From Dyella jiangningensis (lineage in GTDB: Bacteria > Pseudomonadota > Gammaproteobacteria > Xanthomonadales > Rhodanobacteraceae), in NCBI RefSeq assembly GCF_003264855.1, contig NZ_NFZS01000001.1:992001-1056000 (forward strand): a stretch of DNA of 64,000 nucleotides. The letters are read 5' to 3'. A program made the translations under genes and the position numbers. Positions within the stretch are counted from its first letter, which is position 1, and each line of letters opens with the position of its first letter. Below the pieces are notes generated by a model, which was given only the letters and a program-made list of their open reading frames with translations, was not told where the DNA came from and did not search any database. Of the stretch, positions 1 to 64,000 are shown one piece after another.

Positions 1-49
1 CGAAAAGGGCAAAGCGCTGGTCGTCGAGGGGGGCCTTGTAGATCGTCAT
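1..49 (-). CDS. Acyl-CoA dehydrogenase, N-terminal fragment (cut by window edge)
   Basis: Only the first 16 codons lie inside the window; they read MTIYKAPLDDQRFALF on the minus strand. This opening resembles the start of the large FadE-like acyl-CoA dehydrogenases that begin with a short 'YKAPL.D..F.L' segment, flavoenzymes of fatty-acid beta-oxidation. A purine-rich AAGGAA lies just upstream of the ATG as a plausible ribosome binding site. The gene is 36 nt downstream of the lipoprotein gene on the same strand, so the two may be co-transcribed. The identification rests on a very short segment. Confidence 0.55.
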   Translation of the reverse strand, partial: MTIYKAPLDDQRFALF

Positions 50-85
50 GGCGAAGTTCCTTCGTTGGTGATGCGGGCGCGGTGT

Positions 86-568
86 TCAGCGCCAGGTGTT
101 AGGGATGCCCGGCACCGGCGAGAGCCAGTCGTTGCCGTGGAAAGTGAAATCGCGCGCCTTGTCTTCCTGTTCCGGCTTGGCGTGCGCATTGCCGTTGACG
201 CTGTAGGGCACGCTGCCGGCGCTGCCCTTGGCCGCCGCGGTCTTCAGCGTGGCCGTCATCTCAGGGGTGGGGAGCACGTCGATCTGGGTGACGTCGGCGG
301 CGAACGGCGGGATGTCCAGGTCGAAGCGGCTGTGCAGGCGTACCGGCACCAGTTCCGCCACCTTCAGTTCGCCGTCGAGCGAGCTGAAATCCATGCTGCC
401 GTAGCTGTTGTTCTGGATGCGCACGGTAAGGCGCCACTGGCCGTCCGGCCGCGTGGTCATCTCCTGGATGCTCACGGTAGGCGGAAACACGCTCTTCTTC
501 GGCGGGCCGCAAGCCACCAGGCCAGCCACCAGAGCACCGAGCGCTACACCACGAAGCAGTCGTCCCAT
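86..568 (-). CDS. Small lipoprotein, possibly LEA-type-2-like fold
   Basis: A 160-residue protein with a lipoprotein signal peptide: basic start MGRLLR, a hydrophobic stretch and a lipobox ending LVAC with the acceptor cysteine at residue 20. The mature part has alternating hydrophobic strands (around 'WRLTVRIQNNSYGSMDFSSL') and a 'DIPPFAADVTQIDV' stretch. That resembles the beta-sandwich LEA-2/water-stress domain found in many proteobacterial lipoproteins; the fold is a weak inference. GAGGTG precedes the ATG at good spacing. It is divergent from the SET-domain gene and lies upstream of the acyl-CoA dehydrogenase gene on the same strand. Confidence 0.7.
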   Translation of the reverse strand: MGRLLRGVALGALVAGLVACGPPKKSVFPPTVSIQEMTTRPDGQWRLTVRIQNNSYGSMDFSSLDGELKVAELVPVRLHSRFDLDIPPFAADVTQIDVLPTPEMTATLKTAAAKGSAGSVPYSVNGNAHAKPEQEDKARDFTFHGNDWLSPVPGIPNTWR

Positions 569-754
569 GGGTTCACCTCAAACGATTGTTTGAATCTTAG
601 CAGGATGACCTTGCCCTCTGTCACGGGGGCATCCATACGCCTGGCGATCTCATCCGGTATGCGATCACGCGGGTGTGACGGCGGTGCGGGAGGTTCCCAT
701 GGCGCATCGCAACAGGCATCATCGCGGGCTCTCCCACCCGAATTCAGCCTGCCC

Positions 755-1222
755 ATGACCCGACGTATCGTTGCCCGCCGCTCTCCCATCCATGGCAATG
801 GCGTTTTCGCCGTCGCCCCGATCAAGAAGGGCGAGGAGATCATCGAATACAAGGGCACGCTGATGACCCACGTCGAAGCCGACACGATGTACGGCGACGG
901 TGGCGAGACGGGCCATACCTTCCTGTTCACGCTCAACGACTATTACCTGATCGACGCCAACCGCAAGGGCAACACGGCGCGCTGGATCAACCACAGCTGC
1001 GATCCCAACTGCCAGGCGCTGATCGAGGAAGCCGAAAACGGCGATCCGCGCAAGGACCGCGTGCTGATCGAAGCCATCCGCAACATCAAGCCCGGCGAAG
1101 AGCTGACCTACGACTACGGCATCACGCTGGACGTGCCGCACACCGCACGCCTCAAGAAGCTGTGGAAGTGCCTGTGCGGCTCGAAGAACTGTACGGGTAC
1201 GTTGTTGAAGTCCAAGCGCTGA
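755..1222 (+). CDS. SET-domain protein-lysine methyltransferase
   Basis: A 155-residue stand-alone SET domain. Visible motifs are the N-terminal 'SPIHGNGVFA' strand, the AdoMet-binding and active-site block 'WINHSCDPNCQ' around residues 84-94, 'GEELTYDYG' around 118-126 with the catalytic-site Tyr, and a post-SET zinc cysteine cluster 'CLCGSKNCTG' near the C terminus. The family transfers methyl groups from AdoMet to protein lysines; the bacterial substrate is unknown. The ORF is open upstream to 65, but that part is antisense to the lipoprotein gene and not SET-like, so ATG 755 is chosen. No strong ribosome binding site is visible. The gene converges on the Gre-like gene across a 1-kb repeat field. 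Confidence 0.85.
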   Translation: MTRRIVARRSPIHGNGVFAVAPIKKGEEIIEYKGTLMTHVEADTMYGDGGETGHTFLFTLNDYYLIDANRKGNTARWINHSCDPNCQALIEEAENGDPRKDRVLIEAIRNIKPGEELTYDYGITLDVPHTARLKKLWKCLCGSKNCTGTLLKSKR

Positions 1223-1242
1223 GCAATCACCGCCGCATACCT

Positions 1243-1558
1243 TGTAGGAGCGCACCTGTGCGCGACCGCCGGGCTGAAATCTGCTACGCCGCGCGGTTCT
1301 CGCGCGGCGTTTGTTTTATACGCTGATGCGCTGGCATGGGCGAAGACGGGATGCATGGGTTATCCCACGCCGCGATCGCGCACTGGGTGCGCTCCTACAG
1401 AGGTTGGGGTTTTGCCGTGAGCGGCGTACTTCCGTATCACTGTAGGAGCGCACCCAGTGCGCGACCGCAGAGGTGAGGATTATCTCGTTGGGAGGTTGTC
1501 GCAGCCACGGCCGGCGACGGTCGCGGGCTGGGGCGGCGCCCCGGGTGCGCCCCTACAG
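1243..1558. repeat. GTAGGAGCGCACCC-type palindromic repeats, four copies
   Basis: Copies at 1243-1269 (+), 1376-1400 (-), 1441-1469 (+) and a decayed copy at about 1521-1558 (-). Each has a TGTAGGAGCGCACC core followed by a GTGCGCGACCGC-like end, which can fold because GCGCAC pairs with GTGCGC. Plus and minus copies alternate, so neighbours form inverted doublets resembling REPINs. They sit in the region between the convergent SET and Gre-like genes. A further minus-strand copy is at 2146-2172. Confidence 0.85.
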
Positions 1559-1576
1559 AGGTAGGTGGCTCCGTCG

Positions 1577-1672
1577 CGAGCACCCGCCCCTCACCCCGGC
1601 CCTCTCCTCGCTCCTCAAAGCCGCGGCCGTCCATGGCCGCTCTCCGCGTGCCCCGGAGGGGAGAGGGAGAAC
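1577..1672. repeat. CCCTCACCCCGGCCCTC-type repeat unit with inserted hairpin
   Basis: The unit starts with GCGAGCACCCGCCCCTCACC, continues into CCCTCTCC, and ends with the complementary GGAGGGGAGAGGG. Between the two halves of its hairpin is a cassette CCTCGCTCCTCAAAGCC, a small stem GCGGCC/GGCCGC around loop GTCCAT (1623-1640), then CTCTCCGCGTGC. The same cassette with a different stem occurs at 1919-1964. Related units occur at 22963-23079, on both sides of the DUF559 gene and inside hrpA. Confidence 0.8.
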
Positions 1673-1829
1673 GCATGGCGGCATCAAGATTCCCTCGCCG
1701 TTAAACGAAGCTGCTTTAAGCCCTCTCCGCTACGGCGAGTTGCGGTGCAGCGGCTCCGTTTGAGGTAGTAACGAGCGCATCCCGGCTAGCCTGGGTCGTC
1801 AGGCTCTATTCCTCATATCGCTACGAGCC

Positions 1830-2062
1830 TTGGCTCTGAAGGCCGTTTTCTTTGGGTTACTTTTGACGCGAAGCTAATCCCGTCGGACTTTGACTCCGGG
1901 CGTTCCGCCCTCCGCCCTTCCTCGCTCCTCAAAGCCGGCGCCATCCATGGCGCCTCCCCGCGTGCGGGCCGGCTTCGCCGTTCGCACGCAAAGAACGCGT
2001 GCGTGGGCCAGCAAAAGAAAAGTGACTCGAGCGTCCCACAGGGACTAGCTTCGCGTCGTAAG
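1830..2062. repeat. Large inverted-repeat element (KVTQRKRP-type), probably non-coding
   Basis: A 17-bp inverted repeat with one mismatch (1865-1881 and 2041-2057, core GACGCGAAGCTA) encloses several hairpins, including the cassette AAAGCC + GGCGCC/GGCGCC around loop ATCCAT at 1937-1954. A minus-strand ORF (1813-2157, 114 codons) crosses it and contains 'FASKVTQRKRP', the kind of phrase that recurs as a spurious product of dispersed repeats in this group. The reading frame has no ribosome binding site or domain, so it is treated as repeat-derived. The rest of 1673-2217 has no recognisable gene. Confidence 0.65.
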
Positions 2063-2217
2063 CGGCAATCTAGCGAAAGCACGGCAACCGAAGGGCGCAA
2101 GCGCTTCAGTAAAGCTGAAAAAACGTGAAGACTGGAGCGAAAGGCTGTCGCGCACAAGGTGCGCTCCTACAGTTGAGAGGGTGGATTAGTGAGAGCGTGA
2201 TCTAGTGATAGCGGGAC

Positions 2218-2730
2218 CTAGGCGTCGCGCTTGTCAGCGGGATAGTCGATGGCGACGATCTCCACCGTGAGGTCTCCCGCCGGGCGCTGCCAAACGACCT
2301 CGTCGCCTACGCGTGCGCCCAGCAATGCCGCGGCCAGCGGCGACACGTAGCTCACCAGCCCGTGCTCCACGTCGGCTTCGTCCTCGCCGACGATGCGGTA
2401 GCGTGCCTGGCCTTCATCGCTGTCCACGATCACCAGTGCGCCGAAAGCCACGCGGTCGTGCGGCTGCTGCGACAGGTCCACCTCGATGGCGCTGCTCACC
2501 CGCGCATTGAGCCAGCGCAGTTCGCGCTCGAGAGCGGCCAGTTCGCTCTGCTGCGGCAAGGTATCCGCGGCGACGCGCAGCGCGTCGCGCCGTTCGCGCG
2601 CGGCGATCAGCCGTTCGCGCAGCTGTGCGAGTCCGCGTGGCGTCACATAGTTGGCGTGTTCGCTCAGCGGGATGTCCGGAAGCCTGTCGCCAGCGGACTC
2701 GTCCGCGTCCTTGACGAAGGAGCGGCTCAT
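2218..2730 (-). CDS. GreA/GreB-family transcription factor, atypical tip
   Basis: A 170-residue protein with the Gre layout: an N-terminal antiparallel coiled coil (about residues 30-85, 'TPRGLAQLRERLIAARERRD ...') followed by the C-terminal FKBP-like domain ('VAFGALVIVD', 'YRIVGEDEADVEHGLVSYVS', 'LLGARVGDEV'). Gre factors insert the coiled coil into the RNA polymerase secondary channel and stimulate transcript cleavage with acidic residues at the tip. Here the usual 'GDxxENADY' tip is replaced by 'ADTLPQQSELAAL', so cleavage activity is doubtful. An N-terminal extension of about 25 residues is also present. ATG 2730 is preceded by GGGAGG; upstream in-frame starts lack a site. It lies 135 nt downstream of the EF-G-like gene on the same strand. 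Confidence 0.82.
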   Translation of the reverse strand: MSRSFVKDADESAGDRLPDIPLSEHANYVTPRGLAQLRERLIAARERRDALRVAADTLPQQSELAALERELRWLNARVSSAIEVDLSQQPHDRVAFGALVIVDSDEGQARYRIVGEDEADVEHGLVSYVSPLAAALLGARVGDEVVWQRPAGDLTVEIVAIDYPADKRDA

Positions 2731-2865
2731 ATCGTGCCTCCCGCGCCGGGACTGCCGGCGCACATGCATAGGTAGGACATGGCGGCGTCGCGGCCGCGCA
2801 TCAAGCGGTGCGCGCCGTCCCGACGTGCATGGCATCTGCCACACACGTCGACTGGCGCGTGCGGA

Positions 2866-4917
2866 TCAGTCTTCTTCCACGTGAGGCTTCCAGGCCTCGG
2901 CAAGTTGCTTCTGTACCGGCAGCGGCACGGCTTCGTAATGGCTGAGATCCAGGCTGTAGCGACCGCGGCCGCCGGTCATCGCCTTGAGCTCGGTGGGATA
3001 ATCGGTGAGTTCGGCCAGCGGCGCCTGCGCCTTGATCACCAGTTCGCCGCCACGCAGCGTATCGGTGCCGAGGATGCGCGCACGCTTGCCGGCGAGGCCG
3101 CCGGTGACGTCGCCCACGTTCGCCTCGGGAATCGCCACTTCGACGTCGACGATGGGTTCGAGCACGATCGGGCGCGCCTTGCTCACCGCATCGAGAAAGG
3201 CCTTCTTGCCGGCGCTGATGAAAGCCACCTCTTTCGAATCCACCGGATGGTACTTGCCGTCGTACACGGTGACGCGCAGGTCCTGGATCGGGTAGCCGGC
3301 GATCGCGCCCGACTCCATCGCCTGGCGCACGCCCTTTTCGATGGCCGGCAGGAACTGGTTCGGAATCACGCCGCCCTTGACCTCATCAACGAATTCGAAA
3401 CCGGCCCCGCGCTCCAGCGGTTCCACGCGCAGGAACACTTCACCGAACTGTCCCGCACCGCCGGTCTGTTTCTTGTGACGGTGATGGCCGTCGGCTCGGC
3501 TGGCGATGGTCTCGCGGTAGGCGATGCGTGGCGGGTGCGTATTCACCTCCACGCCATAGCGCTCGCGCATGCGTTCCAGCATCACTTTCAGGTGCAGGTC
3601 GGAAAGGCCGCGCACGACCGTCTCGTTGAGTTCCTTGTGGTGCTCCACGCGAAAGCACGGATCCTCTTCGGCCAGTCGCACCAACGCCTGCGAGAGTTTC
3701 TGCTCCTGGCCCTTGTGGCTTGGTTCCAGCGCCAGGCCGAACATCGGTTGCGGAAAACGCATCGGCGCGAGATGGATGCGGTCTTCGTCGTGCGAGTCGT
3801 GCAGCACGGCGTCGAAGTGGATTTCCTCGACCTTGGCGACGGCGGCGATGTCGCCCGGAATCGCCTGTTCGATCTCGTCGTGGTTCTTGCCGCGCAGGCG
3901 GAACAGGTGGCCCACCTTGAACGGCTTCTTGCTGTCGTCGATGTAGAGCTGCGTGTCGCGACGGATCGTGCCTTGCCACACGCGGAAGATGCCGAGCTTG
4001 CCGACGAACGGATCGTTGACGATCTTGAAGACGTCGGCGATCACATGCTGCGTGGGGTCGGCGTTGACGGTGATGAGCTCGTCCTCGCCGTTGCGGAAGG
4101 GCGGCGGGTTGCCCTCGTTGGGATTGGGCAGCAGGCGGTCGGCCAGCTCAAGGAATTCCTTCACGCCTACGCCGGTGCGAGCGCTGACGAAGCAGATGGG
4201 CACGAGGTGGCCTTCGCGCAGGCATTGCTCGAAGGCGTCGTGCAGTTCCTGCGGACTCAGTTCCTCTTCGCCGGCATCGAGATAGTGGCCCATGACCGAT
4301 TCGTTGATCTCCACCACCTGATCGAGGATGCGCTGGTGCGCTTCGGCCAGCGAGGAGAAATCGGTGGCGCCATCGCCGTGGAAGAAACAATCGAGCACCG
4401 CCTTGCCGCCATCGGCAGGCAGGTTCACGGGCAGGCATTGGGTGCCGAATTCGTCGCGCAAGGCATCGACCAGCGCGGCGAGGCGCGCACCTTCGACGTC
4501 GATGCGGTTGATCACCAGCACGCGCGCGAGGCGGCGTTCGTCGGCGCGCTCCATCATGCGGCGCGTGCCGTATTCGATGCCGTTGGACGCGTTGACCACG
4601 ATGGCCACGGTTTCCACGGCGGCGAAGGCGGACAGCGTGGGGCCGCGGAAATCCGCATAGCCCGAGGTATCGATGAGGTTGACGTGGCTGTTGCCGAAGG
4701 GGACGGCGGCGATGGCAGTGTCGATGGAATGGCCGCGCGCCTTTTCCTGGGTATCGGTATCCGATTGCGTGGTGCCGCGCTCCACCGACCCTTGGGTCTG
4801 GATGACGCCGCCGGCGTGCAGCAGGGCCTCGAACAGCGTGGTCTTGCCGCTGCCGGCGTGACCGGCGAGCGCGATGTTGCGGATGTTTTCCGTGTGCGTG
4901 CCTGTCTGGATATTCAT
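2866..4917 (-). CDS. EF-G-like translational GTPase (FusA2 type)
   Basis: A 683-residue EF-G homologue. The GTPase domain has a P-loop 'AGHAGSGKTT' (residues 18-27), the G3 motif as 'DTSGYADF', and 'NRID' (about 134) where canonical EF-G has NKxD. Domains II-V follow, including the domain IV region 'GGAGQFGEVFLRVEPL' and a C-terminal 'TGGRGRYSLDLSHYEAVP'. Canonical EF-G is about 700 residues and usually sits in the rpsL-rpsG-fusA-tuf operon. The isolated position and variant switch motifs indicate a second EF-G-like paralogue whose exact role (translocation, recycling or a stress function) cannot be read from sequence. ATG 4917 is chosen because 'MNIQTGTHTENIRNIALAGH' is the normal N terminus. 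The start codon and GGGG upstream both lie inside the outer stem of element A. Confidence 0.88.
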   Translation of the reverse strand: MNIQTGTHTENIRNIALAGHAGSGKTTLFEALLHAGGVIQTQGSVERGTTQSDTDTQEKARGHSIDTAIAAVPFGNSHVNLIDTSGYADFRGPTLSAFAAVETVAIVVNASNGIEYGTRRMMERADERRLARVLVINRIDVEGARLAALVDALRDEFGTQCLPVNLPADGGKAVLDCFFHGDGATDFSSLAEAHQRILDQVVEINESVMGHYLDAGEEELSPQELHDAFEQCLREGHLVPICFVSARTGVGVKEFLELADRLLPNPNEGNPPPFRNGEDELITVNADPTQHVIADVFKIVNDPFVGKLGIFRVWQGTIRRDTQLYIDDSKKPFKVGHLFRLRGKNHDEIEQAIPGDIAAVAKVEEIHFDAVLHDSHDEDRIHLAPMRFPQPMFGLALEPSHKGQEQKLSQALVRLAEEDPCFRVEHHKELNETVVRGLSDLHLKVMLERMRERYGVEVNTHPPRIAYRETIASRADGHHRHKKQTGGAGQFGEVFLRVEPLERGAGFEFVDEVKGGVIPNQFLPAIEKGVRQAMESGAIAGYPIQDLRVTVYDGKYHPVDSKEVAFISAGKKAFLDAVSKARPIVLEPIVDVEVAIPEANVGDVTGGLAGKRARILGTDTLRGGELVIKAQAPLAELTDYPTELKAMTGGRGRYSLDLSHYEAVPLPVQKQLAEAWKPHVEED

Positions 4918-5162
4918 CGCGATCCCCGCCGGAAGCTGTTTGCCCGCAAGACAAGGAAGAGTGAGGAAGCGTATGTCGATACGCGACCGAGCGATGACGC
5001 AGGATGGCGGGCAAACAGATCCGGCCCGAAGGGTTGCCCCGCCAGTGCGGGCATGCGGCCGCGCGTGGCTTGACCATGGCGCCACCATGGCCTGCGCCCC
5101 GCACGATCACCTGCCCGCGCTGGCGGGGCAACGGGGATTGCGATGAATGTCCAGACAGGCAC
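4898..5162. repeat. Three-arm structured element A
   Basis: Outer arms 4898-4928 and 5132-5162 are complementary over 31 nt with two G-T pairs. Inside are two hairpins. Hairpin 1 has a 12-bp stem, 4936-4947 with 5007-5018 (CTGTTTGCCCGC), and an apical stem GCGTAT-GTCG-ATACGC at 4969-4984. Hairpin 2 has a 19-nt stem, 5033-5051 with 5114-5132, and an apical stem CCATGG-CGCCA-CCATGG. The left arm contains the first codons and start codon of the EF-G-like gene; the right arm is an inverted copy of them. Element C (38790-39056) has the same plan. Confidence 0.85.
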
Positions 5163-5513
5163 TAACACGATGCGACCCTCCCATGGCTGGGCGCGGAATC
5201 GTGCCGACGATGACCTGCGGCGCCGCACGAAGCCGCGCAAGCGGCTGACGATGGCGGGCCGTCATGGTCGTCCAGGCGTGCAGGACGCGGGGGCGGTCAT
5301 GGCGGATACGGCCGGAGAGGCCGTTTGACTAGGGTTTCCCCAATGCCTCGAAGGGTCAAGTTGCAGTGCGGGGAAGAGGGAACCCGACGGCGCGCAGCTT
5401 GTCACCTGAAGTCTCCCCTCGCATGGCAGGAAGGAACCTGGCCATGCGGTTGTTCCGCCCCAAGAAGGGAATCCCCCATCGAACGTACCGAGCAGGTCGA
5501 ACATCATCGCTGG
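5163..5513. other. Intergenic stretch, no gene recognised
   Basis: This stretch separates element A from the first TonB-like gene. Short ORFs exist (for example 5143-5328) but start inside the right arm of element A and carry no domain. The downstream gene is open as far back as 5325, so part of this stretch could be coding if a more upstream start is used; no convincing ribosome binding site supports that. Confidence 0.4.
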
Positions 5514-6458
5514 ATGCCGCCCGGGCCGTCGACTCGCGGATTGGCGCCCCTCGATGGCCCCACGCGCGCGCTGTTGCACCAGATGCGCTGGCGCCAGGCG
5601 CCGCCCGATCGGGGGCGCCGCCGGGTGGCGCTCGCCCTCGTGCTGGCATTGCATGTGTTGTTCGCGCTGCTGACCTGGCATGAGCTGCGGCTGCGTGCGC
5701 TTGAGGAGACCCACGCTGGCCGGCGGGACGCGCTGCAGGTGCGCCTGATCCCCGCGGCGGCGCCGGCAGCGCCGTCCGCGGTGCCGGAGATGGCGCCACC
5801 ACCGCCACCACCACCGCCCAAGCCTGTCGTGCGCGAGCCGCCGGCGAAACAGGCGATGACCGTGACCTTGCCCGGGCCGCCACCGGCGCCGCCCGCCACG
5901 GTGGCGACAGCGCCGCAGCTCTACGACGCCACCGGTGAGCCGAAGCTGCCCGCCTCCGCCACGAGCGCACCGGCAACGCCCGCTCCCGGTTACGTGCAGC
6001 GCACGCCGCAGGGCGATACCCAGGTGATGAAGCACGACAGCCCGATCACCTACCAGGCGACGCGTTTCGACAAGGATTGGAACGATGGCGCGAGTTCCGT
6101 CGACGATGCGCTGAAGCGTGCGGTGGACAAGACCACGGTGACACATACGTTCCACATCGCGCCCGGCGTGCGCATCCACTGTGCGGTCGCGCTGGCCGCG
6201 CTCGCGGGTGGTTGCGGCGGCGATCCGCCGCCGAAGCCCACGAGCAAGAGCGCCGACATGCGCCTCAACATGGCACCCGCCAATCCGCTGGTGCCCGATA
6301 TGCCCGCGCCGAAGGGGCCGAGCGTGGAGGAATGCATCGCCATCTATCGCGCGGACAAGCCGCTGCCGCAGGGCTGTCCTGTCGACACGCCCACGCGTGC
6401 CGTCGATGCCGAGATGCGCGAGCACTCGCAACCTCCCGCCCATCCTGCAGGCCATTGA
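5514..6458 (+). CDS. TonB-like proline-rich membrane protein, paralogue 1
   Basis: About 314 residues from ATG 5514; the frame is open from 5325 and the start is uncertain. A single hydrophobic segment 'VALALVLALHVLFALLTW' (residues about 37-55) follows basic residues, as in TonB-type inner-membrane anchors. A periplasmic Pro/Ala-rich linker with eight consecutive prolines comes next. The C-terminal region (about 160-272) is not a TonB CTD. It shares with the next gene the block 'YQATRF.KDW', 'SS.D.AL..AV.KTT..HTF....GVR', a CGGD.PPKP motif and 'M..AP.NPLVP'. Similar proteins in xanthomonads have been annotated as 'transmembrane repetitive protein'; function unknown. It probably forms a two-gene operon with the next gene, 68 nt downstream. 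Confidence 0.7.
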   Translation: MPPGPSTRGLAPLDGPTRALLHQMRWRQAPPDRGRRRVALALVLALHVLFALLTWHELRLRALEETHAGRRDALQVRLIPAAAPAAPSAVPEMAPPPPPPPPKPVVREPPAKQAMTVTLPGPPPAPPATVATAPQLYDATGEPKLPASATSAPATPAPGYVQRTPQGDTQVMKHDSPITYQATRFDKDWNDGASSVDDALKRAVDKTTVTHTFHIAPGVRIHCAVALAALAGGCGGDPPPKPTSKSADMRLNMAPANPLVPDMPAPKGPSVEECIAIYRADKPLPQGCPVDTPTRAVDAEMREHSQPPAHPAGH

Positions 6459-6526
6459 GCGCCGATAGGGCGCCGTAACATGCCCGGCCCACACAGAATG
6501 TCGGCGGTGCCCGCTACACTGCGCGC

Positions 6527-8461
6527 ATGGAGAGGGAATCCGTAAGCCGGCTGACCGTGACGTTGCCATCGCCTAAGTCGGCGGCGGAGAGTGCGTTCGT
6601 CTATCGCCGGCGCCGCACGGAGCGCGCGCGTGAACGCTGGCTGCGTATCCTCGGCCTCGTCGGTGCCCTGCTCGTGCACCTGGCCTTTCTCTTTGGCGCG
6701 GTGCTCGGCTCGGCGTACGAGATGGAAGAAAGCGAGGAAGCGAACACGCCGCTCGTGGTGCGCCTGATCGAAAAGCCCAAGGAGGAACCCCCTCCACCGC
6801 CGCCCGTTCGCGGTACGCCGCCCAAGCAGGTCGGCCCGGTGCACAAGGGCAACGCCAGCAATGCGCCGCGCACGGCGAGGCAGAGCAGTTCGTCCACGCG
6901 CACCAACACCGAACTCTCGCCGGTGCCGGTGCCGGCGTTGCAGACGCCGGTGATCGCGGAGACGCCGACGGCGAGCGCACCCAAGCCCACCATCACGGCG
7001 GCGCCGCTGCCGCCGGTGAGCGTGCCCAAGCCGGCGCCCACGGAAACCCTGCAGCCGGTGCCCGCCGCGCCGGAGCCGCCGCAGGTGACGCTGGAAACGC
7101 CGCCCACCGCCAAACCGACGCCGCCGAAGTTCCAGCCGGAGCCCGTGCGCAAGCCGCAGGCCGAAGGCAACCAGCCGCCGCCACCACCGGCATCGATGGC
7201 GATCGAGGAGCTGCCGCCGCAGTCCGCGCCCACCGTGACGCCGCCCACCATCGCGATGGAGAAGGCGGTGCCGGCCAACACCCGCCCCAGCATCGCGCCG
7301 GTCACGCGTGCCGAAGAGCCGGTGGCTCCGCCGGAGCCTGAAATGCAGGCCGTGCCGCTGCCCGCGCAGGCAGCGCCGACAGTCAACCTGCAGCCGCAGC
7401 CCAGCACCGTCACCGCCGTGGTGCCGCGCGAGCAACCCCAGGTGGAATCGCCGGCGATTCGCGTCGCCGAGCCGGAACTGGAGGCGGTACCGCTTCCGCC
7501 CCATCCGCAGCCGAGCCTGGAACGCCCCCAGGCGCCGCGCCTGCAGGCCGTGGCGCCGACGGCGATCGCGGTGGACAACAAGCCCTCCATCGCGCGCCCG
7601 CAGATTTCGGTCGAGACGCCGTCGGAGGCGCCCTCGAACCAGCCGAGTGCAGCCTCGTCGCCGTCTTCGTCGCAGGCGCAGAACGCGTCGAGCGCGCAGG
7701 CCAGCGCCACCGGCAATCAGACAAGCCAGTCGACCGGCGAGCAGGGCGTGAGCAGTGCGCCCAACGCCACGCCGCAAGGCAGCAACACGGGAACACCGGG
7801 CCAACCGAACGGTAGCAACCAGTCCACCGCAACGACGCAGGGCAACGGGCTCAATCTCTCGCTGCCACCGGGACAGGGCAGCGGCCAAGGTTCCCACGGG
7901 CAGGGTTCGCCATCGGGGCAGGGCGAGCAGGGCGTGACTGGCACGTATGTGCAGCTCAAGCCGCACGGCAATACCGAGATCATGTCGCATGGCACGCCGA
8001 ACATCGGCTATCAGGCCACGCGCTTCGAGAAGGACTGGACGCCCGAAGGCGAAAGCTCGATCGACACCGCACTGCGACATGCGGTGGAGAAGACCACGCT
8101 GCGCCACACCTTCAACCTGCCGCGCGGCGTGCGCGTCGAATGCGTGGTGATGCCGCTGTTCCCGGTCGCGTTGTTCGGTTGCGGCGATGGCAATCCGCCG
8201 CCCAAGCCCGTCGACGACGTGGTCTACGACAGGATGAAGCTGGCTCCCACCAACCCGCTGGTGCCGCCCGCGCCGTCCACGGCAGGTGCGCCCACCATGG
8301 CGACGGTCAAGCTGGACAACAGCGCGCAATGCGCCGCGGCGCGCGTGGCCGGTGGCCCGCTGCCGGCCGGATGCACCAACCTCGACCCGGTCACGGTGCC
8401 CACCGGGCCCGCGCGTTCCGGCAGCACGTCATGGGTGCCGGCGAGCGACCAGTTTCATTAG
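6527..8461 (+). CDS. TonB-like proline-rich membrane protein, paralogue 2
   Basis: A 644-residue protein with the same architecture as its upstream neighbour: a basic N terminus ('YRRRRTERARERW'), one membrane span 'ILGLVGALLVHLAFLFGAVL' (about 41-60), a very long Pro/Ala/Thr-rich linker with repeated 'P.L.AV.P...V' phrases, then a Ser/Gln/Gly/Asn-rich stretch (about 360-465). It ends in the shared C-terminal block from about residue 468 ('YQATRFEKDW', 'SSIDTALRHAVEKTTLRHTF', CGDG.PPPKP, 'NPLVP'). The linker is several times longer than in paralogue 1, which suggests reaching across the periplasm. No TonB CTD or Tol domain was recognised. Its TAG stop codon touches the left arm of element B. 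Confidence 0.75.
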   Translation: MERESVSRLTVTLPSPKSAAESAFVYRRRRTERARERWLRILGLVGALLVHLAFLFGAVLGSAYEMEESEEANTPLVVRLIEKPKEEPPPPPPVRGTPPKQVGPVHKGNASNAPRTARQSSSSTRTNTELSPVPVPALQTPVIAETPTASAPKPTITAAPLPPVSVPKPAPTETLQPVPAAPEPPQVTLETPPTAKPTPPKFQPEPVRKPQAEGNQPPPPPASMAIEELPPQSAPTVTPPTIAMEKAVPANTRPSIAPVTRAEEPVAPPEPEMQAVPLPAQAAPTVNLQPQPSTVTAVVPREQPQVESPAIRVAEPELEAVPLPPHPQPSLERPQAPRLQAVAPTAIAVDNKPSIARPQISVETPSEAPSNQPSAASSPSSSQAQNASSAQASATGNQTSQSTGEQGVSSAPNATPQGSNTGTPGQPNGSNQSTATTQGNGLNLSLPPGQGSGQGSHGQGSPSGQGEQGVTGTYVQLKPHGNTEIMSHGTPNIGYQATRFEKDWTPEGESSIDTALRHAVEKTTLRHTFNLPRGVRVECVVMPLFPVALFGCGDGNPPPKPVDDVVYDRMKLAPTNPLVPPAPSTAGAPTMATVKLDNSAQCAAARVAGGPLPAGCTNLDPVTVPTGPARSGSTSWVPASDQFH

Positions 8462-8751
8462 GGCAACACTGACTTAAATATCGCCGTCGTCACCCGCCCT
8501 GTCTGTTCGCAAGCCATAGGGCCGTTGGCGAAGGCAGACTGGCCGTCTGTCGAGCCAACGGACCGAAGGCGTGCGAACAGACAGGGCGGGCCCAACCGGT
8601 CGAATTTTTCAATCATAGGGTGATGCCTGGAAGGCTCGCCGGCTGCGCCGCGAGGCTTGGCAAGACGGCCAGTCTTCCCGGCGCCACGCAACACAGCCGG
8701 CGAGCCTTCCAGGCATCATGACGATGGCGATACTTAAGTCAGTGTTGCCCT
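8460..8751. repeat. Three-arm structured element B
   Basis: Outer arms 8460-8490 and 8721-8751 pair over 31 nt with two mismatches (they begin AGGGCAACACTGACTTAA). Hairpin 1 has a perfect 19-bp stem (8493-8511 with 8572-8590), an inner CCGTTGGC/GCCAACGG stem (8522-8529 with 8554-8561) and an apical CAGAC-TGGCC-GTCTG. Hairpin 2 has a perfect 25-bp stem (8621-8645 with 8694-8718) and an apical AAGAC-GGCCA-GTCTT. 'GGCTTGG' before and 'GCGCCACGCA' after the hairpin-2 apical stem also occur, with small changes, in element C. The element fills the gap after the TonB-like gene. Confidence 0.87.
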
Positions 8752-8855
8752 AGGTAAAACTACGCGGTCGCGCTGCGAAGTTTTGCGCTACCGGGCGCCA
8801 TGCCCGCAGTTCATGCTCGTGCACATCATCATGACGATCAGCCGTGAGGTGCAGC

Positions 8856-11429
8856 ATGCGCGCGATGCGTTGGCTAGGCCTGATGCTGGCGCTTGCCCTG
8901 CTGGCGGGCATGCCCGTTCATTCGCAACAGGGCGGCAAGGCCGCGCCGTCACCAGGCAATGCGGATTTCCGCGAGTGGCCGCATACCTTCGATATCGATG
9001 GCGTGCATATGGTGCTGCATCATCCGCAGCTCGACAGTTGGGTGAATGGCCAGCTCAAGGGACGCATCGCCGTGGCGGTGAAGACCGGCATGCAGGTCGG
9101 CAGCGATGGCAAGTCGCATGACGTGATGGCGTACGGCGTCGCCTGGGTCACTGCGCGTACCGAAACGGACAAGGTGCTGCGCCAGGTGACGTTGTCCCAG
9201 GTCACCGTCGACAAGGTGTCGTTTCCCACCGAGGCCGCGCAGCAGTCGCGCTATCTCGACGTGTTGCGCAAGATCGCCGCACGCAGCCACCAGGTGGCCA
9301 ACCTCGACACGATGGAAGCTTCGCTGGCGATCAGCCAGCAGGAGAACGACGTGAAGAACGAGGCGGTGCGCAACGATCCGCCGCAGATCATCTTCTCGTT
9401 CAAGCCCGCGCTGCTCGTGCTGATCGATGGCGCGCCGGCGAGCAAGCCGTCGGGTACGGCCGGCGTCAATCGCATCGTGAATACGCGCTCGCTGATACTG
9501 CAGGTGGGCTCGCAGTACTACCTCACGTTCGCGGGTCGATGGGTGAGGGCGTCGTCGCTGGATGGCCCATGGACACTGACCAAGGCGCCGCCTCCGGCCG
9601 TCACCCAGGCCGCGCACGCGCCGGCGAACGCCAAGCAGGTCGACACGCTGGAGAATCCATCGGAAGCACTGAAGAAGGTGCTCGACTCCGGGCAGTTGCC
9701 GGAGATCTACGTGCGTTCGCAGCCGTCGGAACTGATCATGGTGGACGGCGACCCGCAGTTCGCGGCGATCGAAGGAACGCAGCTCGCTTACGTGAGCAAC
9801 ACGGCGTCCGACGTGTTCGTGGATCAGGCACATGGCCTCACGTGGTACGTGCTGATTTCCGGCCGCTGGTTCACCGCCGAGTCGACCAACGGACCTTGGC
9901 GCTACGTGGCGGGTGAATCGTTGCCGGCCGATTTCGCCAACATCCCGCCGGACAGCCCCAAGAGTGCCGCGCTCGCGTCGATTCCCGGTACGCCGGAGGC
10001 GCGTGAGGCCTTGATCGCCAACAGCATCCCGCAGACAGCCACGGTGAACAGCCACACGGCGGTGCTTCATCTGCGCTATGACGGCGCGCCGCAGTTCCGT
10101 CCCATCGAAGGCACGACGCTGTCGTATGCATGGAATACCGAGGCGCCGGTGATCCGCGTGGACAACACCGCGTACTACGCCGTGCAGAACGGCGTGTGGT
10201 TCACCGCGGGCAATCCCAACGGGCCGTGGTCGGTGGCGCTGGAAGTGCCGTCTGTGATCTATTCGATTCCGCCCAGTTCGCCGCTGCATTACGTCACCTA
10301 CGTATTCGTCTACGGGCACGAAGGCAACGATGTCTACGTCGGTTATTCGCCGGGCTACTACGGCACCGTGGTGAGTGGTGGCGTGGTGGTGTACGGCACC
10401 GGTTACGCGTGCGATCCGTGGGTGGGCAATGACATCTGGTACGGCTGCCCGGCCACGTATGGTTTCGGCGTGTCCTTCGGCTGGACGCCATGGGCCGGCT
10501 GGGGCTTCGGCTACGCATGGGGATGGGCGTGGGCTTCCGCGTGGTACGGACCGTGGTGGGGCCCTTGGGGTTATTGGGGTTACTACCCCGGCTATTACCC
10601 CGGTTATTGGGGCGGCGCGATCGCGGCAGCCAACGTGTACGGTCGCTGGGGCAACGCGGTGGTGTCGGGACAGGTCGCAGGCTGGGCCAATCCGTGGACG
10701 GGCAACGTCGGCCGCGCGGGTCGCGGCGGCTACTACAACGAAGCCACCGGCGGTCGCGGCGTGGGCTATGCAGGACGCAACACCAACATCTATACCGGCA
10801 CCACCACGGCGGCCGCAGGCGGCATCCGCTACAACCCGCAGACCGGCCGCGTGGTCGGCGGCCAGGGCGGGGCGGCGGTGAATCCGTATACCGGCAACGC
10901 CGTGGCCGGTGGCACACGCACCGTGGCGAACACGAACACGGGGCGCGTCACGCAACAGGCAGGTGTTGCCGGCCGTACCGATCAAGGCGCAGGCGCCGCG
11001 GGTGCATTCAATTCACAGGGCGCGGGTGGCGACGCGCGCGGTGCGGGCTATGTGCACTACGACAAGGCGACCGGCGACGTGAGCCGCGGCGGCGTGGTGG
11101 ACATCAACGACAAGGTGTACGCCGGCAAGGACGGCAACGTCTATCGCTACGACAAGGACCAGGGCTGGCAGAAGGTCGACAACAAGGGCGACTTCAATCG
11201 GGTGAACGGGCCGGACAGCGCCGACACGAATCGTGATCGCATGGCGCGCGATCGCAGTGCGGACAGTGCATCGTTCCAGCAGCGCGAGCAGGCACGCCCG
11301 CAACAACGCCAGCAGTTCGACCGCAGCAATTACAACAGTCGCTATCACGGCCAGATGGGCGGTTTCCGCGGATCAGCCGGTGGCGGGCGCTTCGGTGGCG
11401 GACGAATGGGGGGCGGGTTCCGCCGTTGA
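8856..11429 (+). CDS. Large exported Gly/Tyr/Trp-rich protein (carbohydrate-binding V/XII-like annotation class)
   Basis: About 857 residues with a signal peptide ('MRWLGLMLALALLAGMPVHSQ'). Three related modules follow, near residues 185-245, 291-350 and 405-470. Each runs from a 'DG.P.F..I.GT.L.Y..NT' strand through 'YY....G.WF.A....GPW'. A CDPWVGND segment (about 514) precedes an extreme Trp/Tyr/Gly-rich stretch (about 541-588). After that come Asn/Thr/Gly repeats ('NPYTGN', 'YNPQTGR'), a 'YVHYDKATGDVSRG ... VYAGKDGNVYRYD' segment and an Arg/Gln-rich tail ending GGGRFGGGRMGGGFRR. Homologues are often labelled carbohydrate-binding protein; no enzymatic motif is visible. ATG 8856 is chosen because GAGGTG precedes it; GTG 8844 is the alternative. 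Confidence 0.75.
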   Translation: MRAMRWLGLMLALALLAGMPVHSQQGGKAAPSPGNADFREWPHTFDIDGVHMVLHHPQLDSWVNGQLKGRIAVAVKTGMQVGSDGKSHDVMAYGVAWVTARTETDKVLRQVTLSQVTVDKVSFPTEAAQQSRYLDVLRKIAARSHQVANLDTMEASLAISQQENDVKNEAVRNDPPQIIFSFKPALLVLIDGAPASKPSGTAGVNRIVNTRSLILQVGSQYYLTFAGRWVRASSLDGPWTLTKAPPPAVTQAAHAPANAKQVDTLENPSEALKKVLDSGQLPEIYVRSQPSELIMVDGDPQFAAIEGTQLAYVSNTASDVFVDQAHGLTWYVLISGRWFTAESTNGPWRYVAGESLPADFANIPPDSPKSAALASIPGTPEAREALIANSIPQTATVNSHTAVLHLRYDGAPQFRPIEGTTLSYAWNTEAPVIRVDNTAYYAVQNGVWFTAGNPNGPWSVALEVPSVIYSIPPSSPLHYVTYVFVYGHEGNDVYVGYSPGYYGTVVSGGVVVYGTGYACDPWVGNDIWYGCPATYGFGVSFGWTPWAGWGFGYAWGWAWASAWYGPWWGPWGYWGYYPGYYPGYWGGAIAAANVYGRWGNAVVSGQVAGWANPWTGNVGRAGRGGYYNEATGGRGVGYAGRNTNIYTGTTTAAAGGIRYNPQTGRVVGGQGGAAVNPYTGNAVAGGTRTVANTNTGRVTQQAGVAGRTDQGAGAAGAFNSQGAGGDARGAGYVHYDKATGDVSRGGVVDINDKVYAGKDGNVYRYDKDQGWQKVDNKGDFNRVNGPDSADTNRDRMARDRSADSASFQQREQARPQQRQQFDRSNYNSRYHGQMGGFRGSAGGGRFGGGRMGGGFRR

Positions 11430-11465
11430 GCCTCGCGGTCGCTCGGCTGCAGTGCCTTCTATTGC

Positions 11466-11592
11466 CGTCATTCCGGCGCAGGCCGGAATCCAGTGGCGGT
11501 CAGGCTCGGTTGTCGCGATCAACCTTCGCGGATTTGCTACACGCGACAACCGATCGCTTTGCAACTGGATTCCGGCCTGCGCCGGAATGACG
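11466..11592. repeat. VIPAQAGIQ/WIPACAGMT-type inverted repeat
   Basis: Two perfect complementary 29-nt arms (11466-11494 and 11564-11592, core GTCATTCCGGCGCAGGCC) enclose a second perfect 11-bp inverted pair CGGTTGTCGCG/CGCGACAACCG (11507-11517 with 11542-11552). Translation gives the phrase VIPAQAGIQ...WIPACAGMT that recurs as spurious protein in many proteobacteria. It lies exactly between two convergent genes and could end transcription from both sides. Confidence 0.9.
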
Positions 11593-11600
11593 AGTGACAA

Positions 11601-12182
11601 TCAGCGCAGGACGCCGTCGGCCTTCATCTTCGGAATCAGCGTCTGCGCAAGCTGCGTCGACGTCTTGGGGATGTCGCTGGTGGCCACGTTCTCGGTGGTC
11701 ACCGTCCAGATCAGCTTTTCGCTGCGCGCATCCCAAACGCTGGTTTCCAACGTGACCACTTCATACTGGTGGATGTCCGGCGTGGATGCCCAGGCACCGC
11801 CGTACCAGCCGTAGAAGCCGCCGTAATACGGGCCGCTCGGGGTCACGTTGACCTTTTGCTGTACGCGCTCAACGCGCGTCACCAGCACAGCCTGCGCGCC
11901 CGTGCCCTTCACCAGGTCGCGCAGTCGCACGCTGCCGCCGTTGCCGGGCGGAATCTGCGTGTAGCTGGCGGCAGCCTGCACACCGGCAGCCTGCAGCTGC
12001 TGCGCGAAGGTGTCTTCGAAAACGCGACGCATGGTATCGCTGCGTGAAATGCCCACGACCACCACGTTGGATGCCGGCGGGCCGGCCCATGAGGGATCAC
12101 GCCACTGGTTGGTGACGCTGACGGTCGAGCACGCACAAAGCACTACGCTGACGGCAATGACGAACAGACGCAGGAGTTTCAT
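11601..12182 (-). CDS. Lipoprotein of unknown function (DUF4136-like)
   Basis: A 193-residue protein with a lipoprotein signal peptide, 'LLRLFVIAVSVVLCACS', lipid cysteine about residue 18. The mature region has 'SNVVVVGISRSDTMRRVFEDTFAQQLQ' followed by 'GAQAVLVTRVERVQQK', a Gly/Tyr-rich loop 'PYYGGFYGWYGG' and 'YEVVTLETSVWDARSEKLIWT'. This fits small lipoproteins that carry a DUF4136-like domain, role unknown. The start ATG 12182 is set by the signal peptide; the longer frame upstream has no signal. It follows the PlpD-like gene on the same strand after a 136-nt gap that holds a palindrome. Confidence 0.78.
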   Translation of the reverse strand: MKLLRLFVIAVSVVLCACSTVSVTNQWRDPSWAGPPASNVVVVGISRSDTMRRVFEDTFAQQLQAAGVQAAASYTQIPPGNGGSVRLRDLVKGTGAQAVLVTRVERVQQKVNVTPSGPYYGGFYGWYGGAWASTPDIHQYEVVTLETSVWDARSEKLIWTVTTENVATSDIPKTSTQLAQTLIPKMKADGVLR

Positions 12183-12270
12183 GGCATGGCTCCATGGCAG
12201 AAAGCCCGCGCGAAACGGCGGGCGTCGGCCGGATTGTGCGGTGCGCTTTGTGGAGGCCACGCGATTGCGA

Positions 12271-12304
12271 TCCGGCAGGCTGACTTACTTAAGTAAGTGC
12301 CGGC
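12271..12304. promoter_or_regulatory. Perfect 16-bp palindrome within a bulged hairpin
   Basis: ACTTACTTAAGTAAGT (12283-12298) is a perfect palindrome, flanked by CCGGCA on the left and TGCCGG on the right. It lies between the stop of the PlpD-like gene and the start of the downstream lipoprotein gene (both minus strand). It could be an operator for the lipoprotein gene or a processing/termination structure; there is no T-run to prefer termination. Confidence 0.4.
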
Positions 12305-12318
12305 TGCGTCGCCGCGGG

Positions 12319-14598
12319 TTACAGCTGCGGGCGCAACAGCGATCCGAACGTCAGATAGATGGAGTTGTGCCCGCCCTGCGCATAGCCGTAGCCGAAAAAC
12401 AGCGGCCCCAGCGGCGTCTGGATGCCGAGGAACATGCTGCCGGCGTAGATCAGCGAATTGAGCTGCACATCGTTCTTGTCGTGCCAGGTATTGCCGGCTT
12501 CCAGGCTGGCGCCGATGTAGACGGGCGTGGAGAAGATGGCGTCCATCCTGCCGGTGCGCCGGTACAGCACGGCGCGTGCGAGCGCCGACTGATTGCCATA
12601 GAGCGAACGCTCCGAATAACCGGAAAGATTGAGGAATCCACCGAGAAAGCTCTGCGCCTCGAAGAACTTGGTGTTGTCCAGCGCGCTGCTCGCACGCAGG
12701 CCCAGCAGCAGGCGATAGCGCCCGTTCTGCGGCCACAGGTCGGGCACCCAGTCCGCCACCAATCGCGCGACGTCGCCTTCCTGGCGACCGCCAAGGAACG
12801 GGCGATACATGTCGTAATACAGGTTGACGTGCGCGCCACGCGAAGGGAACTGCGCGTTGTCGAGGCTATCCCAGTCCGTGCCCACGCGTACCACGCTGTA
12901 TTCGCTGGTCTGGCTGGGTGGAAAGATGATGTTGTTGCCGGTGTCGCCCGATGGGACGGACGCGGAAGGTATGCCGATACGCAGGTCACCGTTGTCGCTG
13001 CCACGCGTCACCGAGGCGAGCAGTCGCCACGTGCTGGTGGGCGACCATCCACCTTCCAGGCCGGCGCTGCGCCGTTTCACGCGGTACTCGGCCAACTGGT
13101 GATTGCCGCTGTCGTCGAAGAAGGGAATGTCCTCGTTGCGGAACAGCAGCGAGGGCATCACATAAGCCGACGCGCCTTGCCCGAACGGTTGGTAGAACTC
13201 GCTGGCGAGACCACCGATGCGTCCCGCCCACAATGTGTTGCGCCATTCGGCACCGTAGCGATTGACATTGGTGGCGGTGAGTTCGCCCGAGAGCAGGTAT
13301 TCGCTGCGGCCCTGGAAATCATCGTCGAGCTGGAAGCCGACCTTGCCGTAGACAGGGCCCCACGGCTTGTCGCGGGGGATGATGAGCAAGCCGCGCTGGT
13401 TGTCGTCCTGCTGCAGGTGATAGTCGATCTGCTGGTAGTTGCCGCGGCCGTAGATGCTGCCGATCTGCGCTTCCAGCTTCTGGGGATCGAACGGCTTGCC
13501 GACATCCTTGGCCAGGCGTTCCTCCACGTACTTGGCGGTATCGGTGTGCGCGGCGTCGACCTTCAGGAAGGACACCAGTGCCGGATCGAACTGCCGCTGG
13601 CGATGACTGGCGACGAACTGTTGCCATTGGTCCGGGGCGACCGCCAGTTCCCGCAGCCGCGGCAGCGCCGCTTCCGCCGCGGCGCGACCGATCTTGATGG
13701 CCTCTTCGCCGCGATTGAACTCGCTCGCGCTCATGTCGCCCAGCTCAGGCTTGATGAGGATGTCGTCCGGGCCCAGCGTATTGAGTTGCCGCTGCGTCTT
13801 TTCGTCCATCAGCGCGCTGACCATCTGGTTGAGCACCGCGACGGGGTTGCTCAGCTGCTCGCGCTTGAGCAGCGGCGAACCCACGTCGACGACGATGAGC
13901 TTCTGCGCGCCCATGTCGCGCATCACGTCGATGGGCACGTTGTCCATCAGGCCGCCGTCGACCAGCAGCTTGTCGTCGACGTAGGTGGGCGCAAACGCGC
14001 CCGGCACCGACATGCTGGAGCGAATGGCCAGGGCAAGATCGCCCGAGCCGAACACCACGGGCTTGCCCGCCACGATGTCCGTCGCGACCGCGCGGAACGG
14101 AATCGACAGGTTGTCGAAGTCGTGCACGTCCCACGTGGAAATCAGCAGGCGACGCAGCAACAGCAGCAGCTTCTGGCCCTGCACCACGCCGGCGGGGGTG
14201 ATGATGTGGCCGTTCTTGTAGCCGACCTCGAAGTTGAGCAGGTAACGGTAATCGGCGTCCTTGCGGCGCATGGGCATTTCCATGCGTGCGGGGTCGTCCG
14301 AGAACAGGTCGTTCCAGTCCAGCGAGGTGATGATGCTGTGCATCTCCGCTGGCGTATAACCGGCAGCGTAGAGACCGCCGACGATGGAGCCCATGCTGGT
14401 GCCGGCGACGCGGCAGACCGGGATATGTTCGCGCTCCAGCACTTCGAGCACGCCGATGTGGGCCGCGCCACGCGCGCCGCCGCCGCCGAGCACGACGCCG
14501 ATGCATGGCGCCGTCGTGGCGGCGCCGGACGCTTGCGCCGAAACGGAGAGGGACGTGCACAGCAACAGCGAGGCGATCAGTGCGAGGCGGAGGCGCAT
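12319..14598 (-). CDS. Patatin-like phospholipase with POTRA and beta-barrel domain (PlpD-type, type Vd)
   Basis: A 759-residue protein with a signal peptide ('RLALIASLLLCTSLSVSAQA'). A patatin domain follows with the oxyanion motif GGGGARG, nucleophile motif GTSMG (about 66-70) and the aspartate motif DGG (about 214). A POTRA-like linker region lies near residues 350-430. The C-terminal BamA-superfamily barrel (about 430-759) includes 'LSGYSERSLYGNQS' and ends 'YLTFGSLLRPQL'. The length and order match Pseudomonas PlpD, a type Vd autotransporter whose lipase domain is carried across the outer membrane. Catalytic Ser and Asp are present, so lipase activity is expected. ATG 14598 precedes the signal peptide; the frame upstream is unrelated. 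Confidence 0.88.
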   Translation of the reverse strand: MRLRLALIASLLLCTSLSVSAQASGAATTAPCIGVVLGGGGARGAAHIGVLEVLEREHIPVCRVAGTSMGSIVGGLYAAGYTPAEMHSIITSLDWNDLFSDDPARMEMPMRRKDADYRYLLNFEVGYKNGHIITPAGVVQGQKLLLLLRRLLISTWDVHDFDNLSIPFRAVATDIVAGKPVVFGSGDLALAIRSSMSVPGAFAPTYVDDKLLVDGGLMDNVPIDVMRDMGAQKLIVVDVGSPLLKREQLSNPVAVLNQMVSALMDEKTQRQLNTLGPDDILIKPELGDMSASEFNRGEEAIKIGRAAAEAALPRLRELAVAPDQWQQFVASHRQRQFDPALVSFLKVDAAHTDTAKYVEERLAKDVGKPFDPQKLEAQIGSIYGRGNYQQIDYHLQQDDNQRGLLIIPRDKPWGPVYGKVGFQLDDDFQGRSEYLLSGELTATNVNRYGAEWRNTLWAGRIGGLASEFYQPFGQGASAYVMPSLLFRNEDIPFFDDSGNHQLAEYRVKRRSAGLEGGWSPTSTWRLLASVTRGSDNGDLRIGIPSASVPSGDTGNNIIFPPSQTSEYSVVRVGTDWDSLDNAQFPSRGAHVNLYYDMYRPFLGGRQEGDVARLVADWVPDLWPQNGRYRLLLGLRASSALDNTKFFEAQSFLGGFLNLSGYSERSLYGNQSALARAVLYRRTGRMDAIFSTPVYIGASLEAGNTWHDKNDVQLNSLIYAGSMFLGIQTPLGPLFFGYGYAQGGHNSIYLTFGSLLRPQL

Positions 14599-14748
14599 TG
14601 ACGGTCCTTCGGGCGCGTGGTGGCAGCGAACCCCAACTTCGCTGCAGGCACGGCATCGTAAGACATATCGAATGCAGCGTGTGTGCATGCACGCGCGCGT
14701 CATGCGTGACGCATGACGCTACACATTTCCATCACAAAACTGTCTGCG

Positions 14749-14774
14749 GATCGCGGCGATGACACGCCGCGATC
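14749..14774 (-). terminator. Intrinsic terminator-like hairpin after the IorAB-type genes
   Basis: A perfect 10-bp stem GATCGCGGCG/CGCCGCGATC with a 6-nt loop lies just beyond the stop codon at 14778. On the minus strand a TTTTG tract follows about 10 nt later. A further palindrome, GTCATGCG..CGCATGAC, lies at 14699-14717. The tract is short and offset, so termination strength is uncertain. Confidence 0.55.
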
Positions 14775-14777
14775 GCA

Positions 14778-17042
14778 TCACAGCATGCGCAGCATTTCCT
14801 TCAGCAGCGGCAGGCGGCGCACGCGCACCGCGCTCACGCGGAACACGGCATTGGCCAGGGCCGGCGCGGCCGACGGCATGCCGAGGAAACTCGCGCCGGC
14901 GGGATTGCCGTCGCCCGGCACGACGATGACATCGGTGGTGTCGGGCAACTGCGCCATGCTGGCCAGCGGATAGTCCTTCCAGTTGTGCTGCTGGATCTGG
15001 CTGTCCTTGTAGGTGACCTGCAAATTGAGCGCCGAGGAGAGCGCGTCCAGCGTGGCGCCCGCGACCTGGCCTTCGAGACCGGCGGGGTTGATCACGCGAC
15101 CCACGTCGACCGCGCACACCACGCGCTCGATGTTGAGGCGATCGCCCTGCAGCGAGGTCTCGATGGCGTGCGCCACATAGGCGCCGTCCACGTACCAGCA
15201 GGCGATGCCCAGGCCGTTCACCGTGCGCAGCCAGTTCTTCCACTCGATGCGGTCGGCGACCAGCTTGAGCACGTTGGCGAGGCGGCCCGTGTCGAGTACG
15301 CGGTCGTTGCCCAGCGGAATCTGGCGTGGCTCGCCGATCAGGCGCAGGCGCGTGACCAGCGGGTCTTCCTTCAGCGAGTGCGCGATCTCGTCGACGAAGC
15401 TCTCGACGGCGAACGCATTGCTCACGTGCGGCATGCCACGAGCGAAGCCGCGCGGCATCACCGAGGGCAGGCCATACCAGTCGTTGCGCAGGTTGGGCAC
15501 CAGGCCCGCGGGCAACTGGTGCGCGTCGACTTCGGACACCCACAGGCGGTTGTCCGGGATGCCGCGTTGGGCGAGCGCCGAGGCGCTCGCCATGCGCTGG
15601 TTCCAGCTGACGACCTGGCGCTTGCCGTCGAGCGTGGCGGAGAACTTGTGCACGCTGGCGGAGCGGTAATAGTCCTGCGCGAGGTCCTCGTCACGCGTCC
15701 ACATCAGCTTGACCGGTTTGTCGACTTCCTTGGCCAGCATCACCGCCTCGGCCACGTAGTCGTGATCGAGACGGCGGCCATAACCGCCGCCCACGCGCGG
15801 CACGTTGATGGTGATCTGCGAGGGCGAAAGGCCGGTGAGTCGCTGCACCACCTGCCACGCCTGCTGCGGTGCCTGCGTGGGCACCACCAGCGTGGCGCCG
15901 TCCTTGTCCACGCGCACGAGGCAGTTCATCGGCTCGGCGGTGGCGTGCGCAAGCCACGGTTGCACGTAGGTGGCTTCGACGCGGCGCGCGGCTTTCCTGC
16001 CGGCGGCATCCACGTCGCCGTCGTTGCGTACGCGCGTGGTGGGCGCGGCGTTCTTGTCGTTGACCAGGTCGGTCGCCTGCTGTTCGAACCAGGCGCTGCT
16101 CTCGTTCTGGCTGCCGGCCTTCCACTTCAGCTTGAGCTTGGCGCGACCTTGCAGGGCGGCCCAGGTGTTTTCGGCGATCACCGCCACGGCGGGCGCGCGT
16201 ACCGTCTGTCCCAGCGCGATGCCCGCTTCGGGCTTGAGCTGCAACACCTTGACCACGCCCTTCACGGTGGTGGCTTCGCTGGTATCCAGGCTCTCCACGC
16301 TGCCGTCGGTCCATGGGCAGTGGCTGAGCACGGCGACGAGCGTGTCGCCGGCATAGTTGTCGAGCGCAAAGGCGGCCTGGCCGGTCACGATGGCGCGGGC
16401 ATCGACGTCGGCGGCGGGCTTGCCGATCAGCGTGTAGCGATCCGGCGTCTTGAGTGTCACGGGCGAGGTCGGCGGAGCGATCTTCGCGGCGGCTTCGGCC
16501 AGCTCGCCGTAGCCGAGCTTGCGGCCGTCCGGCGCGATCACGTTGCCCGCTTCGCAGCGCAGGCGATCCGACGGCACGCCAAGGCGCGGCGCAGCCGCTT
16601 GCAGCAGCAGCCAGCGCGCGGTAGCGCCGATCTGGCGCAGATCGGCCCACGCGGCCGGAATCGAATCGCCGAGGCCGCCGGTCTGGTGACCGTAGATCCA
16701 ACGCGGCTTGCTGTTGTCGTCTTCCACGCCCAGGCCCATCGGTACCACGCTTACGCGGTTCCAATCGGCATCGAGTTCGTCGGCGATGATGCGCGGCACG
16801 GCGGTGGCGGTGCCCGTGCCGGTATCCGGATCGCGTGCGCCGATGATCACGTTGCCATCGGCGTCGATGCGCACATAGGCGCCCAGGCCATACAGCGTGT
16901 CGCCGAGGAAAGCGGGCGGTACGGGCAGGTCCGTGGCCTCAGCCACGCGAATGCCGACGATGAGCGCGCCGGCGGTGCCGGCCAGCACCTGCAGGAAGCG
17001 GCGGCGCGAGAGCTGCATGGTGTTGTCGTTCTGCAGGCTCAT
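14778..17042 (-). CDS. IorB-like molybdopterin-binding subunit, catalytic glutamate replaced
   Basis: A 754-residue protein of the xanthine oxidase/isoquinoline 1-oxidoreductase large-subunit family. A twin-arginine signal 'SRRRFLQ' (12-18) indicates export of the folded complex. Family motifs include 'RVGGGYGRRLDHDY' (about 417-430) and the C-terminal 'APALANAVFRVSAVRVRRLP'. In the family the latter is preceded by GGVGEPGTPP, whose Glu is the catalytic base. Here the segment reads PAGASFLGMPSAAPALANAV, with Phe at the expected Glu position (about 717). Substrate oxidation by the usual mechanism is therefore doubtful. The ATG overlaps the stop codon of the iron-sulfur subunit gene (ATGA), so the two are translationally coupled. 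Confidence 0.83.
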   Translation of the reverse strand: MSLQNDNTMQLSRRRFLQVLAGTAGALIVGIRVAEATDLPVPPAFLGDTLYGLGAYVRIDADGNVIIGARDPDTGTGTATAVPRIIADELDADWNRVSVVPMGLGVEDDNSKPRWIYGHQTGGLGDSIPAAWADLRQIGATARWLLLQAAAPRLGVPSDRLRCEAGNVIAPDGRKLGYGELAEAAAKIAPPTSPVTLKTPDRYTLIGKPAADVDARAIVTGQAAFALDNYAGDTLVAVLSHCPWTDGSVESLDTSEATTVKGVVKVLQLKPEAGIALGQTVRAPAVAVIAENTWAALQGRAKLKLKWKAGSQNESSAWFEQQATDLVNDKNAAPTTRVRNDGDVDAAGRKAARRVEATYVQPWLAHATAEPMNCLVRVDKDGATLVVPTQAPQQAWQVVQRLTGLSPSQITINVPRVGGGYGRRLDHDYVAEAVMLAKEVDKPVKLMWTRDEDLAQDYYRSASVHKFSATLDGKRQVVSWNQRMASASALAQRGIPDNRLWVSEVDAHQLPAGLVPNLRNDWYGLPSVMPRGFARGMPHVSNAFAVESFVDEIAHSLKEDPLVTRLRLIGEPRQIPLGNDRVLDTGRLANVLKLVADRIEWKNWLRTVNGLGIACWYVDGAYVAHAIETSLQGDRLNIERVVCAVDVGRVINPAGLEGQVAGATLDALSSALNLQVTYKDSQIQQHNWKDYPLASMAQLPDTTDVIVVPGDGNPAGASFLGMPSAAPALANAVFRVSAVRVRRLPLLKEMLRML

Positions 17043-17572
17043 GCGCGTGCTCCATTGGCAACACGCTTGATCGCGCGGCGCACGCGCGTCTGGCAGCCGC
17101 AGCGGCAGAGGTTGGGCAATTGGTCGATTTCGTTGTCGCTGGGCTGCGAGTGGCGGTTGAGCAGATCCACCGAGGCCATCAGCCAGCCGGGCGTGCAGTA
17201 GCCGCAGCCGATGGCGTTCTCATCGATGAAGGCCTGCTGCAACGGGTGCAGCTTGCCGTCCGCGCCGGCCAGTCCTTCCACGGTGGTGATGGACTTGCCT
17301 GCAACATGGAGCATCGGGAGCGAGATGGCGGAGGCGAGCTTGCCGTCCACCAGCACCAGGTCGTAGCCGCCTTCGCCGTGCTCACCGCTGTACTTGGTGC
17401 CGGTAAGGCGCAGCACGTCACGCAGGTACCACAGCAGCGGCATCTGGTCGTCGCCGGTGTGACGGTAGGGCCGGCCGTTGATCTCCAGATCGATCCCTTC
17501 GCGAATCTTCTCCGGCACGATGGTGCTGCCGGTAGGACGGGGCGTGAGGATCTGGTCTTGCGCGTGCGCCAT
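17039..17572 (-). CDS. IorA-like [2Fe-2S] subunit lacking the N-terminal cluster ligands
   Basis: A 177-residue homologue of the small iron-sulfur subunit of molybdenum hydroxylases. The ferredoxin-like half is recognisable ('LEINGRPYRHTGDDQMPLLW', 'LTGTK', 'ITTVEGL'). However, the usual C-x4-C-x2-C motif after LTGTK is replaced by YSGEHGEGGYD (about 60-70), and the fourth ligand position reads SAISL instead of SC. The C-terminal cluster ligands remain: CGYC (about 122-125) and CRCGC (about 157-161). One of two clusters is thus expected to be missing. ATG 17572 is preceded by GGGAGAG. The permease gene lies 51 nt upstream on the same strand. Confidence 0.85.
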   Translation of the reverse strand: MAHAQDQILTPRPTGSTIVPEKIREGIDLEINGRPYRHTGDDQMPLLWYLRDVLRLTGTKYSGEHGEGGYDLVLVDGKLASAISLPMLHVAGKSITTVEGLAGADGKLHPLQQAFIDENAIGCGYCTPGWLMASVDLLNRHSQPSDNEIDQLPNLCRCGCQTRVRRAIKRVANGARA

Positions 17573-17623
17573 CGGTAAAGCTCTCCCTCGTGATCCCGTC
17601 ATTGTCGCATTGCTGGCTGCGCC

Positions 17624-18949
17624 TTACGACGCCACGCGGCTGAACAGGCGTCGCCACACGATGTAGACAGGGATGCCGGCGGCCATGATCAGCAGGCCGA
17701 TGCCGGTGTTCATCGGGCTGGCGCGCAGGCTCTGCACCATCACCAGGCCGATCATGGCAATGAAGAGCAGCGGAAGCAGCGGATACCCCGGCACGCGGAA
17801 ATTGACCTCCGTCCCACCATGCTTGCGATACCAGAACAGTGTGCCCACGCCCACGGCGCAGGCAAGCCAGTCGCCGAACGTGGCGTAGTCGAGCAGCTGG
17901 CTATAGCTGCCGGACCATACCAGTACGATGGCCCAGCCCGAGAGGAGCAGCAGCGCGATGTTCGGCGTGTGGTGCTTCGGGTGCAGCTTGGCCACGCTGC
18001 GGAAGAACAGGCCATCCTCGCCCATCACCTGCAGCACGCGGGCGCCCGAGACCAGGGTGATGTTGCAGAATCCCAGCGCGGAAATCGCCACGCCCACGGC
18101 AATCAGCTTCGCACCGGCGGTGCCGAATACACGCTGCATCACGTCGGCGGCGGGAGCCCGGCTGGCAGCGAGGCCTGCATGGCCGAGCACGGCAAGATAG
18201 GCGAGATTGACCAGCGCATAGGCGGCGATCACCAGCAGCATTCCCATCAACAGGGCGCGCGGCAGAGTGCGCTGCGGGTCGCTGACCTCGCCGGCCAGAT
18301 TGTTGAGATAGGTGAACCCGGAATAGGCGAACAGCACCGGCAGCGCCGCGCCCATGAAGCCCACGTCGGCCGTCTGGGGGTCGGTGGCCAGAATGCCGTT
18401 GGTGTTGACGCCGGCCAGCAACAGGCCGCACACCACCAGCACCGCCACCGCCAGCAGCTTGAGCAAGGTGAACAGGTTCTGGACCTGCGCGCCCAGTCGC
18501 AAGCCGAACAGGTTGATGAGAGCCACGAAGACCAGCGCGCCAATGGCCAGGCTCGTGGTGGCCGAGGCCGGCAGGCCGAACAGCGCCGTCGCGTAGCTGG
18601 CAAAGATGGTCGCCACCGCCGCGGTTGATCCCGAATAGATCACCAGCAGCATGCTCCAGCCGAACAGGAAGCCGGCGAGCGGGCCGAACGCCTCGCGCAG
18701 GTACACATAGCTGCCACCCGCGTGAGGGCGGCGAGCACCCAGTTCCGCGTAGCAGAGCGCACCGATCAGGGTCAGCACGCCCGCGCCTACCCACATGAGA
18801 AGCAGCGACAAACCCGACGATGTGCGCATCGCCACGACGTAAGGGTTCAGGAAAATGCCGCCGCCGATGATGCCGCCGACCACGATCATGGCCGCGTCCA
18901 ACGGGCGGAGACGGCGAACGTAGCCGCCGGACGTCGTGGTGTCGCTCAT
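17624..18949 (-). CDS. APC-family amino-acid permease
   Basis: A 441-residue protein with about 12 hydrophobic segments. The first, 'AAMIVVGGIIGGGIFLNPYV', contains the G-I-I-G-x-G-I-F signature of the amino acid-polyamine-organocation superfamily. Later family features include 'GALCYAELGARRPHAGGSYVY' near residue 75, 'FAYSGFTYLNNLAGEVSDPQ' around 210-230 and 'SGARVLQVMGEDGLF' around 300. It is probably an inner-membrane amino-acid/cation symporter or exchanger; the substrate cannot be read. ATG 18949 gives a normal N terminus; 30 codons further upstream are open but not membrane-like. It lies upstream of the IorA-like gene. Confidence 0.87.
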   Translation of the reverse strand: MSDTTTSGGYVRRLRPLDAAMIVVGGIIGGGIFLNPYVVAMRTSSGLSLLLMWVGAGVLTLIGALCYAELGARRPHAGGSYVYLREAFGPLAGFLFGWSMLLVIYSGSTAAVATIFASYATALFGLPASATTSLAIGALVFVALINLFGLRLGAQVQNLFTLLKLLAVAVLVVCGLLLAGVNTNGILATDPQTADVGFMGAALPVLFAYSGFTYLNNLAGEVSDPQRTLPRALLMGMLLVIAAYALVNLAYLAVLGHAGLAASRAPAADVMQRVFGTAGAKLIAVGVAISALGFCNITLVSGARVLQVMGEDGLFFRSVAKLHPKHHTPNIALLLLSGWAIVLVWSGSYSQLLDYATFGDWLACAVGVGTLFWYRKHGGTEVNFRVPGYPLLPLLFIAMIGLVMVQSLRASPMNTGIGLLIMAAGIPVYIVWRRLFSRVAS

Positions 18950-19042
18950 GGAGCCCTGCAATGCGGATGGTTCCGGCGAGCATGGCGGTTGCCATCGCCG
19001 GCAGCAACCCCCGATGGCCGCGCCGCCGGCAGGCTCCAAGCA

Positions 19043-19072
19043 AAAGGCCGGCGCCCTGCGACGCCGGCCTTT
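19043..19072 (-). terminator. Intrinsic terminator of the sedolisin gene
   Basis: An 11-bp stem AAAGGCCGGCG/CGCCGGCCTTT with an 8-nt loop, followed on the minus strand by TTTTGC, lies 21 nt beyond the sedolisin stop codon. Confidence 0.75.
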
Positions 19073-19093
19073 GCATCCCGCTGCGGGGATGGC

Positions 19094-21007
19094 TCAGAAC
19101 ACGCTGAGGAACAGTGCGAGGTTGGTGACGTTCAAGGTGCCGATGCCAGCACCCGGGTCATAACCGGACACGCCCTTGTAGAACCAGTTGTCTCCCGCAC
19201 GGATGTCGTTGAAGGCCGAATACGGCCCATAGCCGAACACGTTCTGCAGGAAGTAGATCTGCGGGTTCCACAGGCCCACGCGGCCGTGGGTCGACTGCCT
19301 CAGCAGCGCGCTGATGCCGTTGAGCTGCGGCGCCACGAAGCTGGTGCCACCTTCGAAGGTCAGCAGGCCCGGGCCGTCCAGCGACGACACGAAGCTGTAG
19401 CCCGTCTCCGGATCCGCATTGAGCGACACGTCAGGCACGTTGCGGCCGCGATAGTTGGCCGGCAGCGTGTAGTTGATGCCGTACTGAGGAAGGTAGAGGG
19501 TCTGCTTCTTCTCGCTCTTGCGGATGCCCGAGGTGAACATCTGGTAGGCCGGCTCCTGCCAGAACACGCTCACGCCGCCACCGCCGCCCACCGAAAACAC
19601 GCCGCTGGTGAGGTCGATGCCGAGGTAGGTCTGGAAGTAGTTGTTGATGTAATCCCAGCCCCAGACCGATTCCTTGGTGAGCGATACCGACGGACCACCG
19701 CGGAAGCTATAGGTGAACGGCACCGTGGTGCCGCCGGCGGTGGTGATGTACGGATCGGAACCCGGTGCATCCGCGGTCAGCGGCGGCGGGACCGGATCAC
19801 TGGGCAGGCCGCCCAGGCTGCGCACGGTGTCGTATGCGCCGGAATCGCCGGAGGTGGCGAACATCGAGATGCCCTGTGCCGCCGCCTCCAGGAATACCTG
19901 GTGGAAGGCGCGCAGCTCATCGGTGAAATCCACGCCGCCGTTGAGCTGCGGGAAATAGAAGATTTCCGGCGAGCCCCAGCTCACCGACAGGCTGTCGACC
20001 TTGTTGTCGGAAACGGCCTGGTTGAACACGTCGAAGAAACCGGCGTCGGTGTTGGGCGCGTCATACACGATGATGTCCGCCCACGGCGCCAGGCCGCCCG
20101 ACTGCTCGACGTCCAGCGAAGTCTCGCCGGAACCCGCCGCACCGCTGAGAACGCCGCCGCCATCCACATGCACCTGCGTGATGCGATTGGGCTTGACCGC
20201 CAGGCCGATGGCGCTCCAGTACGCATAGGCGTCGTCCGGCAGGAAATCGGCCAGCGTGGCGATGCCGATGGTCGAACCTTTGCCGTTGACGCCCGCCTTG
20301 TAGAGCGGGTTGACGTTGTAGCGGTTGGCCACGTCGCCGACCGTGAATTCGCCTGGCGTGCACGTAGCCGTTGCATTGCCGGTGCAGGGTGTCGTCGCAG
20401 GAGCGGCTGCTGTCGAAGCGGTCTTGGCGAAGGTATTGGCCGTCGTGCCCTGCTGCGGGGCATCCACCGCCCGCATGCGATGCGAGCGGTAGCGTGCTTC
20501 GGTGCTAAGGCCCGAGGCCACCACCAGCGTGCCGCTGAGCGACGAGGGCAGGGTCGGCGTGGCGTTCGGACGGCGGAAGGTCGAGCCGTCGTTCGCCTTG
20601 AAGTCGTGAATGGAGGTCTGGAAGGCCTTGTTGAACTGCCCCACCGTACCGTTCACCTTGATGGCGAGGTGGTTGGGCAGCAGTTCCACCTGGGTCAGTC
20701 CTGCCTGCTTGATGAAAGCCTGTGCCTTGCTGATATCGCTGGCGCTGGCACCGAAGCGGTCGGCGAACTGATCGGTGGTGAGGAAACGGTGATAGTTGGG
20801 ATTGCCCTGCGTCACCGTGCTGGCGATGAAGCTTTCCAGGGCAGCCTGGTTGCGCAGGCCAAGCACGAGCGTGACGTTGACTTTTTGGTTCTGGTCGCTT
20901 GGCCCCAGATCCGTAGGCGAATTGGCAGCGAACGTCGCCGTGGTGAAGCCGCAGAGCAGCAGAGCCAGCGAAGCCGCCAGCGACTTGCGATGCAAGTTCG
21001 AATGCAT
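19094..21007 (-). CDS. Secreted sedolisin (S53) serine-carboxyl protease
   Basis: A 637-residue pre-pro-protease. The signal peptide ends TTATFA around residue 28. A pro-kumamolisin activation domain follows (about 30-200, 'NPNYHRFLTTDQFADRFG'), then the peptidase domain. Catalytic residues of the Ser-Glu-Asp triad are visible: Glu and Asp in ETSLDVEQ (about 291-298), the oxyanion Asp in TSGDSGAYD (about 390), and the Ser in GGTSFVAPQLNG (about 551). The C-terminal 'NDIRAGDNW' and 'YDPGAGIG' form the family calcium site. Sedolisins act at acidic pH outside the cell; xanthomonalisin is a relative. ATG 21007 precedes the signal peptide; upstream codons are not signal-like. It is divergent from fumarase. 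Confidence 0.9.
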   Translation of the reverse strand: MHSNLHRKSLAASLALLLCGFTTATFAANSPTDLGPSDQNQKVNVTLVLGLRNQAALESFIASTVTQGNPNYHRFLTTDQFADRFGASASDISKAQAFIKQAGLTQVELLPNHLAIKVNGTVGQFNKAFQTSIHDFKANDGSTFRRPNATPTLPSSLSGTLVVASGLSTEARYRSHRMRAVDAPQQGTTANTFAKTASTAAAPATTPCTGNATATCTPGEFTVGDVANRYNVNPLYKAGVNGKGSTIGIATLADFLPDDAYAYWSAIGLAVKPNRITQVHVDGGGVLSGAAGSGETSLDVEQSGGLAPWADIIVYDAPNTDAGFFDVFNQAVSDNKVDSLSVSWGSPEIFYFPQLNGGVDFTDELRAFHQVFLEAAAQGISMFATSGDSGAYDTVRSLGGLPSDPVPPPLTADAPGSDPYITTAGGTTVPFTYSFRGGPSVSLTKESVWGWDYINNYFQTYLGIDLTSGVFSVGGGGGVSVFWQEPAYQMFTSGIRKSEKKQTLYLPQYGINYTLPANYRGRNVPDVSLNADPETGYSFVSSLDGPGLLTFEGGTSFVAPQLNGISALLRQSTHGRVGLWNPQIYFLQNVFGYGPYSAFNDIRAGDNWFYKGVSGYDPGAGIGTLNVTNLALFLSVF

Positions 21008-21430
21008 GTTCAGTTTCTCCAAGGGTAGAAACAGCCGTACCGACAGGCGTTGCGCGAGTGATGCACGCCACGCCCCACGGACAGGCCGTGAGCCAAACGG
21101 TCGTGAACACATTCCCCAACAGCCCAGGCGCCCCCTGAAGAACATCGCGCTGGCCAACGGAAACTAGCGCTCCGTCGACCTTCTGGGAAGTGGCTGATTT
21201 GACGCAAGAAATTTCGAAGCTTGCGCGGGGCTTGACATTCGGGCGGAAGAAATTGCGCCTACGACTTTTGGCCGAAACACTAGCCGTGGCCGTGCCGTGC
21301 CGCGCCGGCAGGCGAGCGGGACCAGGGGCGGTTTCCGGGGTGCGGGGACGTTTTGCGGCACAATAGGAGGGTTGTGCGTCGTGGACATCCCTTGTTTCGA
21401 CGCCGTAACCCCGGAGTCGAAGCAGCCGCC
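21008..21430. other. Divergent intergenic region between sedolisin and fumarase genes
   Basis: No gene is seen. On the plus strand a TTGACA lies at about 21232-21237, but no good -10 box follows at 17-18 nt. An imperfect inverted repeat GCAAG...CTTGC sits at 21191-21213. Both promoters should lie here, but neither can be fixed with confidence. Confidence 0.35.
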
Positions 21431-22945
21431 ATGACCACCATCAAGCAAGACGATCTGATCCAGTCCGTCGCCGACGCCCTGCAGTACATCAGCTACTACC
21501 ACCCCGTCGACTACATCACCAACCTCGCCGCCGCCTACGAGCGCGAGGAGTCGCCGGCCGCGAAAGATGCGATGGCGCAAATCCTGATCAACTCGCGCAT
21601 GGCCGCCGAGGGCCACCGCCCGCTGTGCCAGGACACCGGCATCGTGACGGTGTTCGTCAAGGTCGGCATGAACGTGCAGTGGGACGCCACGCTGTCGCTG
21701 GAAGACATGATCAACGAGGGCGTGCGCCGCGCCTACAACGACCCGGACAACAAGCTGCGCGCCAGCGTGCTGGCCGACCCGGCCGGCAAGCGCACCAACA
21801 CGAAGGACAACACCCCGGCGGTGATCAATATGTCGATCGTGCCGGGCGACACCGTCGAGGTGATCGTCGCCGCCAAGGGCGGCGGTTCGGAGGCAAAGTC
21901 GAAGTTCGCCATGCTCAACCCGTCCGACTCCATCGTGGACTGGGTGCTCAAGACCGTGCCGACCATGGGTGCCGGCTGGTGCCCGCCGGGCATGCTCGGT
22001 ATCGGCATCGGCGGCACCGCGGAGAAGGCGATGCTGATGGCGAAGGAATCGCTGATGGAGCACATCGACATCCAGGAGCTGATCGCCCGCGGCCCGCAGA
22101 ACCGCATCGAAGAGCTGCGCATCGAGCTGTACGAGAAGGTCAACGCGCTGGGCATCGGCGCGCAGGGCCTGGGCGGCCTCACCACCGTGCTCGACGTGAA
22201 GATCAAGGATTACCCGACCCACGCGGCCAACCTGCCGGTGGCGCTGATCCCCAACTGCGCCGCCACGCGCCATGCGCATTTCACGCTGGACGGTTCGGGC
22301 CCGGTCGCGCTGGATCCGCCGTCGCTGGAGCATTGGCCCAAGCTCACCTACGACGCCAGCAAGGGCCGTCGCGTGGACCTGGACACGGTCACGCCTGAAG
22401 ACGTCGCCAGCTGGAAGCCGGGCGAAGTGCTGCTGCTCAACGGCAAGCTGCTCACCGGCCGCGACGCCGCGCACAAGCGCATGGTCGACATGCTCAACAA
22501 GGGCGAGAAGCTGCCGGTCGACTTCAAGAACCGCGTGATCTACTACGTCGGCCCGGTCGATCCGGTGCGTGACGAGGTGGTGGGTCCGGCCGGCCCGACC
22601 ACGGCCACCCGCATGGACAAGTTCACCGAACAGGTGCTGGCGCAGACCGGCCTGCTGGGCATGGTCGGCAAGGCCGAGCGCGGCCCGGCGGCGATCGAGG
22701 CGATCAAGAAGCACCGGTCGGTGTACCTGATGGCCGTGGGCGGTGCCGCCTACCTGGTGTCCAAGGCGATCAAGGCCAGCCGCGTGGTGGGCTTCGCCGA
22801 CCTCGGCATGGAAGCGATCTACGAGTTTGAGGTGAAGGATATGCCAGTGACCGTCGCCGTTGATTCGGCCGGTACCTCGGTGCACCAGACGGGGCCGAAG
22901 GAGTGGCAGGCGCGGATCGGGAAAATCCCTGTGGTGGTTGCGTAA
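21431..22945 (+). CDS. fumA: Class I fumarate hydratase ([4Fe-4S])
   Basis: A 504-residue iron-sulfur fumarase, converting fumarate to L-malate in the TCA cycle. The N-terminal domain has 'PLCQDTGIVTVFVKVG', the KGGGSEAKSKFAML block, 'GWCPPGMLGIGIGGTAEKAM' and 'PNCAATRHAHFTLDGSGP', together carrying the cluster cysteines. The C-terminal domain begins near 'GEVLLLNGKLLTGRDAAHKR' and includes 'YYVGPVDPVRDEVVGPAGPT'. Length matches FumA/FumB of enteric bacteria. ATG 21431 is chosen; 26 more upstream codons are open but unconserved. Class I enzymes are oxygen sensitive. The gene is followed by a repeat doublet and lysAC. Confidence 0.92.
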   Translation: MTTIKQDDLIQSVADALQYISYYHPVDYITNLAAAYEREESPAAKDAMAQILINSRMAAEGHRPLCQDTGIVTVFVKVGMNVQWDATLSLEDMINEGVRRAYNDPDNKLRASVLADPAGKRTNTKDNTPAVINMSIVPGDTVEVIVAAKGGGSEAKSKFAMLNPSDSIVDWVLKTVPTMGAGWCPPGMLGIGIGGTAEKAMLMAKESLMEHIDIQELIARGPQNRIEELRIELYEKVNALGIGAQGLGGLTTVLDVKIKDYPTHAANLPVALIPNCAATRHAHFTLDGSGPVALDPPSLEHWPKLTYDASKGRRVDLDTVTPEDVASWKPGEVLLLNGKLLTGRDAAHKRMVDMLNKGEKLPVDFKNRVIYYVGPVDPVRDEVVGPAGPTTATRMDKFTEQVLAQTGLLGMVGKAERGPAAIEAIKKHRSVYLMAVGGAAYLVSKAIKASRVVGFADLGMEAIYEFEVKDMPVTVAVDSAGTSVHQTGPKEWQARIGKIPVVVA

Positions 22946-22962
22946 GGCCACAACGAAGCAAC

Positions 22963-23079
22963 CCTTCTCCCTTCGGGAGAAGGTGCCGGCAGGCGGATGA
23001 GGGTGCGGCCGGAGCGAGGATTGGAATCTGACGCAAGCCCCGCACCCTCACCCCAACCCCTCTCCCGCAGGGAGAGGGG
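22963..23079. repeat. Inverted doublet of CCCTCACCCC-type repeats
   Basis: The left hairpin CCTTCTCCC-TTC-GGGAGAAGG (22963-22983) is followed by GATGAGGGTGCGG. After a spacer, CCGCACCCTCACCCCA precedes the right hairpin CCCCTCTCCC-GCA-GGGAGAGGGG (23057-23079). The two units face each other. The doublet separates fumarase from lysAC and may attenuate read-through. Confidence 0.85.
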
Positions 23080-23142
23080 CTTTACCTGCAAAGGCGAGGC
23101 GCTCCGCACCCCACCGCATTTAGCCATCCAAACGTCCATCGC

Positions 23143-23177
23143 CCGCAGCAGTTGCATTCCGCCTGCTGCGGCGCAAC
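23143..23177 (+). promoter_or_regulatory. Possible H-type pseudoknot in the lysAC leader
   Basis: An 8-bp stem CCGCAGCA/TGCTGCGG (23143-23150 with 23164-23171) has loop bases GTTGC (23151-23155) that can pair with GCAAC (23173-23177) immediately after the stem. It ends 41 nt before the GTG start of lysAC. No known riboswitch was recognised. Confidence 0.35.
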
Positions 23178-23218
23178 ACTCACGGAATTGCTTACTCCAA
23201 CCACCAACGAAGGTACTC

Positions 23219-25837
23219 GTGAACCCGCAGAGCCCCGCGTCGCTTCCTGCAGACGCATCCTGGATCGTGATGAAGTTTGGCGGCACCAGTGTCGCCACCC
23301 TGCCGCGCTGGCAGAACATTCTGGAGCTGGTAGCCAGCCGTCGTGCCGAAGGCGCACGCGTGCTCGTTGTCGTTTCGGCACTCTCCGGCATCACCGACGC
23401 ACTCAAACAAATGTGCGCACAGGAAGACAAGGGCAAACGCATCGAGGCTGCCAAGGCGATCGCACAGCGTCATTACGACCTGCTCGATCACATGCAGCTG
23501 GCGGTTCCGGGTACCTTGGCTGACCGCCTCGCCGAGCTTGCACAGCTCGCCGAGGACGGCCCCTCGCTGCTGGGCGAACTCGCCTGGTCGGCGCTGGTGC
23601 AGGCGCATGGCGAGCTGATGTCCAGCGCGCTGGGTTCGGCGTTCCTTACCCACAGTGGCCTGCCCACGCAGTGGGTGGACGCGCGCGATTGCCTCTCCGC
23701 CATTGCATTGCCGAACCAGAACGAGCGCACCAAGCTGCTCTCGGCGATGGTCGAGGCCAAGCCGGACCCGGCACTGAACGCACGGCTCGCCGAGCTGGGC
23801 GAGGTGTTCATCACGCAGGGCTTCATCGCACGTGAATCGCAGGGCCGCACGGTACTGCTCGGTCGCGGCGGCTCGGACACCTCGGCCTCGTACTTCGGCG
23901 CCCTGCTGAAGGCGCAGCGCGTGGAGATCTGGACCGACGTGGCAGGCATGTTCACCGCCAACCCGCGCCAGGTGCCCAGCGCGCGCCTGCTGCAGCGCCT
24001 GGATTACGAAGAGGCCCAGGAAATCGCCTCCACCGGCGCCAAGGTGCTGCACCCGCGCTGCCTCTCGCCGCTGCGCGAACCGCGCGTGCCATTGCTGATC
24101 AAGGACACCAACCGGCCGGAGCTGGAAGGCACCTTCATCGGTCCGGAAGTGCGCGAGCACGCGCCCAGCGTCAAGGCGATCAGCGCGCGCAAGGGCATCA
24201 CCCTGGTGTCGATGGAATCGGTGGGCATGTGGCAGCAGGTCGGCTTCCTCGCCGACGTGTTCGCCAACTTCAAGCAGCACGGCCTGTCGGTGGACATGAT
24301 CGGCTCGGCCGAAACCAACGTGACGGTCTCGCTCGATCCCACCGAGAACCTGCTCGATTCCGACGCGCTGGCCGCGCTGGCCAGCGACCTGGCCAAGGTG
24401 TGCCGCGTGAAGGTGATCGCCCCGTGCGCCGCCATCACCCTGGTAGGCCGCGGCATGCGTTCCATGCTGCACACGCTGTCGACCGTGCTCGCCGAGTTCG
24501 GGCAGTTGCGCGTGCACATGATTTCGCAGTCGTCGAACAATCTGAACCTGACCTTCGTGGTCGATGAAAGCGTCGTCGACGAGCTGTTGCCGCATCTGCA
24601 CGAGCTGCTGATCACCGCGGGCGCGCTGCGCACCGACGACAGCGCGCTGTTCGGCCCGAGCTGGCAGGCGCTGTACGGCAGTGGCGAAGTCCTGCCGCCG
24701 GCGGCTTCGTGGTGGCGCGATGGGCGCCGTGCCGATCTGCTCAAGCTGGGCGCCGAGCACACGCCGCGGTACGTGTACCACCTGCCCACCGTGCGCCAGC
24801 AGGCGCGCGAGCTGAAAACGCTGGCGGCGGTCGATCGCCTGCATTACGCGGTGAAGGCCAACACGCATCCGGCCATCCTCAAGGCACTGGCGGAAGAGGG
24901 CTTCGGATTCGAATGCGTATCCCCGGGCGAACTGAAGGCGGTGATGGCCGTGGTGCCCGAATCGGCGCCGCTGTTGTTCACGCCCAACTTCGCGCCGCGC
25001 GAGGATTACGAATGGGCACTCACCACCCGCGCCACGCTGTCGCTGGATTCCATCTACCAGCTGGAGCACTGGGGCGAAGTGTTCCGCGGCCGCGAGGTCG
25101 TGCTTCGCCTCGATCTCGGCCGCGGCCTAGGTCACCATGAGAAGGTGCGCACCGGCGGCAGCGGCAGCAAGTTCGGCTTGCCGGTGGAGCAGCTCGACGC
25201 GTTCCTGCGCCTGGCCGATACGCATGGCGTGACCGTGCGCGGCCTGCATGCGCACCTGGGTTCGGGCATCCTCGATGACGGGCACTGGGGCGAGGTATAC
25301 GGCCAGCTTGCCAGCATCGCCGAGCGCATCGGCAGCGTGACCTTCCTGGACATCGGCGGCGGCCTCGGCGTGCCCTCGCATCCGGGCGAGGCGCGGCTGG
25401 ACATCGCCGCGCTGGACAAGGTGCTGCGCGAGGTGAAGGCCGCCTATCCGCACTACCAGCTGTGGATGGAGCCGGGTCGTTACCTGGTGGCCGAGGCTGG
25501 CGTATTGCTCACCCGTGTCACCCAGACCAAGGGCAAGGGCAACGGCACCATCCGCTACCTCGGCGTGGATACCGGCATGAACAGCCTGATCCGCCCTGCG
25601 CTGTATGAGGCCTGGCACGAGATCGTCAACCTCTCTCGCCTGGACGAGGAAGCCACTGCGCTGTTCCAGGTGGTGGGGCCGATCTGCGAAAGCGGCGACG
25701 TGCTCGGCACCGATCGCCGCCTGCCGGAGCCGCAGGAAGGCGACGTGATGCTGGTGGCCCAGGCCGGCGCATACGGCAAGGTGATGTCCTCGCCGTACAA
25801 CCTCAGGGACGAGGCTGAGGAGATTATCCTCGAGTAA
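23219..25837 (+). CDS. lysAC: Bifunctional aspartate kinase / diaminopimelate decarboxylase
   Basis: An 872-residue fusion of the first and last enzymes of lysine synthesis. The N-terminal aspartate kinase has KFGGTS (18-23), 'LGRGGSDTSASYFGALL' and two ACT-like regulatory modules (about 325-470, including 'FANFKQHGLSVDMIGSAETN'), the expected site of feedback inhibition. The C-terminal part is a PLP-dependent decarboxylase: Lys in YAVKANTHP (about 544), HAHLGSG (677), GGGLG, EPGRYLVAEAG (750) and the CESGD motif (822). Such fusions are known in xanthomonads. GTG 23219 is preceded by GAAGG; the region upstream is repeat sequence, so earlier starts are unlikely. The product links aspartate flux to lysine and peptidoglycan precursor supply. 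Confidence 0.93.
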   Translation: MNPQSPASLPADASWIVMKFGGTSVATLPRWQNILELVASRRAEGARVLVVVSALSGITDALKQMCAQEDKGKRIEAAKAIAQRHYDLLDHMQLAVPGTLADRLAELAQLAEDGPSLLGELAWSALVQAHGELMSSALGSAFLTHSGLPTQWVDARDCLSAIALPNQNERTKLLSAMVEAKPDPALNARLAELGEVFITQGFIARESQGRTVLLGRGGSDTSASYFGALLKAQRVEIWTDVAGMFTANPRQVPSARLLQRLDYEEAQEIASTGAKVLHPRCLSPLREPRVPLLIKDTNRPELEGTFIGPEVREHAPSVKAISARKGITLVSMESVGMWQQVGFLADVFANFKQHGLSVDMIGSAETNVTVSLDPTENLLDSDALAALASDLAKVCRVKVIAPCAAITLVGRGMRSMLHTLSTVLAEFGQLRVHMISQSSNNLNLTFVVDESVVDELLPHLHELLITAGALRTDDSALFGPSWQALYGSGEVLPPAASWWRDGRRADLLKLGAEHTPRYVYHLPTVRQQARELKTLAAVDRLHYAVKANTHPAILKALAEEGFGFECVSPGELKAVMAVVPESAPLLFTPNFAPREDYEWALTTRATLSLDSIYQLEHWGEVFRGREVVLRLDLGRGLGHHEKVRTGGSGSKFGLPVEQLDAFLRLADTHGVTVRGLHAHLGSGILDDGHWGEVYGQLASIAERIGSVTFLDIGGGLGVPSHPGEARLDIAALDKVLREVKAAYPHYQLWMEPGRYLVAEAGVLLTRVTQTKGKGNGTIRYLGVDTGMNSLIRPALYEAWHEIVNLSRLDEEATALFQVVGPICESGDVLGTDRRLPEPQEGDVMLVAQAGAYGKVMSSPYNLRDEAEEIILE

Positions 25838-25851
25838 AGCCGCACTTCTCC

Positions 25852-25889
25852 CTCTCCCCTGTGGGGAGAGGGCCGGGGTGAGGGGCGGG
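25852..25889. repeat. CCCTCACCCC-type repeat, left flank of the DUF559 gene
   Basis: Hairpin CTCTCCCC-TGT-GGGGAGAG (25852-25870) followed by GGCCGGGGTGAGGGGCGGG. It then reads TGCTCGCC, the complement of the GCGAGCA seen at the outer edge of the unit at 1577. It is in inverted orientation to the unit at 26256-26300, so the two bracket the DUF559 gene. Confidence 0.85.
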
Positions 25890-25925
25890 TGCTCGCCACT
25901 ACGCAACAATCAGGGACGCTCAAGG

Positions 25926-26321
25926 ATGAAGCGTTTGAACGTAGACCGGGCGCGTGGATTGCGTGCAGGTCAAACCGATGCCGAACAGCTGCTGTGGCGT
26001 CATCTGCGCAATCGTCACCTCCAAGGCTGGAAATTCCGCCGCCAACACGAAATCGGTCCGTATATCGCCGATTTCGCCTGTCCTGATGCTGGCCTGATGG
26101 TGGAGCTGGACGGTGGGCAGCATGGCGAGCAGCTGGCATATGACGAATCGCGCACGCGAAAGCTCCAGGAAGAGGGTTATCGCGTGCTGCGTTTCTGGAA
26201 CAATGATGTCCTGAAGAACACTGACAGCGTGCTAGAGGCAATTCTGGAGGCTTTGGCCAGCCCCGACCCCTCACCCCGACCCTCTCCCCGGAGGGGAGGG
26301 GGAGCATGCAATGGAGACTGA
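25926..26321 (+). CDS. DUF559 (Vsr/PD-(D/E)XK-like) endonuclease-domain protein
   Basis: A 131-residue DUF559 protein. Conserved features are 'AEQLLWRHLRNR' (about 19-30), FRRQHEIGPYIADFACPDA (about 38-56) with the first catalytic Asp, VELDGGQH (about 61-68) and 'GYRVLRFWNNDVLKN' (about 87-101). The fold is related to very-short-patch-repair endonucleases; the natural role of most members is unknown. The last 19 codons or so (from about residue 113, 'DPSPRPSPRRGGG') are read from the flanking repeat, so the repeat has supplied the C terminus and stop. ATG 25926 is preceded by AAGG. The gene splits lysAC from murL. Confidence 0.85.
   Translation: MKRLNVDRARGLRAGQTDAEQLLWRHLRNRHLQGWKFRRQHEIGPYIADFACPDAGLMVELDGGQHGEQLAYDESRTRKLQEEGYRVLRFWNNDVLKNTDSVLEAILEALASPDPSPRPSPRRGGGACNGD
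26256..26300. repeat. CCCTCACCCC-type repeat, right flank of the DUF559 gene
   Basis: CCCCTCACCCCGACC is followed by the hairpin CCTCTCCCC-GG-AGGGGAGG (26281-26300). It is the inverted partner of the left flank at 25852-25889. It overlaps the 3' end of the DUF559 reading frame and ends 24 nt before murL. Confidence 0.85.
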
Positions 26322-26324
26322 GGC

Positions 26325-27698
26325 GTGACGACCAACATCAACCCCCGCCTGACCCAGGTATTCCGCTTCGTGCGCTGCAGCTACGCCGACGGCGTGGCCG
26401 AGCTGGTGTACGCCTTTGATCATGGCGAGGAGCTGACCGAGCGCGTGACGTTTCCGCATGCGCCGGCTCTCCCTGCCAGCCACCAGGCGGCCTTCGACGA
26501 GGCGCTGAAGCTGCTGCACCTGATCGCTGGCGTCAGCTACTACAAGGCGGGCGTGCCGCCGCGCATCGAGGTGGCTGGCGGTCCGCTGGACGACACCACG
26601 GCCAACTTGCTCGACGCGCTGTATCTGCATGGCCTGGCCGAGTTCGCCTATCGCAACGGGCTGGACCTGCGTGGCCGCATCGCCTTTCCGCGCCTTGGCG
26701 CGGAAACATCGACAAGCTCGCGCGGCGGTGCCGCGAAGCCCGAAGCGAAGGCGCTGAGCCTGCCGCATCGCACGCTGGTGCCCATCGGGGGCGGCAAGGA
26801 TTCGCTGGTGGCAGTGGAAGCCATCAAGTCCATCGGCGGCGAAGCGACCGCCGTGTGGGTCGGCAACTCTCCGCTGATCGCGGCCTGCGCGGAGCGCACG
26901 GGCCTGCCCCTACTGAATATCCAGCGAGAACTGGCACCGGGTCTGTTCGAGCTGAACCGGCTGGGCGCGTGGAACGGCCATATCCCGGTGACGGCGGTGA
27001 ACTCGGCGATCCTCGCCGTGGCCGCCATCCTGTACGGCTTCGACAGCATCGCTTTCGCCAACGAGCGTTCGGCGTCCGCCGCGACGCTGGAATACGAAGG
27101 CCAGCTGGTGAACCACCAGTGGAGCAAGGGCTACACCTTCGAAGCGCTGCTGGGCGACTGGCTGCATCGGCATGTGGCCGCCGATCTCGACTACTGCTCG
27201 CTGCTGCGTCCGTATTCGGAGCTGGCGGTGACGCGCACGTTCGCCAAGCTCACGCCGTATTTCGATGCGTTCTCCAGCTGCAACCGCAACTTCAAGATCC
27301 TCGGTCCCAAGCCGGCGGATCGCTGGTGCGGGCAGTGCCCGAAGTGCCACTTCGTGTTTCTCGCGCTGGCGCCGTTCCTCGCCAAGCCGCGACTGTTGTC
27401 GATCTTCGGGCGCAACCTGCTCGACGACGAAAACCTCGCTGCCGGTTTCGACGCGCTGCTTGAATACCAGGACCACAAGCCGTTCGAATGCGTGGGTGAG
27501 GGCGCGGAAGCGCGCGCGGCGATGTATGCGCTGAACCAGCGCTCGGAATGGCAGGAAGACGCGCTGGTGGCGCGCTTCCGCAGCGAGATACTGCCGCAGC
27601 TCGATGAAAAGGAACTTGCGATCGAACCGTGGTTGCAGCCTTCGCCGGAGCATCGCATCCCGAAACGCCTGCAGCCGGCGCTGGCGTTCTTCGAGTGA
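26325..27698 (+). CDS. murL: UDP-MurNAc-L-Ala-L-Glu epimerase
   Basis: A 457-residue protein matching MurL, the enzyme shown in Xanthomonas to convert UDP-MurNAc-L-Ala-L-Glu to the D-Glu form with ATP, an alternative to glutamate racemase. A PP-loop-like 'PIGGGKDSLVAVEAI' (about 153-167) fits ATP use, 'FANERSASAATLEYEGQLVN' follows at about 245, and CGQCPKCHFVF (about 335-345) gives a cysteine cluster. The partner MurD2 gene follows with a GTGA overlap, which strongly supports the call. Translation starts at GTG 26325; GGAG about 10 nt upstream is a plausible site. An ATG alternative is not available at the N terminus. Confidence 0.9.
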   Translation: MTTNINPRLTQVFRFVRCSYADGVAELVYAFDHGEELTERVTFPHAPALPASHQAAFDEALKLLHLIAGVSYYKAGVPPRIEVAGGPLDDTTANLLDALYLHGLAEFAYRNGLDLRGRIAFPRLGAETSTSSRGGAAKPEAKALSLPHRTLVPIGGGKDSLVAVEAIKSIGGEATAVWVGNSPLIAACAERTGLPLLNIQRELAPGLFELNRLGAWNGHIPVTAVNSAILAVAAILYGFDSIAFANERSASAATLEYEGQLVNHQWSKGYTFEALLGDWLHRHVAADLDYCSLLRPYSELAVTRTFAKLTPYFDAFSSCNRNFKILGPKPADRWCGQCPKCHFVFLALAPFLAKPRLLSIFGRNLLDDENLAAGFDALLEYQDHKPFECVGEGAEARAAMYALNQRSEWQEDALVARFRSEILPQLDEKELAIEPWLQPSPEHRIPKRLQPALAFFE

Positions 27699-29059
27699 GT
27701 CAACCGCTGCGCATCGCCGATCTCGATGGCAAGCGCGTTGCCATCTGGGGTTTTGGCCGGGAAGGACGTGCCGCCATCACGGCGATCCGCTCACGCCTGC
27801 CGCAGCTGTCGTTGACGTTGTTCTGCGGCGAGGCCGAGACGGCCGCTGCGTCAGCGTTCGATCCACTGCTCGTGGTGCGCGCGCAGGAGCCCGATGCCAT
27901 CGCACTGTCCTCGTTCGACGTGGTGGTGAAGTCGCCTGGCATCTCGGCTTACAAGCCGGCGCTGGTGGCCGCACAGGAAGCAGGCGTGCGCGTGACGTCC
28001 GGCACGGCGCTGTGGTTCGCCGAGCGACCCGATGCGCGCGTCGTCGCCATCACCGGCACCAAGGGCAAGAGCACGACGACGGCCTTGCTCGCGCACCTCG
28101 CGCGCAGCCTTGGCGTACGTACGGCGCTCGCCGGCAACATCGGCATGCCACTGCTGGAGCTGGTGGATGCCTCGGCCGAGCTGTGGGCGATCGAGTTCTC
28201 CAGCTTCCAGACGGGCGAAGCCGGCCCGGTCGAATTGGGCGTCATCACCAGCCTCTACGAAGAACATCTCGATTGGCACGGTTCGCGCGAGCGCTACATC
28301 GCCGACAAGCTGAAGCTCGCCGATGCGTCGAGGCAGTTGCTGGTGAATGCGGGGCAGCCGTATCTGCTGGAGCGTACCGCGCTGCATCCGCGTCGGCGCC
28401 TGTTCGGGCAGGTCGAGGGCTGGCATGTGGCGGGTGGCTTCGTCCGTCGCGGCGCACAACCGGTATTCGATATTTCGCGGCTGCGCGCGCCAGGCGAACA
28501 CAATGCGCTAAACGCCTGCGCGGCATTGACGGCGCTCGACATCATGGGCTTCGACGCGCTCGCCGCCGCCGAAGCGCTGGCCAGCTTCCGGCCGTTGCCG
28601 CATCGCCTGCAGCCGCTGGGCGAGCGTGATGGCTTTGCCTGGATCAACGATTCGATCGCCACCACGCCGCAGGCCACCTTGGCCGCGCTGGGCAGCCTAG
28701 CCGGCAAGCAGGTCACGGTCATCGTGGGCGGTCATGACCGTGGGCTCGACTGGCACGACTTCGTGGCGGCCATGAAGGCGCATGCGCCGCATGCGATCGT
28801 GGCCCAGGGAGCCAATGGACCGCGCATCGCGAAGGCGCTGCGCGATGCGGGTGTTGCCGTGGAAGAGGCCGACACGCTCGCCGCCGCGGCGCAGCGCGCA
28901 CGCGTCATTACTCCTGCAGGCGGCACGATCCTGTTGTCGCCGGGGGCGCCGAGCTTCGACCAGTTCCATGACTACGCCGAACGTGGCCGTCGCTTCGCCG
29001 AGCTGGCGGGCTTCGACGGGCACGACATCACCGGCATCGACGGCATGGGCGTGCACTGA
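27695..29059 (+). CDS. murD2: UDP-MurNAc-L-alanine--L-glutamate ligase
   Basis: A 454-residue Mur ligase. The N-terminal Rossmann-like domain has IWGFGREGRA (about 15). The central ATPase domain has ITGTKGKSTTTALLAHL (about 118-134), 'ALAGNIGMPLLEL' and 'EFSSFQ'. The C-terminal domain has 'WINDSIATTPQATLAAL' and 'VIVGGHDRGLDW'. Paired with MurL it belongs to the MurD2 type, which ligates L-Glu instead of D-Glu to UDP-MurNAc-L-Ala in the cytoplasm; MurL then inverts the residue. The start is GTG 27695, overlapping the murL stop (GTGA), indicating translational coupling. Longer starts would run into murL. Confidence 0.92.
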   Translation: MSQPLRIADLDGKRVAIWGFGREGRAAITAIRSRLPQLSLTLFCGEAETAAASAFDPLLVVRAQEPDAIALSSFDVVVKSPGISAYKPALVAAQEAGVRVTSGTALWFAERPDARVVAITGTKGKSTTTALLAHLARSLGVRTALAGNIGMPLLELVDASAELWAIEFSSFQTGEAGPVELGVITSLYEEHLDWHGSRERYIADKLKLADASRQLLVNAGQPYLLERTALHPRRRLFGQVEGWHVAGGFVRRGAQPVFDISRLRAPGEHNALNACAALTALDIMGFDALAAAEALASFRPLPHRLQPLGERDGFAWINDSIATTPQATLAALGSLAGKQVTVIVGGHDRGLDWHDFVAAMKAHAPHAIVAQGANGPRIAKALRDAGVAVEEADTLAAAAQRARVITPAGGTILLSPGAPSFDQFHDYAERGRRFAELAGFDGHDITGIDGMGVH

Positions 29060-29078
29060 CGCACACTGGCGCCTTGCA

Positions 29079-29795
29079 TCAACAGTCGTTCGAGCGCCCC
29101 GCGACATAGCGTAGCCCGCGCCGCAGCATCGACAGGAAGTTGGCATCCGTATAGACGGCTGGATCGTGTCCCAGTCCGGTATACCAGGCACGCCCGCCGT
29201 CGAAGGGGTGGCACCACGTGATCGGATGGTCCTTGCCCATGGTGCCGCCCTGGTAGAGGCTTTCGTCCAGCGTGGCGACGACGCGCACGTGGCCTCGCGG
29301 GTTGCTGCGGTAGTTGTAGAGCTCGTCGCGGATCGACCACGGCGCGCCCTTGGGCTCAGGTGTGATGCGCGTGGATTGAAGGCCGGCCGGATGGCTGTGG
29401 AAGTAGGCGCCGACCAGTTGCCCATACCACGGCCAGTCGTATTCCGTGTCGGCGGCCGCATGGATGCCGAGGAATCCGCCGCCGTGGCGCATGAAGCCTT
29501 CCATGGCGTTCTGCTGCACGGCGTCGAGCACGTCGCCGGTGGTGCTGGCGAACACCACGACCCGATAGCGGGCCAGGTTCGCCGGGGTGAAGTCGGCGGC
29601 GTCCTCGGTGTGGTCGGCGGCGAGGCCTTCATCGGCGGCCAGCTGTTGCAGCGTGGCTACGGCGGCGGGGATCGACGCATGCCTGAAACCGGCGGTCTTG
29701 CTGAAGATCAGCATGCGTGGCGGTGGCTCAGACGCCATGGCCGCGGCGGCGACGAGGGCGAGCAGGCACGAGAGGATGGGAAGGAGGCGGCGCAT
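29079..29795 (-). CDS. Exported ThuA-like domain protein
   Basis: A 238-residue protein with a signal peptide (residues 1-21, 'LLPILSCLLALVAAAAMA') and a ThuA-like, class I glutamine-amidotransferase-type fold. Visible features are 'PRMLIFSKTAGFRHASIPAA', 'YRVVVFASTTGDVL', 'GGGFLGIHAAADTEYDW', 'GAYFHSHP' and 'GRAWYTGLGHDPAVY'. Members occur in trehalose and sugar utilisation loci, often exported; the reaction is not established. It converges with murD2 (19-nt gap) and is divergent from the acetyltransferase gene. Confidence 0.85.
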   Translation of the reverse strand: MRRLLPILSCLLALVAAAAMASEPPPRMLIFSKTAGFRHASIPAAVATLQQLAADEGLAADHTEDAADFTPANLARYRVVVFASTTGDVLDAVQQNAMEGFMRHGGGFLGIHAAADTEYDWPWYGQLVGAYFHSHPAGLQSTRITPEPKGAPWSIRDELYNYRSNPRGHVRVVATLDESLYQGGTMGKDHPITWCHPFDGGRAWYTGLGHDPAVYTDANFLSMLRRGLRYVAGRSNDC

Positions 29796-29904
29796 GGAGC
29801 GATTCTGCCATCACGCACGCATCGCCATGCAAGAAGGGCGTTGCCCGCGGCCGTTGCCAAGGCCTAGCATCGAACGGTGTCGACCTTACTGGAGCGCCCG
29901 CGTC

Positions 29905-30372
29905 ATGCCCGTGGTTTCTGAGATCCGCCTGGACGACTTGCGTGGCCCCGAAATCGCGGCGCTGCTGCAGGAGCACCTGGACGACATGAAGCTGCACTCG
30001 CCGCCGGAAAGCATCCACGCGCTCGATCTGGAGAAGTTGCGACGTCCGGAGATCACCTTCTGGTCGCTGTGGCAGGACGGCGAACTGCTCGGTTGCGGTG
30101 CCCTCAAGCGGCTCGATGCCACACAAGGCGAGATCAAGTCGATGCGCACCTCGCATCGCCATCGTCGCAAGGGCGTGGCCGCGACGATGCTGCAGCACAT
30201 CCTGGATGAAGCGAAGCAGCGCGGGTACCAGCGCCTGAGCCTGGAAACGGGTTCGCCCGCAGCCTTCGCGCCCGCGCGTGAGCTGTACGCGAGGTTCGGC
30301 TTCCGCTACTGCGGTCCGTTTGCCGACTATGTGGACGATCCCTACAGCGTGTTCATGACGCGCGAGCTCTGA
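29905..30372 (+). CDS. GNAT-family N-acetyltransferase
   Basis: A 155-residue GNAT protein. The acetyl-CoA-binding motif A is 'IKSMRTSHRHRRKGVAATML' (about 77-96), containing the R-x-x-G-V/A loop, and motif B is 'YARFGFRYCGPFADY' (about 133-147). The phrase 'LDDMKLHSPPESIHALD' near the N terminus is typical of a subgroup close to YsnE/PhnO-like acetyltransferases. The substrate is unknown. ATG 29905 is chosen because the frame upstream is antisense to the ThuA gene and lacks the fold. A small membrane protein gene follows on the same strand. Confidence 0.86.
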   Translation: MPVVSEIRLDDLRGPEIAALLQEHLDDMKLHSPPESIHALDLEKLRRPEITFWSLWQDGELLGCGALKRLDATQGEIKSMRTSHRHRRKGVAATMLQHILDEAKQRGYQRLSLETGSPAAFAPARELYARFGFRYCGPFADYVDDPYSVFMTREL

Positions 30373-30434
30373 AGGCGACACCCAACCGGCAGGCATACAC
30401 TGGGCGTCTCGCCGCCGTTGCCGAGGTGATTGTC

Positions 30435-30812
30435 ATGAGCGATCCATCGCGTTTGAAGTGGCTGCGCATCGCCCTCGTGGTGCTAGGGGTTCTATGTCTG
30501 GCTCTCTATCCGCTGATGCGGGTTTGGCCGTCCGGATGGGCGTGGCACGAGGGCTACTCGGACTATCCGATGATGATCGTGGGCATCTACGCCACGCTGG
30601 GTGTGTTTCTCATACGCGCTGCACGCGATCCGTTCGCCAACCTCAGCCTGATCTGGTTCACCGTGTGGTCCAGCGTGGTGCATGGCGGGATCATGGCGGT
30701 GCAGGCGTTGAGCCATGCGGAGCACATGGGGCATCTGTGGGGTGATGTGCCGGCATTGTTCATCGCGGCCATCGTGCTGGCGGTGTTGATGCCGAGGCCG
30801 GCGAAAGTGTAG
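30435..30812 (+). CDS. Small four-helix membrane protein (DUF6632-like)
   Basis: A 125-residue protein with four hydrophobic segments: 'LRIALVVLGVLCLALYPLM', 'MMIVGIYATLGVFLIRAA', 'LIWFTVWSSVVHGGIMAV' and 'VPALFIAAIVLAVLMP'. Conserved-looking polar residues (His in VVHGG and SHAEHMGH) lie between helices 3 and 4. This resembles small integral membrane proteins of unknown function (DUF6632). ATG 30435 has GAGGTG at good spacing; GTG 30426 is the alternative. Confidence 0.78.
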   Translation: MSDPSRLKWLRIALVVLGVLCLALYPLMRVWPSGWAWHEGYSDYPMMIVGIYATLGVFLIRAARDPFANLSLIWFTVWSSVVHGGIMAVQALSHAEHMGHLWGDVPALFIAAIVLAVLMPRPAKV

Positions 30813-30827
30813 GCATCGAAGTGTTGA

Positions 30828-30893
30828 ATCGCGCACTGGGTGCGCTCCTACAAAAGAGCGGTGCCTCTGTAGGAGCGCACCCAGTGCGCGATC
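30828..30893. repeat. GTAGGAGCGCACCC-type inverted doublet
   Basis: A minus-oriented copy (30828-30852) and a plus-oriented copy (30868-30893), 15 nt apart. They lie between the convergent membrane-protein and M13 peptidase genes and could serve as a bidirectional terminator. Confidence 0.88.
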
Positions 30894-30957
30894 CACGAAA
30901 CGAAAGAGCCACGCCCCATGCGAGACGTGGCTCTGGTCTACGCACTCACTCGAACGC

Positions 30958-33036
30958 TTACCAGATCTTCACGCGATCCGCCGGCGCCAGGTACAGCGTC
31001 TCGCCCGGCTTGGGCTGGAACGCGTCGTACCAGGCGTCGATGTTGCGCACGGTCTGCGCTCGGAAGCGGCCGGGCGCGTGCTCGTTGCCGACCACGCGGG
31101 CGCGCAGCGCGGCGTCGCGGATCTTCTCGCGCCAGCTCTGGCCAAAGGCCAGGAAGAAGCGCTGGTCGCCGGTGAGTCCGTCGATCACCGGTGCCGGCTT
31201 GCCACCTAGCGACTTGTGGTAGGCGAGGTAGGCGATGGTGAGGCCCGACACGTCGGCGATGTTCTCGCCCAGCGTCTGCAGGCCATTCACGTGCAGGCCG
31301 GGCAGGGCTTCATACGCATTGAACTGCGCCACCAGCTTCTGGCCGGCGGCCTTGAAGTGCGCCTGGTCTTCGGGCGTCCACCAGTTCGCCAGGTTGCCCT
31401 GCGCGTCGAATTCGGCGCCGAGGTTGTCGAAGCTGTGGCTGATCTCATGACCGATCACCGCGCCGATCGAACCATAGTTGGCAGCCGCGTCGGCCTTCGG
31501 ATCGAAGAACGGTGCTTCGAGGATGGCAGCGGGGAAGTTCAGCGCGTTCTGCAGCGGCAGGTTCACCGCGTTCACCGTCTGCGGCGTCATCCACCATTCG
31601 CCGCGATCCACCGGCTGGCTGAGCTTGGCGAGCTGGTGCTCGTACTCGTGTTTCTTCGCCCGCTGCAGGTTGCCCAGCGCGTCGTCCGCCTTGATCTCGA
31701 GCGTGCCGTAGTCGCGCCAGGTTTCCGGATAGCCCACGCTCACGCGGATGCTGGCGATCTTGGCCTTGGCCTTCTGGCGGGTGGCGGGCGTCATCCAGTC
31801 GAGGTGATCCACTCGCTCGTCGAAGGCGGCGAGGATGTTCTTCACCATCTGCTCGACCTGCGCCTTGGACGAGGCGGGGAAGTACTTCTTCACGTAGATC
31901 TGGCCGACCGCATCGCCCAGCGACACGTTGGTGCTGGCGATGGCGCGCTTCCAGCGGTCGCGCTGCTTGGGCGTGCCGGACAGCGTCTGGCCGTAGAAGC
32001 CGAAGCTGAGGTCGGCGTACGCCTTGGGCAGCAGGCTGGCGCTTTCATTGAGCGCATGGAAAGCAAGGTAGTCCTTCCAGGTCTGCAGCCGCTCGCTGGC
32101 GGTCAGCGCGGACAGGCCCTTGATGCCCGGCACCTGCCACACGTCGACGATCTTCTGCTGGTCCAGACCTGCCGCTTTGAAGTAGGTGTTCCAGTCCAGG
32201 CCGGGTGCATTCTTGGCGAAGTCGCCGAGCGCCCACGGGTTGTTGGCCTTGTGGATATCCTGGCTGTCGACGATGTCGACCTGCGCCTTGGCGATCTTGG
32301 TTTCCAGGTCCAGGATGTTCTTGGCCTTGGCTTCCGCATCGGCGATGCCGGCCTGCTTGAGCAGGGCCGCGACATAGACCTGGTATTTCAAGCGCGTATC
32401 CACCATCGCCTTGTCCTGCGACAGGTAGTAATCGCGCGTGGGCATGCCGAGGCCGCCCTGCAGCAGGTAGGGGATGTTGCGCGACGCGTCTTCCAGGCCA
32501 TGCGAGACGAACAGGCCGAACAGGTGCTCGGTCTCGAAGTTGGTGGCGTTCACCGGATCGACATCAGCGCGCAGGCCTTCGCCCAGCACGCGGGCGAGAT
32601 CGGTCTTGCTGGCGATGCCGTCGATGGCCTTCAGCTCGGGCTTCAGCGGGTCCAGACCGCGTTTCTCGATGGTCGCCTCGTCCATGAACGCGGCGTAGTA
32701 GTCGGCGATCTTGCGCTCGTTGCTGCCGGCCGGCGCCTTGCTGGCGGCCGCTTCCTTGATGAGGTCGGCATTGCGCTGTTCGGCCTTCAGGAATACCTGC
32801 AGGAACACACCCGTGCTGGAACGGTCGGCCGGGATCTCGGCGGTTTTCTTCCAGGCGCCATTGGCATAGTTGTCGAAGTCGTCGCCCGGCTTGACGCTGT
32901 GGTCGATGCCGGCCAGATCGATGCCGCTGGCGCTGCGAGCCGGAGCCTGGGCCGCCACGGGTTCGGCCGGCGAAGCGGCCAGCGCGCAGGTGCTGGTCAG
33001 CGCAGCCGCCGTGAGAATCCAACGAAATTGCCGCAT
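30958..33036 (-). CDS. M13-family (neprilysin/PepO-type) zinc metallopeptidase
   Basis: A 692-residue exported peptidase. The signal peptide ends around ALAASP (residues 19-24). The N-terminal M13 domain contains 'GDDFDNYANGAW' (near 50-61). The catalytic domain has the zinc motif VIGHEISHSF (HExxH about 530), the third ligand motif ENIADVSGL (about 590) and the C-terminal 'KPGETLYLAPADRVKIW'. M13 enzymes cleave short peptides in the periplasm or outside the cell. ATG 33036 is chosen from the signal peptide; the 41 extra upstream codons run into repeat sequence. Both flanks carry GTAGGAG-type repeat doublets. Confidence 0.92.
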   Translation of the reverse strand: MRQFRWILTAAALTSTCALAASPAEPVAAQAPARSASGIDLAGIDHSVKPGDDFDNYANGAWKKTAEIPADRSSTGVFLQVFLKAEQRNADLIKEAAASKAPAGSNERKIADYYAAFMDEATIEKRGLDPLKPELKAIDGIASKTDLARVLGEGLRADVDPVNATNFETEHLFGLFVSHGLEDASRNIPYLLQGGLGMPTRDYYLSQDKAMVDTRLKYQVYVAALLKQAGIADAEAKAKNILDLETKIAKAQVDIVDSQDIHKANNPWALGDFAKNAPGLDWNTYFKAAGLDQQKIVDVWQVPGIKGLSALTASERLQTWKDYLAFHALNESASLLPKAYADLSFGFYGQTLSGTPKQRDRWKRAIASTNVSLGDAVGQIYVKKYFPASSKAQVEQMVKNILAAFDERVDHLDWMTPATRQKAKAKIASIRVSVGYPETWRDYGTLEIKADDALGNLQRAKKHEYEHQLAKLSQPVDRGEWWMTPQTVNAVNLPLQNALNFPAAILEAPFFDPKADAAANYGSIGAVIGHEISHSFDNLGAEFDAQGNLANWWTPEDQAHFKAAGQKLVAQFNAYEALPGLHVNGLQTLGENIADVSGLTIAYLAYHKSLGGKPAPVIDGLTGDQRFFLAFGQSWREKIRDAALRARVVGNEHAPGRFRAQTVRNIDAWYDAFQPKPGETLYLAPADRVKIW

Positions 33037-33127
33037 GAGCGGTCTCCTGGGGTCATGAAAAGACAGCAACGATAGTCCCTTGGCCTGTCGGGTGGGGCAT
33101 GACTTTTGGGCTAGGGGCAACTCCATC

Positions 33128-33211
33128 TGTAGGAGCGCACCCAGTGCGCGATAAGCCAACGGAGCGGTGACGCTGGAACGCTGCGGTCGCGCACTGGGTG
33201 CGCTCCTACAG
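33128..33211. repeat. GTAGGAGCGCACCC-type inverted doublet
   Basis: A plus copy (33128-33152) and a minus copy (33183-33211) face each other in the gap between the M13 peptidase start and the tamB stop, both minus-strand genes. Confidence 0.88.
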
Positions 33212-33225
33212 AAAACTCGCGAACC

Positions 33226-36200
33226 CTACCGCTCGTAACGGTAGTTCAGGCTCGCCCGGTTGAATTCGGTGGCGTTCTGCGCCTCGAAGTTCCAGTGCTG
33301 GCTGAAGTGGTAGCGCAGGGTGATGACCTGGCCGGGATCGAACAGGCCGACGCCGTAGCTCAGGTAAAGCCGTGGCGAGAGGTATTTGCCGACGGTGAAG
33401 GCGGAGCTGCCGTTCAGCGCATCGCTGCTGCTGACGCCTACGTCGTCGAATCCGAGGCGCGAGCCGATGCTCTTGGCCAGCAGGTTGCCCGTGGCCGAGC
33501 CCAACGCCTGGGCCGCGGCGCCCACCATGTTGCCTTCGCCGCCCTTTACCTGCGACAGCGGCTTGCCGGTAACGAGATAGGAAAGCGCGTCGGATTGCTC
33601 CATCACCGGCTGCGAGAACACCGTGAGCGTCGGTCGCTGTGCGGTGCCGGCGACATACAGGCCCACCTTCTGTCCATCGTCGATGGTGGCGTTGGGATTG
33701 AGCTTGCGGACGGCGCGGATGTTGAGGCCGGGATTGTCGATCGGTGTGGTGGCGAACAGCAGCTGGCCGCGCTCGATCTGCAGGTTCTGGCCGTAGGCCT
33801 TGTAGGTGCCATCGACTTCGATCTGGCCCTGGCCCGTGGTGGCGCGACCGGGGCGCTCGCTGACGACCAGTTGGCCATGCAGTCGACCGTCCAGCCCCAT
33901 GCCGACCAGGTGCGCCTTGTCGCCGAGTTTCACCGTGACACTGGCGGTGATCGGCATGTGGCTGGCCTGTTCCTCCTGCTGCTTGTCGTCGATCACCACG
34001 ACGTCCGGCGAGGCCTTGGTGGCACCCGCGCCTGGCAGCTTGTCGAGGTTTACGTCGGCGCTGTCCAGCGCGACGCTGCCGGTGATGTCCAGCCCCTTGG
34101 CGTCGTGCCGCACGGCGAGGTCGGGCGAGATCGCCACCTTTGCGGCGGGAATATCGACGGCCTTGAAGTTGCTGCCCTTCACCGAAAGCAGGCTTTGTGC
34201 ATCGCTGCCCAATGCCGCACTGCCGGCAAGCACCAGGTTGCCGTCGCCCGAATGCACCGTGCCATCGAGGCGGAAATGCCGTGCGTCGGTGGTGCTCACC
34301 GCCACGCGACCCTGGCTCAGCTTGAGGCCCATCGCGGGGATCTCGGCGGCGAAATCGCTGATCGTCGCCTGACCGTTCACCGCCGGCTGTGACACCGTGC
34401 CGCCGAGACCGAAGTCGGCGTTGATGGCGCCCTTGGGATTCACCACTTCGGTGGTGAAGATCTCGAGCAGGGCAAGGTTGCTCACGTGCAGCGACACCTG
34501 CCCGGCCAGCGCCTGCTGTGCACCGCTGATGCTCACCTGGCCGTCCAGACGTCCGTTGTTGGTCAACCCCGCATGCAGGTCGATGCGCTGGCTCGATGGG
34601 CTGAGCTGCGCATTGGCGGCGAGGTTGTTGTAGGTGACCAGCGGTTCGTCGGGGCGGTCGGCATAGGCGATGGAACCGTGCGACGAGGTAATGGACGCGT
34701 TGCCGCTGAGCGCGCCGGCCGCGTTGCGGCGGATGTTGCCATCGCCCTCCAGCGAGCCTTCCACGCGCATCGGGACCTTGGCCGTGCTGGCCGCGCTCAT
34801 CAGCAAGGCGATGGGCAGGCTGCGCAGGCGATAGCTGGCGTCGAGGTTGCCGGCCTTGTCCTGTTTGGCGGCGGCACACAACAGCGGATCACCCGCGGTC
34901 AGGCACAACTCGGACAGGCTCATCGCGCCGTCGTTGTACGACAGCGCGGTGGATTGCTGCAGCCGCCAGCGAGGCAGGCCGGCGAGATCGATGTTGAGCG
35001 TGGAGAGCGTGCCGCTCCACGCCGAACCCTTGAGGCTGCCGCTCAGCGCGAGATCGGTCGACAGCGGCGAGCCATGCGCATCGAGCGTGAGGCTGTGTCG
35101 CTCCGCCGTGCCATCGCCGCGCACGTTTACCTGGGTGAAGGCGAGGCCGCCCGCGTTGACGCCGCTCGTCTGCAGGTCGAGCTTGCCGCCGGGCCGGCTG
35201 ATGTCGGGTACGTTGGCGAGCAGGCGCAGGCTGTCGATGTGCTGGCCGGCATAACTCAGCGCGCTGCCCTGCAGGTGGGTGTCCACGGCCAGCTTCGGGT
35301 ACTTGCCCTGCACGCGGATCGTGCCCTGCAGACGGCCGGCGGAATCGGGCAGCCAGTCGCCCAACGTGGCCACGGCGAGCTTGATGGTGGCGTCGTTGCT
35401 GGCGCCAGGCTTCGCATCGATCTGCACGTCGCTGCCGCCGGAGACGAGATGCAGCTTGCCGTCGACCACGCCTTCCGGCGGCAGGTGAAGCTTGCCGTCA
35501 CCATGCACGGTGCGTTCGCGCAGGCGCCCGTCGAACTTGCGGATATCGAGCGTGACGTCGGGATGGCCTTGCGGCAGCGTGCCCTGTGACGCGATGTCGA
35601 AATCGAGCGAGCCATTCCACTTGGCCAGCACGTGTCCTGGATCAAAGCGATTCGCCGTCGCTTCCACCTGCCACCCAAGCGCAGGTTGCAGCACCAGCGT
35701 GCCCTTGGCCTGCATCTGCCCTTGCGGTTGCTTGACGGTAAGCGCGTGCAGGTCGATCTGCTTCTGCGTGCCATCCAGATCGAGCGTGACATCGGCAAGC
35801 TTGCCCGGTGCACCGATGGCGAGGTCACCACTGGCGTGGAACTGGTCGGCGCTGCCCTTGGCCCTGAGGCTGCCGTGGCTCTGCAGTACCTGGCCAACCA
35901 GGTTCTCGGGCAATTCGACATCTTTCCAGTCGAGCGTGAGGTCGGCCGACAACGGCTGCGCGCCCAGAGCCACCACGCCATGCGCACCGACGTCGCCCTT
36001 GAACTGTGGCGAGGCGAGCGCGAGCTGCTCGATCGTCAGCGTCTTGAGGTCCTCACTGAAGCGCGCGGTGAGGGGCCGCAGCTGCAGCTGGTAGTCGTTG
36101 AGGTCCAGCTGGCCCTGCAGGTTGCCGCTGCGTCGATCACCCTTGCCGTCGAGCGCCACGGCCAGTCCGGTCAGCGAGCGTTCGCCCATCAGCGGCTTGG

Positions 36201-37011
36201 GGTCGAAACGCGGCGCATCGAGTCGCGCAGTCCATGCGTAATCGCCGCCCTGTGCCCACTGCAGTTGCAGGCGCGTCGCCATGGGTTGGGTGAGCTGCAG
36301 GTCGAGACGCGCCTGCTGGCCGTCGCCGTGCACGGCAACTTCGCCTGCGTATTGCGTGCCGCTGACCGTCCACGCGAAGGCCGCCTTGCTGTCACCGCGA
36401 TATTTGCTGCCGATGCCCATGGTGCCGGTAAGATCGGCATGGCCGTCCGGCGCGCGCAAGGCGAGCTGGCGCAGCTCGATACCGCGACGGGTCCAGCTGC
36501 CGGCGAGGTCGAGCGTGTTCGAAGCGAACAGCGGCTTGCCCGCCTGCGTGATTTTCACCGTACCGACGTGCACGCGGTCGAGCAGGATATCGAGCGGCGG
36601 CTGCAGCGAAAAGCTGCTTTGGTTGTCCGGTGTCTCTTCGCTCTTGGGCAGGGCGACATCCACGCCGTCCACGTTGAGGTCGAATACATGTGCGCGCTTG
36701 TGCAACAGCGTCGTGACGCTGAAATCGAGATGCGCCTTCGCCACCTTCACGTCCAGTCCCTTGCCGTCGGCGTAGCGCACGTCGGCAAGATCCAGCGGGC
36801 CGAGCAGGCGCCCTTGCGCGGATTGCACGGTGAGCGCGCCCTGCGTGAATCCTTCGGCGCGCGCCAGCGCAAAACGCAGGCCAGAGGCCGTGCCGACAAG
36901 CCAGCCCACGGCGAGCAGCAGCAACAGCAGTAGTGCCGCGAGCAACAGCACCGTCCAGCGCAGCCAATGGCGGCGGGGCTTGGGCGCAGTGGCAGGCGTG
37001 GCGGCATTCAT
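33226..37011 (-). CDS. tamB: Translocation and assembly module subunit TamB
   Basis: A 1261-residue protein, nearly identical in length to E. coli TamB (1259). One N-terminal membrane anchor ('WTVLLLAALLLLLLLAVGWL', residues 19-38) is followed by 'ARAEGFTQGALTVQSAQGRL', typical of AsmA/TamB proteins. A long beta-rich repetitive periplasmic region forms the lipid-conducting groove. The C-terminal DUF490 domain includes 'YGQNLQIERGQLLFATTPID' and 'YLSPRLYLSYGVGLFDPGQV'. TamB spans the periplasm and works with TamA in outer-membrane homeostasis, including phospholipid transport. It starts 10 nt after the tamA stop, indicating an operon. Confidence 0.94.
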   Translation of the reverse strand: MNAATPATAPKPRRHWLRWTVLLLAALLLLLLLAVGWLVGTASGLRFALARAEGFTQGALTVQSAQGRLLGPLDLADVRYADGKGLDVKVAKAHLDFSVTTLLHKRAHVFDLNVDGVDVALPKSEETPDNQSSFSLQPPLDILLDRVHVGTVKITQAGKPLFASNTLDLAGSWTRRGIELRQLALRAPDGHADLTGTMGIGSKYRGDSKAAFAWTVSGTQYAGEVAVHGDGQQARLDLQLTQPMATRLQLQWAQGGDYAWTARLDAPRFDPKPLMGERSLTGLAVALDGKGDRRSGNLQGQLDLNDYQLQLRPLTARFSEDLKTLTIEQLALASPQFKGDVGAHGVVALGAQPLSADLTLDWKDVELPENLVGQVLQSHGSLRAKGSADQFHASGDLAIGAPGKLADVTLDLDGTQKQIDLHALTVKQPQGQMQAKGTLVLQPALGWQVEATANRFDPGHVLAKWNGSLDFDIASQGTLPQGHPDVTLDIRKFDGRLRERTVHGDGKLHLPPEGVVDGKLHLVSGGSDVQIDAKPGASNDATIKLAVATLGDWLPDSAGRLQGTIRVQGKYPKLAVDTHLQGSALSYAGQHIDSLRLLANVPDISRPGGKLDLQTSGVNAGGLAFTQVNVRGDGTAERHSLTLDAHGSPLSTDLALSGSLKGSAWSGTLSTLNIDLAGLPRWRLQQSTALSYNDGAMSLSELCLTAGDPLLCAAAKQDKAGNLDASYRLRSLPIALLMSAASTAKVPMRVEGSLEGDGNIRRNAAGALSGNASITSSHGSIAYADRPDEPLVTYNNLAANAQLSPSSQRIDLHAGLTNNGRLDGQVSISGAQQALAGQVSLHVSNLALLEIFTTEVVNPKGAINADFGLGGTVSQPAVNGQATISDFAAEIPAMGLKLSQGRVAVSTTDARHFRLDGTVHSGDGNLVLAGSAALGSDAQSLLSVKGSNFKAVDIPAAKVAISPDLAVRHDAKGLDITGSVALDSADVNLDKLPGAGATKASPDVVVIDDKQQEEQASHMPITASVTVKLGDKAHLVGMGLDGRLHGQLVVSERPGRATTGQGQIEVDGTYKAYGQNLQIERGQLLFATTPIDNPGLNIRAVRKLNPNATIDDGQKVGLYVAGTAQRPTLTVFSQPVMEQSDALSYLVTGKPLSQVKGGEGNMVGAAAQALGSATGNLLAKSIGSRLGFDDVGVSSSDALNGSSAFTVGKYLSPRLYLSYGVGLFDPGQVITLRYHFSQHWNFEAQNATEFNRASLNYRYER

Positions 37012-37021
37012 CGCGGCGTTC

Positions 37022-38782
37022 TCATAGATCCGGGCCGATCACGACATGCAGCTCCACGCCATGCTCATCGGGATTGCTCACCGGTGTGCCCAGGTCTACG
37101 CGGATCATACCCACCGGTGACAACCAGCGTACGCCCAGGCCGGCGCCTATCTTCGGCCGGTAGTCGGTGTTGTCGAAGGCGTTGCCCGCGTCGACGAAGG
37201 CCGCCATGCCCCAATTCTTGGTGAAGTAGTGTTCGACCTCGGTGCTGCCCACCAGCAGGTTCTTGCCGCCGATCACTCGACCGTAGGAATTCTTGGGGCC
37301 GATGCTCTGGTAGCTGTAACCACGCACGGAGCGGTCGCCACCGGCGAAGAAGCGCAGCTGCGGCGGCAGGTCGCTGAAATCGTTGGTCCAGGTCATGCCG
37401 GCGGAACCGCGCAGGATCAGTCGATTGCGGCCCCAGAACGAGGTGATCCACTTCGCGTCGGCGGTGACCTGGCTGAAGGCCGCATCCGACAGCAGGCCGC
37501 CTACGGTGCTGCGTGCCGCCAACGTCAACGACCAGCCGCTGCGCACGAAGATCGGGTTGTCTCCGGATTTGCGCGACAGCGACACCTCGGGATAGAACAG
37601 GTCGCTGCGGCCGTGTTCGATACCCGGCGCGTTGTCGGGCTCGCCATTCTTCTGGCCCACGGTGAAGGTGCCGTCCAGCGCATGAATGCCGATGGTGCGT
37701 ACCCAGCCATGCCACTGGCGCGTTTCGTTGGCGACGAGCTCCAGTGTCTTGGAATGCGACGTGTCGGTATCGGAATCGCGATAGGTGGCGCCGTAGTTGA
37801 AGCTGCGCTGGTTGGGTCCGGGCATCGGCACGGAATACAGCGTGGAAAGCGTCTTGAGCTTCTGCGCGATGACGAGCTCGTTCTTCCACTTGTGGCCGCT
37901 GCGATTCACCCAGCGGCGTTCGCTGCCCACGCGTATGCCCACGCCGGTATCCGTGCCGATGAACGGGCCGCCGGTGTAGATCGTGCGCTTGGCGGGCACC
38001 AGTTCCACCTTCACCGCGACCACGCCGTTGTTCTTGTCGTCGACATCGGGCAGCACGTTGACGACGGAGAAGTAGTCCGCGCCATTCAAGGCCTGCTGCA
38101 GCTGCAGCAGCTTGTCCTGGGCGAAGTAATCGCCTGACTTGAAGGGCACGTAGCGCTGCAGGAACCCCGGCTTGAACTGGGAGCCTTCGAAATGCACCTC
38201 GCCGAAGCGATAGCGCGGGCCTGCTTCCCAGGCGAGCTGGATCACGGCCGTGCGTTCGGCGCGATTCACTTCGACGCGATGCGTGACCAGGCGCGCATCG
38301 AGGAAGCCGTTGGCGGTCAGCGCGCCGCTCAGTGCATCGCGCGTGGAGTCGTACTCACCGTGGTTGAGCGTCTGTCCCTTCAGGTTCTCGACGTTTCGCT
38401 TGGCGCGGCGAATGGCGGGGATGGACGCGGCCGTCTCGTCGAGCTTGAGGTTCACCGCCGTGACGGTGACCGGTGGTCCCGGCTTCACGTGCAGCGTCAC
38501 GCGCCAGTCGGTGCCGACGGGCTCGAGCTGGCCCTGCACCGTCGCCTCGTAGTAGCCGTAAGGCTCGAGTGCGCTTTTCGCCTGATCGAGCGCCTGGTTG
38601 TACAGGCGCTTCACCTGCGCCTCGGTCACATCGCGATTGGCGTACTGCGAAATATCCACGCCCGAGGTGACGGCGAGCTTCAGCGGATCGTCCACGCCAT
38701 CCACCGAGAGCTGGACACCCGCGTGCGCCAGCCACGGGGCCAGCAGGAGCGGCAGCAGCGTCAGGCGGCTGATTCGGCGCAT
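37022..38782 (-). CDS. tamA: Outer-membrane translocation and assembly module TamA
   Basis: A 586-residue BamA-superfamily protein (E. coli TamA is 577). A signal peptide (residues 1-20, 'LTLLPLLLAPWLAHA') precedes POTRA domains (about 22-260; 'YGYYEATVQGQLEPVGTDWR', 'ANGFLDARLVTHRVEVNRAE', 'YRFGEVHFEG'). The 16-strand barrel carries the signature 'FFAGGDRSVRGYSYQSIGPK' and ends 'GVELHVVIGPDL'. It partners TamB. ATG 38782 is fixed by the signal peptide; no strong ribosome binding site is visible. Element C begins 8 nt upstream of the start codon, so the mRNA leader probably carries this structure. Confidence 0.93.
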   Translation of the reverse strand: MRRISRLTLLPLLLAPWLAHAGVQLSVDGVDDPLKLAVTSGVDISQYANRDVTEAQVKRLYNQALDQAKSALEPYGYYEATVQGQLEPVGTDWRVTLHVKPGPPVTVTAVNLKLDETAASIPAIRRAKRNVENLKGQTLNHGEYDSTRDALSGALTANGFLDARLVTHRVEVNRAERTAVIQLAWEAGPRYRFGEVHFEGSQFKPGFLQRYVPFKSGDYFAQDKLLQLQQALNGADYFSVVNVLPDVDDKNNGVVAVKVELVPAKRTIYTGGPFIGTDTGVGIRVGSERRWVNRSGHKWKNELVIAQKLKTLSTLYSVPMPGPNQRSFNYGATYRDSDTDTSHSKTLELVANETRQWHGWVRTIGIHALDGTFTVGQKNGEPDNAPGIEHGRSDLFYPEVSLSRKSGDNPIFVRSGWSLTLAARSTVGGLLSDAAFSQVTADAKWITSFWGRNRLILRGSAGMTWTNDFSDLPPQLRFFAGGDRSVRGYSYQSIGPKNSYGRVIGGKNLLVGSTEVEHYFTKNWGMAAFVDAGNAFDNTDYRPKIGAGLGVRWLSPVGMIRVDLGTPVSNPDEHGVELHVVIGPDL

Positions 38783-38789
38783 GCAGTCT

Positions 38790-39056
38790 AGAGCCTGTTT
38801 ATGCTCTCCCCGCAGCCCGCGCCGGGATCTATTTGCTCGCAGGCACAGGAGGAACGAGGAGGTGTATGGCGATACACAACCGAGCGATAACGCCGGCATG
38901 CGGGCAAATAGGCCCGGCCCGGAGGGTTGCCGTTGAGTGGCCGCCATGCGACAGCGCGCGGCTTGGCCTGACAGCCAGTCAGGCCCGCGCCACGCACTAT
39001 CACCTGACGACCACTCAACGGCAACGCGGACTGCGGCGAGAACATAAACAGGCTCT
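38790..39056. repeat. Three-arm structured element C
   Basis: Outer arms 38790-38820 and 39026-39056 pair over 31 nt with three mismatches. Hairpin 1 has a 12-bp stem, 38829-38840 with 38900-38911 (CTATTTGCTCGC), and an apical stem GTGTAT-GGCG-ATACAC. Hairpin 2 has a 17-nt stem, 38926-38942 with 39009-39025, and an apical stem GCCTGAC-AGCCA-GTCAGGC. Order, stem lengths and the sequence around the apical stems match element A, although the arm sequences differ. The remaining 39057-39163 has no recognisable gene. Confidence 0.86.
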
Positions 39057-39163
39057 TTTCCATCCTGGAAGTGGGGCGATGAACGCGTCGGTAGACACGT
39101 GCAGCCCAAGCTTAGCCCATCACCTCGCGCGCACTGGTGAATGAGGCGTCAGCGAATGCGACA

Positions 39164-41761
39164 TCAACCGGCCTTGTCGCCCGCCTTGTGCGCAATCCAT
39201 GCGCCCACCACGGCGGAAACGTACGGAATCGACTGCGCCGCGAGGATGAACATCCACAACTGGCCCTCGACGTACTGCGTGCCGAAGCTCAGCGCCATGC
39301 CGATCACGCAGGCCGTCAGCGCGATCGCCATCAGCAGCTCCTCGCGCACCGGCGCGAACGCAGCGAAGTTGCTGCCGCCGAGGCGACGGCTCTTGGCGGT
39401 CACCACGAACGAGGTCTTCTCGCGCGTGAGGCCGTGCAGGATGCCGCGTGCGATGGCGTGCGACAGGCCCATGCTGGCCAGCGACGCCATCAGCGTGTCG
39501 TACCAGCTGCATGGGACGCGTGCGCGATAAAGCACGATGCCGAAGATCGCCTTGGCAAAGAAGAAGCCGATCACCGGGATCAGGAACAGCTGCATCGGCA
39601 GGCTGAAGATGGTCGGGAACGCCACCATGCCCGCGGTCCAGAAGATCGCCATCATGGTGAAGATCAGGTGCAATGCATCGGCGAACCAGCTGAACCAGCC
39701 GGTGAGGAAGTGGAAGCGCTGGCCGCTGGAGAGCGGGCCCTTCTTGGTCATCCAGTTCCAGCGACCCTTGAGGATCTGCATGGCGCCGAACGCCCAGCGA
39801 TAGCGCTGGCTCTTGTATGCCTTGAAGTCGGCCGGGGTGAGGCCCTTGCCCATCAGCTCGTCGACGTACACGAGTTCATAGCCGGCGTGCATCAGGCGCA
39901 GGCCGAGCTCGGCGTCTTCGCAGATGGTCCATTCGGACCAGCCGCCGGTACCTTCCAGCGCCGAGCGGCGCACCATGGTCATGGTGCCGTGCTGGATGAT
40001 GGCGTTGCGCTCGTTGCGGTGGTGCATGCCGATGCGGAAGAAGCCGTCGTACTCCCATGCGGTCATGCGGCGGAAGCGGTTGTGCTCGAAGTCGCGATGC
40101 GCCTGCGGACACTGCACCACCGCCACCTTCGGGTCGTGGAAGTAGCCGGTGAGCGTGGACAGCCAGTCTTCGCGCACCACGTAGTCGGCGTCGATCACCG
40201 CCACCACGTCGGCGCGCGGGTCGGTTTCCTTCAGGCCGAAGTTGAGTGCACCGGCCTTGAAGCCCGGCCACGGCTCCAGGTGGAAGAAGCGGAACTTCGT
40301 GCCCAGCTTCTCGCAGTAGTCCTGCACCGGCTTCCAGATCGCCGGGTCCTTGGTGTTGTTGTCGATCACCAGGACTTCGTAGTTCTCGTACTGCAGCGCG
40401 GCCAGGGAGTCGAGGGTGATGATCACCATCTCCGGCGGCTCGTTGTAGCAGGCCAGGTGGATCGACACGAACGGCTGCTTCTCCACCGGATCAGGCGTGA
40501 GCAGGCCCGCATGGCGCACCCAGCCGCGGCGCCACAGCACCTCGGTGAACTCGAAGCCGTTGATGAGCAGGATGGCGAGGATCGCGATCTGGGCCGGGAA
40601 CAGCAGCACCAGCATGGTCCAGTCGATCCAGCTCAGGTAGAAGTTGAAAGGCAGCGTGGCCGACCAGGTGATCAGGCCGCAGGCGAGCTGGATCAGCGCG
40701 CAGAAGAAGAAGCGGCCCATCAGCTTGAAGCGGCTGTAGTGGCGTGCGAACCAGATCATCGGCAGCAGCGCCAGCAAGCTGGCAGCCAGCGCCTTCCACG
40801 GCCACGCGGTGTCTTCGGTCACCGGGCCGGTGAACGGGAACTTCAGCTGGCGATCGGCGTTGAACATGCCCCAGTAGGCTTCGGTGCGACCCGACAGCTT
40901 TTCCTTCCAGGGCTGGTCGAACGCCTCCATCACGTAGTAGTCGATGTTGTTCTGCTTGGCGACGTTGAACCACTGGCGCAGGAAGATCGCCTCGTTCGAC
41001 ACCGACGGGTCGGCGTACTTGTAGCGATCACCGTTGGACGGCCAGCCGATCTCGCCGATGACGATGAGCTTGTTCGGGAACATCTGCTTGAGCGTGCGAT
41101 AGCTGCCCAGCGCGTCCTGGATGGCGTCCTTGCGGTCGATGCCGTTCCAGTACGGAAACAGATGCACGGTGATGAAGTCGACGTGCTCGGCGAGCTCCGG
41201 ATACTTCGCCCAGATGTGCCAGGGCTCGGCGATGGACACCGGCTGATGCAGCGCGGCACGCACGCGGTCCACGTACGCCATCAGCTGCTCGGGCGGGATG
41301 TCGTTGCGGAACAGCACTTCGTTGCCGACGATCACTCGGTTGATCGAGTTCGGGTAGCGACGCGCCTGCGCGATCAGCGTCTCGATCTCCTTCTCGTTGT
41401 TGTCGAGGCGGCGATCGATCCACGCGCCGGCCATCACCTGCAGGCCCTGCTTGTCGGCCAGGCGATACACCTGCGGGTTCTGCAGCGTGGAGTAGGTGCG
41501 GATGCGCGGCGTGTACTGCTTGAGCAGCTTCAGGTCGTTGTTGATTTCCTCGTCGGACGGGAAATCGTTCTTCAGCGGGTTCTGGTAGCGCTGGAAGGCG
41601 GACAGCGCAAAGCCGCCGATGGGACCTTTCCAGTCCTCGGGGCCATGGGGCAGGTTGCTCCACCACCACAGGCCGATGTTCATGGCCGCCACGATCAGGG
41701 CGAGCAGGATGGCTGCTAGGAACGGATGCCGGCTATCCTGGGTGGTTGCTGTCGCGCTCAA
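39164..41761 (-). CDS. GH17-GT2 fusion, membrane beta-glucan synthase/transglycosylase (NdvB-like)
   Basis: About 865 residues. An N-terminal anchor ('FLAAILLALIVAAMNIGLWW') precedes a GH17 domain with both catalytic Glu regions: VGNEVLF (about 147) and GEIGWPSNG (about 238). A cluster of membrane helices leads into a processive GT2 domain with 'VAVIDADYVV' (about 518-527), CEDAELGLR and QRYRW (about 653), then C-terminal helices. The layout matches Bradyrhizobium NdvB, which makes cyclic beta-1,3/1,6-glucan. Periplasmic or exported glucan is therefore the likely product. No ATG fits; TTG 41761 with GGGG upstream is chosen, TTG 41794 is the alternative. Confidence 0.85.
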   Translation of the reverse strand: MSATATTQDSRHPFLAAILLALIVAAMNIGLWWWSNLPHGPEDWKGPIGGFALSAFQRYQNPLKNDFPSDEEINNDLKLLKQYTPRIRTYSTLQNPQVYRLADKQGLQVMAGAWIDRRLDNNEKEIETLIAQARRYPNSINRVIVGNEVLFRNDIPPEQLMAYVDRVRAALHQPVSIAEPWHIWAKYPELAEHVDFITVHLFPYWNGIDRKDAIQDALGSYRTLKQMFPNKLIVIGEIGWPSNGDRYKYADPSVSNEAIFLRQWFNVAKQNNIDYYVMEAFDQPWKEKLSGRTEAYWGMFNADRQLKFPFTGPVTEDTAWPWKALAASLLALLPMIWFARHYSRFKLMGRFFFCALIQLACGLITWSATLPFNFYLSWIDWTMLVLLFPAQIAILAILLINGFEFTEVLWRRGWVRHAGLLTPDPVEKQPFVSIHLACYNEPPEMVIITLDSLAALQYENYEVLVIDNNTKDPAIWKPVQDYCEKLGTKFRFFHLEPWPGFKAGALNFGLKETDPRADVVAVIDADYVVREDWLSTLTGYFHDPKVAVVQCPQAHRDFEHNRFRRMTAWEYDGFFRIGMHHRNERNAIIQHGTMTMVRRSALEGTGGWSEWTICEDAELGLRLMHAGYELVYVDELMGKGLTPADFKAYKSQRYRWAFGAMQILKGRWNWMTKKGPLSSGQRFHFLTGWFSWFADALHLIFTMMAIFWTAGMVAFPTIFSLPMQLFLIPVIGFFFAKAIFGIVLYRARVPCSWYDTLMASLASMGLSHAIARGILHGLTREKTSFVVTAKSRRLGGSNFAAFAPVREELLMAIALTACVIGMALSFGTQYVEGQLWMFILAAQSIPYVSAVVGAWIAHKAGDKAG

Positions 41762-41890
41762 AACGATCCCCGTGGCTGCCTCACACGAGGCCAAAAAGCC
41801 CTGAGAGCTTAACGAGGGAGCGCATTGGGCTCAATCAAGGCGAGCCGGGATGGTCAGCGCAAGGTCAGGCCACCCGCATGTGACCGGCCA

Positions 41891-42538
41891 TCATTGGCAC
41901 GGGCCGGCCATGCGGCACAGCGTGGCGACCAGCGTGGCCTGGCTGTGCTTGACGGTCTTTTCAAAGACATGCTTGAGGTGGTTGCGTGCGGTGCCTTCGC
42001 CCATGGCGAGCAGGCGGGCGCAATCTCGCAGCTCATGGCCGTCGGCAAGCAGGCCGGCCAGGGCGGCTTCGCGCGGCGTGAGGCCGAACGCCACCGTCAG
42101 CGCTTCGCGGGGCACGGGCTGAAAATGTTCAGGTGCCGTGACGAAGATCGCCACGCCGCGCGGCGGACCGGGCAGAGCGGTCAATCGCACGAGCAGGGGC
42201 GCAGCGTGCGCAGCTCGCCGGCGCAGGCCCAGATAGCGAACGGCGCTGGCTGGCGCATCGATGTCCTGCGCGGCCAGCAGCGCCACGGTGTGCCTCAGGC
42301 GACGGGTTTGGGCAACCGTTGCGGCCGTGAGCCCCGCGGGGCTGTCTTCCAGCCCGTCGTGCCGGGCCAGCAGCTCGCGTGCGGCGCGGTTGATGTAGCA
42401 GGGCCGGGCCTGGTCGTCGGCGAGTATCACCCCGATCAGCAACTGGTCGAGCAACTGCGGCAACAGAGCCGCATGCGCGCCGGCAGGTGTCGGCACATCG
42501 GATCCCCCTGCGGACGGGCGTCGAGACGGGCGGGACAT
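41891..42538 (-). CDS. LuxR-family transcriptional regulator with PAS-like sensor
   Basis: A 215-residue protein. The N-terminal half ('QLLDQLLIGVILADDQARPC', 'INRAARELLARHDGLE') resembles a PAS sensor domain. The C-terminal HTH of the LuxR/FixJ type spans about 150-210 ('FGLTPREAALAGLLADGHEL', 'ARLLAMGEGTARNHLKHVFE'). The signal is unknown. ATG 42538 is chosen since the upstream frame is not conserved-looking. It is divergently arranged with a methyltransferase gene across 131 nt, which may be its target. No operator could be fixed. Confidence 0.82.
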   Translation of the reverse strand: MSRPSRRPSAGGSDVPTPAGAHAALLPQLLDQLLIGVILADDQARPCYINRAARELLARHDGLEDSPAGLTAATVAQTRRLRHTVALLAAQDIDAPASAVRYLGLRRRAAHAAPLLVRLTALPGPPRGVAIFVTAPEHFQPVPREALTVAFGLTPREAALAGLLADGHELRDCARLLAMGEGTARNHLKHVFEKTVKHSQATLVATLCRMAGPCQ

Positions 42539-42669
42539 GACGAACTCCCGCTGCCGGCCTAATGCTTTCGCGCTGTCCGGTATGGGACAGGCGAGCGCGT
42601 GGCCGGTGGCGTATGCAGGTAGATCCATCCTACTCCGCCGTCGTGCGGAGCGAGCCTCGGAGCACTGCC

Positions 42670-43722
42670 ATGGCCATCGACGAGCAACGACTTCATGCAT
42701 TCCTAGGAAAGGCGGTGGGCGACCTGGGCGCCGCCATCAGCGCCACCCTGATCCAGATCGGCGACGAACTGGGTTTCTACAAGGCGCTTGCCGCCGAACG
42801 GCTGACGTCTGCCGAGCTTGCCGAGCGGACCGGCACGCACGAGCGCTATGCGCGCGAGTGGCTGGGCAACCAGGCGGCGGGCGGCTACGTGGACTTCGAC
42901 GAAGCCACCGGGCGCTATGGCCTGAACGAGGAACAGGCGCTGTGCCTGGCCGACCCGCATGGCCCGGTGGACCTCGCGGGCGCGTATTCGATCGTCGAAG
43001 CGATGTTCCATGCCAAGGAACGGACGCTGGAGCACTTCCGCAATGGTCAGGGCATGGAGTGGGGAGAGCATCATCCCTGCCTGTTCCATGGCACGGAGCG
43101 GTTCTTCCGCGCGGGCTACAACGCAAACCTGATCGGCGCGTGGCTGCCGGCGCTGGAAGGCGTGGTCGACAAGCTGCGTGGCGGAGGGCGGGCGGCCGAC
43201 GTGGGTTGCGGCCACGGGGCCAGCACGATCCTGATGGCCCAGTCGTTCCCCAACGCCCAATTCGTCGGCTACGACTATCACGGGCCTTCCATCGAGGTGG
43301 CTCGCCAGCGCGCCGAGGCGGCGGGCGTCACCAATGCATCGTTCGAAGTGGCCGATGCCACGGGCTACGAAGGCAAAGACTTCGACCTGATCGCCTTCTT
43401 CGATTGCCTGCACGACATGGGCGATCCGGTTGGCGTCGCCAGGCACGCGCGGCAGGCCCTGAAGGCCGACGGCAACTGCATGATCGTCGAGCCTTTCGCG
43501 GGCGACCGCGTGCAGGACAACCTGAACCCGGTCGGACGGGTCTACTTCGGCGCCTCGGCGCAGATCTGCGTGCCGGTCTCGCTGGCTCGCCACGGGCCCG
43601 CGCTGGGCGCGCAGGCCGGTGAGGCGAGGCTGCGCCAAGTGGTGGTGGACGGCGGAGGCTTCCAGCGCTTCCGGCGCGCGGCGGAGACGCCGTTCAACAT
43701 CGTGCTGGAGGCAAGGCCCTGA
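42670..43722 (+). CDS. Class I SAM-dependent methyltransferase with N-terminal winged helix
   Basis: A 350-residue protein. The N-terminal winged-helix/dimerisation part ('GDELGFYKALAAERLTSAEL', 'ERTGTHERYAREWLGNQAAG') is followed by a Rossmann methyltransferase domain with motif I 'AADVGCGHGASTILMAQSFP' (about 176-195), 'FVGYDYHGPSIEVAR' and 'DLIAFFDCLHDMGDP'. This arrangement is typical of O-methyltransferase-like proteins related to mycobacterial Rv2258c; the substrate is unknown. ATG 42670 is the best start. It is divergent from the LuxR regulator. Confidence 0.85.
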   Translation: MAIDEQRLHAFLGKAVGDLGAAISATLIQIGDELGFYKALAAERLTSAELAERTGTHERYAREWLGNQAAGGYVDFDEATGRYGLNEEQALCLADPHGPVDLAGAYSIVEAMFHAKERTLEHFRNGQGMEWGEHHPCLFHGTERFFRAGYNANLIGAWLPALEGVVDKLRGGGRAADVGCGHGASTILMAQSFPNAQFVGYDYHGPSIEVARQRAEAAGVTNASFEVADATGYEGKDFDLIAFFDCLHDMGDPVGVARHARQALKADGNCMIVEPFAGDRVQDNLNPVGRVYFGASAQICVPVSLARHGPALGAQAGEARLRQVVVDGGGFQRFRRAAETPFNIVLEARP

Positions 43723-43770
43723 TTAAGGCTGCATGTCCGCCACTTCAGGCGATCCAGGCACCTGCATGCC

Positions 43771-43871
43771 CGTCATTCCGGCGCAGGCCCGGGTCCAGCA
43801 GCTGCGGGCCGTGATTTTTGCGACACGGCCGAGGCCTGAGGCTCTGGATGCCGGCCTGCACCGGAATGACG
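43771..43871. repeat. VIPAQAG-type inverted repeat, diverged copy
   Basis: Arms at 43771-43798 and 43844-43871 pair imperfectly (GTCATTCCGGCGCAGGCC on the left). It is the same family as 11466-11592 and again lies between convergent genes (methyltransferase and dps). Confidence 0.85.
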
Positions 43872-43941
43872 GTGAGGAGGAGGCATGGTCGGGATCAGCC
43901 GTCCTGCCGCCCCGTTCACCGCCGGAGCGGGGCGTACGCGC

Positions 43942-44409
43942 TTACTTCAGCAGCGAGCGCAGCATCCACGCGGTCTTTTCGTGATCCTTCAGGCGCCCGG
44001 TGACCATGTCGACCGTACCTTCATCGCCGGCGGCATCGGCCACCTTGATGGCTTCGCGGGCCGTGTGGGCGGCGATCTCGTGGCCTTCGACCAGCTGGCC
44101 GACCATGTCCTTCCAGTCCGGTACGCCGGCTTCCTCCTTGATGGAGGTGAGCTTGCCGAACTGGCTGTAGGAGCCGGGGGCGAACACGTCCAGGGTGCGG
44201 ATGCGCTCGGCGATCTCGTCGGCGGCCAGCCACAGCTCGTTGTACTGGGTCTCGAACATCGTGTGCAGGCTGTTGAAGTGCGGGCCGGTGATGTTCCAGT
44301 GGAAGCTGTGGGTCTTGAGGTAGAGCGAATAGGTGTCCGCAAGCAGCTTGGACAGCTGCCCGCCGATCTGTTCCCGGTCCTTCTTGGCGATGCCGATGGA
44401 AATGGCCAT
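43942..44409 (-). CDS. dps: Dps-family ferritin-like DNA-protection protein
   Basis: A 155-residue Dps protein. The ferroxidase signature is '[20 protein letters not shown]' (about 26-45), followed by '[20 protein letters not shown]' carrying acidic ligands of the partner subunit. Dps forms 12-mers that oxidise and store iron with peroxide and shield DNA in stationary phase or oxidative stress. ATG 44409 has AAGGAG about 6 nt upstream. A putative promoter and an OxyR-like dyad lie upstream (44450-44515). It is divergent from hrpA. Confidence 0.93.
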
Positions 44410-44449
44410 GGAGTACTCCTTTGCGAGGGTGGGGATGAAACTTGGGACC

Positions 44450-44515
44450 AGCTTAGCGAGCCGTCCCTTGGCGGTGAAATGAATCGTGCCGATGCCGGTG
44501 ATAGTCACCAGCTAT
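44450..44515 (-). promoter_or_regulatory. Putative dps promoter with OxyR-like site
   Basis: On the minus strand, -35 TTCACC (44473-44478) and -10 TAAGCT (44450-44455) are separated by 17 nt. Upstream, ATAG-N7-CTAT (44501-44515) matches one half of the OxyR consensus spacing. The second half-site expected 7 nt away is weak. dps is a classic OxyR target; binding here is inferred. Confidence 0.5.
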
Positions 44516-44516
44516 C

Positions 44517-47500
44517 ATGTGCGGTCCGATGACACAGGCAACCACACCTTCCCAGAGTGCCGATCCGCGGCTGCGCGACCTGCGCAAGGCGCTGGACACG
44601 GTATCCAGCCGCGATGTCGGCCGCCTGCAGGGCCGCTGGCGCGAACTGTCGCGCCGCTTCGACGAAAAGAAGCTGGCGGCGCTCGCCAGCGATATCGAGG
44701 CGTCCGCGACCAAGCGCCGCGCCCGCGCCGAGGCCAAGCCGGCGATCACGCTGGACGAGTCGCTGCCCATCACGGCACGCGCCGACGAGATCGTCGAGCT
44801 GATCCGCAAGCACCAGATCGTGGTGATCGCCGGCGAGACCGGTTCGGGCAAGACCACCCAACTGCCCAAGCTTTGCCTGGCCGCAGGACGAGGCGAAGCG
44901 GGCATGATCGGCTGCACCCAGCCGCGCCGCCTGGCCGCTCGTTCGGTGGCGCGCCGCGTGGCCGAAGAGCTGGGCACCGGCCTGGGCGACCAGGTGGGTT
45001 TCCAGGTGCGTTTCACCGATCAGGTGTCCGACCGCACCCTGGTCAAGTTCATGACCGACGGCATCCTGCTCGCGGAAACGCAGGGCGATCCGTGGCTGAG
45101 CGCGTACGACACCATCATCATCGACGAGGCGCACGAGCGCAGCCTCAACATCGACTTCCTGCTGGGCTATCTCAAGCGGCTGGCGGTGAAGCGTCCGACG
45201 CTGAAGATCATCGTCACCTCGGCCACCATCGATACCGAGCGTTTCGCCGAGCATTTCGGCAACGCGCCCATCGTGTCGGTGGAAGGGCGTACCTATCCGG
45301 TCGAAGTGCGCTGGCGTTCGGTGGACGAGGTGGCGGCGCGCCGCGGCCAGCGTGCGGGCGACCTGCAGCAGGGGGGCGCCGATCATGTGGCCGCCGTGCT
45401 GGACGAAATCACCCACGACGACCCGCGTGGCGACGTGCTGATCTTCCTGCCGGGCGAACGCGAGATCCGCGACGCTCATCTGCTGCTGTCGCGCCGCCAG
45501 TACCGCGAGACGGAAGTGCTGCCGCTGTATGCGCGCCTTTCCGCCGGCGACCAGGACCGCGTGTTCAAGCCGGGGCCGAAGCGCCGCGTGGTGCTCGCCA
45601 CCAACGTGGCCGAAACCTCGCTCACCGTGCCGCGCATCCGTTACGTGATCGATTCGGGCCAGGCGCGCGTCAAGCGCTACAGCCAACGCAGCCAGCTTGA
45701 GCGCCTGCATGTCGAGCCGATCTCCAAGGCTGCTGCCGACCAGCGCAAAGGCCGCTGCGGCCGTGTGGGTCCAGGCACCTGCTATCGCCTCTACGACGAG
45801 GCTGACTACGAGAGCCGTGCGGCCTACACCGATCCGGAGCTGCTGCGCTCGTCGTTGGCCAACGTGATCCTGCGCATGCTGTCGCTGCAGCTGGGTGAAG
45901 TGGACGAATTCCCTTTCCTCGAAGCGCCCGATCCGCGCGTGGTGGCCGATGGCTATCGGCGCCTGGCCGAAATCTCGGCCATCGACGACGCCCGTCGCCT
46001 CACCCCGATGGGCCGCGTGATGGCGAAGTTGCCGATCGACGTGCAACTGGCGCGCATGCTGGTGGAAGCGGAGAAGCTGCACAGCCTGCGCGAGCTGCTG
46101 GTGGTCGTGTCCTTCCTCAGCATCCAGGACCCGCGCGAGCGCCCCGCCGATGCGCGCCAGCAGGCCGATGCGGCGCATGCGGCGTTCGCCGATCCCAAGT
46201 CCGATGTCGTCGGCGTGCTGAACCTGTGGCGTGACTACGGCAAGGCACACGAAGACCTCACGCAATCGAAGCTGCGCGACTGGTGCTCGCGCCACTTCCT
46301 CAGCTTCATGCGCATGCGCGAATGGCGCGAGCTGCATCGACAGCTCTTGCTGGTAGTGCAGGAGCTGGGCTGGAAGCTGGACGCTTCGACTCCCTCTCCC
46401 CTGCGGGGAGAGGGCCGGGGTGAGGGGGCAATCTCGCCTCAGGCGGGAAAAGGGCGAGGTGTTGCTGTTTCCAACAAGCGGAATAGGCAAGACACCCGCG
46501 AGCACCCACCCCTCACCCCGGCCCTCGCCCCCGAGGGGAGAGGGGGTGAAGACGAAGCCACCCGCCAATACGAATCCATCCACCGCAGCCTCCTCGCCGG
46601 CCTGCCCACGCAGGTGGGACACAAGGACGAAAAGGGCATCTACCGCAGCACGCGCGAGCGTCGCTTCCAGGTGTTTCCGGGCTCATCGCTGTCGAAAGTG
46701 CCACCGAACTGGATCTTCGCCGCGCAGATCCTCGATGTCGGTGGCCGCGTGTGGGGCATGATGTGCGCGCGCGTCGAACCGCTGTGGATCGAGCAGCAGG
46801 CAGCGCATTTGCTGCGTTCGGCGTGGCGTGATCCGCACTGGTCGCGCAAGCGTGGCCATGTGGTGGCATACGAGCAGGTAAGCCTGTTCGGATTGACGCT
46901 GGTGGAGCGGCGCCCAGGCACGTTCCAGAAGCAGGATCCGGTGCTCGCGCACGAGATCTTCCTGCGAGAAGCGCTGACCCGCGGCGATATCGACGCCCGC
47001 GCCGACTTCATCCGCGCCAACCAGCGTGTGCTGGAGGATGCGCGCGGCATCGAAGCCAAGCAGCGTCGCGAAGGCCTGCTGCGTTCCGAGGATGAACTGG
47101 TCGGCTTCTTCGAAGGCAAGCTGCCTGGCGACATCGCGGACAGCCGTGCACTGGACGCGTGGTACCGCAAGGCGCGTCCCGCGGAGCAGGCGGCGCTGCG
47201 TTGGTCGCTGGACGATGTGATGAGCGGTGGCGCCGGGCTCGATCCCAAGGCGTTCCCGTCGTCGTTGGATGTTGGGCCGCAGAAATACCGCCTCGAATAC
47301 CGCTTCGTGCCGGGCGACGATGCCGACGGCGTGACCTTGCACCTGCCGCTGGCGATGTTGAATGCCTTGCCTGCCGCGCGTTGCGAATGGCTGGTGCCTG
47401 GGTTGCTGGCGGAGAAAGTGGCGGAGCTGATCCGTGGTTTGCCCAAGGCGTTGCGCCGCAACTTCGTGCCGGCGCCGGACTTTGCGCGTGCCTTCGTCGA

Positions 47501-48584
47501 GGCCGAGGCACCGCGCGACGAGTCTTTGCACAAGGCGCTCGCCGCGTTCCTCAAGCGTGCGACAGGCGTGGACATCGCGGCGACGGATTTCGACGCCGTG
47601 GAACTGCCCGCGCATTTCCGCATGCGTTATCGCCTGCACGACGAGAACGGCAAGACGCTCGCCACGGGGCGCGATCTCGCGGCGATGCGAGGCCAATGGG
47701 AGGGGCGGGCGCGCGAAGCGTTTTCGCGCAAGACCGACATCGAACTCACGCGCGAAGACATCGCCAGCTGGGATTTCGAAGAGATCCCGGCACAGGTGCG
47801 TTCGGCGGGCGGCCTGCTCGCGTTCCCCGCCCTGGTCGATCTGGGCGACGCGGTGGCGTTGCGCGTGTTCGAGCGCAGCGACGAAGCACGTGAGGCACAC
47901 GTGCTTGGCGTGGTTCGCCTGCTACGCAACGCGCTCGCCAGCGACATGAAGCAGGCACGCCGCCGGTTGCCCATCGCCAATCCGCTCGCCTTGAAATATG
48001 CCCCGCTGGGCGGTGTCGATGGCTTGCGCGAAGACCTGGTGGAAGGCGGTTTTACCGACCTCCTGGAGCCTCACGATCTCAACGCGAGAACGGCCGGTGC
48101 GTTCCAGTCGCTGCATACCCTGATGGCGCGCGAGCTGTTTGGTGCAGCGGTCGAACGCCTCAAGCTGGCCGAGCCGATCATCGAGGCGCAGGCCGACCTC
48201 AAGCCGTGGCTGCAACCGCCGTTGATGGGTTTTGCCCGCGCCAGCTACGACGACCTGCGCGAACAGCTCGAATCCTTGCTGACGGCAGGTTTCCTGCGGG
48301 AGCTGCCCACCTCGCGGCTGGCGCACTATCCGCGCTATTTGAAAGCGATGCGTCTGCGCGCGGAGCGCCTGCGCCAGGACCCGGCCAAGGACCAGCAGCG
48401 CATGCTGCAGGTGCTGCCGTTCTGGCGCGATTACCTCAAGCATCGCGCGGCAGGCACCGATGCGTTGGACGAATTGCGCTGGCTGATCGAGGAATGGCGC
48501 GTGTCGCTGTTCGCGCAGGAACTGAAGACGGCCGAACCGGTGTCGGCCAAGCGGCTCACGCGGGCGCTGGAGGCGCTCGCGTGA
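44517..48584 (+). CDS. hrpA: ATP-dependent RNA helicase HrpA, with in-frame repeat insertion
   Basis: A 1355-residue DEAH-box helicase (E. coli HrpA is 1300). Walker A 'GETGSGKTTQLPKL' (106-119), DEAH in 'IIDEAHERSLNIDFLLGYLK' (about 203), 'TSATIDTERF', 'QRKGRCGRVGPG', then HA2/OB domains and the long DUF3418 C-terminal region. HrpA resolves stalled ribosomes on mRNA. Residues about 626-677 ('PSPLRGEGRGEG ... HPPLTPALAPEGRGG') are encoded by a palindromic repeat doublet that keeps the frame and splits 'LLLVVQELGWKLD' from 'ATRQYESIHRSLLAGL', normally nearly adjacent. Start ATG 44517 or 44529; neither has a clear ribosome binding site. Confidence 0.9.
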   Translation: MCGPMTQATTPSQSADPRLRDLRKALDTVSSRDVGRLQGRWRELSRRFDEKKLAALASDIEASATKRRARAEAKPAITLDESLPITARADEIVELIRKHQIVVIAGETGSGKTTQLPKLCLAAGRGEAGMIGCTQPRRLAARSVARRVAEELGTGLGDQVGFQVRFTDQVSDRTLVKFMTDGILLAETQGDPWLSAYDTIIIDEAHERSLNIDFLLGYLKRLAVKRPTLKIIVTSATIDTERFAEHFGNAPIVSVEGRTYPVEVRWRSVDEVAARRGQRAGDLQQGGADHVAAVLDEITHDDPRGDVLIFLPGEREIRDAHLLLSRRQYRETEVLPLYARLSAGDQDRVFKPGPKRRVVLATNVAETSLTVPRIRYVIDSGQARVKRYSQRSQLERLHVEPISKAAADQRKGRCGRVGPGTCYRLYDEADYESRAAYTDPELLRSSLANVILRMLSLQLGEVDEFPFLEAPDPRVVADGYRRLAEISAIDDARRLTPMGRVMAKLPIDVQLARMLVEAEKLHSLRELLVVVSFLSIQDPRERPADARQQADAAHAAFADPKSDVVGVLNLWRDYGKAHEDLTQSKLRDWCSRHFLSFMRMREWRELHRQLLLVVQELGWKLDASTPSPLRGEGRGEGAISPQAGKGRGVAVSNKRNRQDTREHPPLTPALAPEGRGGEDEATRQYESIHRSLLAGLPTQVGHKDEKGIYRSTRERRFQVFPGSSLSKVPPNWIFAAQILDVGGRVWGMMCARVEPLWIEQQAAHLLRSAWRDPHWSRKRGHVVAYEQVSLFGLTLVERRPGTFQKQDPVLAHEIFLREALTRGDIDARADFIRANQRVLEDARGIEAKQRREGLLRSEDELVGFFEGKLPGDIADSRALDAWYRKARPAEQAALRWSLDDVMSGGAGLDPKAFPSSLDVGPQKYRLEYRFVPGDDADGVTLHLPLAMLNALPAARCEWLVPGLLAEKVAELIRGLPKALRRNFVPAPDFARAFVEAEAPRDESLHKALAAFLKRATGVDIAATDFDAVELPAHFRMRYRLHDENGKTLATGRDLAAMRGQWEGRAREAFSRKTDIELTREDIASWDFEEIPAQVRSAGGLLAFPALVDLGDAVALRVFERSDEAREAHVLGVVRLLRNALASDMKQARRRLPIANPLALKYAPLGGVDGLREDLVEGGFTDLLEPHDLNARTAGAFQSLHTLMARELFGAAVERLKLAEPIIEAQADLKPWLQPPLMGFARASYDDLREQLESLLTAGFLRELPTSRLAHYPRYLKAMRLRAERLRQDPAKDQQRMLQVLPFWRDYLKHRAAGTDALDELRWLIEEWRVSLFAQELKTAEPVSAKRLTRALEALA
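46392..46546. repeat. CCCTCACCCC-type repeat doublet inside hrpA
   Basis: Hairpin CCCTCTCCCC-TGC-GGGGAGAGGG (46392-46414) followed by CCGGGGTGAGGGG. After a spacer, GCGAGCACCCACCCCTCACC (46499-46518) precedes an imperfect hairpin CCCTCGCCCCCGAGGGGAG (to 46546). The arrangement is the same inverted pair that flanks the DUF559 gene, but here the spacer is about 70 nt and holds no gene. Confidence 0.88.
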
Positions 48585-48594
48585 GCCATTCGCA

Positions 48595-49071
48595 TCAGCG
48601 GACGCGCTTCACGCTGATGCTTTCGCCGCAGCCTTCCACGTACATCAGCCAGTTGCCCATCATCATCGGCTTGATGGTGACGTTCGGGTTTTCGGCATGC
48701 GGGCAGACGTAGCTGCCTGATCCGGCCTGTTTCCACACCTGGCCGTTGTCCAGCGGGAACTGCATGTTCTCCGCGAAGCCGTTGAAGGAGCCTTTCAGGC
48801 GCGCGGTCACCGCCGTGCGCTTGCCGCTTTCGGGGTAGAACACCGGCTTGCCGGACGAATCGACCACCTTGGTGATCACCTTGCCGTGCCCGCTCAGCCA
48901 GTCGTCGAGGTTCTTCAGTTCGTCGGCCGACAACTTGTCGAGGCCCGCGGCCTTGAACTCCGCCGGCGACATGCGCTGCTGCAGCGGCACGTACTGGTCG
49001 GCGGCCAAGGCAAGAGCAGGGACGATCAGGGCGGCACTCACGAACAACGGCAGCAGTCGGGCCAGACGCAT
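48595..49071 (-). CDS. Small exported protein of unknown function
   Basis: A 158-residue protein with a signal peptide ('LLPLFVSAALIVPALALA', cleavage near residue 23). The mature N terminus 'YVPLQQRMSPAEFKAAGLDK' and 'LSADELKNLDDWLSGHG' look like a short helical segment shared by several xanthomonad exported proteins. A beta-rich remainder follows ('RLKGSFNGFAENMQFPLDNG', 'YVCPHAENPNVTIKPMMMGN') with two cysteines that could form a disulfide. No function is recognised. ATG 49071 has GAGGAC upstream. It converges with hrpA with a 10-nt gap and is divergent from relA. Confidence 0.8.
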   Translation of the reverse strand: MRLARLLPLFVSAALIVPALALAADQYVPLQQRMSPAEFKAAGLDKLSADELKNLDDWLSGHGKVITKVVDSSGKPVFYPESGKRTAVTARLKGSFNGFAENMQFPLDNGQVWKQAGSGSYVCPHAENPNVTIKPMMMGNWLMYVEGCGESISVKRVR

Positions 49072-49183
49072 GGAAATGTCCTCAGGGGCAAGGGAGTGAC
49101 GTCGCCGCCGCAGCATACACGGCATGAACCGCCGGTTCATGCGGAAGGCGGGTCGCGGGAGCGGCCTGCACTAGAATGGCGGC

Positions 49184-51319
49184 ATGGTCCAAGCCGCCCT
49201 CAACGCAAGCCCGGGTCTCGCCCAGTGGCGCGAACGCGTCGGCTACGTGCCGCCCGTGCTGGGCGACGCGTTGGATGCCGGCGCGTCCCTGGCGGTTCAC
49301 CAGGCCGAGTTGGCCGACGCGCTGGAGCTGCTCGCCATGCTGGGTTCCGACGCGCAGACCCAGGCAGCGGCCGTGTGGTTCGAGGTGTCCCGCACCGATC
49401 CGGCATTGTGGGCGCAACGCGAGCCGCTATTGCCGGCCGAACTGCAGCGCCTGGTCGCCGGCCAGCTGGCCGCCGAACGGGTATGGGCGCTGCATGCACA
49501 GCATGGCGCCGATCACGGTGCGGAAGGCCTGCGCCGCCTGCTGCTGGCGATCATCCGCGACGTGCGCGTGGTGTTCATCCTGCTGGCGCGGCAGCTGGCC
49601 CGCATGCGCGTCGCCAGCAGCTGGCCGGAGGCCGAGCGCCAGTCGCTGGCGCGGCTCACCCGCGACATCCATGCGCCCCTCGCCAATCGTCTCGGTATCT
49701 GGCAGCTGAAGTGGGAGCTGGAAGACCTGAGCTTCCGCTACCTGCAGCCGGAGACCTACAAGCGCATCGCCAAATTGCTGGACGAGCGCCGCGTCGATCG
49801 CGAGGAGTTCATCCGCGAATCGCTCGACGTGCTGCATCGCGCGCTTGACGCGGCGGGCATTCGCGCGGAGCTGGCGGGTCGGCCGAAGCACATCTATTCG
49901 ATCTGGAAGAAGATGCAGCGCAAGTCGCTGGAGTTCTCCGATCTCTATGACATCCGCGCCGTGCGCGTGCTGGTCGACAGCGTGGCCGACTGCTATGGCG
50001 CGCTCGGCGTCGTGCATACGCTGTGGCCGCACCTGCCGGGCGAGTTCGACGACTACATCGCCCGGCCCAAGGGCAACGATTACCGCTCGCTGCATACGGC
50101 CGTGGTCGGCCCGCGCGGCAAGACGCTGGAAGTGCAGATCCGCACGCACGAGATGCATCGCATCAACGAGCTGGGCGTGGCCGCGCACTGGCGCTACAAG
50201 GAAGGCGGCGCGGGCGACAGCGAGTTCGAGGCAAAGATCGCTTGGATGCGCCAGCTGCTTGAGCCGCGCCAGGACAGCGAAGGCGATCTTGCCGCCGACC
50301 TGCACACCGAGCTGCTGGAAGACCGCGTCTACGTGCTCACGCCCAAGGGCGAAGTGGTGGACCTGCCGCACGGTGCCACCGTGCTCGACTTCGCCTACCA
50401 CGTGCATACGGAAGTGGGTCATCGCTGCCGCGGTGCCAAGGTCAACGGCCGCATCGTGCCGCTCACCTTCCAGCCCTCCAGCGGCGATCGCGTGGAAGTG
50501 CTCACCGCCAAAATTGCCGAGCCCAGCCGTGACTGGCTGTCGCCGCATCATGGCTACCTGCATACGTCGCGTGCGAAGGACAAGGTACGCGCGTGGTTCC
50601 GCCGCATCGCGCACGACGCCAACGTCGCCGCGGGCCGCGCGATCTTCGAAAAGGAGATCAAGCGCCTGGCCCTGCCTTCGGCCGACATCAGCAAGCTGCC
50701 GGCGCATTTCCACCTGAAGTCGCACGATGAGCTGCTCGTCGCGCTGGCGCTGGGCGAAGTCGCGCCCGGCCAGATCGCACGCGTGCTGCAGGAGGCCGCT
50801 GCGCCGCCGCCACCCGTGACGCAATCGGCAACCGCCGCGCCGCCCAGGCAGGCGACGCACGGTCACAGCGCGCTCAGCATCGAGGGCGTAGGCAATCTGC
50901 TGACCACGCTGGCGCGCTGCTGCCAGCCCTTGCCGGGTGATCCGGTGCGGGGTTTCGTCACCAAGGGGCGCGGCGTATCCGTTCATCGCGCGGATTGCCC
51001 CAGTCTGGCGCGCCTGGCGCGTCGCGATCCGGACCGCGTGATCGAAGTGGAGTGGGGCAAGGCCGCTGCGCGCGCGTACGAAGTGGACATCGAACTGCGA
51101 GGCTACGACCGCAAGGGCCTGCAGAAGGACGTCACCAGCGTCATCAGCAATGCCAGCGTGCACATCATCGCGTCGTCCAGTCGCGTATTCACGCGCACGG
51201 GCGAGGTGGAAATGCGCTTCACCCTGCGCGTTCGGGACTTCGAACAGCTGTCCACTCTGCTGGATCGCCTGGTAGCGCTGCCCAACGTGGTCGACGCGCG
51301 CCGCGTCAGCGTTGGCTGA
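49184..51319 (+). CDS. relA: (p)ppGpp synthetase RelA (RelA/SpoT family)
   Basis: A 711-residue RSH protein (E. coli RelA 744). The N-terminal HD hydrolase domain is degenerate: the region around 'AQHGADHGAEGLRRLLLAII' lacks the HD-ED active-site pattern, as in RelA. The synthetase domain is intact ('KWELEDLSFRYLQPETY', 'GRPKHIYSIWKKMQRK', 'EFDDYIARPKGNDYRSLHTA', about 286-305). A TGS domain ('VYVLTPKGEVVDLPHGATVL', about 380) and a C-terminal ACT domain (about 640-711) follow. It makes (p)ppGpp in response to uncharged tRNA on ribosomes. ATG 49184 is the start. Confidence 0.92.
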   Translation: MVQAALNASPGLAQWRERVGYVPPVLGDALDAGASLAVHQAELADALELLAMLGSDAQTQAAAVWFEVSRTDPALWAQREPLLPAELQRLVAGQLAAERVWALHAQHGADHGAEGLRRLLLAIIRDVRVVFILLARQLARMRVASSWPEAERQSLARLTRDIHAPLANRLGIWQLKWELEDLSFRYLQPETYKRIAKLLDERRVDREEFIRESLDVLHRALDAAGIRAELAGRPKHIYSIWKKMQRKSLEFSDLYDIRAVRVLVDSVADCYGALGVVHTLWPHLPGEFDDYIARPKGNDYRSLHTAVVGPRGKTLEVQIRTHEMHRINELGVAAHWRYKEGGAGDSEFEAKIAWMRQLLEPRQDSEGDLAADLHTELLEDRVYVLTPKGEVVDLPHGATVLDFAYHVHTEVGHRCRGAKVNGRIVPLTFQPSSGDRVEVLTAKIAEPSRDWLSPHHGYLHTSRAKDKVRAWFRRIAHDANVAAGRAIFEKEIKRLALPSADISKLPAHFHLKSHDELLVALALGEVAPGQIARVLQEAAAPPPPVTQSATAAPPRQATHGHSALSIEGVGNLLTTLARCCQPLPGDPVRGFVTKGRGVSVHRADCPSLARLARRDPDRVIEVEWGKAAARAYEVDIELRGYDRKGLQKDVTSVISNASVHIIASSSRVFTRTGEVEMRFTLRVRDFEQLSTLLDRLVALPNVVDARRVSVG

Positions 51320-51390
51320 ACGGCTGGCCTTAACAACCCGGCCCAGGCCCGCCGCGATGCTAAGCTGCGGCTGAGAAACTCCACTTCCCC

Positions 51391-53211
51391 ATGCCCATGA
51401 ACGGACGCAAAGACCAGTACGACCCAGGGTCGCCAGGCCGAACCGAGCCGACCCTGGGTAGCCTCGACAATCTGGACGCGCCCGGCTCAGGCCCATCGAG
51501 AGAGGTGCCGCGGGACGACGACGGCCTGCCCAAGTTCAACCTCGCCCCGGACATGCGTCGTCCGGCACCGCCGCGTGCACCGATGCCGCCGCCCCGCAAG
51601 CGAGGCTGGCTGGTGCCATTGGCGTTGCTGGTGGTCATCGGCATCGGCACCAGCGTGTGGATGGGACAGGACAAACTGCGCGGACTGGTGCCCAGCACCG
51701 AGCTCGATGGCGTGTTGGGTCGTGCCGAAATCGCACTGCAGGAAGGACGCCTGGACGGTACCGACGGTTCCAGCGCACGTGAATTGTTCGAAGCGGCGCG
51801 CGCCCTGCAGCCGGACAACGACCGCGCCCGCGATGGCCTGCGCAAGGTCGGCCAGGCCGAGATCGCCCGGGCCGATGCCGCGCTGCAGGCCCACAAACTG
51901 GACGAAGCAGACCAGGCGCTGGCGACGGCGCGCGAACTGCTGGGCGGCGGCACCGACGTGGATCGCCTGAGCCAGGCGATTGCCAGCGCGCGCAACGGCA
52001 CGGTGAAGACCGACCGCCTCGTCGAACAGGCCCAGCAGGCACTCGAGGCGGGCAAGCTCGACGGCGACGACGGCGCGGCTGCGCTGTATCGGCGCGTGCT
52101 GGCCGCCGATCCCGGCAATGCCGTGGCCCTGCATGGGCTGGACAAGGTTGCCGATGCGCTCGCCGCGCAGGCGCACAAGGCGCTCGATGCCGGCGATCGC
52201 GCGGGAGCGGCCGCGCTGGTCGACCGCATCGCCGCGATGCTGCCCAATTACGGCGAATTGCCGGCGCTGCGTGCCGCCCTGGTGCAAGCCGACCAGCAGA
52301 ACAACAGCCAGGTCACCGACGCGATCAAGCAGGGCCAGGATGCGCTGCGCGCCGGTCGCATCACCGGCGAAGGCGACGATACCGCGCTCGCGCACTTCAA
52401 GGCCGCGTTGGCGATCGATGCCAACAATGACGACGCAAAAACGGGTCTCGGCCAAGTAGCACAGGCCCTGATCGTGCAGGCCAACGCCGCGCTCGACAGC
52501 GGCGACACGGCGCATGCCAGCGGCCTGCTGGACCAGGCCGAGGCGCTGGCGCCGCATTCCGCGGACCTGGCGTCGGCGCGCGCGCGCCTTACCGATGAAC
52601 AGAAGTCCGTCGCGGCCGCGCAGGCCGCGAGCGCGAACGAAAAGCACAAGGCTCCTGAGCAAACGCCGGCGAACACCAGGAGCGACCGACGCAAAGCCGC
52701 CGCATCGCAGACGCCCAGCGAAGACGAGGACACTGGCGAAGCGCCGCTGGAGCATCCGCCGCTTACGCCGCAGCAAAGCGCCGAGCTCTCGCGCACGTTG
52801 TTGCGTGCGGACAACGCGGCACGGCAGGGCAACCTCATGTTGCCGCCGGGCGAAAGCGCGTATGACCTCTATCGGCAGGCGCTCGCCATCGACGGCAACA
52901 ACGTGACCGCCCGCAACGGCCTCGAAAACCTGCCCAACATCGCCATCGGCCAGTTCAACCAGGCGTTGATGAACGGCAATCTGTCCGTCGCCAACAGCCG
53001 CCTCGCCGATCTGGGTGACCTGTCGCCGGGCAACACCAACCAGGGCGTACTGCGCCAACGCCTGGCCAGTGCGTGGATGGACCAGGCCGAACAACAGTTG
53101 CAAAGTGGCGATCGCGCCGGTGCTGCCCAGTCGCTGGACAGCGCACGCAAACTCATGCCGGGCAATCCACGCCTGGCCACCTTGATGGCACGCCTGCAGT
53201 CCGGTTCCTGA
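51391..53211 (+). CDS. Membrane-anchored TPR-like repeat protein
   Basis: A 606-residue protein: an acidic/proline-rich cytoplasmic N terminus (1-70), one membrane span 'WLVPLALLVVIGIGTSVW' (about 71-88), then a periplasmic region of four related ~90-residue modules. Each module has helix pairs built as 'A..AL..G.LDG.DG..A...F..AL..DP.N..A..GL..V' plus 'AL.AGD...A..LL..A..L.P....L..L'. The insert GRLDGTDG, GKLDGDDG or GRITGEGDD recurs at equal positions in modules 1-3. A low-complexity linker (about 395-450) separates module 3 from module 4. It probably forms a protein-interaction scaffold; partners unknown. It lies 72 nt after relA and 10 nt before the next gene. Confidence 0.78.
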   Translation: MPMNGRKDQYDPGSPGRTEPTLGSLDNLDAPGSGPSREVPRDDDGLPKFNLAPDMRRPAPPRAPMPPPRKRGWLVPLALLVVIGIGTSVWMGQDKLRGLVPSTELDGVLGRAEIALQEGRLDGTDGSSARELFEAARALQPDNDRARDGLRKVGQAEIARADAALQAHKLDEADQALATARELLGGGTDVDRLSQAIASARNGTVKTDRLVEQAQQALEAGKLDGDDGAAALYRRVLAADPGNAVALHGLDKVADALAAQAHKALDAGDRAGAAALVDRIAAMLPNYGELPALRAALVQADQQNNSQVTDAIKQGQDALRAGRITGEGDDTALAHFKAALAIDANNDDAKTGLGQVAQALIVQANAALDSGDTAHASGLLDQAEALAPHSADLASARARLTDEQKSVAAAQAASANEKHKAPEQTPANTRSDRRKAAASQTPSEDEDTGEAPLEHPPLTPQQSAELSRTLLRADNAARQGNLMLPPGESAYDLYRQALAIDGNNVTARNGLENLPNIAIGQFNQALMNGNLSVANSRLADLGDLSPGNTNQGVLRQRLASAWMDQAEQQLQSGDRAGAAQSLDSARKLMPGNPRLATLMARLQSGS

Positions 53212-53221
53212 GGAATCGCCC

Positions 53222-54061
53222 ATGACGGTGATGGTGTTCGGGGCCAGCAGTCAGATCGGCCGCTTCCTGCTGCCGCGCCTGCTCGCGCGCGGAGAAACCG
53301 TAAAGGCGCTGAGCCGCTCGGAGCGCGCCAGCGAACCGGGCCTCACGTGGGTGCACGGCAAGTTGCCCGACCGCGTGCCGGATGTGGGGCGCCCGCTGGT
53401 GATCATCAGCTTCGGTCCGCTGCTGCCGTTCGCGCAGTGGCTGTCGTCCTTGGTGCTGGCGCCGGGCACGCGCGTGATTGCGACCAGTTCGATGAGCGCC
53501 GAATCCAAGCAGGATTCCGACGTGCCCGCCGAGCGTGCGATTTCGCAGTCGCTGCGCGATGGCGAAATCGCCCTGGCCGCCGCCTGCGAGAAGCAGGGAG
53601 CACTGTGGACAATCTTCCGTCCCACACTGATCTACGGCGCAGGACTGGACAAGAGCCTTACGCCGATCGCCCGTCGCGCGATGCGGCTCAGGGTGTTTCC
53701 GTTGCCGGCAGGCCGAGGCCTGCGCCAGCCGGTCCATGCAGACGACATCGCTGCGGCGGTCGTGGCGGCGCTGGACCATCCCGAAGCGGCCGGCCGGATC
53801 CTGCCCCTGGGCGGGGGCGAGCGGCTCACGGCCGGGGAGATGTTCGCCCGGGTCCGCCGGAGCCTGCCGATCGGCACGTTGCCCGTTCCCGTTCCGGCGC
53901 CGCTGTTGCGCCTGGGCCGCCACGCCGTGCCCAGGCTGCGCGGTCCGCTGACGCGGCTGGAAGCCAATCTCGTCGCCGACAATAGCGAGCTGCAGCGGCT
54001 GCTGGGCGTCTCACCGCGGCCCTTCCAGCCGGATGCCGCCTGCTGGGAGCCTCAGCTGTAG
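53222..54061 (+). CDS. NAD(P)-binding epimerase/dehydratase-like (atypical SDR) protein
   Basis: A 279-residue Rossmann protein. The N-terminal nucleotide motif is 'VFGASSQIGRFLLPRLLARG' (about 5-24), a variant of GxxGxxG, followed by 'VKALSRSERASEPGLTWVHG'. A 'PTLIYGAGLDKSLTPIARRA' stretch near 138-157 and 'QPVHADDIAAAVVAALDHPE' near 170-190 are typical of extended or atypical SDRs. The usual Tyr-x3-Lys pair is not obvious. Substrate unknown. It follows the TPR gene after 10 nt. Its TAG stop codon is contributed by the GTAGGAG repeat at 54057. Confidence 0.78.
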   Translation: MTVMVFGASSQIGRFLLPRLLARGETVKALSRSERASEPGLTWVHGKLPDRVPDVGRPLVIISFGPLLPFAQWLSSLVLAPGTRVIATSSMSAESKQDSDVPAERAISQSLRDGEIALAAACEKQGALWTIFRPTLIYGAGLDKSLTPIARRAMRLRVFPLPAGRGLRQPVHADDIAAAVVAALDHPEAAGRILPLGGGERLTAGEMFARVRRSLPIGTLPVPVPAPLLRLGRHAVPRLRGPLTRLEANLVADNSELQRLLGVSPRPFQPDAACWEPQL

Positions 54062-54163
54062 GAGCGCACCCAGTGCGCGATTGGCCTGGCGGGATTCCGC
54101 GGCGAACGCGTGCATTGGGATACGACCCGGCCCTGGGGTCGCGCACCGGGTGCGCCCCTACAG
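54057..54163. repeat. GTAGGAGCGCACCC-type inverted doublet overlapping a stop codon
   Basis: A plus copy (54057-54081) and a diverged minus copy (54137-54163). The first TGTAGGAG provides the TAG (54059-54061) that ends the NAD-binding protein gene. The remainder to 54301 shows no gene; the PBP1b frame is open through it but does not look coding. Confidence 0.85.
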
Positions 54164-54301
54164 TGGTTGGCCGGCCGCGACAAACCCGCCGGTGCCTCGC
54201 TTCGGCCTCATCCGCGCCACAAACCGCCGCTGGCGTTCAGATACCCGCGGGGAAGCGGGCCCTATGATCCCGTGGCCTCTTCCGTTCAGGATCTCCCCTC
54301 T

Positions 54302-56632
54302 TTGGCCTTCTTGACCCGCCTCCGTTCGTTCGCCAGCGCTGTCTGGCCCTGGGTGCGCATTCCGTTCTGGATCTGCATGGGTCTGCTGTTCGGCTTCGTG
54401 TTGCCTTATACCCTGGTGCTCAACAAGCGGGTGCAGGATCGCTTCAACGACCTCGTGTTCGCGGTGCCCACGCGCATCTATGCGCGGCCGCTGCCGCTGT
54501 CCGCCGGCACGCCGATGAATCCGGCGACCCTGGAACTGGAGCTGACCTTTGCCGGCTACGGCAACGACGGTCGCGGCCAGGTGGCCGGAACCTGGGCGAA
54601 GGAGGGCAGCACCTACAACATCGCCTCGCGTGGCTATGCAGGGCCGGACGGCGGTGAATTGCCCAAGCGCATCCGCGTCGTGCTGGGCAAGGGCCAGGTC
54701 GCCAGCGTGAAGGACACGGCCAACGGCCGGCCGCTGGACCTCACCCATCTCGATCCGGCACGCATCGCCACCGTGTACGGCTCGCAACAGGAAGAGCGCC
54801 GCATCGTTCGCCTGGCCGACGTGCCGCCGCTGCTGATCAGCGGCCTGCAGGCGGTGGAAGACCGAGACTTCAAGCATCACATCGGCATCGACTTCACCGC
54901 GATCTTGCGCGCCTCGTTCGCCAACCTGCGTGCGGGCCATACCGTGCAGGGCGGCTCCACGCTCACGCAGCAGCTGGTGCGCAACCTGTTCCTGGATCGC
55001 TCGCAGAACCTCACGCGCAAGTTCAACGAAGCGCTGATGTCGATCCTCATCGAAACGCACTACGACAAGAGCCGCATCCTCGAGGCCTACGTCAACGAGG
55101 TGTTCCTGGGCCAGCAGGGCAACCAGGCCGTGCATGGTTTTGCCGCCGCGTCGGAGTTCTACTTCGGTCGTCGCATGGAAGACCTCAGGCCGCAGGAGAT
55201 GGCGTTGCTGATCGGCCTGGTGAAGGGGCCGAGCTACTACGATCCGCGTCGTTATCCGGATCGTGCACTGGTGCGCCGCAACCTCGTGCTCGACCAGTTT
55301 GCCGAGACGGGCCTGATCGCGCCCGACCAGGCCGCAGCCTTCAAGAGCACGCCGCTGGGCATCGTCAGCAACGGTCAGTTGCCACACAACCGCTTCCCGG
55401 CCTTCATGCAGCTGGTGCGTGCGCAGATCACCAGTGACTTCGACGACGACACGCTTTCCAACGGCAACCTGAGCATCTTCACCACGCTCGATCCGGCGGC
55501 GCAGCTGTATGCGGAGCAGGCGATCACCTCGACGGCGGCCAACCTCGGCAAGCGTGGCGAAGCCGCGCAGGCCGCGGCCGTGGTGACCGAGGCGAAGACC
55601 GGTGCCGTGCTCGCCATGGTCGGCAGCAAGACGCCGGGCGAGCAGGGCTTCAATCGCGCGATGGACGCGCGTCGTCCGATCGGTTCGCTGATGAAACCGC
55701 TCGTGTACCTCGTCGCACTGGCCAACCCCGAGCGCTGGAATCTCGGCAGCCCCGTGGAGGATTCGCCCATCAGCATGCGCCAGCCCGACGGCAGCTACTG
55801 GACGCCGAAGAACGACGAAGGCGACGTGCACGGCTCGGTGCCGATGGTTGACGGCCTGGTGCATTCCTGGAACCTGGCGACGATCAACCTCGGCATGAGC
55901 GTGGGCGTCGCGCGCATCAAGGCGTTCCTCGAGTCGTTCGGGCTCACCGACGTCAACCCGAGTCCGTCGCTGCTGATCGGCGCCGAAGACATGTCGCCGT
56001 TGCAGGCCGCGCAGCTCTACCAGTACATCGCCGCCGACGGCCACGCGTTGCCGCTGCTGGCCGTGCGTGGCGTGGTCGACAACAAGGGCCAGACCATCAA
56101 GCGCTATGAGGTGAAGACCGGCCCCGGCGAATACCAGCCCGCCGTGCGCCTGGTGACGTGGGCCATGCAGCAGGTGGCGCGTTCGGGCACGGCGGCTTCG
56201 ATCGGCAGTTCGGGTCTCGCCTACCTCAATGCCGCGGGCAAGACCGGCACCAGCAATGACATGCGCGACAGCTGGTTCGCGGGCTTCACCGGCGATCACC
56301 TCGCGCTGTTCTGGATGGGCCGCGACGACAACAAGCCCAGCGGCCTGTACGGCGCCACGGGCAGCCTGCGCGCCTGGCAGGAGTTGTTCCGCAAGCTGCC
56401 CACGCGCCCATTGTCGGCGGCGCCTGGCGATGGCCTGGAGATGGCATGGATCAATACGTCCAACGGCCACCGTTCGGAAGAAGGATGTGAAGGCGCGCGC
56501 CAATTGCCGGTGGTGGCCGGTACACTTGGGCAGGACGCCGAAGGCTGCTTCTGGCAGCACGTCGGCAATCTTTTCGGCAGCGCCGATACGCCTCCCGCGC
56601 CAGCCACGCCCACCGAACCCGCACGAGATTGA
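54302..56632 (+). CDS. mrcB: Bifunctional penicillin-binding protein 1B
   Basis: About 776 residues. A short cytoplasmic tail and membrane anchor ('WICMGLLFGFVLPYTLVL') lead into a UB2H-like domain (about 60-150). The GT51 glycosyltransferase has EDRDFKHHIGID (about 185) and GGSTLTQQLVRNLFL (about 217). The transpeptidase has SLMK in 'RRPIGSLMKPL' (about 461), SWN in HSWNLATIN and KTGTSND (about 645). It polymerises and cross-links peptidoglycan in the periplasm. The frame is open back to 54110 through repeat sequence; no ATG fits, so TTG 54302 is a tentative start. A TPR lipoprotein gene begins 2 nt after the stop. Confidence 0.9.
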   Translation: MAFLTRLRSFASAVWPWVRIPFWICMGLLFGFVLPYTLVLNKRVQDRFNDLVFAVPTRIYARPLPLSAGTPMNPATLELELTFAGYGNDGRGQVAGTWAKEGSTYNIASRGYAGPDGGELPKRIRVVLGKGQVASVKDTANGRPLDLTHLDPARIATVYGSQQEERRIVRLADVPPLLISGLQAVEDRDFKHHIGIDFTAILRASFANLRAGHTVQGGSTLTQQLVRNLFLDRSQNLTRKFNEALMSILIETHYDKSRILEAYVNEVFLGQQGNQAVHGFAAASEFYFGRRMEDLRPQEMALLIGLVKGPSYYDPRRYPDRALVRRNLVLDQFAETGLIAPDQAAAFKSTPLGIVSNGQLPHNRFPAFMQLVRAQITSDFDDDTLSNGNLSIFTTLDPAAQLYAEQAITSTAANLGKRGEAAQAAAVVTEAKTGAVLAMVGSKTPGEQGFNRAMDARRPIGSLMKPLVYLVALANPERWNLGSPVEDSPISMRQPDGSYWTPKNDEGDVHGSVPMVDGLVHSWNLATINLGMSVGVARIKAFLESFGLTDVNPSPSLLIGAEDMSPLQAAQLYQYIAADGHALPLLAVRGVVDNKGQTIKRYEVKTGPGEYQPAVRLVTWAMQQVARSGTAASIGSSGLAYLNAAGKTGTSNDMRDSWFAGFTGDHLALFWMGRDDNKPSGLYGATGSLRAWQELFRKLPTRPLSAAPGDGLEMAWINTSNGHRSEEGCEGARQLPVVAGTLGQDAEGCFWQHVGNLFGSADTPPAPATPTEPARD

Positions 56633-56634
56633 CC

Positions 56635-57165
56635 ATGTCGAGCCGTCTTCTTCGCCTCTCCGCCGCCCCAGCCACGTTGGCGGTCCTGCTGCTCGCCGCG
56701 TGCAGCCAGCCCAGCGTTCCGGCGCAGGCCACGCGTCCGACCATTTCGGATGAGCAGATGCTGGCGTCGATCCGGGCGGCGGGCGACAAGGAGAAGTCGG
56801 CCATCGACGTGAACCCGCTGCGCGATCCGGGCGTGGCCGCGCTGCAGGACGCCGCCGAAGGCGACCTGCGTACCGGCAAATACCAGGATGCGGCGACCAA
56901 GCTCGACCAGGCGCTGAAGATCAGCCCGGATTCACCGGACCTGCTGCAGGACCGCGCCGAGCTGGCCATTCGCCTGAAGGACTACGGCAACGCCGAGAAG
57001 CTCGCGCACCGCTCGTGGGAATTGGGCCCGCGCCTCGGTCCGCTGTGCGCCCGCAACTGGCAGACCATCGTCGAACTGCGCCAGCGCGCCGATGACCAGG
57101 CCGGCGCCGCGAGCGCCAGCAAGTGGGTGTCGCAGTGCCATGTGGAAGGGTTGCAGCGCTACTGA
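56635..57165 (+). CDS. TPR-containing lipoprotein, possible PBP1b partner
   Basis: A 176-residue protein with a lipoprotein signal: 'LAVLLLAACS', lipid cysteine near residue 24. It contains a short TPR-like helical repeat ('GDLRTGKYQDAATKLDQALK' and 'PDLLQDRAELAIRLKDYGNA', about 83-125) and a cysteine pair (LCARNWQ and QCHVEG). It starts 2 nt after the PBP1b stop codon. In other bacteria, outer-membrane lipoproteins (LpoA, LpoB, LpoP) activate PBP1; by tight linkage and TPR content this could be a functional equivalent. LpoP of Pseudomonas also carries TPRs. No biochemical signature proves it. ATG 56635 is chosen. Confidence 0.75.
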   Translation: MSSRLLRLSAAPATLAVLLLAACSQPSVPAQATRPTISDEQMLASIRAAGDKEKSAIDVNPLRDPGVAALQDAAEGDLRTGKYQDAATKLDQALKISPDSPDLLQDRAELAIRLKDYGNAEKLAHRSWELGPRLGPLCARNWQTIVELRQRADDQAGAASASKWVSQCHVEGLQRY

Positions 57166-57186
57166 GCGCGGGAGTCACGCATACCC

Positions 57187-57315
57187 TGTAGGAGCGCACC
57201 CAGTGCGCGACCGCAGAGTAACGTCTCACGGTAGTGACTGCTTTTCGCCAGCGGTATGGAAGTGGCGTCGCTTCACCGCTCCGTAGGCTATCGCGCACTG
57301 GGTGCGCTCCTACAG
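57187..57315. repeat. GTAGGAGCGCACCC-type inverted doublet
   Basis: A plus copy (57187-57214) and a minus copy (about 57289-57315) lie between the convergent lipoprotein and VOC genes. The spacing of about 75 nt resembles the 54057-54163 doublet. Confidence 0.88.
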
Positions 57316-57328
57316 CAAAGACGGTGCC

Positions 57329-57706
57329 CTAGCGCCGACGCTCCTCCATCAGCCCCACCAGATTTCCATCCGGGTCACGGAGGAACGCCAGCCACAGCGT
57401 GTGGTCGGACAGCTCCGCGGTGGCCTGTGGTTCGCGTTCACCCACCGCGCCGCGATCGAGCAGCGAAGCGAAGGCGTGTTCGATGTCGCCAACCTTGAAA
57501 TACAGGATGGAATTGCCGCCCACGGCGCCCGCGCCTTGCGGGGTCGACAACATCAGGCGCACGCCGCCGCTGTCGAGAAAGGCGAGGTTGGGCGCCGGGC
57601 GAAACAGGAAGGGCAGCCCGAGGATGTCGCGATAGAAGGACAGCGCCGCATCGACGTCGCTGACGGTGATCGCAATCTGGCCGATGCCATTAATGGGCGT
57701 GGACAT
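57329..57706 (-). CDS. VOC-superfamily (glyoxalase/bleomycin-resistance fold) protein
   Basis: A 125-residue two-module VOC fold: 'IGQIAITVSDVDAALSFYRD' then 'NLAFLDSGGVRLMLSTP' in the first half, and 'SILYFKVGDIEHAFASLLDR' then 'LWLAFLRDPDGNLVGLMEER' in the second. The usual first metal ligand His of the I-x-H-I motif is Gln here (IGQIAI), while the final Glu region (MEER) is retained. Reaction unknown. ATG 57706 starts it; the next gene is divergent. Confidence 0.86.
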   Translation of the reverse strand: MSTPINGIGQIAITVSDVDAALSFYRDILGLPFLFRPAPNLAFLDSGGVRLMLSTPQGAGAVGGNSILYFKVGDIEHAFASLLDRGAVGEREPQATAELSDHTLWLAFLRDPDGNLVGLMEERRR

Positions 57707-57780
57707 GGCGATGCTCCGCGGGAGGCCACTCGCAGTCTAGGGCATTCGCAGCCCGGCGGAAGGTCGGCCATACTTGCCGG

Positions 57781-59715
57781 ATGATCGATAACGAGGACGT
57801 TGCCGCGCTGCTGGGCACGGAAGGCCCCTTCGCCCGCGAGCTACCCAATTTCGCCCCGCGCGCCGCCCAGCAGGCGATGGCGCGCGCGGTGCAGCACGCC
57901 ATCGCCGAGCGCGAGACCTTGGTCGCCGAAGCTGGTACCGGCACCGGCAAGACCTTCGCGTACCTGGTGCCTGCGCTGTTGTCTGGCGAGCGCGTGATCG
58001 TTTCGACCGGCACCAAGGCGCTGCAGGACCAGTTGTATTTCCGCGATCTCCCGCGCGTGCGCTCCGTGCTGGATGCGCGCCTGAAGACGGCGCTGCTGAA
58101 GGGACGTTCCAACTACCTGTGCCTGTATCGCCTGGACCAGACCGTACGCGAAGGTGCCACGTTCGATCGCACGCAGGCGTCGCAGCTTGCTGCGGTTCGC
58201 GCGTGGTCGGCGCGCACGCGGCGTGGCGATCGCATGGAACTGGCGGAGGTGCCCGAAGAATCGCCGTTGTGGCCGCGCGTCACGTCCACGCCGGAAAATT
58301 GCCTGGGCGTGGAATGCCCGTTCTATGACGACTGCCACGTGGTGAAGGCGCGGCGCGAAGCGCAGGAAGCCGATCTCGTGGTGGTCAACCATCACCTGTT
58401 GTTTGCCGACCTCGCGCTGAAGCAGGGAGGCTTCGGCGAGATCCTGCCGGGTGCGCAGGCCTTCGTTCTCGACGAGGCACATCAGATTCCCGAGCTGGCA
58501 GGGCAGTTCTTCTCGCAGAGCATCAGCGCGCGACAGCTCACCGAGCTGGCGCAGGACAGCCTCAATGAGTGCAATGGCGTGACCGGCGCCATCGGCCTGC
58601 TGCTCGAACCCGTGGAAGCCTTGCAGGAAACGGTGCGCAAGCTGCGCCTGGCGATGGATGTGCTGCCCGAGCGCGGCCCATTCCATTTGCTGGAGGCCAG
58701 CGACGCCATCAACGCGGCGTTGCACGACACGCGCGACGTGCTGGCGGCGCTGACCGACGTGCTGGCGTCACAGGCGGAACGTTCGCGCGGGTTTGCGAAT
58801 GCGCACGAGCGCGCCGCACACCTGAGCGAACGTCTCGATCGCATCGCCGAGCGCGAGAGCGAACGGGACGTGCGCTGGTTCGAACTGTTTCCGCGCGGCT
58901 TTGCATTGCATGCCACACCGCTCGATCTCGCCGCGCCGTTGCGCGCGATGCGAGAGCAGACGCAGGCGGCCTGGATACATACGTCTGCCACGCTCTCGGT
59001 GGCGGGCAGCTTCGATCATTTCGCTCGGCAGCTCGGGTTGGAAGATCCGCAGACGCTGCATGTCGAGAGCCCGTTCGACTATGCGAAGCAGGCGCTGTGC
59101 TACCTGCCCGAAAACCTGCCCGATCCCTCCGTTCGCGACTACACCGATCGCGTGGTCGAGGCCGTGCTGCCTGTCCTGCATGCATCGAATGGGCGCGCCT
59201 TCCTGCTGTTCACCTCGCATCGGGCCTTGCGTCGCGCCGCCGAGCTTCTGCGCGAGCGCGTGCCATGGCCGCTGTTCGTGCAGGGCACCGCGCCGCGCCA
59301 TCGCCTGCTGGAAGAGTTCCGTGCGAGCGGCCATGGCGTGCTGCTGGGCGCCGCGAGTTTCTGGGAGGGCGTGGACGTGGCGGGCGAGGCGCTGAGCGTC
59401 GTGGTGATCGACAAGCTGCCCTTCGCGGCGCCGGACGATCCGGTGCTGCAGGCGCGCCTGGAAGCACTGGAGCATTCGGGCATCAATCCCTTCATGGGCT
59501 GGCAGGTGCCCAGCGCGGTGATCGCGCTCAAGCAGGGCGCGGGACGCCTGATCCGTGACGTGCACGACCGTGGCGTACTGGTGCTGTGCGATCCGCGCCT
59601 CACCACCAAGGGATACGGACGTCTGTTCCTGGGCAGCCTGCCGCCCATGCCGCGCACGCGGGTGTTGGGCGATGTGCAGGCGTTCTTCGCCGGCGGTGCA
59701 TCGTCGGTCGGGTGA
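57781..59715 (+). CDS. yoaA: DinG-family iron-sulfur DNA helicase (YoaA type)
   Basis: A 644-residue XPD/DinG-like helicase. Walker A AEAGTGTGKTFAYL (about 49-62), the [4Fe-4S] cysteines (LCLYRL about 113, then ENCLGVECPFYDDC about 172-185), 'ADLVVVNHHLLF', DEAH in LDEAHQIPE (about 229), and C-terminal motifs 'TSATLSVAG', 'LLFTSHRALR', 'LGAASFWEGVDV' and 'QGAGRLIRD'. Length matches E. coli YoaA (636). Such helicases unwind DNA 5'-3' in repair of replication damage. ATG 57781 is chosen. Confidence 0.9.
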   Translation: MIDNEDVAALLGTEGPFARELPNFAPRAAQQAMARAVQHAIAERETLVAEAGTGTGKTFAYLVPALLSGERVIVSTGTKALQDQLYFRDLPRVRSVLDARLKTALLKGRSNYLCLYRLDQTVREGATFDRTQASQLAAVRAWSARTRRGDRMELAEVPEESPLWPRVTSTPENCLGVECPFYDDCHVVKARREAQEADLVVVNHHLLFADLALKQGGFGEILPGAQAFVLDEAHQIPELAGQFFSQSISARQLTELAQDSLNECNGVTGAIGLLLEPVEALQETVRKLRLAMDVLPERGPFHLLEASDAINAALHDTRDVLAALTDVLASQAERSRGFANAHERAAHLSERLDRIAERESERDVRWFELFPRGFALHATPLDLAAPLRAMREQTQAAWIHTSATLSVAGSFDHFARQLGLEDPQTLHVESPFDYAKQALCYLPENLPDPSVRDYTDRVVEAVLPVLHASNGRAFLLFTSHRALRRAAELLRERVPWPLFVQGTAPRHRLLEEFRASGHGVLLGAASFWEGVDVAGEALSVVVIDKLPFAAPDDPVLQARLEALEHSGINPFMGWQVPSAVIALKQGAGRLIRDVHDRGVLVLCDPRLTTKGYGRLFLGSLPPMPRTRVLGDVQAFFAGGASSVG

Positions 59716-59794
59716 TCCCGTCAGGCCGGCACTGGTTTTCTGCGCCCGGTCGCTGGACGATGTCCCGACATTCCACCGCGTGGAGGGCGACGGC

Positions 59795-60163
59795 ATGGCC
59801 AAGGTCACCGGCATGGGCGGCTTCTTCTTCAAGTCGCGCGATCCCAAGGCATTGGGCGAGTGGTATGCCCAGCACCTGGGCTTGTCGATCGAAGGATGGG
59901 GCGGCGTGCGTTTCGACGACGATGCCGCGCGCAGCGGCTACACCGTCTGGTGCCCGTTCGCCGCGGACACCGATTACTTCGCGCCCAGCGCGCAACCGTA
60001 CATGATCAATTTCCGCGTGGATGATCTCGACGGCATGCTCGCCAGGCTTCGCGAAGGCGGCGTGACGGTGGATGACCGTGTCGAGGAAAGCGAGTTCGGG
60101 CGTTTCGGCTGGATCATGGATCCGGAAGGCACGCGCATCGAACTGTGGCAGCCGCCGGCCTAG
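59795..60163 (+). CDS. VOC-superfamily protein
   Basis: A 122-residue VOC protein. 'GGFFFKSRDPKALGEWYAQH' and 'GLSIEGWGGVRF' form the first module. 'PYMINFRVDDLDGMLARLRE', 'FGRFGWIMDPEGTRIELWQP' form the second. The ending PEG.RIELWQP is typical of a large subgroup of small VOC proteins near glyoxalase I, of unknown reaction. ATG 59795 is chosen; the frame upstream overlaps yoaA. It converges with the MmyB-like regulator, with only 3 nt between stop codons. Confidence 0.86.
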   Translation: MAKVTGMGGFFFKSRDPKALGEWYAQHLGLSIEGWGGVRFDDDAARSGYTVWCPFAADTDYFAPSAQPYMINFRVDDLDGMLARLREGGVTVDDRVEESEFGRFGWIMDPEGTRIELWQPPA

Positions 60164-60166
60164 GCG

Positions 60167-60973
60167 CTAAGCGGCGGCGAGTTGCCGGAGACATGCCGCT
60201 GTCGCCGCATCGGCAGGCACGAAGGCTTCCAGCGCCAGCTCGGCGAGCGTGATGTCCATCGGCGTGCCGAACACCGTCGTGGTGCTCAGCATCGACAGCA
60301 CGGCATCACCGAGTTCGAGTTCCATCGGCACCGCGATCGCATCGTTGGTATGCGAAGACGCCGACTCCTCACCCGGATAGCTGCGCAGTTCGGCGAGCAG
60401 CGTCATCAGCCCCGGATCCTGCGTGGCATCGATCTGCCGTCGCAGGCGTTCGAGCAGGTGCGCACGCCACACCGGCAGGTTGCGGATGCGCGGCGCGAGT
60501 CCTGTCGGATGCAGGCTCAGCTTGAGCACGTGGATGGGCGGCTGCAGCCACTGCGGCGGGAGCCCTGCGAGCAGGCGTTGCGTGGCCTGATTGCAGTCGA
60601 CCAGATGCCAGTGGCGATCGACCACCAGGGCTGGATAGGGCTCCATGCCCTGCAGCAGCAGGCGCATGGTGTCGCGCACGGAAGCCAGCGCGGGATCGGC
60701 TAGCGCGCGCTCGCGATAGGCGGGTGCGAAGCCCGCGGCGATCAGCAGTTGGTTGCGCTCGCGCAAGGGAATCTCCAGGTACTCGGCAAGGCGCACGATC
60801 ATGTCGCGACTCGGTTGCGCGCGACCCGACTCCATGAAGCTGAGGTGGCGCGTGGAGATCTCCGCACCGCTGGCGAGGTCCAGCTGGCTCAAGCGCCGAT
60901 GCCGCCGCCACTCGCGCAGCAGGTCGCCGATCGGGCGTGGGGAAGCGGCGGGCAGGGCGGCAGTATGGCTCAT
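60167..60973 (-). CDS. XRE-family regulator with MmyB-like ligand-binding domain
   Basis: A 268-residue protein. The N-terminal helix-turn-helix spans 'IGDLLREWRRHRRLSQLDLA' (about 15-34) and 'GAEISTRHLSFMESGRAQPS' (about 36-55). The C-terminal PAS-like MmyB domain includes 'YPALVVDRHWHLVDCNQATQ' and 'RNLPVWRAHLLERLRRQIDA'. MmyB-type regulators control neighbouring small-molecule metabolic genes; known ligands include fatty-acid-like molecules. A SnoaL-like gene lies 98 nt upstream on the same strand and might be co-regulated. Confidence 0.86.
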   Translation of the reverse strand: MSHTAALPAASPRPIGDLLREWRRHRRLSQLDLASGAEISTRHLSFMESGRAQPSRDMIVRLAEYLEIPLRERNQLLIAAGFAPAYRERALADPALASVRDTMRLLLQGMEPYPALVVDRHWHLVDCNQATQRLLAGLPPQWLQPPIHVLKLSLHPTGLAPRIRNLPVWRAHLLERLRRQIDATQDPGLMTLLAELRSYPGEESASSHTNDAIAVPMELELGDAVLSMLSTTTVFGTPMDITLAELALEAFVPADAATAACLRQLAAA

Positions 60974-61071
60974 CGGCGTGGACGGTCCAGGCGGGTGATC
61001 GCGTCATCTTCCCATGCGAGCGCAACCGGAGGCGGGGACGACGGCGCATCGCACCGCCGTCCCGATGGCGC

Positions 61072-61443
61072 TCAGGCCATCTGCGGAACCTTGTCCAGGA
61101 AGCCGAACACCTGGCGGATGCGGCCGTCCTGCAGCGACGCCACGTCGAAGCCGATCACCAGCGGTTCCTCGGCACCCGGCGCGGCCAGATGCCACTGGAA
61201 ACGCAGCGTGTCGTGATGGGCGTCGACATCGCCGGCCAAAGTGAACCGGTGACCCGGGAACATGTTCTGCACCGCGGCGACGGTGGCATCGATGGCTTCC
61301 CAACCCTTGGCATCCACCATCGGGTCGGTGTAGCGCGCATGCTCGTTGTAGACATCCTCGATGAGGTTGCGGCGACGCAGGGTGTCGGTCTCGTTCCAGC
61401 TGGCGATATAGCGTTCAGCGAGGGCATAGGCATCGGTGGGCAT
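61072..61443 (-). CDS. SnoaL-like (NTF2-fold) protein
   Basis: A 123-residue NTF2-like protein: 'ALAERYIASWNETDTLRRRN', 'YTDPMVDAKGWEAIDATVAA', 'FPGHRFTLAGDVDAHHDTLR', 'LVIGFDVASLQDGRIRQVFG' and 'FLDKVPQ'. This is the cone-shaped fold of SnoaL-type cyclases and hydratases, and such stand-alone members commonly neighbour MmyB-type regulators. Function unknown. The start ATG 61443 has GAGGAG-like purines upstream. Confidence 0.83.
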   Translation of the reverse strand: MPTDAYALAERYIASWNETDTLRRRNLIEDVYNEHARYTDPMVDAKGWEAIDATVAAVQNMFPGHRFTLAGDVDAHHDTLRFQWHLAAPGAEEPLVIGFDVASLQDGRIRQVFGFLDKVPQMA

Positions 61444-61652
61444 CTTCGTTCTCCTCTTCGTGTTCGTTGGGGTGAGTCCAGCTTGCGGCCACCCGAGCGC
61501 ACAAGCGATTACCTGGCAGGTAATGGATCGTTGTCCTGCTTTTGCCTCCGTCGTGCCCGGCCTTGCCGCCGTCGGGCCCTCTCGATGGCGGCAGGGCCGG
61601 TGAACCTGCCAGACGTGTCCGGGGCGATGCTTGCCATTACCATGGAGTCCTC

Positions 61653-62342
61653 ATGAATCTGCTCGCCATTGAAACCTCCACCGAAGCCTGTTCCGTCGCC
61701 CTGATCCATGGCGACGAAATCATCGCGCGCAGCGAAATCGCGCCTCGTCGCCACGCCGAGCTGGTGTTACCAATGGCGGACAACCTGCTGGCCGAAGCCG
61801 GCTTGGGGCGCCACGCGCTTGACGCGATCGCCGTGGGCCGCGGCCCTGGCGCATTCACCGGCGTACGTCTCGGCATCTCGCTGGCGCAGGGCATGGCGCT
61901 GGCGTTGGACGTACCGGTGGTCACCGTGTCGTCGCTCGCTGCACTCGCACTGGAAGCGCCAGAAGACGAATCGGCGATCCTCGCCGTGATCGATGCGCGC
62001 ATGGGCGAGATCTACGCCGCCAGTTTTCGTCGCGACGACAACGGTGGCCTGATCGCGCTCGACGATGAACGCGTGTGCCTGCCGCAAGCGCTGTCGTTGC
62101 CCGAGCAGGTGCGGTGGCATGTGGTCGGCACCGGCTGGGCCACCTATGCCGGCGAGTTGCGTCCTCGTCTCACCGGTGAGCTGCTGTCTGCTGAAGGTGC
62201 GCGCTACCCGCAGGCGCGACATGTCGCGGAATTGGCCGCGCGCGAATTCGCGGCGGGCGGTGCAACGGCGCCCGAACATGCATTACCGGTATACCTGCGC
62301 GACAAGGTGGCGCTCACGCTGGTGGAGCAAGGCAAAGCCTGA
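61653..62342 (+). CDS. tsaB: tRNA t6A biosynthesis protein TsaB
   Basis: A 229-residue ASKHA-fold protein matching TsaB. The N terminus MNLLAIETSTEACSVAL (1-17) is diagnostic, followed by 'SEIAPRRHAELVLPMADNLL', 'VGRGPGAFTGVRLGISLAQG' (about 64-83) and 'AILAVIDARMGEIYAASFRR'. TsaB is the non-catalytic partner of TsaD and TsaE in threonylcarbamoylation of A37 in ANN-decoding tRNAs. ATG 61653 has GGAG upstream; longer starts lack one. Confidence 0.93.
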   Translation: MNLLAIETSTEACSVALIHGDEIIARSEIAPRRHAELVLPMADNLLAEAGLGRHALDAIAVGRGPGAFTGVRLGISLAQGMALALDVPVVTVSSLAALALEAPEDESAILAVIDARMGEIYAASFRRDDNGGLIALDDERVCLPQALSLPEQVRWHVVGTGWATYAGELRPRLTGELLSAEGARYPQARHVAELAAREFAAGGATAPEHALPVYLRDKVALTLVEQGKA

Positions 62343-62353
62343 CGCCGCGTTTT

Positions 62354-62369
62354 GTAGGAATTTTCCTAC
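62354..62369. promoter_or_regulatory. GTAGGAA-TT-TTCCTAC palindrome after tsaB
   Basis: A perfect 7-bp inverted repeat with a 2-nt centre, 12 nt after the tsaB stop and 130 nt before the M19 start. It could be an operator for the dipeptidase gene or a small processing hairpin. No T-run supports termination. Confidence 0.35.
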
Positions 62370-62499
62370 GACTTGTATGAGATGCCGTTCCGGCGTCTGT
62401 CCCGCTATGGTTGCCGGGTCCCAGGGGAAACACGGACGGGACCGCCGGCCACGGATGGCCACGATTCACTTCGCGCCGCGACCTGAGGGGAGACGCCGC

Positions 62500-63647
62500 A
62501 TGAGTCGTCCGGGGGATCGCAGGGCATTCCTTTCGATGTCGAGCCGCGCGTTGGTCGCCGGCATGCTGGCACCCACCGCGACGTTCGCCGCTGCCGGCAG
62601 CCATGGCGCCGCTTCCACCGCAGGCAAGTCGCCGGCAACCTCTACGACAACGCGTTCGTGCTTGACGGCAACAGCACGCCCGGCATCGGCGGCATCTGCT
62701 GCAGCGAAGACACCGCCGAAGCGCTGAAGATCGTCCGCGAGAGTGGCGTCACCGCCATGAAGACCACCATGGGTGGCTTCGAGGGCAGCTTCGAAGAGAC
62801 GGTGGCCGAGATCGCCGCCGTGCAGAAGCTGGTCGGGCACTTCCCCGATCGTTTTCTCCGGGTCGCTCGCCATGACGATCTCGATCGCGCCAAGCGCGAG
62901 CAGAAGCTGGCGCTCATCCTTTCGTTCGAGGCGGCCAGCATGCTGGGCGACAAGCCCGATCGCATCGAGACCTTCCGCAACCTCGATGTGCTGGTGATGC
63001 AGCTGTCCTACAACCGCAGGTCGCCGTTTGGCTGTGGCTGCCTCGACGGCGATGCCGACGGCGTCACCTCGCTGGGACGGGAGGCGATCGCGCGGATGAA
63101 TGCACTCGGCGTGGCGCTGGACCTGAGCCATGCCAACGTCGCGACCACGATGGACGGCATCGCCGCATCGACCAAGCCGGTGGTGATCACCCACGCGGGC
63201 TGCCGCGCCGTGTTCGATCATCCCCGCAACAAGAACGACCGCGAAATGAAGGCGATGGCGGACAAGGGCGGCGTGATGGGCATCTACATGCTGCCCTTTC
63301 TCACCGAGGACACACGCCAGCCGATGCTCGCGGATTTCATGCGGCACCTGACGCACGCGCTGGACGTGTGCGGCGAGGATCACGTCGGCATCGGCACCGA
63401 CCTGTCGGTGGCCGCGCTCACCGACGAGGACATCGCCTACGTGATGAAGTATCTGGAGGAGCGCCGGAAGAAGGGTATTGCCGCCCCCGGTGAAAATCGG
63501 CCGCTCTACATTCCGGACCTCAATACGCCGCGCCGGCTTGAGCGGGTGGCGGATGCCATGCAGAAGCAGGGCTATGGCTCGCGCACCATCGAGAAGGTGC
63601 TGGGCCTCAATTTCAGTCGCGTCTACCGCGACATCTGGATGGCCTGA
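62500..63647 (+). pseudogene. M19 membrane-dipeptidase homologue with a frameshift after its Tat signal
   Basis: A Tat-type signal (MSRPGDRRAFLSMSSRALVA..., start 62500) lies in one frame. Near 62620-62634 homology continues in another frame as 'GNLYDNAFVLDGNSTPGIGG' and runs to the stop at 63647. The shift equals loss of one base, or gain of two. The remainder is a full M19 dipeptidase: 'ILSFEAASML' (Glu ligand), 'DLSHANVATTMDG', 'VVITHAGCRAVFDHPRNKND' and 'VGIGTDLS'. The N-terminal HxD zinc motif appears as GNSTP, so one metal site may be absent even if intact. It is either a recent pseudogene or a sequencing error; without the signal the product would remain cytoplasmic, from a GTG at 62658. 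Confidence 0.75.
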
Positions 63648-63652
63648 GGCCG

Positions 63653-64000
63653 TCAGCCGGGAGACTTGTCCCCGGGCGGATCCCCCGGAGCGGGCGGCAG
63701 CGGCTTGCCTGACTGGATCGCGTGCGCGTTCATGATCGCCGGTAGCAGGCCGGGAAAGCGCTGCTGGATCTCGTCGCAGCGGGTCGTATTGAGCATCTCC
63801 ACGCCGCGCCGCTCGCTGCGGATCAGCCCCGCCTCGCGCAGCGCCCGGAAGTGCTGGGAAAGGGTGGACTTGGGGATGCAGCGGTCTTCGACCTGCAGGA
63901 AGGCCGAGCAACTGCTGTTGGCGCCCTCCGCGCAGGCCAGCTGCGCGTAGATACGGACGCGTACGGGATCGGACAGCGCATGGAGGATGCCCTCCACGGT
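63653..64000 (-). CDS. ArsR-family transcriptional regulator (N terminus cut by window edge)
   Basis: At least 115 residues of an ArsR-type winged helix: 'ILHALSDPVRVRIYAQLACA', then 'CIPKSTLSQHFRALREAGLI' (recognition helix) and 'SERRGVEMLNTTRCDEIQQR' (wing). Cysteines at EDRCIPKS and SSCSAF could be sensing residues but are not a recognised ArsR metal site. The frame is open to the right edge, and GTG 63997 may be internal, so the true start is probably outside the window. The tail is Pro/Gly-rich. It converges with the M19 gene, with 5 nt between stop codons. Confidence 0.85.
   Translation of the reverse strand, partial: TVEGILHALSDPVRVRIYAQLACAEGANSSCSAFLQVEDRCIPKSTLSQHFRALREAGLIRSERRGVEMLNTTRCDEIQQRFPGLLPAIMNAHAIQSGKPLPPAPGDPPGDKSPG

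Follow-up and report, generated by a model that had tools for sequence, protein, structure and literature searches.

Folded repeat elements with covarying stems in Dyella jiangningensis and its relatives

The window, a stretch of 64,000 nucleotides of the Dyella jiangningensis genome, holds three repeat elements at the places where an earlier note, made from the letters alone, had put them: element A (4898–5162), element B (8459–8752) and element C (38790–39056), all given on the plus strand. Each combines an outer stem with two long hairpins, a plan seen both in computed folds and in an inverted-repeat search, and each folds 11 to 18 standard deviations below its shuffles. The fold energies are −193 kcal/mol for A (z −14.8; 0 of 200 shuffles folded as well), −221 kcal/mol for B (z −18.3; 0 of 100) and −163 kcal/mol for C (z −11.0; 0 of 200).

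The inverted-repeat search places the outer arms of A at 4891–4928 and 5132–5169 (89% complementary), those of B at 8459–8492 and 8719–8752 (94%), and those of C at 38790–38821 and 39025–39056 (91%). It also yields both hairpins of B (8493–8590 and 8621–8718) and hairpin 2 of A (5033–5132) and of C (38926–39025). Hairpin 1 of A and C is visible in the computed folds and, together with its G·A-ladder tip and a mini-hairpin (CCCGAAGGG in A), is matched by our hairpin 1 model, R1, at 4926–5035 in A (E 2.4e-23) and at 38819–38928 in C (E 1.6e-21), the latter element having been the seed of the first DNA search. The mini-hairpin, CCC-GRA-GGG, lies between the two hairpins of A and C, so the three-arm plan described previously stands as to the outer stem and hairpins 1 and 2, with a small fourth arm besides. 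The strings quoted in that description and their compensatory changes are present in the sequence, among them the apical stem of hairpin 1, which reads GCGTAT-GTCG-ATACGC in A and GTGTAT-GGCG-ATACAC in C.

The three elements had been taken for one family. A and C do belong together, as type 1, and B represents a sibling family, type 2, with other ends (TAGGGCAACACTGACT...) and another hairpin 1. The two types agree in plan and at the tip of hairpin 2: hairpin 2 of B and that of C align over 42 bases with a score of 26, against no more than 12.5 in 300 shuffles. B scores 339 bits against the type-2 profile, of which it is itself one row. Type 1 is about 265 to 267 bp long, later inserts aside, and extra small inserts occur in three of the type-2 copies.

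The anatomy of type 1 and its relatives was tabulated over 176 full elements from the genus and the family, 18 of 194 distinct elements being omitted as lacking a full outer stem. The outer stem starts with GAGCCTG, continues through about 16 variable bases and closes with CCCGCG; the ends are conserved as G-R-G-C-C-T-G. Across its 32 bp, 5294 of 5632 cells (94%) are Watson–Crick pairs, and one position holds a fixed G·T in 100 of the 176 elements. At its tip, hairpin 1 bears four tandem G·A mismatches that form a ladder with ordinary pairs between them, and GA/GA occupies the four positions in 158, 165, 161 and 127 of the 176 elements. Many bacterial families share this conserved tip, in elements whose inner outer-stem letters vary. 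In 27 distant elements the G·A-ladder hairpin is found on both strands, once each way, and these elements are therefore nearly palindromic, since their second hairpin is the same ladder reversed. Given these two-strand ladders and the likeness of hairpin 2 to that of type 2, the Dyella type 1 element looks like a chimera, in which a G·A-ladder hairpin as in the distant elements would have been joined to a type-2-like second hairpin. Shortened derivatives with one hairpin or none also exist (loci L012, L018 and L519).

The stems covary between copies beyond chance, as had been proposed. Among 19 type-1 copies, 93.5% of hairpin 1 cells are paired and 12 of 36 pairs have changed on both sides; the covariation score is 0.188, compared with 0.095 in shuffled alignments (0 of 500 reached the observed value) and at most 0.059 when the alignment is slid. 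A set of 73 distinct hairpins, from 55 hand-chosen loci nearly all in other gammaproteobacterial families, is 94.8% paired and two-sided at 32 of 36 pairs, with a score of 0.584, the shuffled value being 0.178 and the highest slid value 0.128; this alignment was fitted to the model, and an element is often represented in it twice, by each of its hairpins. Copying of one arm onto the other may account for part of the covariation.

The earlier note had suggested a covariance-model search of the genome and its relatives, and had held that its reading would fail if no further copies existed or if the stem changes were not compensatory. Further copies exist in both, and the changes are largely compensatory. 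R1, built from the 19 type-1 copies, finds 20 strong type-1 matches (E below 4e-18) in the 4.76-Mb genome, and the type-2 profile finds nine copies, B and eight more, over the own-genome loci collected, which is a smaller field than the whole genome. Within the genus, 18 of 20 genomes, our own included, have a hairpin 1 match at E ≤ 1e-6, with 1 to 26 copies each, and two have none, a patchy spread. Across the bacterial family, 68 of 147 genomes (17 of 26 genera) carry type-1 hairpin 1, and across the class 24 of 274 (21 of 222 genera) do, our own genome being counted in both; copy numbers per genome in these two surveys are at least those found. Holders of a looser pattern among the matches listed include Dyella, Rhodanobacter, Luteimonas, Candidatus Thiodiazotropha, Thiohalobacter and several metagenome-assembled genomes. 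The looser pattern had no match in IMG/VR, and searches of phages returned nothing for C or for a distant element. Plasmids gave no match for C and four partial matches for the distant element.

Type 1 elements are mobile, a point absent from the earlier note. All nine of the type-1 copies tested (of 20 in the genome) have an empty insertion site in same-genus genomes, where, among the matches listed, the joined flanks align across the junction without the element at up to 96% identity. Read by eye in 20 junction alignments, the change in length at these sites varies from −2 to +3, and we therefore claim no size for a target duplication. The neighbouring bases suggest a TNA target: TNA is repeated at the edges of 29 of 176 elements, compared with 13.8 by chance. 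A young burst is preserved in one distant genome (G364), with 29 copies at a mean of 98.8% identity to their consensus; among the 29 with readable edges, YTA stands at the left in 28 and TAR at the right in 28. The mobility of type 2 would follow by analogy, from its likeness to type 1. As in miniature inverted-repeat transposable elements (MITEs), the 176 full elements are short, dispersed and bounded by terminal inverted repeats, here the 32-bp outer stem, and empty sites in relatives, which also mark MITEs, are those found for type 1.

Element A sits at the edge of a gene. An open reading frame at 2866–5088 on the minus strand has EF-G domains that start at residue 67, and an in-frame ATG beginning at 4917 is its codon 58; if this is the start, as the position of the domains makes probable, the start codon (4915–4917, minus strand) falls within the left arm of the outer stem of A. 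Another genus has a related element at the position of A, with flanks at 78.6%. Elsewhere, neighbouring stop codons fall 0 to 9 bases from the edge of a type-1 element in 50 of 141 cases, by rough gene calling, and the orientation of elements relative to neighbouring genes is mixed. We also compared 14 ortholog pairs that share an insertion, counted from 34 listed pairs by near flanks of at least 85% (some of the others look like independent insertions in one gap). In all 14 the conservation of the element equals or exceeds that of the 60 + 60 adjacent bases, and such copies may include some that have been domesticated. Their stems differ at 12 positions on both arms and at 28 on one arm, where both-arm changes are counted regardless of pairing and three interdependent pairs are drawn from L007, L119 and L128. 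Chance reading frames pass through the element.

The earlier note had ascribed the paired stems to selection on a folded RNA or on single-stranded DNA. The maintained fold and the covarying stems hold up, and as to the molecule the data lean to DNA, since pairing selected in RNA should favour G·U on one strand throughout. Single departures from pairing in the variable stems, fixed mismatches aside, comprise 110 G·T and 117 A·C, so the expected preference for G·U over A·C is not seen; these counts exclude the fixed G·T position as well as the outermost pair, and also the deeper hairpin 2 region, in which A·C predominates. The outer stem leans slightly to G·T, with 81 against 64 A·C (p 0.18), and hairpin 2 to A·C, with 53 against 29 G·T (p 0.01). 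RNA is accordingly the less likely form in which the fold is selected, and the pairing would thus be upheld by an agent without a consistent wobble preference: selection at the DNA level, arm-to-arm copying, or both.

Young copies give the same balance, with 24 distinct G·T variants and 23 distinct A·C variants (38 and 31 cells). The sets used comprise 29 of 32 loci in G364, 12 of 22 in a second genome (G276) and 9 of 11 in G175 with G323, the others being short, partial or other repeats. Distinct paired both-arm variants number 3, 7 and 10 in these sets, against 23, 42 and 26 single-arm variants. The both-arm cells, which share ancestry, amount to 7, 11 and 16, with the unpaired ones set apart (three in G276, one in G175 with G323); random sites would give 0.07, 1.23 and 0.50, and the highest counts in 2000 simulations were 3, 6 and 3. 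Rebuilding of the stems at every move is rejected, because the young copies carry many single-arm changes, and the oriented loops examined show no inversion of hairpin loops either. Variation in G364 touches paired positions (26 of 208) somewhat less often than unpaired ones (13 of 57; p 0.06).

We looked for an enzyme that might mobilise the elements among four transposase domains, and none tracks the element copies. PF01609 is absent from 15 of the 20 genus genomes, our own included, and PF13340 exceeds its cut-off in 0 of the 20. PF13358 occurs in 3 of 18 element-bearing genomes, once below the cut-off, and once, again below the cut-off, among 10 genomes without a hairpin 1 match; PF01797 (Y1_Tnp) occurs in 12 of the 18 and in 7 of the 10. 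We thus reject IS4/IS5-type, IS630-type and Y1 transposases as the driver, as the presence of their domains fails to follow the copies. We searched 8 genomes for the exact end pattern with a gene-carrying relative in view; the ends turned up in pairs spaced by about 265 bp, in a few short forms and singly, and no such relative was recognised. Of the lone ends in G276, six (L366, L370–L372, L377 and L378) are parts of a different repeat and mostly have GTAG-type palindromes, and two candidate long elements, L418 (3349 bp) and L519 (1919 bp), are each two neighbouring elements; the frames between the two in L519 resemble ordinary genes. Nor did a neighbouring founder gene emerge from the flanks of L061–L117, which held only a few small recurrent groups besides the frames that run through the element.

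No prior description was found in Rfam or in the literature searched, a field that leaves subscription journals and ISfinder outside. Rfam 15 gave no match at the gathering score in the window or in six distant loci. At laxer settings five microRNA-like matches and one snoRNA match appear, far below their cut-offs. Strings of the element sequence had a sole match in the literature, which concerns E. coli fimbriae.

The nearest parallels are other small bacterial repeats. The MITEs Correia/NEMIS, ERIC, RUP and RPE are likewise small, dispersed and folded, with terminal inverted repeats (PMC2229807, PMC3733652). Unlike them, the present elements have three long arms with a mini-arm and a G·A-ladder tip, their stem letters differ between copies yet pair, and their parent element was not found. 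The CIR repeats of Caulobacter and Brucella are also intergenic and have two long arms joined by a linker, but they measure about 110 bp, carry another conserved motif (GANTC) and are described without pairing of the two ends (PMC2229807). REP sequences and REPINs are palindromic DNA thought to be moved by an enzyme, RAYT (Y1), acting on it (PMC8266576). Their units are GTAG- or CGTC-tagged and 20–40 bp long, whereas the element here is about 267 bp and ends in GAGCCTG; a RAYT is also expected in genomes that carry them, whereas Y1_Tnp was not found in 6 of the 18 element-bearing genomes. The R families of Pseudomonas fluorescens, compared by description only, are intergenic too, several with long inverted repeats and some possibly MITEs; they span 50–352 bp, and the three-arm plan is not in the part of the description consulted (PMC2718517).

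The reading that we favour, and regard as somewhat probable, is that A, B and C are non-autonomous, MITE-like mobile DNA elements whose fold matters as DNA and which are moved by an enzyme supplied elsewhere. Such an enzyme, from elsewhere in the cell, would recognise the ends together with the hairpins, folded in DNA that is extruded or single-stranded, and then move the element; it would hence be as DNA that the pairing is maintained, with arm-to-arm copying at replication as an aid, and the stem letters outside the recognised parts would drift. Recognition of the fold in addition to the ends is our inference. The fixed G·T of the outer stem counts against this reading, as it would suit RNA or one strand of DNA. 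On a wider and unlikely version of this proposal, the elements belong to a mobile DNA superfamily that extends through the Gammaproteobacteria and is recognised by its folded cruciform, with the G·A-ladder hairpin as address label and, as its mover, an enzyme of a type so far not linked with such repeats.

Three other explanations must be weighed against this. An ordinary insertion-sequence MITE, known to its transposase by the terminal repeats only, would make the internal hairpins irrelevant; the short conserved ends with TNA, or TA in G364, and the survival of shortened forms with one or no hairpin suit this, while the failure of all four transposase domains to track the copies and the conservation of the ladder tip across many families, alongside variable letters inside the outer stem, make it improbable. 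Pairing might also be unselected, with template switching during replication rematching the arms of elements that transposition has left as passive debris. A repair of stems by template switching has been published (PMC8794818; PMC8604942), and both-arm changes already stand far above the random-site expectation in young copies. Yet repair of pairing alone would hardly suffice, because it should have erased the mismatches that are in fact conserved, the G·A ladder and the fixed G·T, and its trace, an inverted hairpin loop, is absent from the oriented loops examined; we doubt this explanation to about the same degree as the preceding one.

It is still less probable, in our judgement, that the elements are a structured RNA, a regulator or a messenger-end element, that is selected as such and spread incidentally by transposition. 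Ladders of G·A mismatches are known in RNA, and the one here therefore counts in its favour, as do the strong covariation with conserved tips, the one-strand fixed G·T and a G·T in 9 of 19 copies at one pair of hairpin 1. To these may be added the overlap of A with the probable EF-G-like start codon and the element at the same place in another genus, the conservation of all 14 shared insertions relative to their flanks, and the stop codons close to element edges, again by rough gene calling. Against it stand the balance of G·T and A·C, in the full set and in young copies alike, the lack of an Rfam match at the gathering score, the ladder on each strand of the 27 distant elements, and the mixed orientation to neighbouring genes.

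Covariation commonly passes for proof that an RNA is under selection. In these elements it is very strong, yet it comes with no consistent leaning to wobble pairs. That it arises even within young copies of mobile DNA is a caution against calling RNAs from covariation alone, and the presence of both young and old copies lets template switching be distinguished from selection. If it is true that an enzyme reads the fold, these elements would represent a new system of structure-guided DNA mobility.

The inverted-repeat search of the window also recovered repeats of other kinds. GTAG-type palindromes, composed of CTGTAGGAGCGCACCCAGTGCGCGA and its complement, stand in inverted pairs at window positions 1372–1468, 30825–30895, 33126–33212 and 57186–57315, and we take these to be probably REPs of the usual kind. 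Two further inverted-repeat sets each occupy two places, CTCCCTCTCCCC... at 25848–26304 and 46389–46547, and CGTCATTCCGGCGCAGGCC... at 11466–11592 and 43770–43872.

Within the Dyella genome (G000), the type-1 copies L003 and L005 (G000:C4:857118 and 857844) are spaced roughly 700 bases apart. At element A, the left arm (window 4898–4928) also serves as what are probably the opening codons of an EF-G-like gene, and the pairing partner of this arm is the sequence upstream of the probable start. Some copies carry additional sequence: a 24-base unit is inserted in three type-2 copies (L020, L024 and L025), and two of these, L020 and L025, hold a further insert of 45 bases that includes a separate hairpin. 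Behind this 45-base unit comes the tail TTGAGGAGCGAGGAAGG, which is also present in the type-1 copy L016.

Other elements are collapsed. L362 and L363, from the genome G276, are bare end-to-end palindromes (GGGCCTGTTAACAGGCCC), and L519 3903–3964 is an outer stem of 61 bases lacking hairpins; these are perhaps deletion remnants. A loose version of the ladder pattern matched at L465 7351–7372, on a contig labelled as a Euryarchaeota MAG, where the search with the hairpin model returned no match. This occurrence probably reflects chance or mis-binning.

The GGGCCTGTTNACA motif, identical to the element end, starts or closes another repeat of G276 (L366, L370–L372, L377 and L378), and in at least five of these six loci GCGGCCTGGAGGCCGC-type palindromes replace the three arms. 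The three-arm elements and this other repeat may be linked through their common ends.
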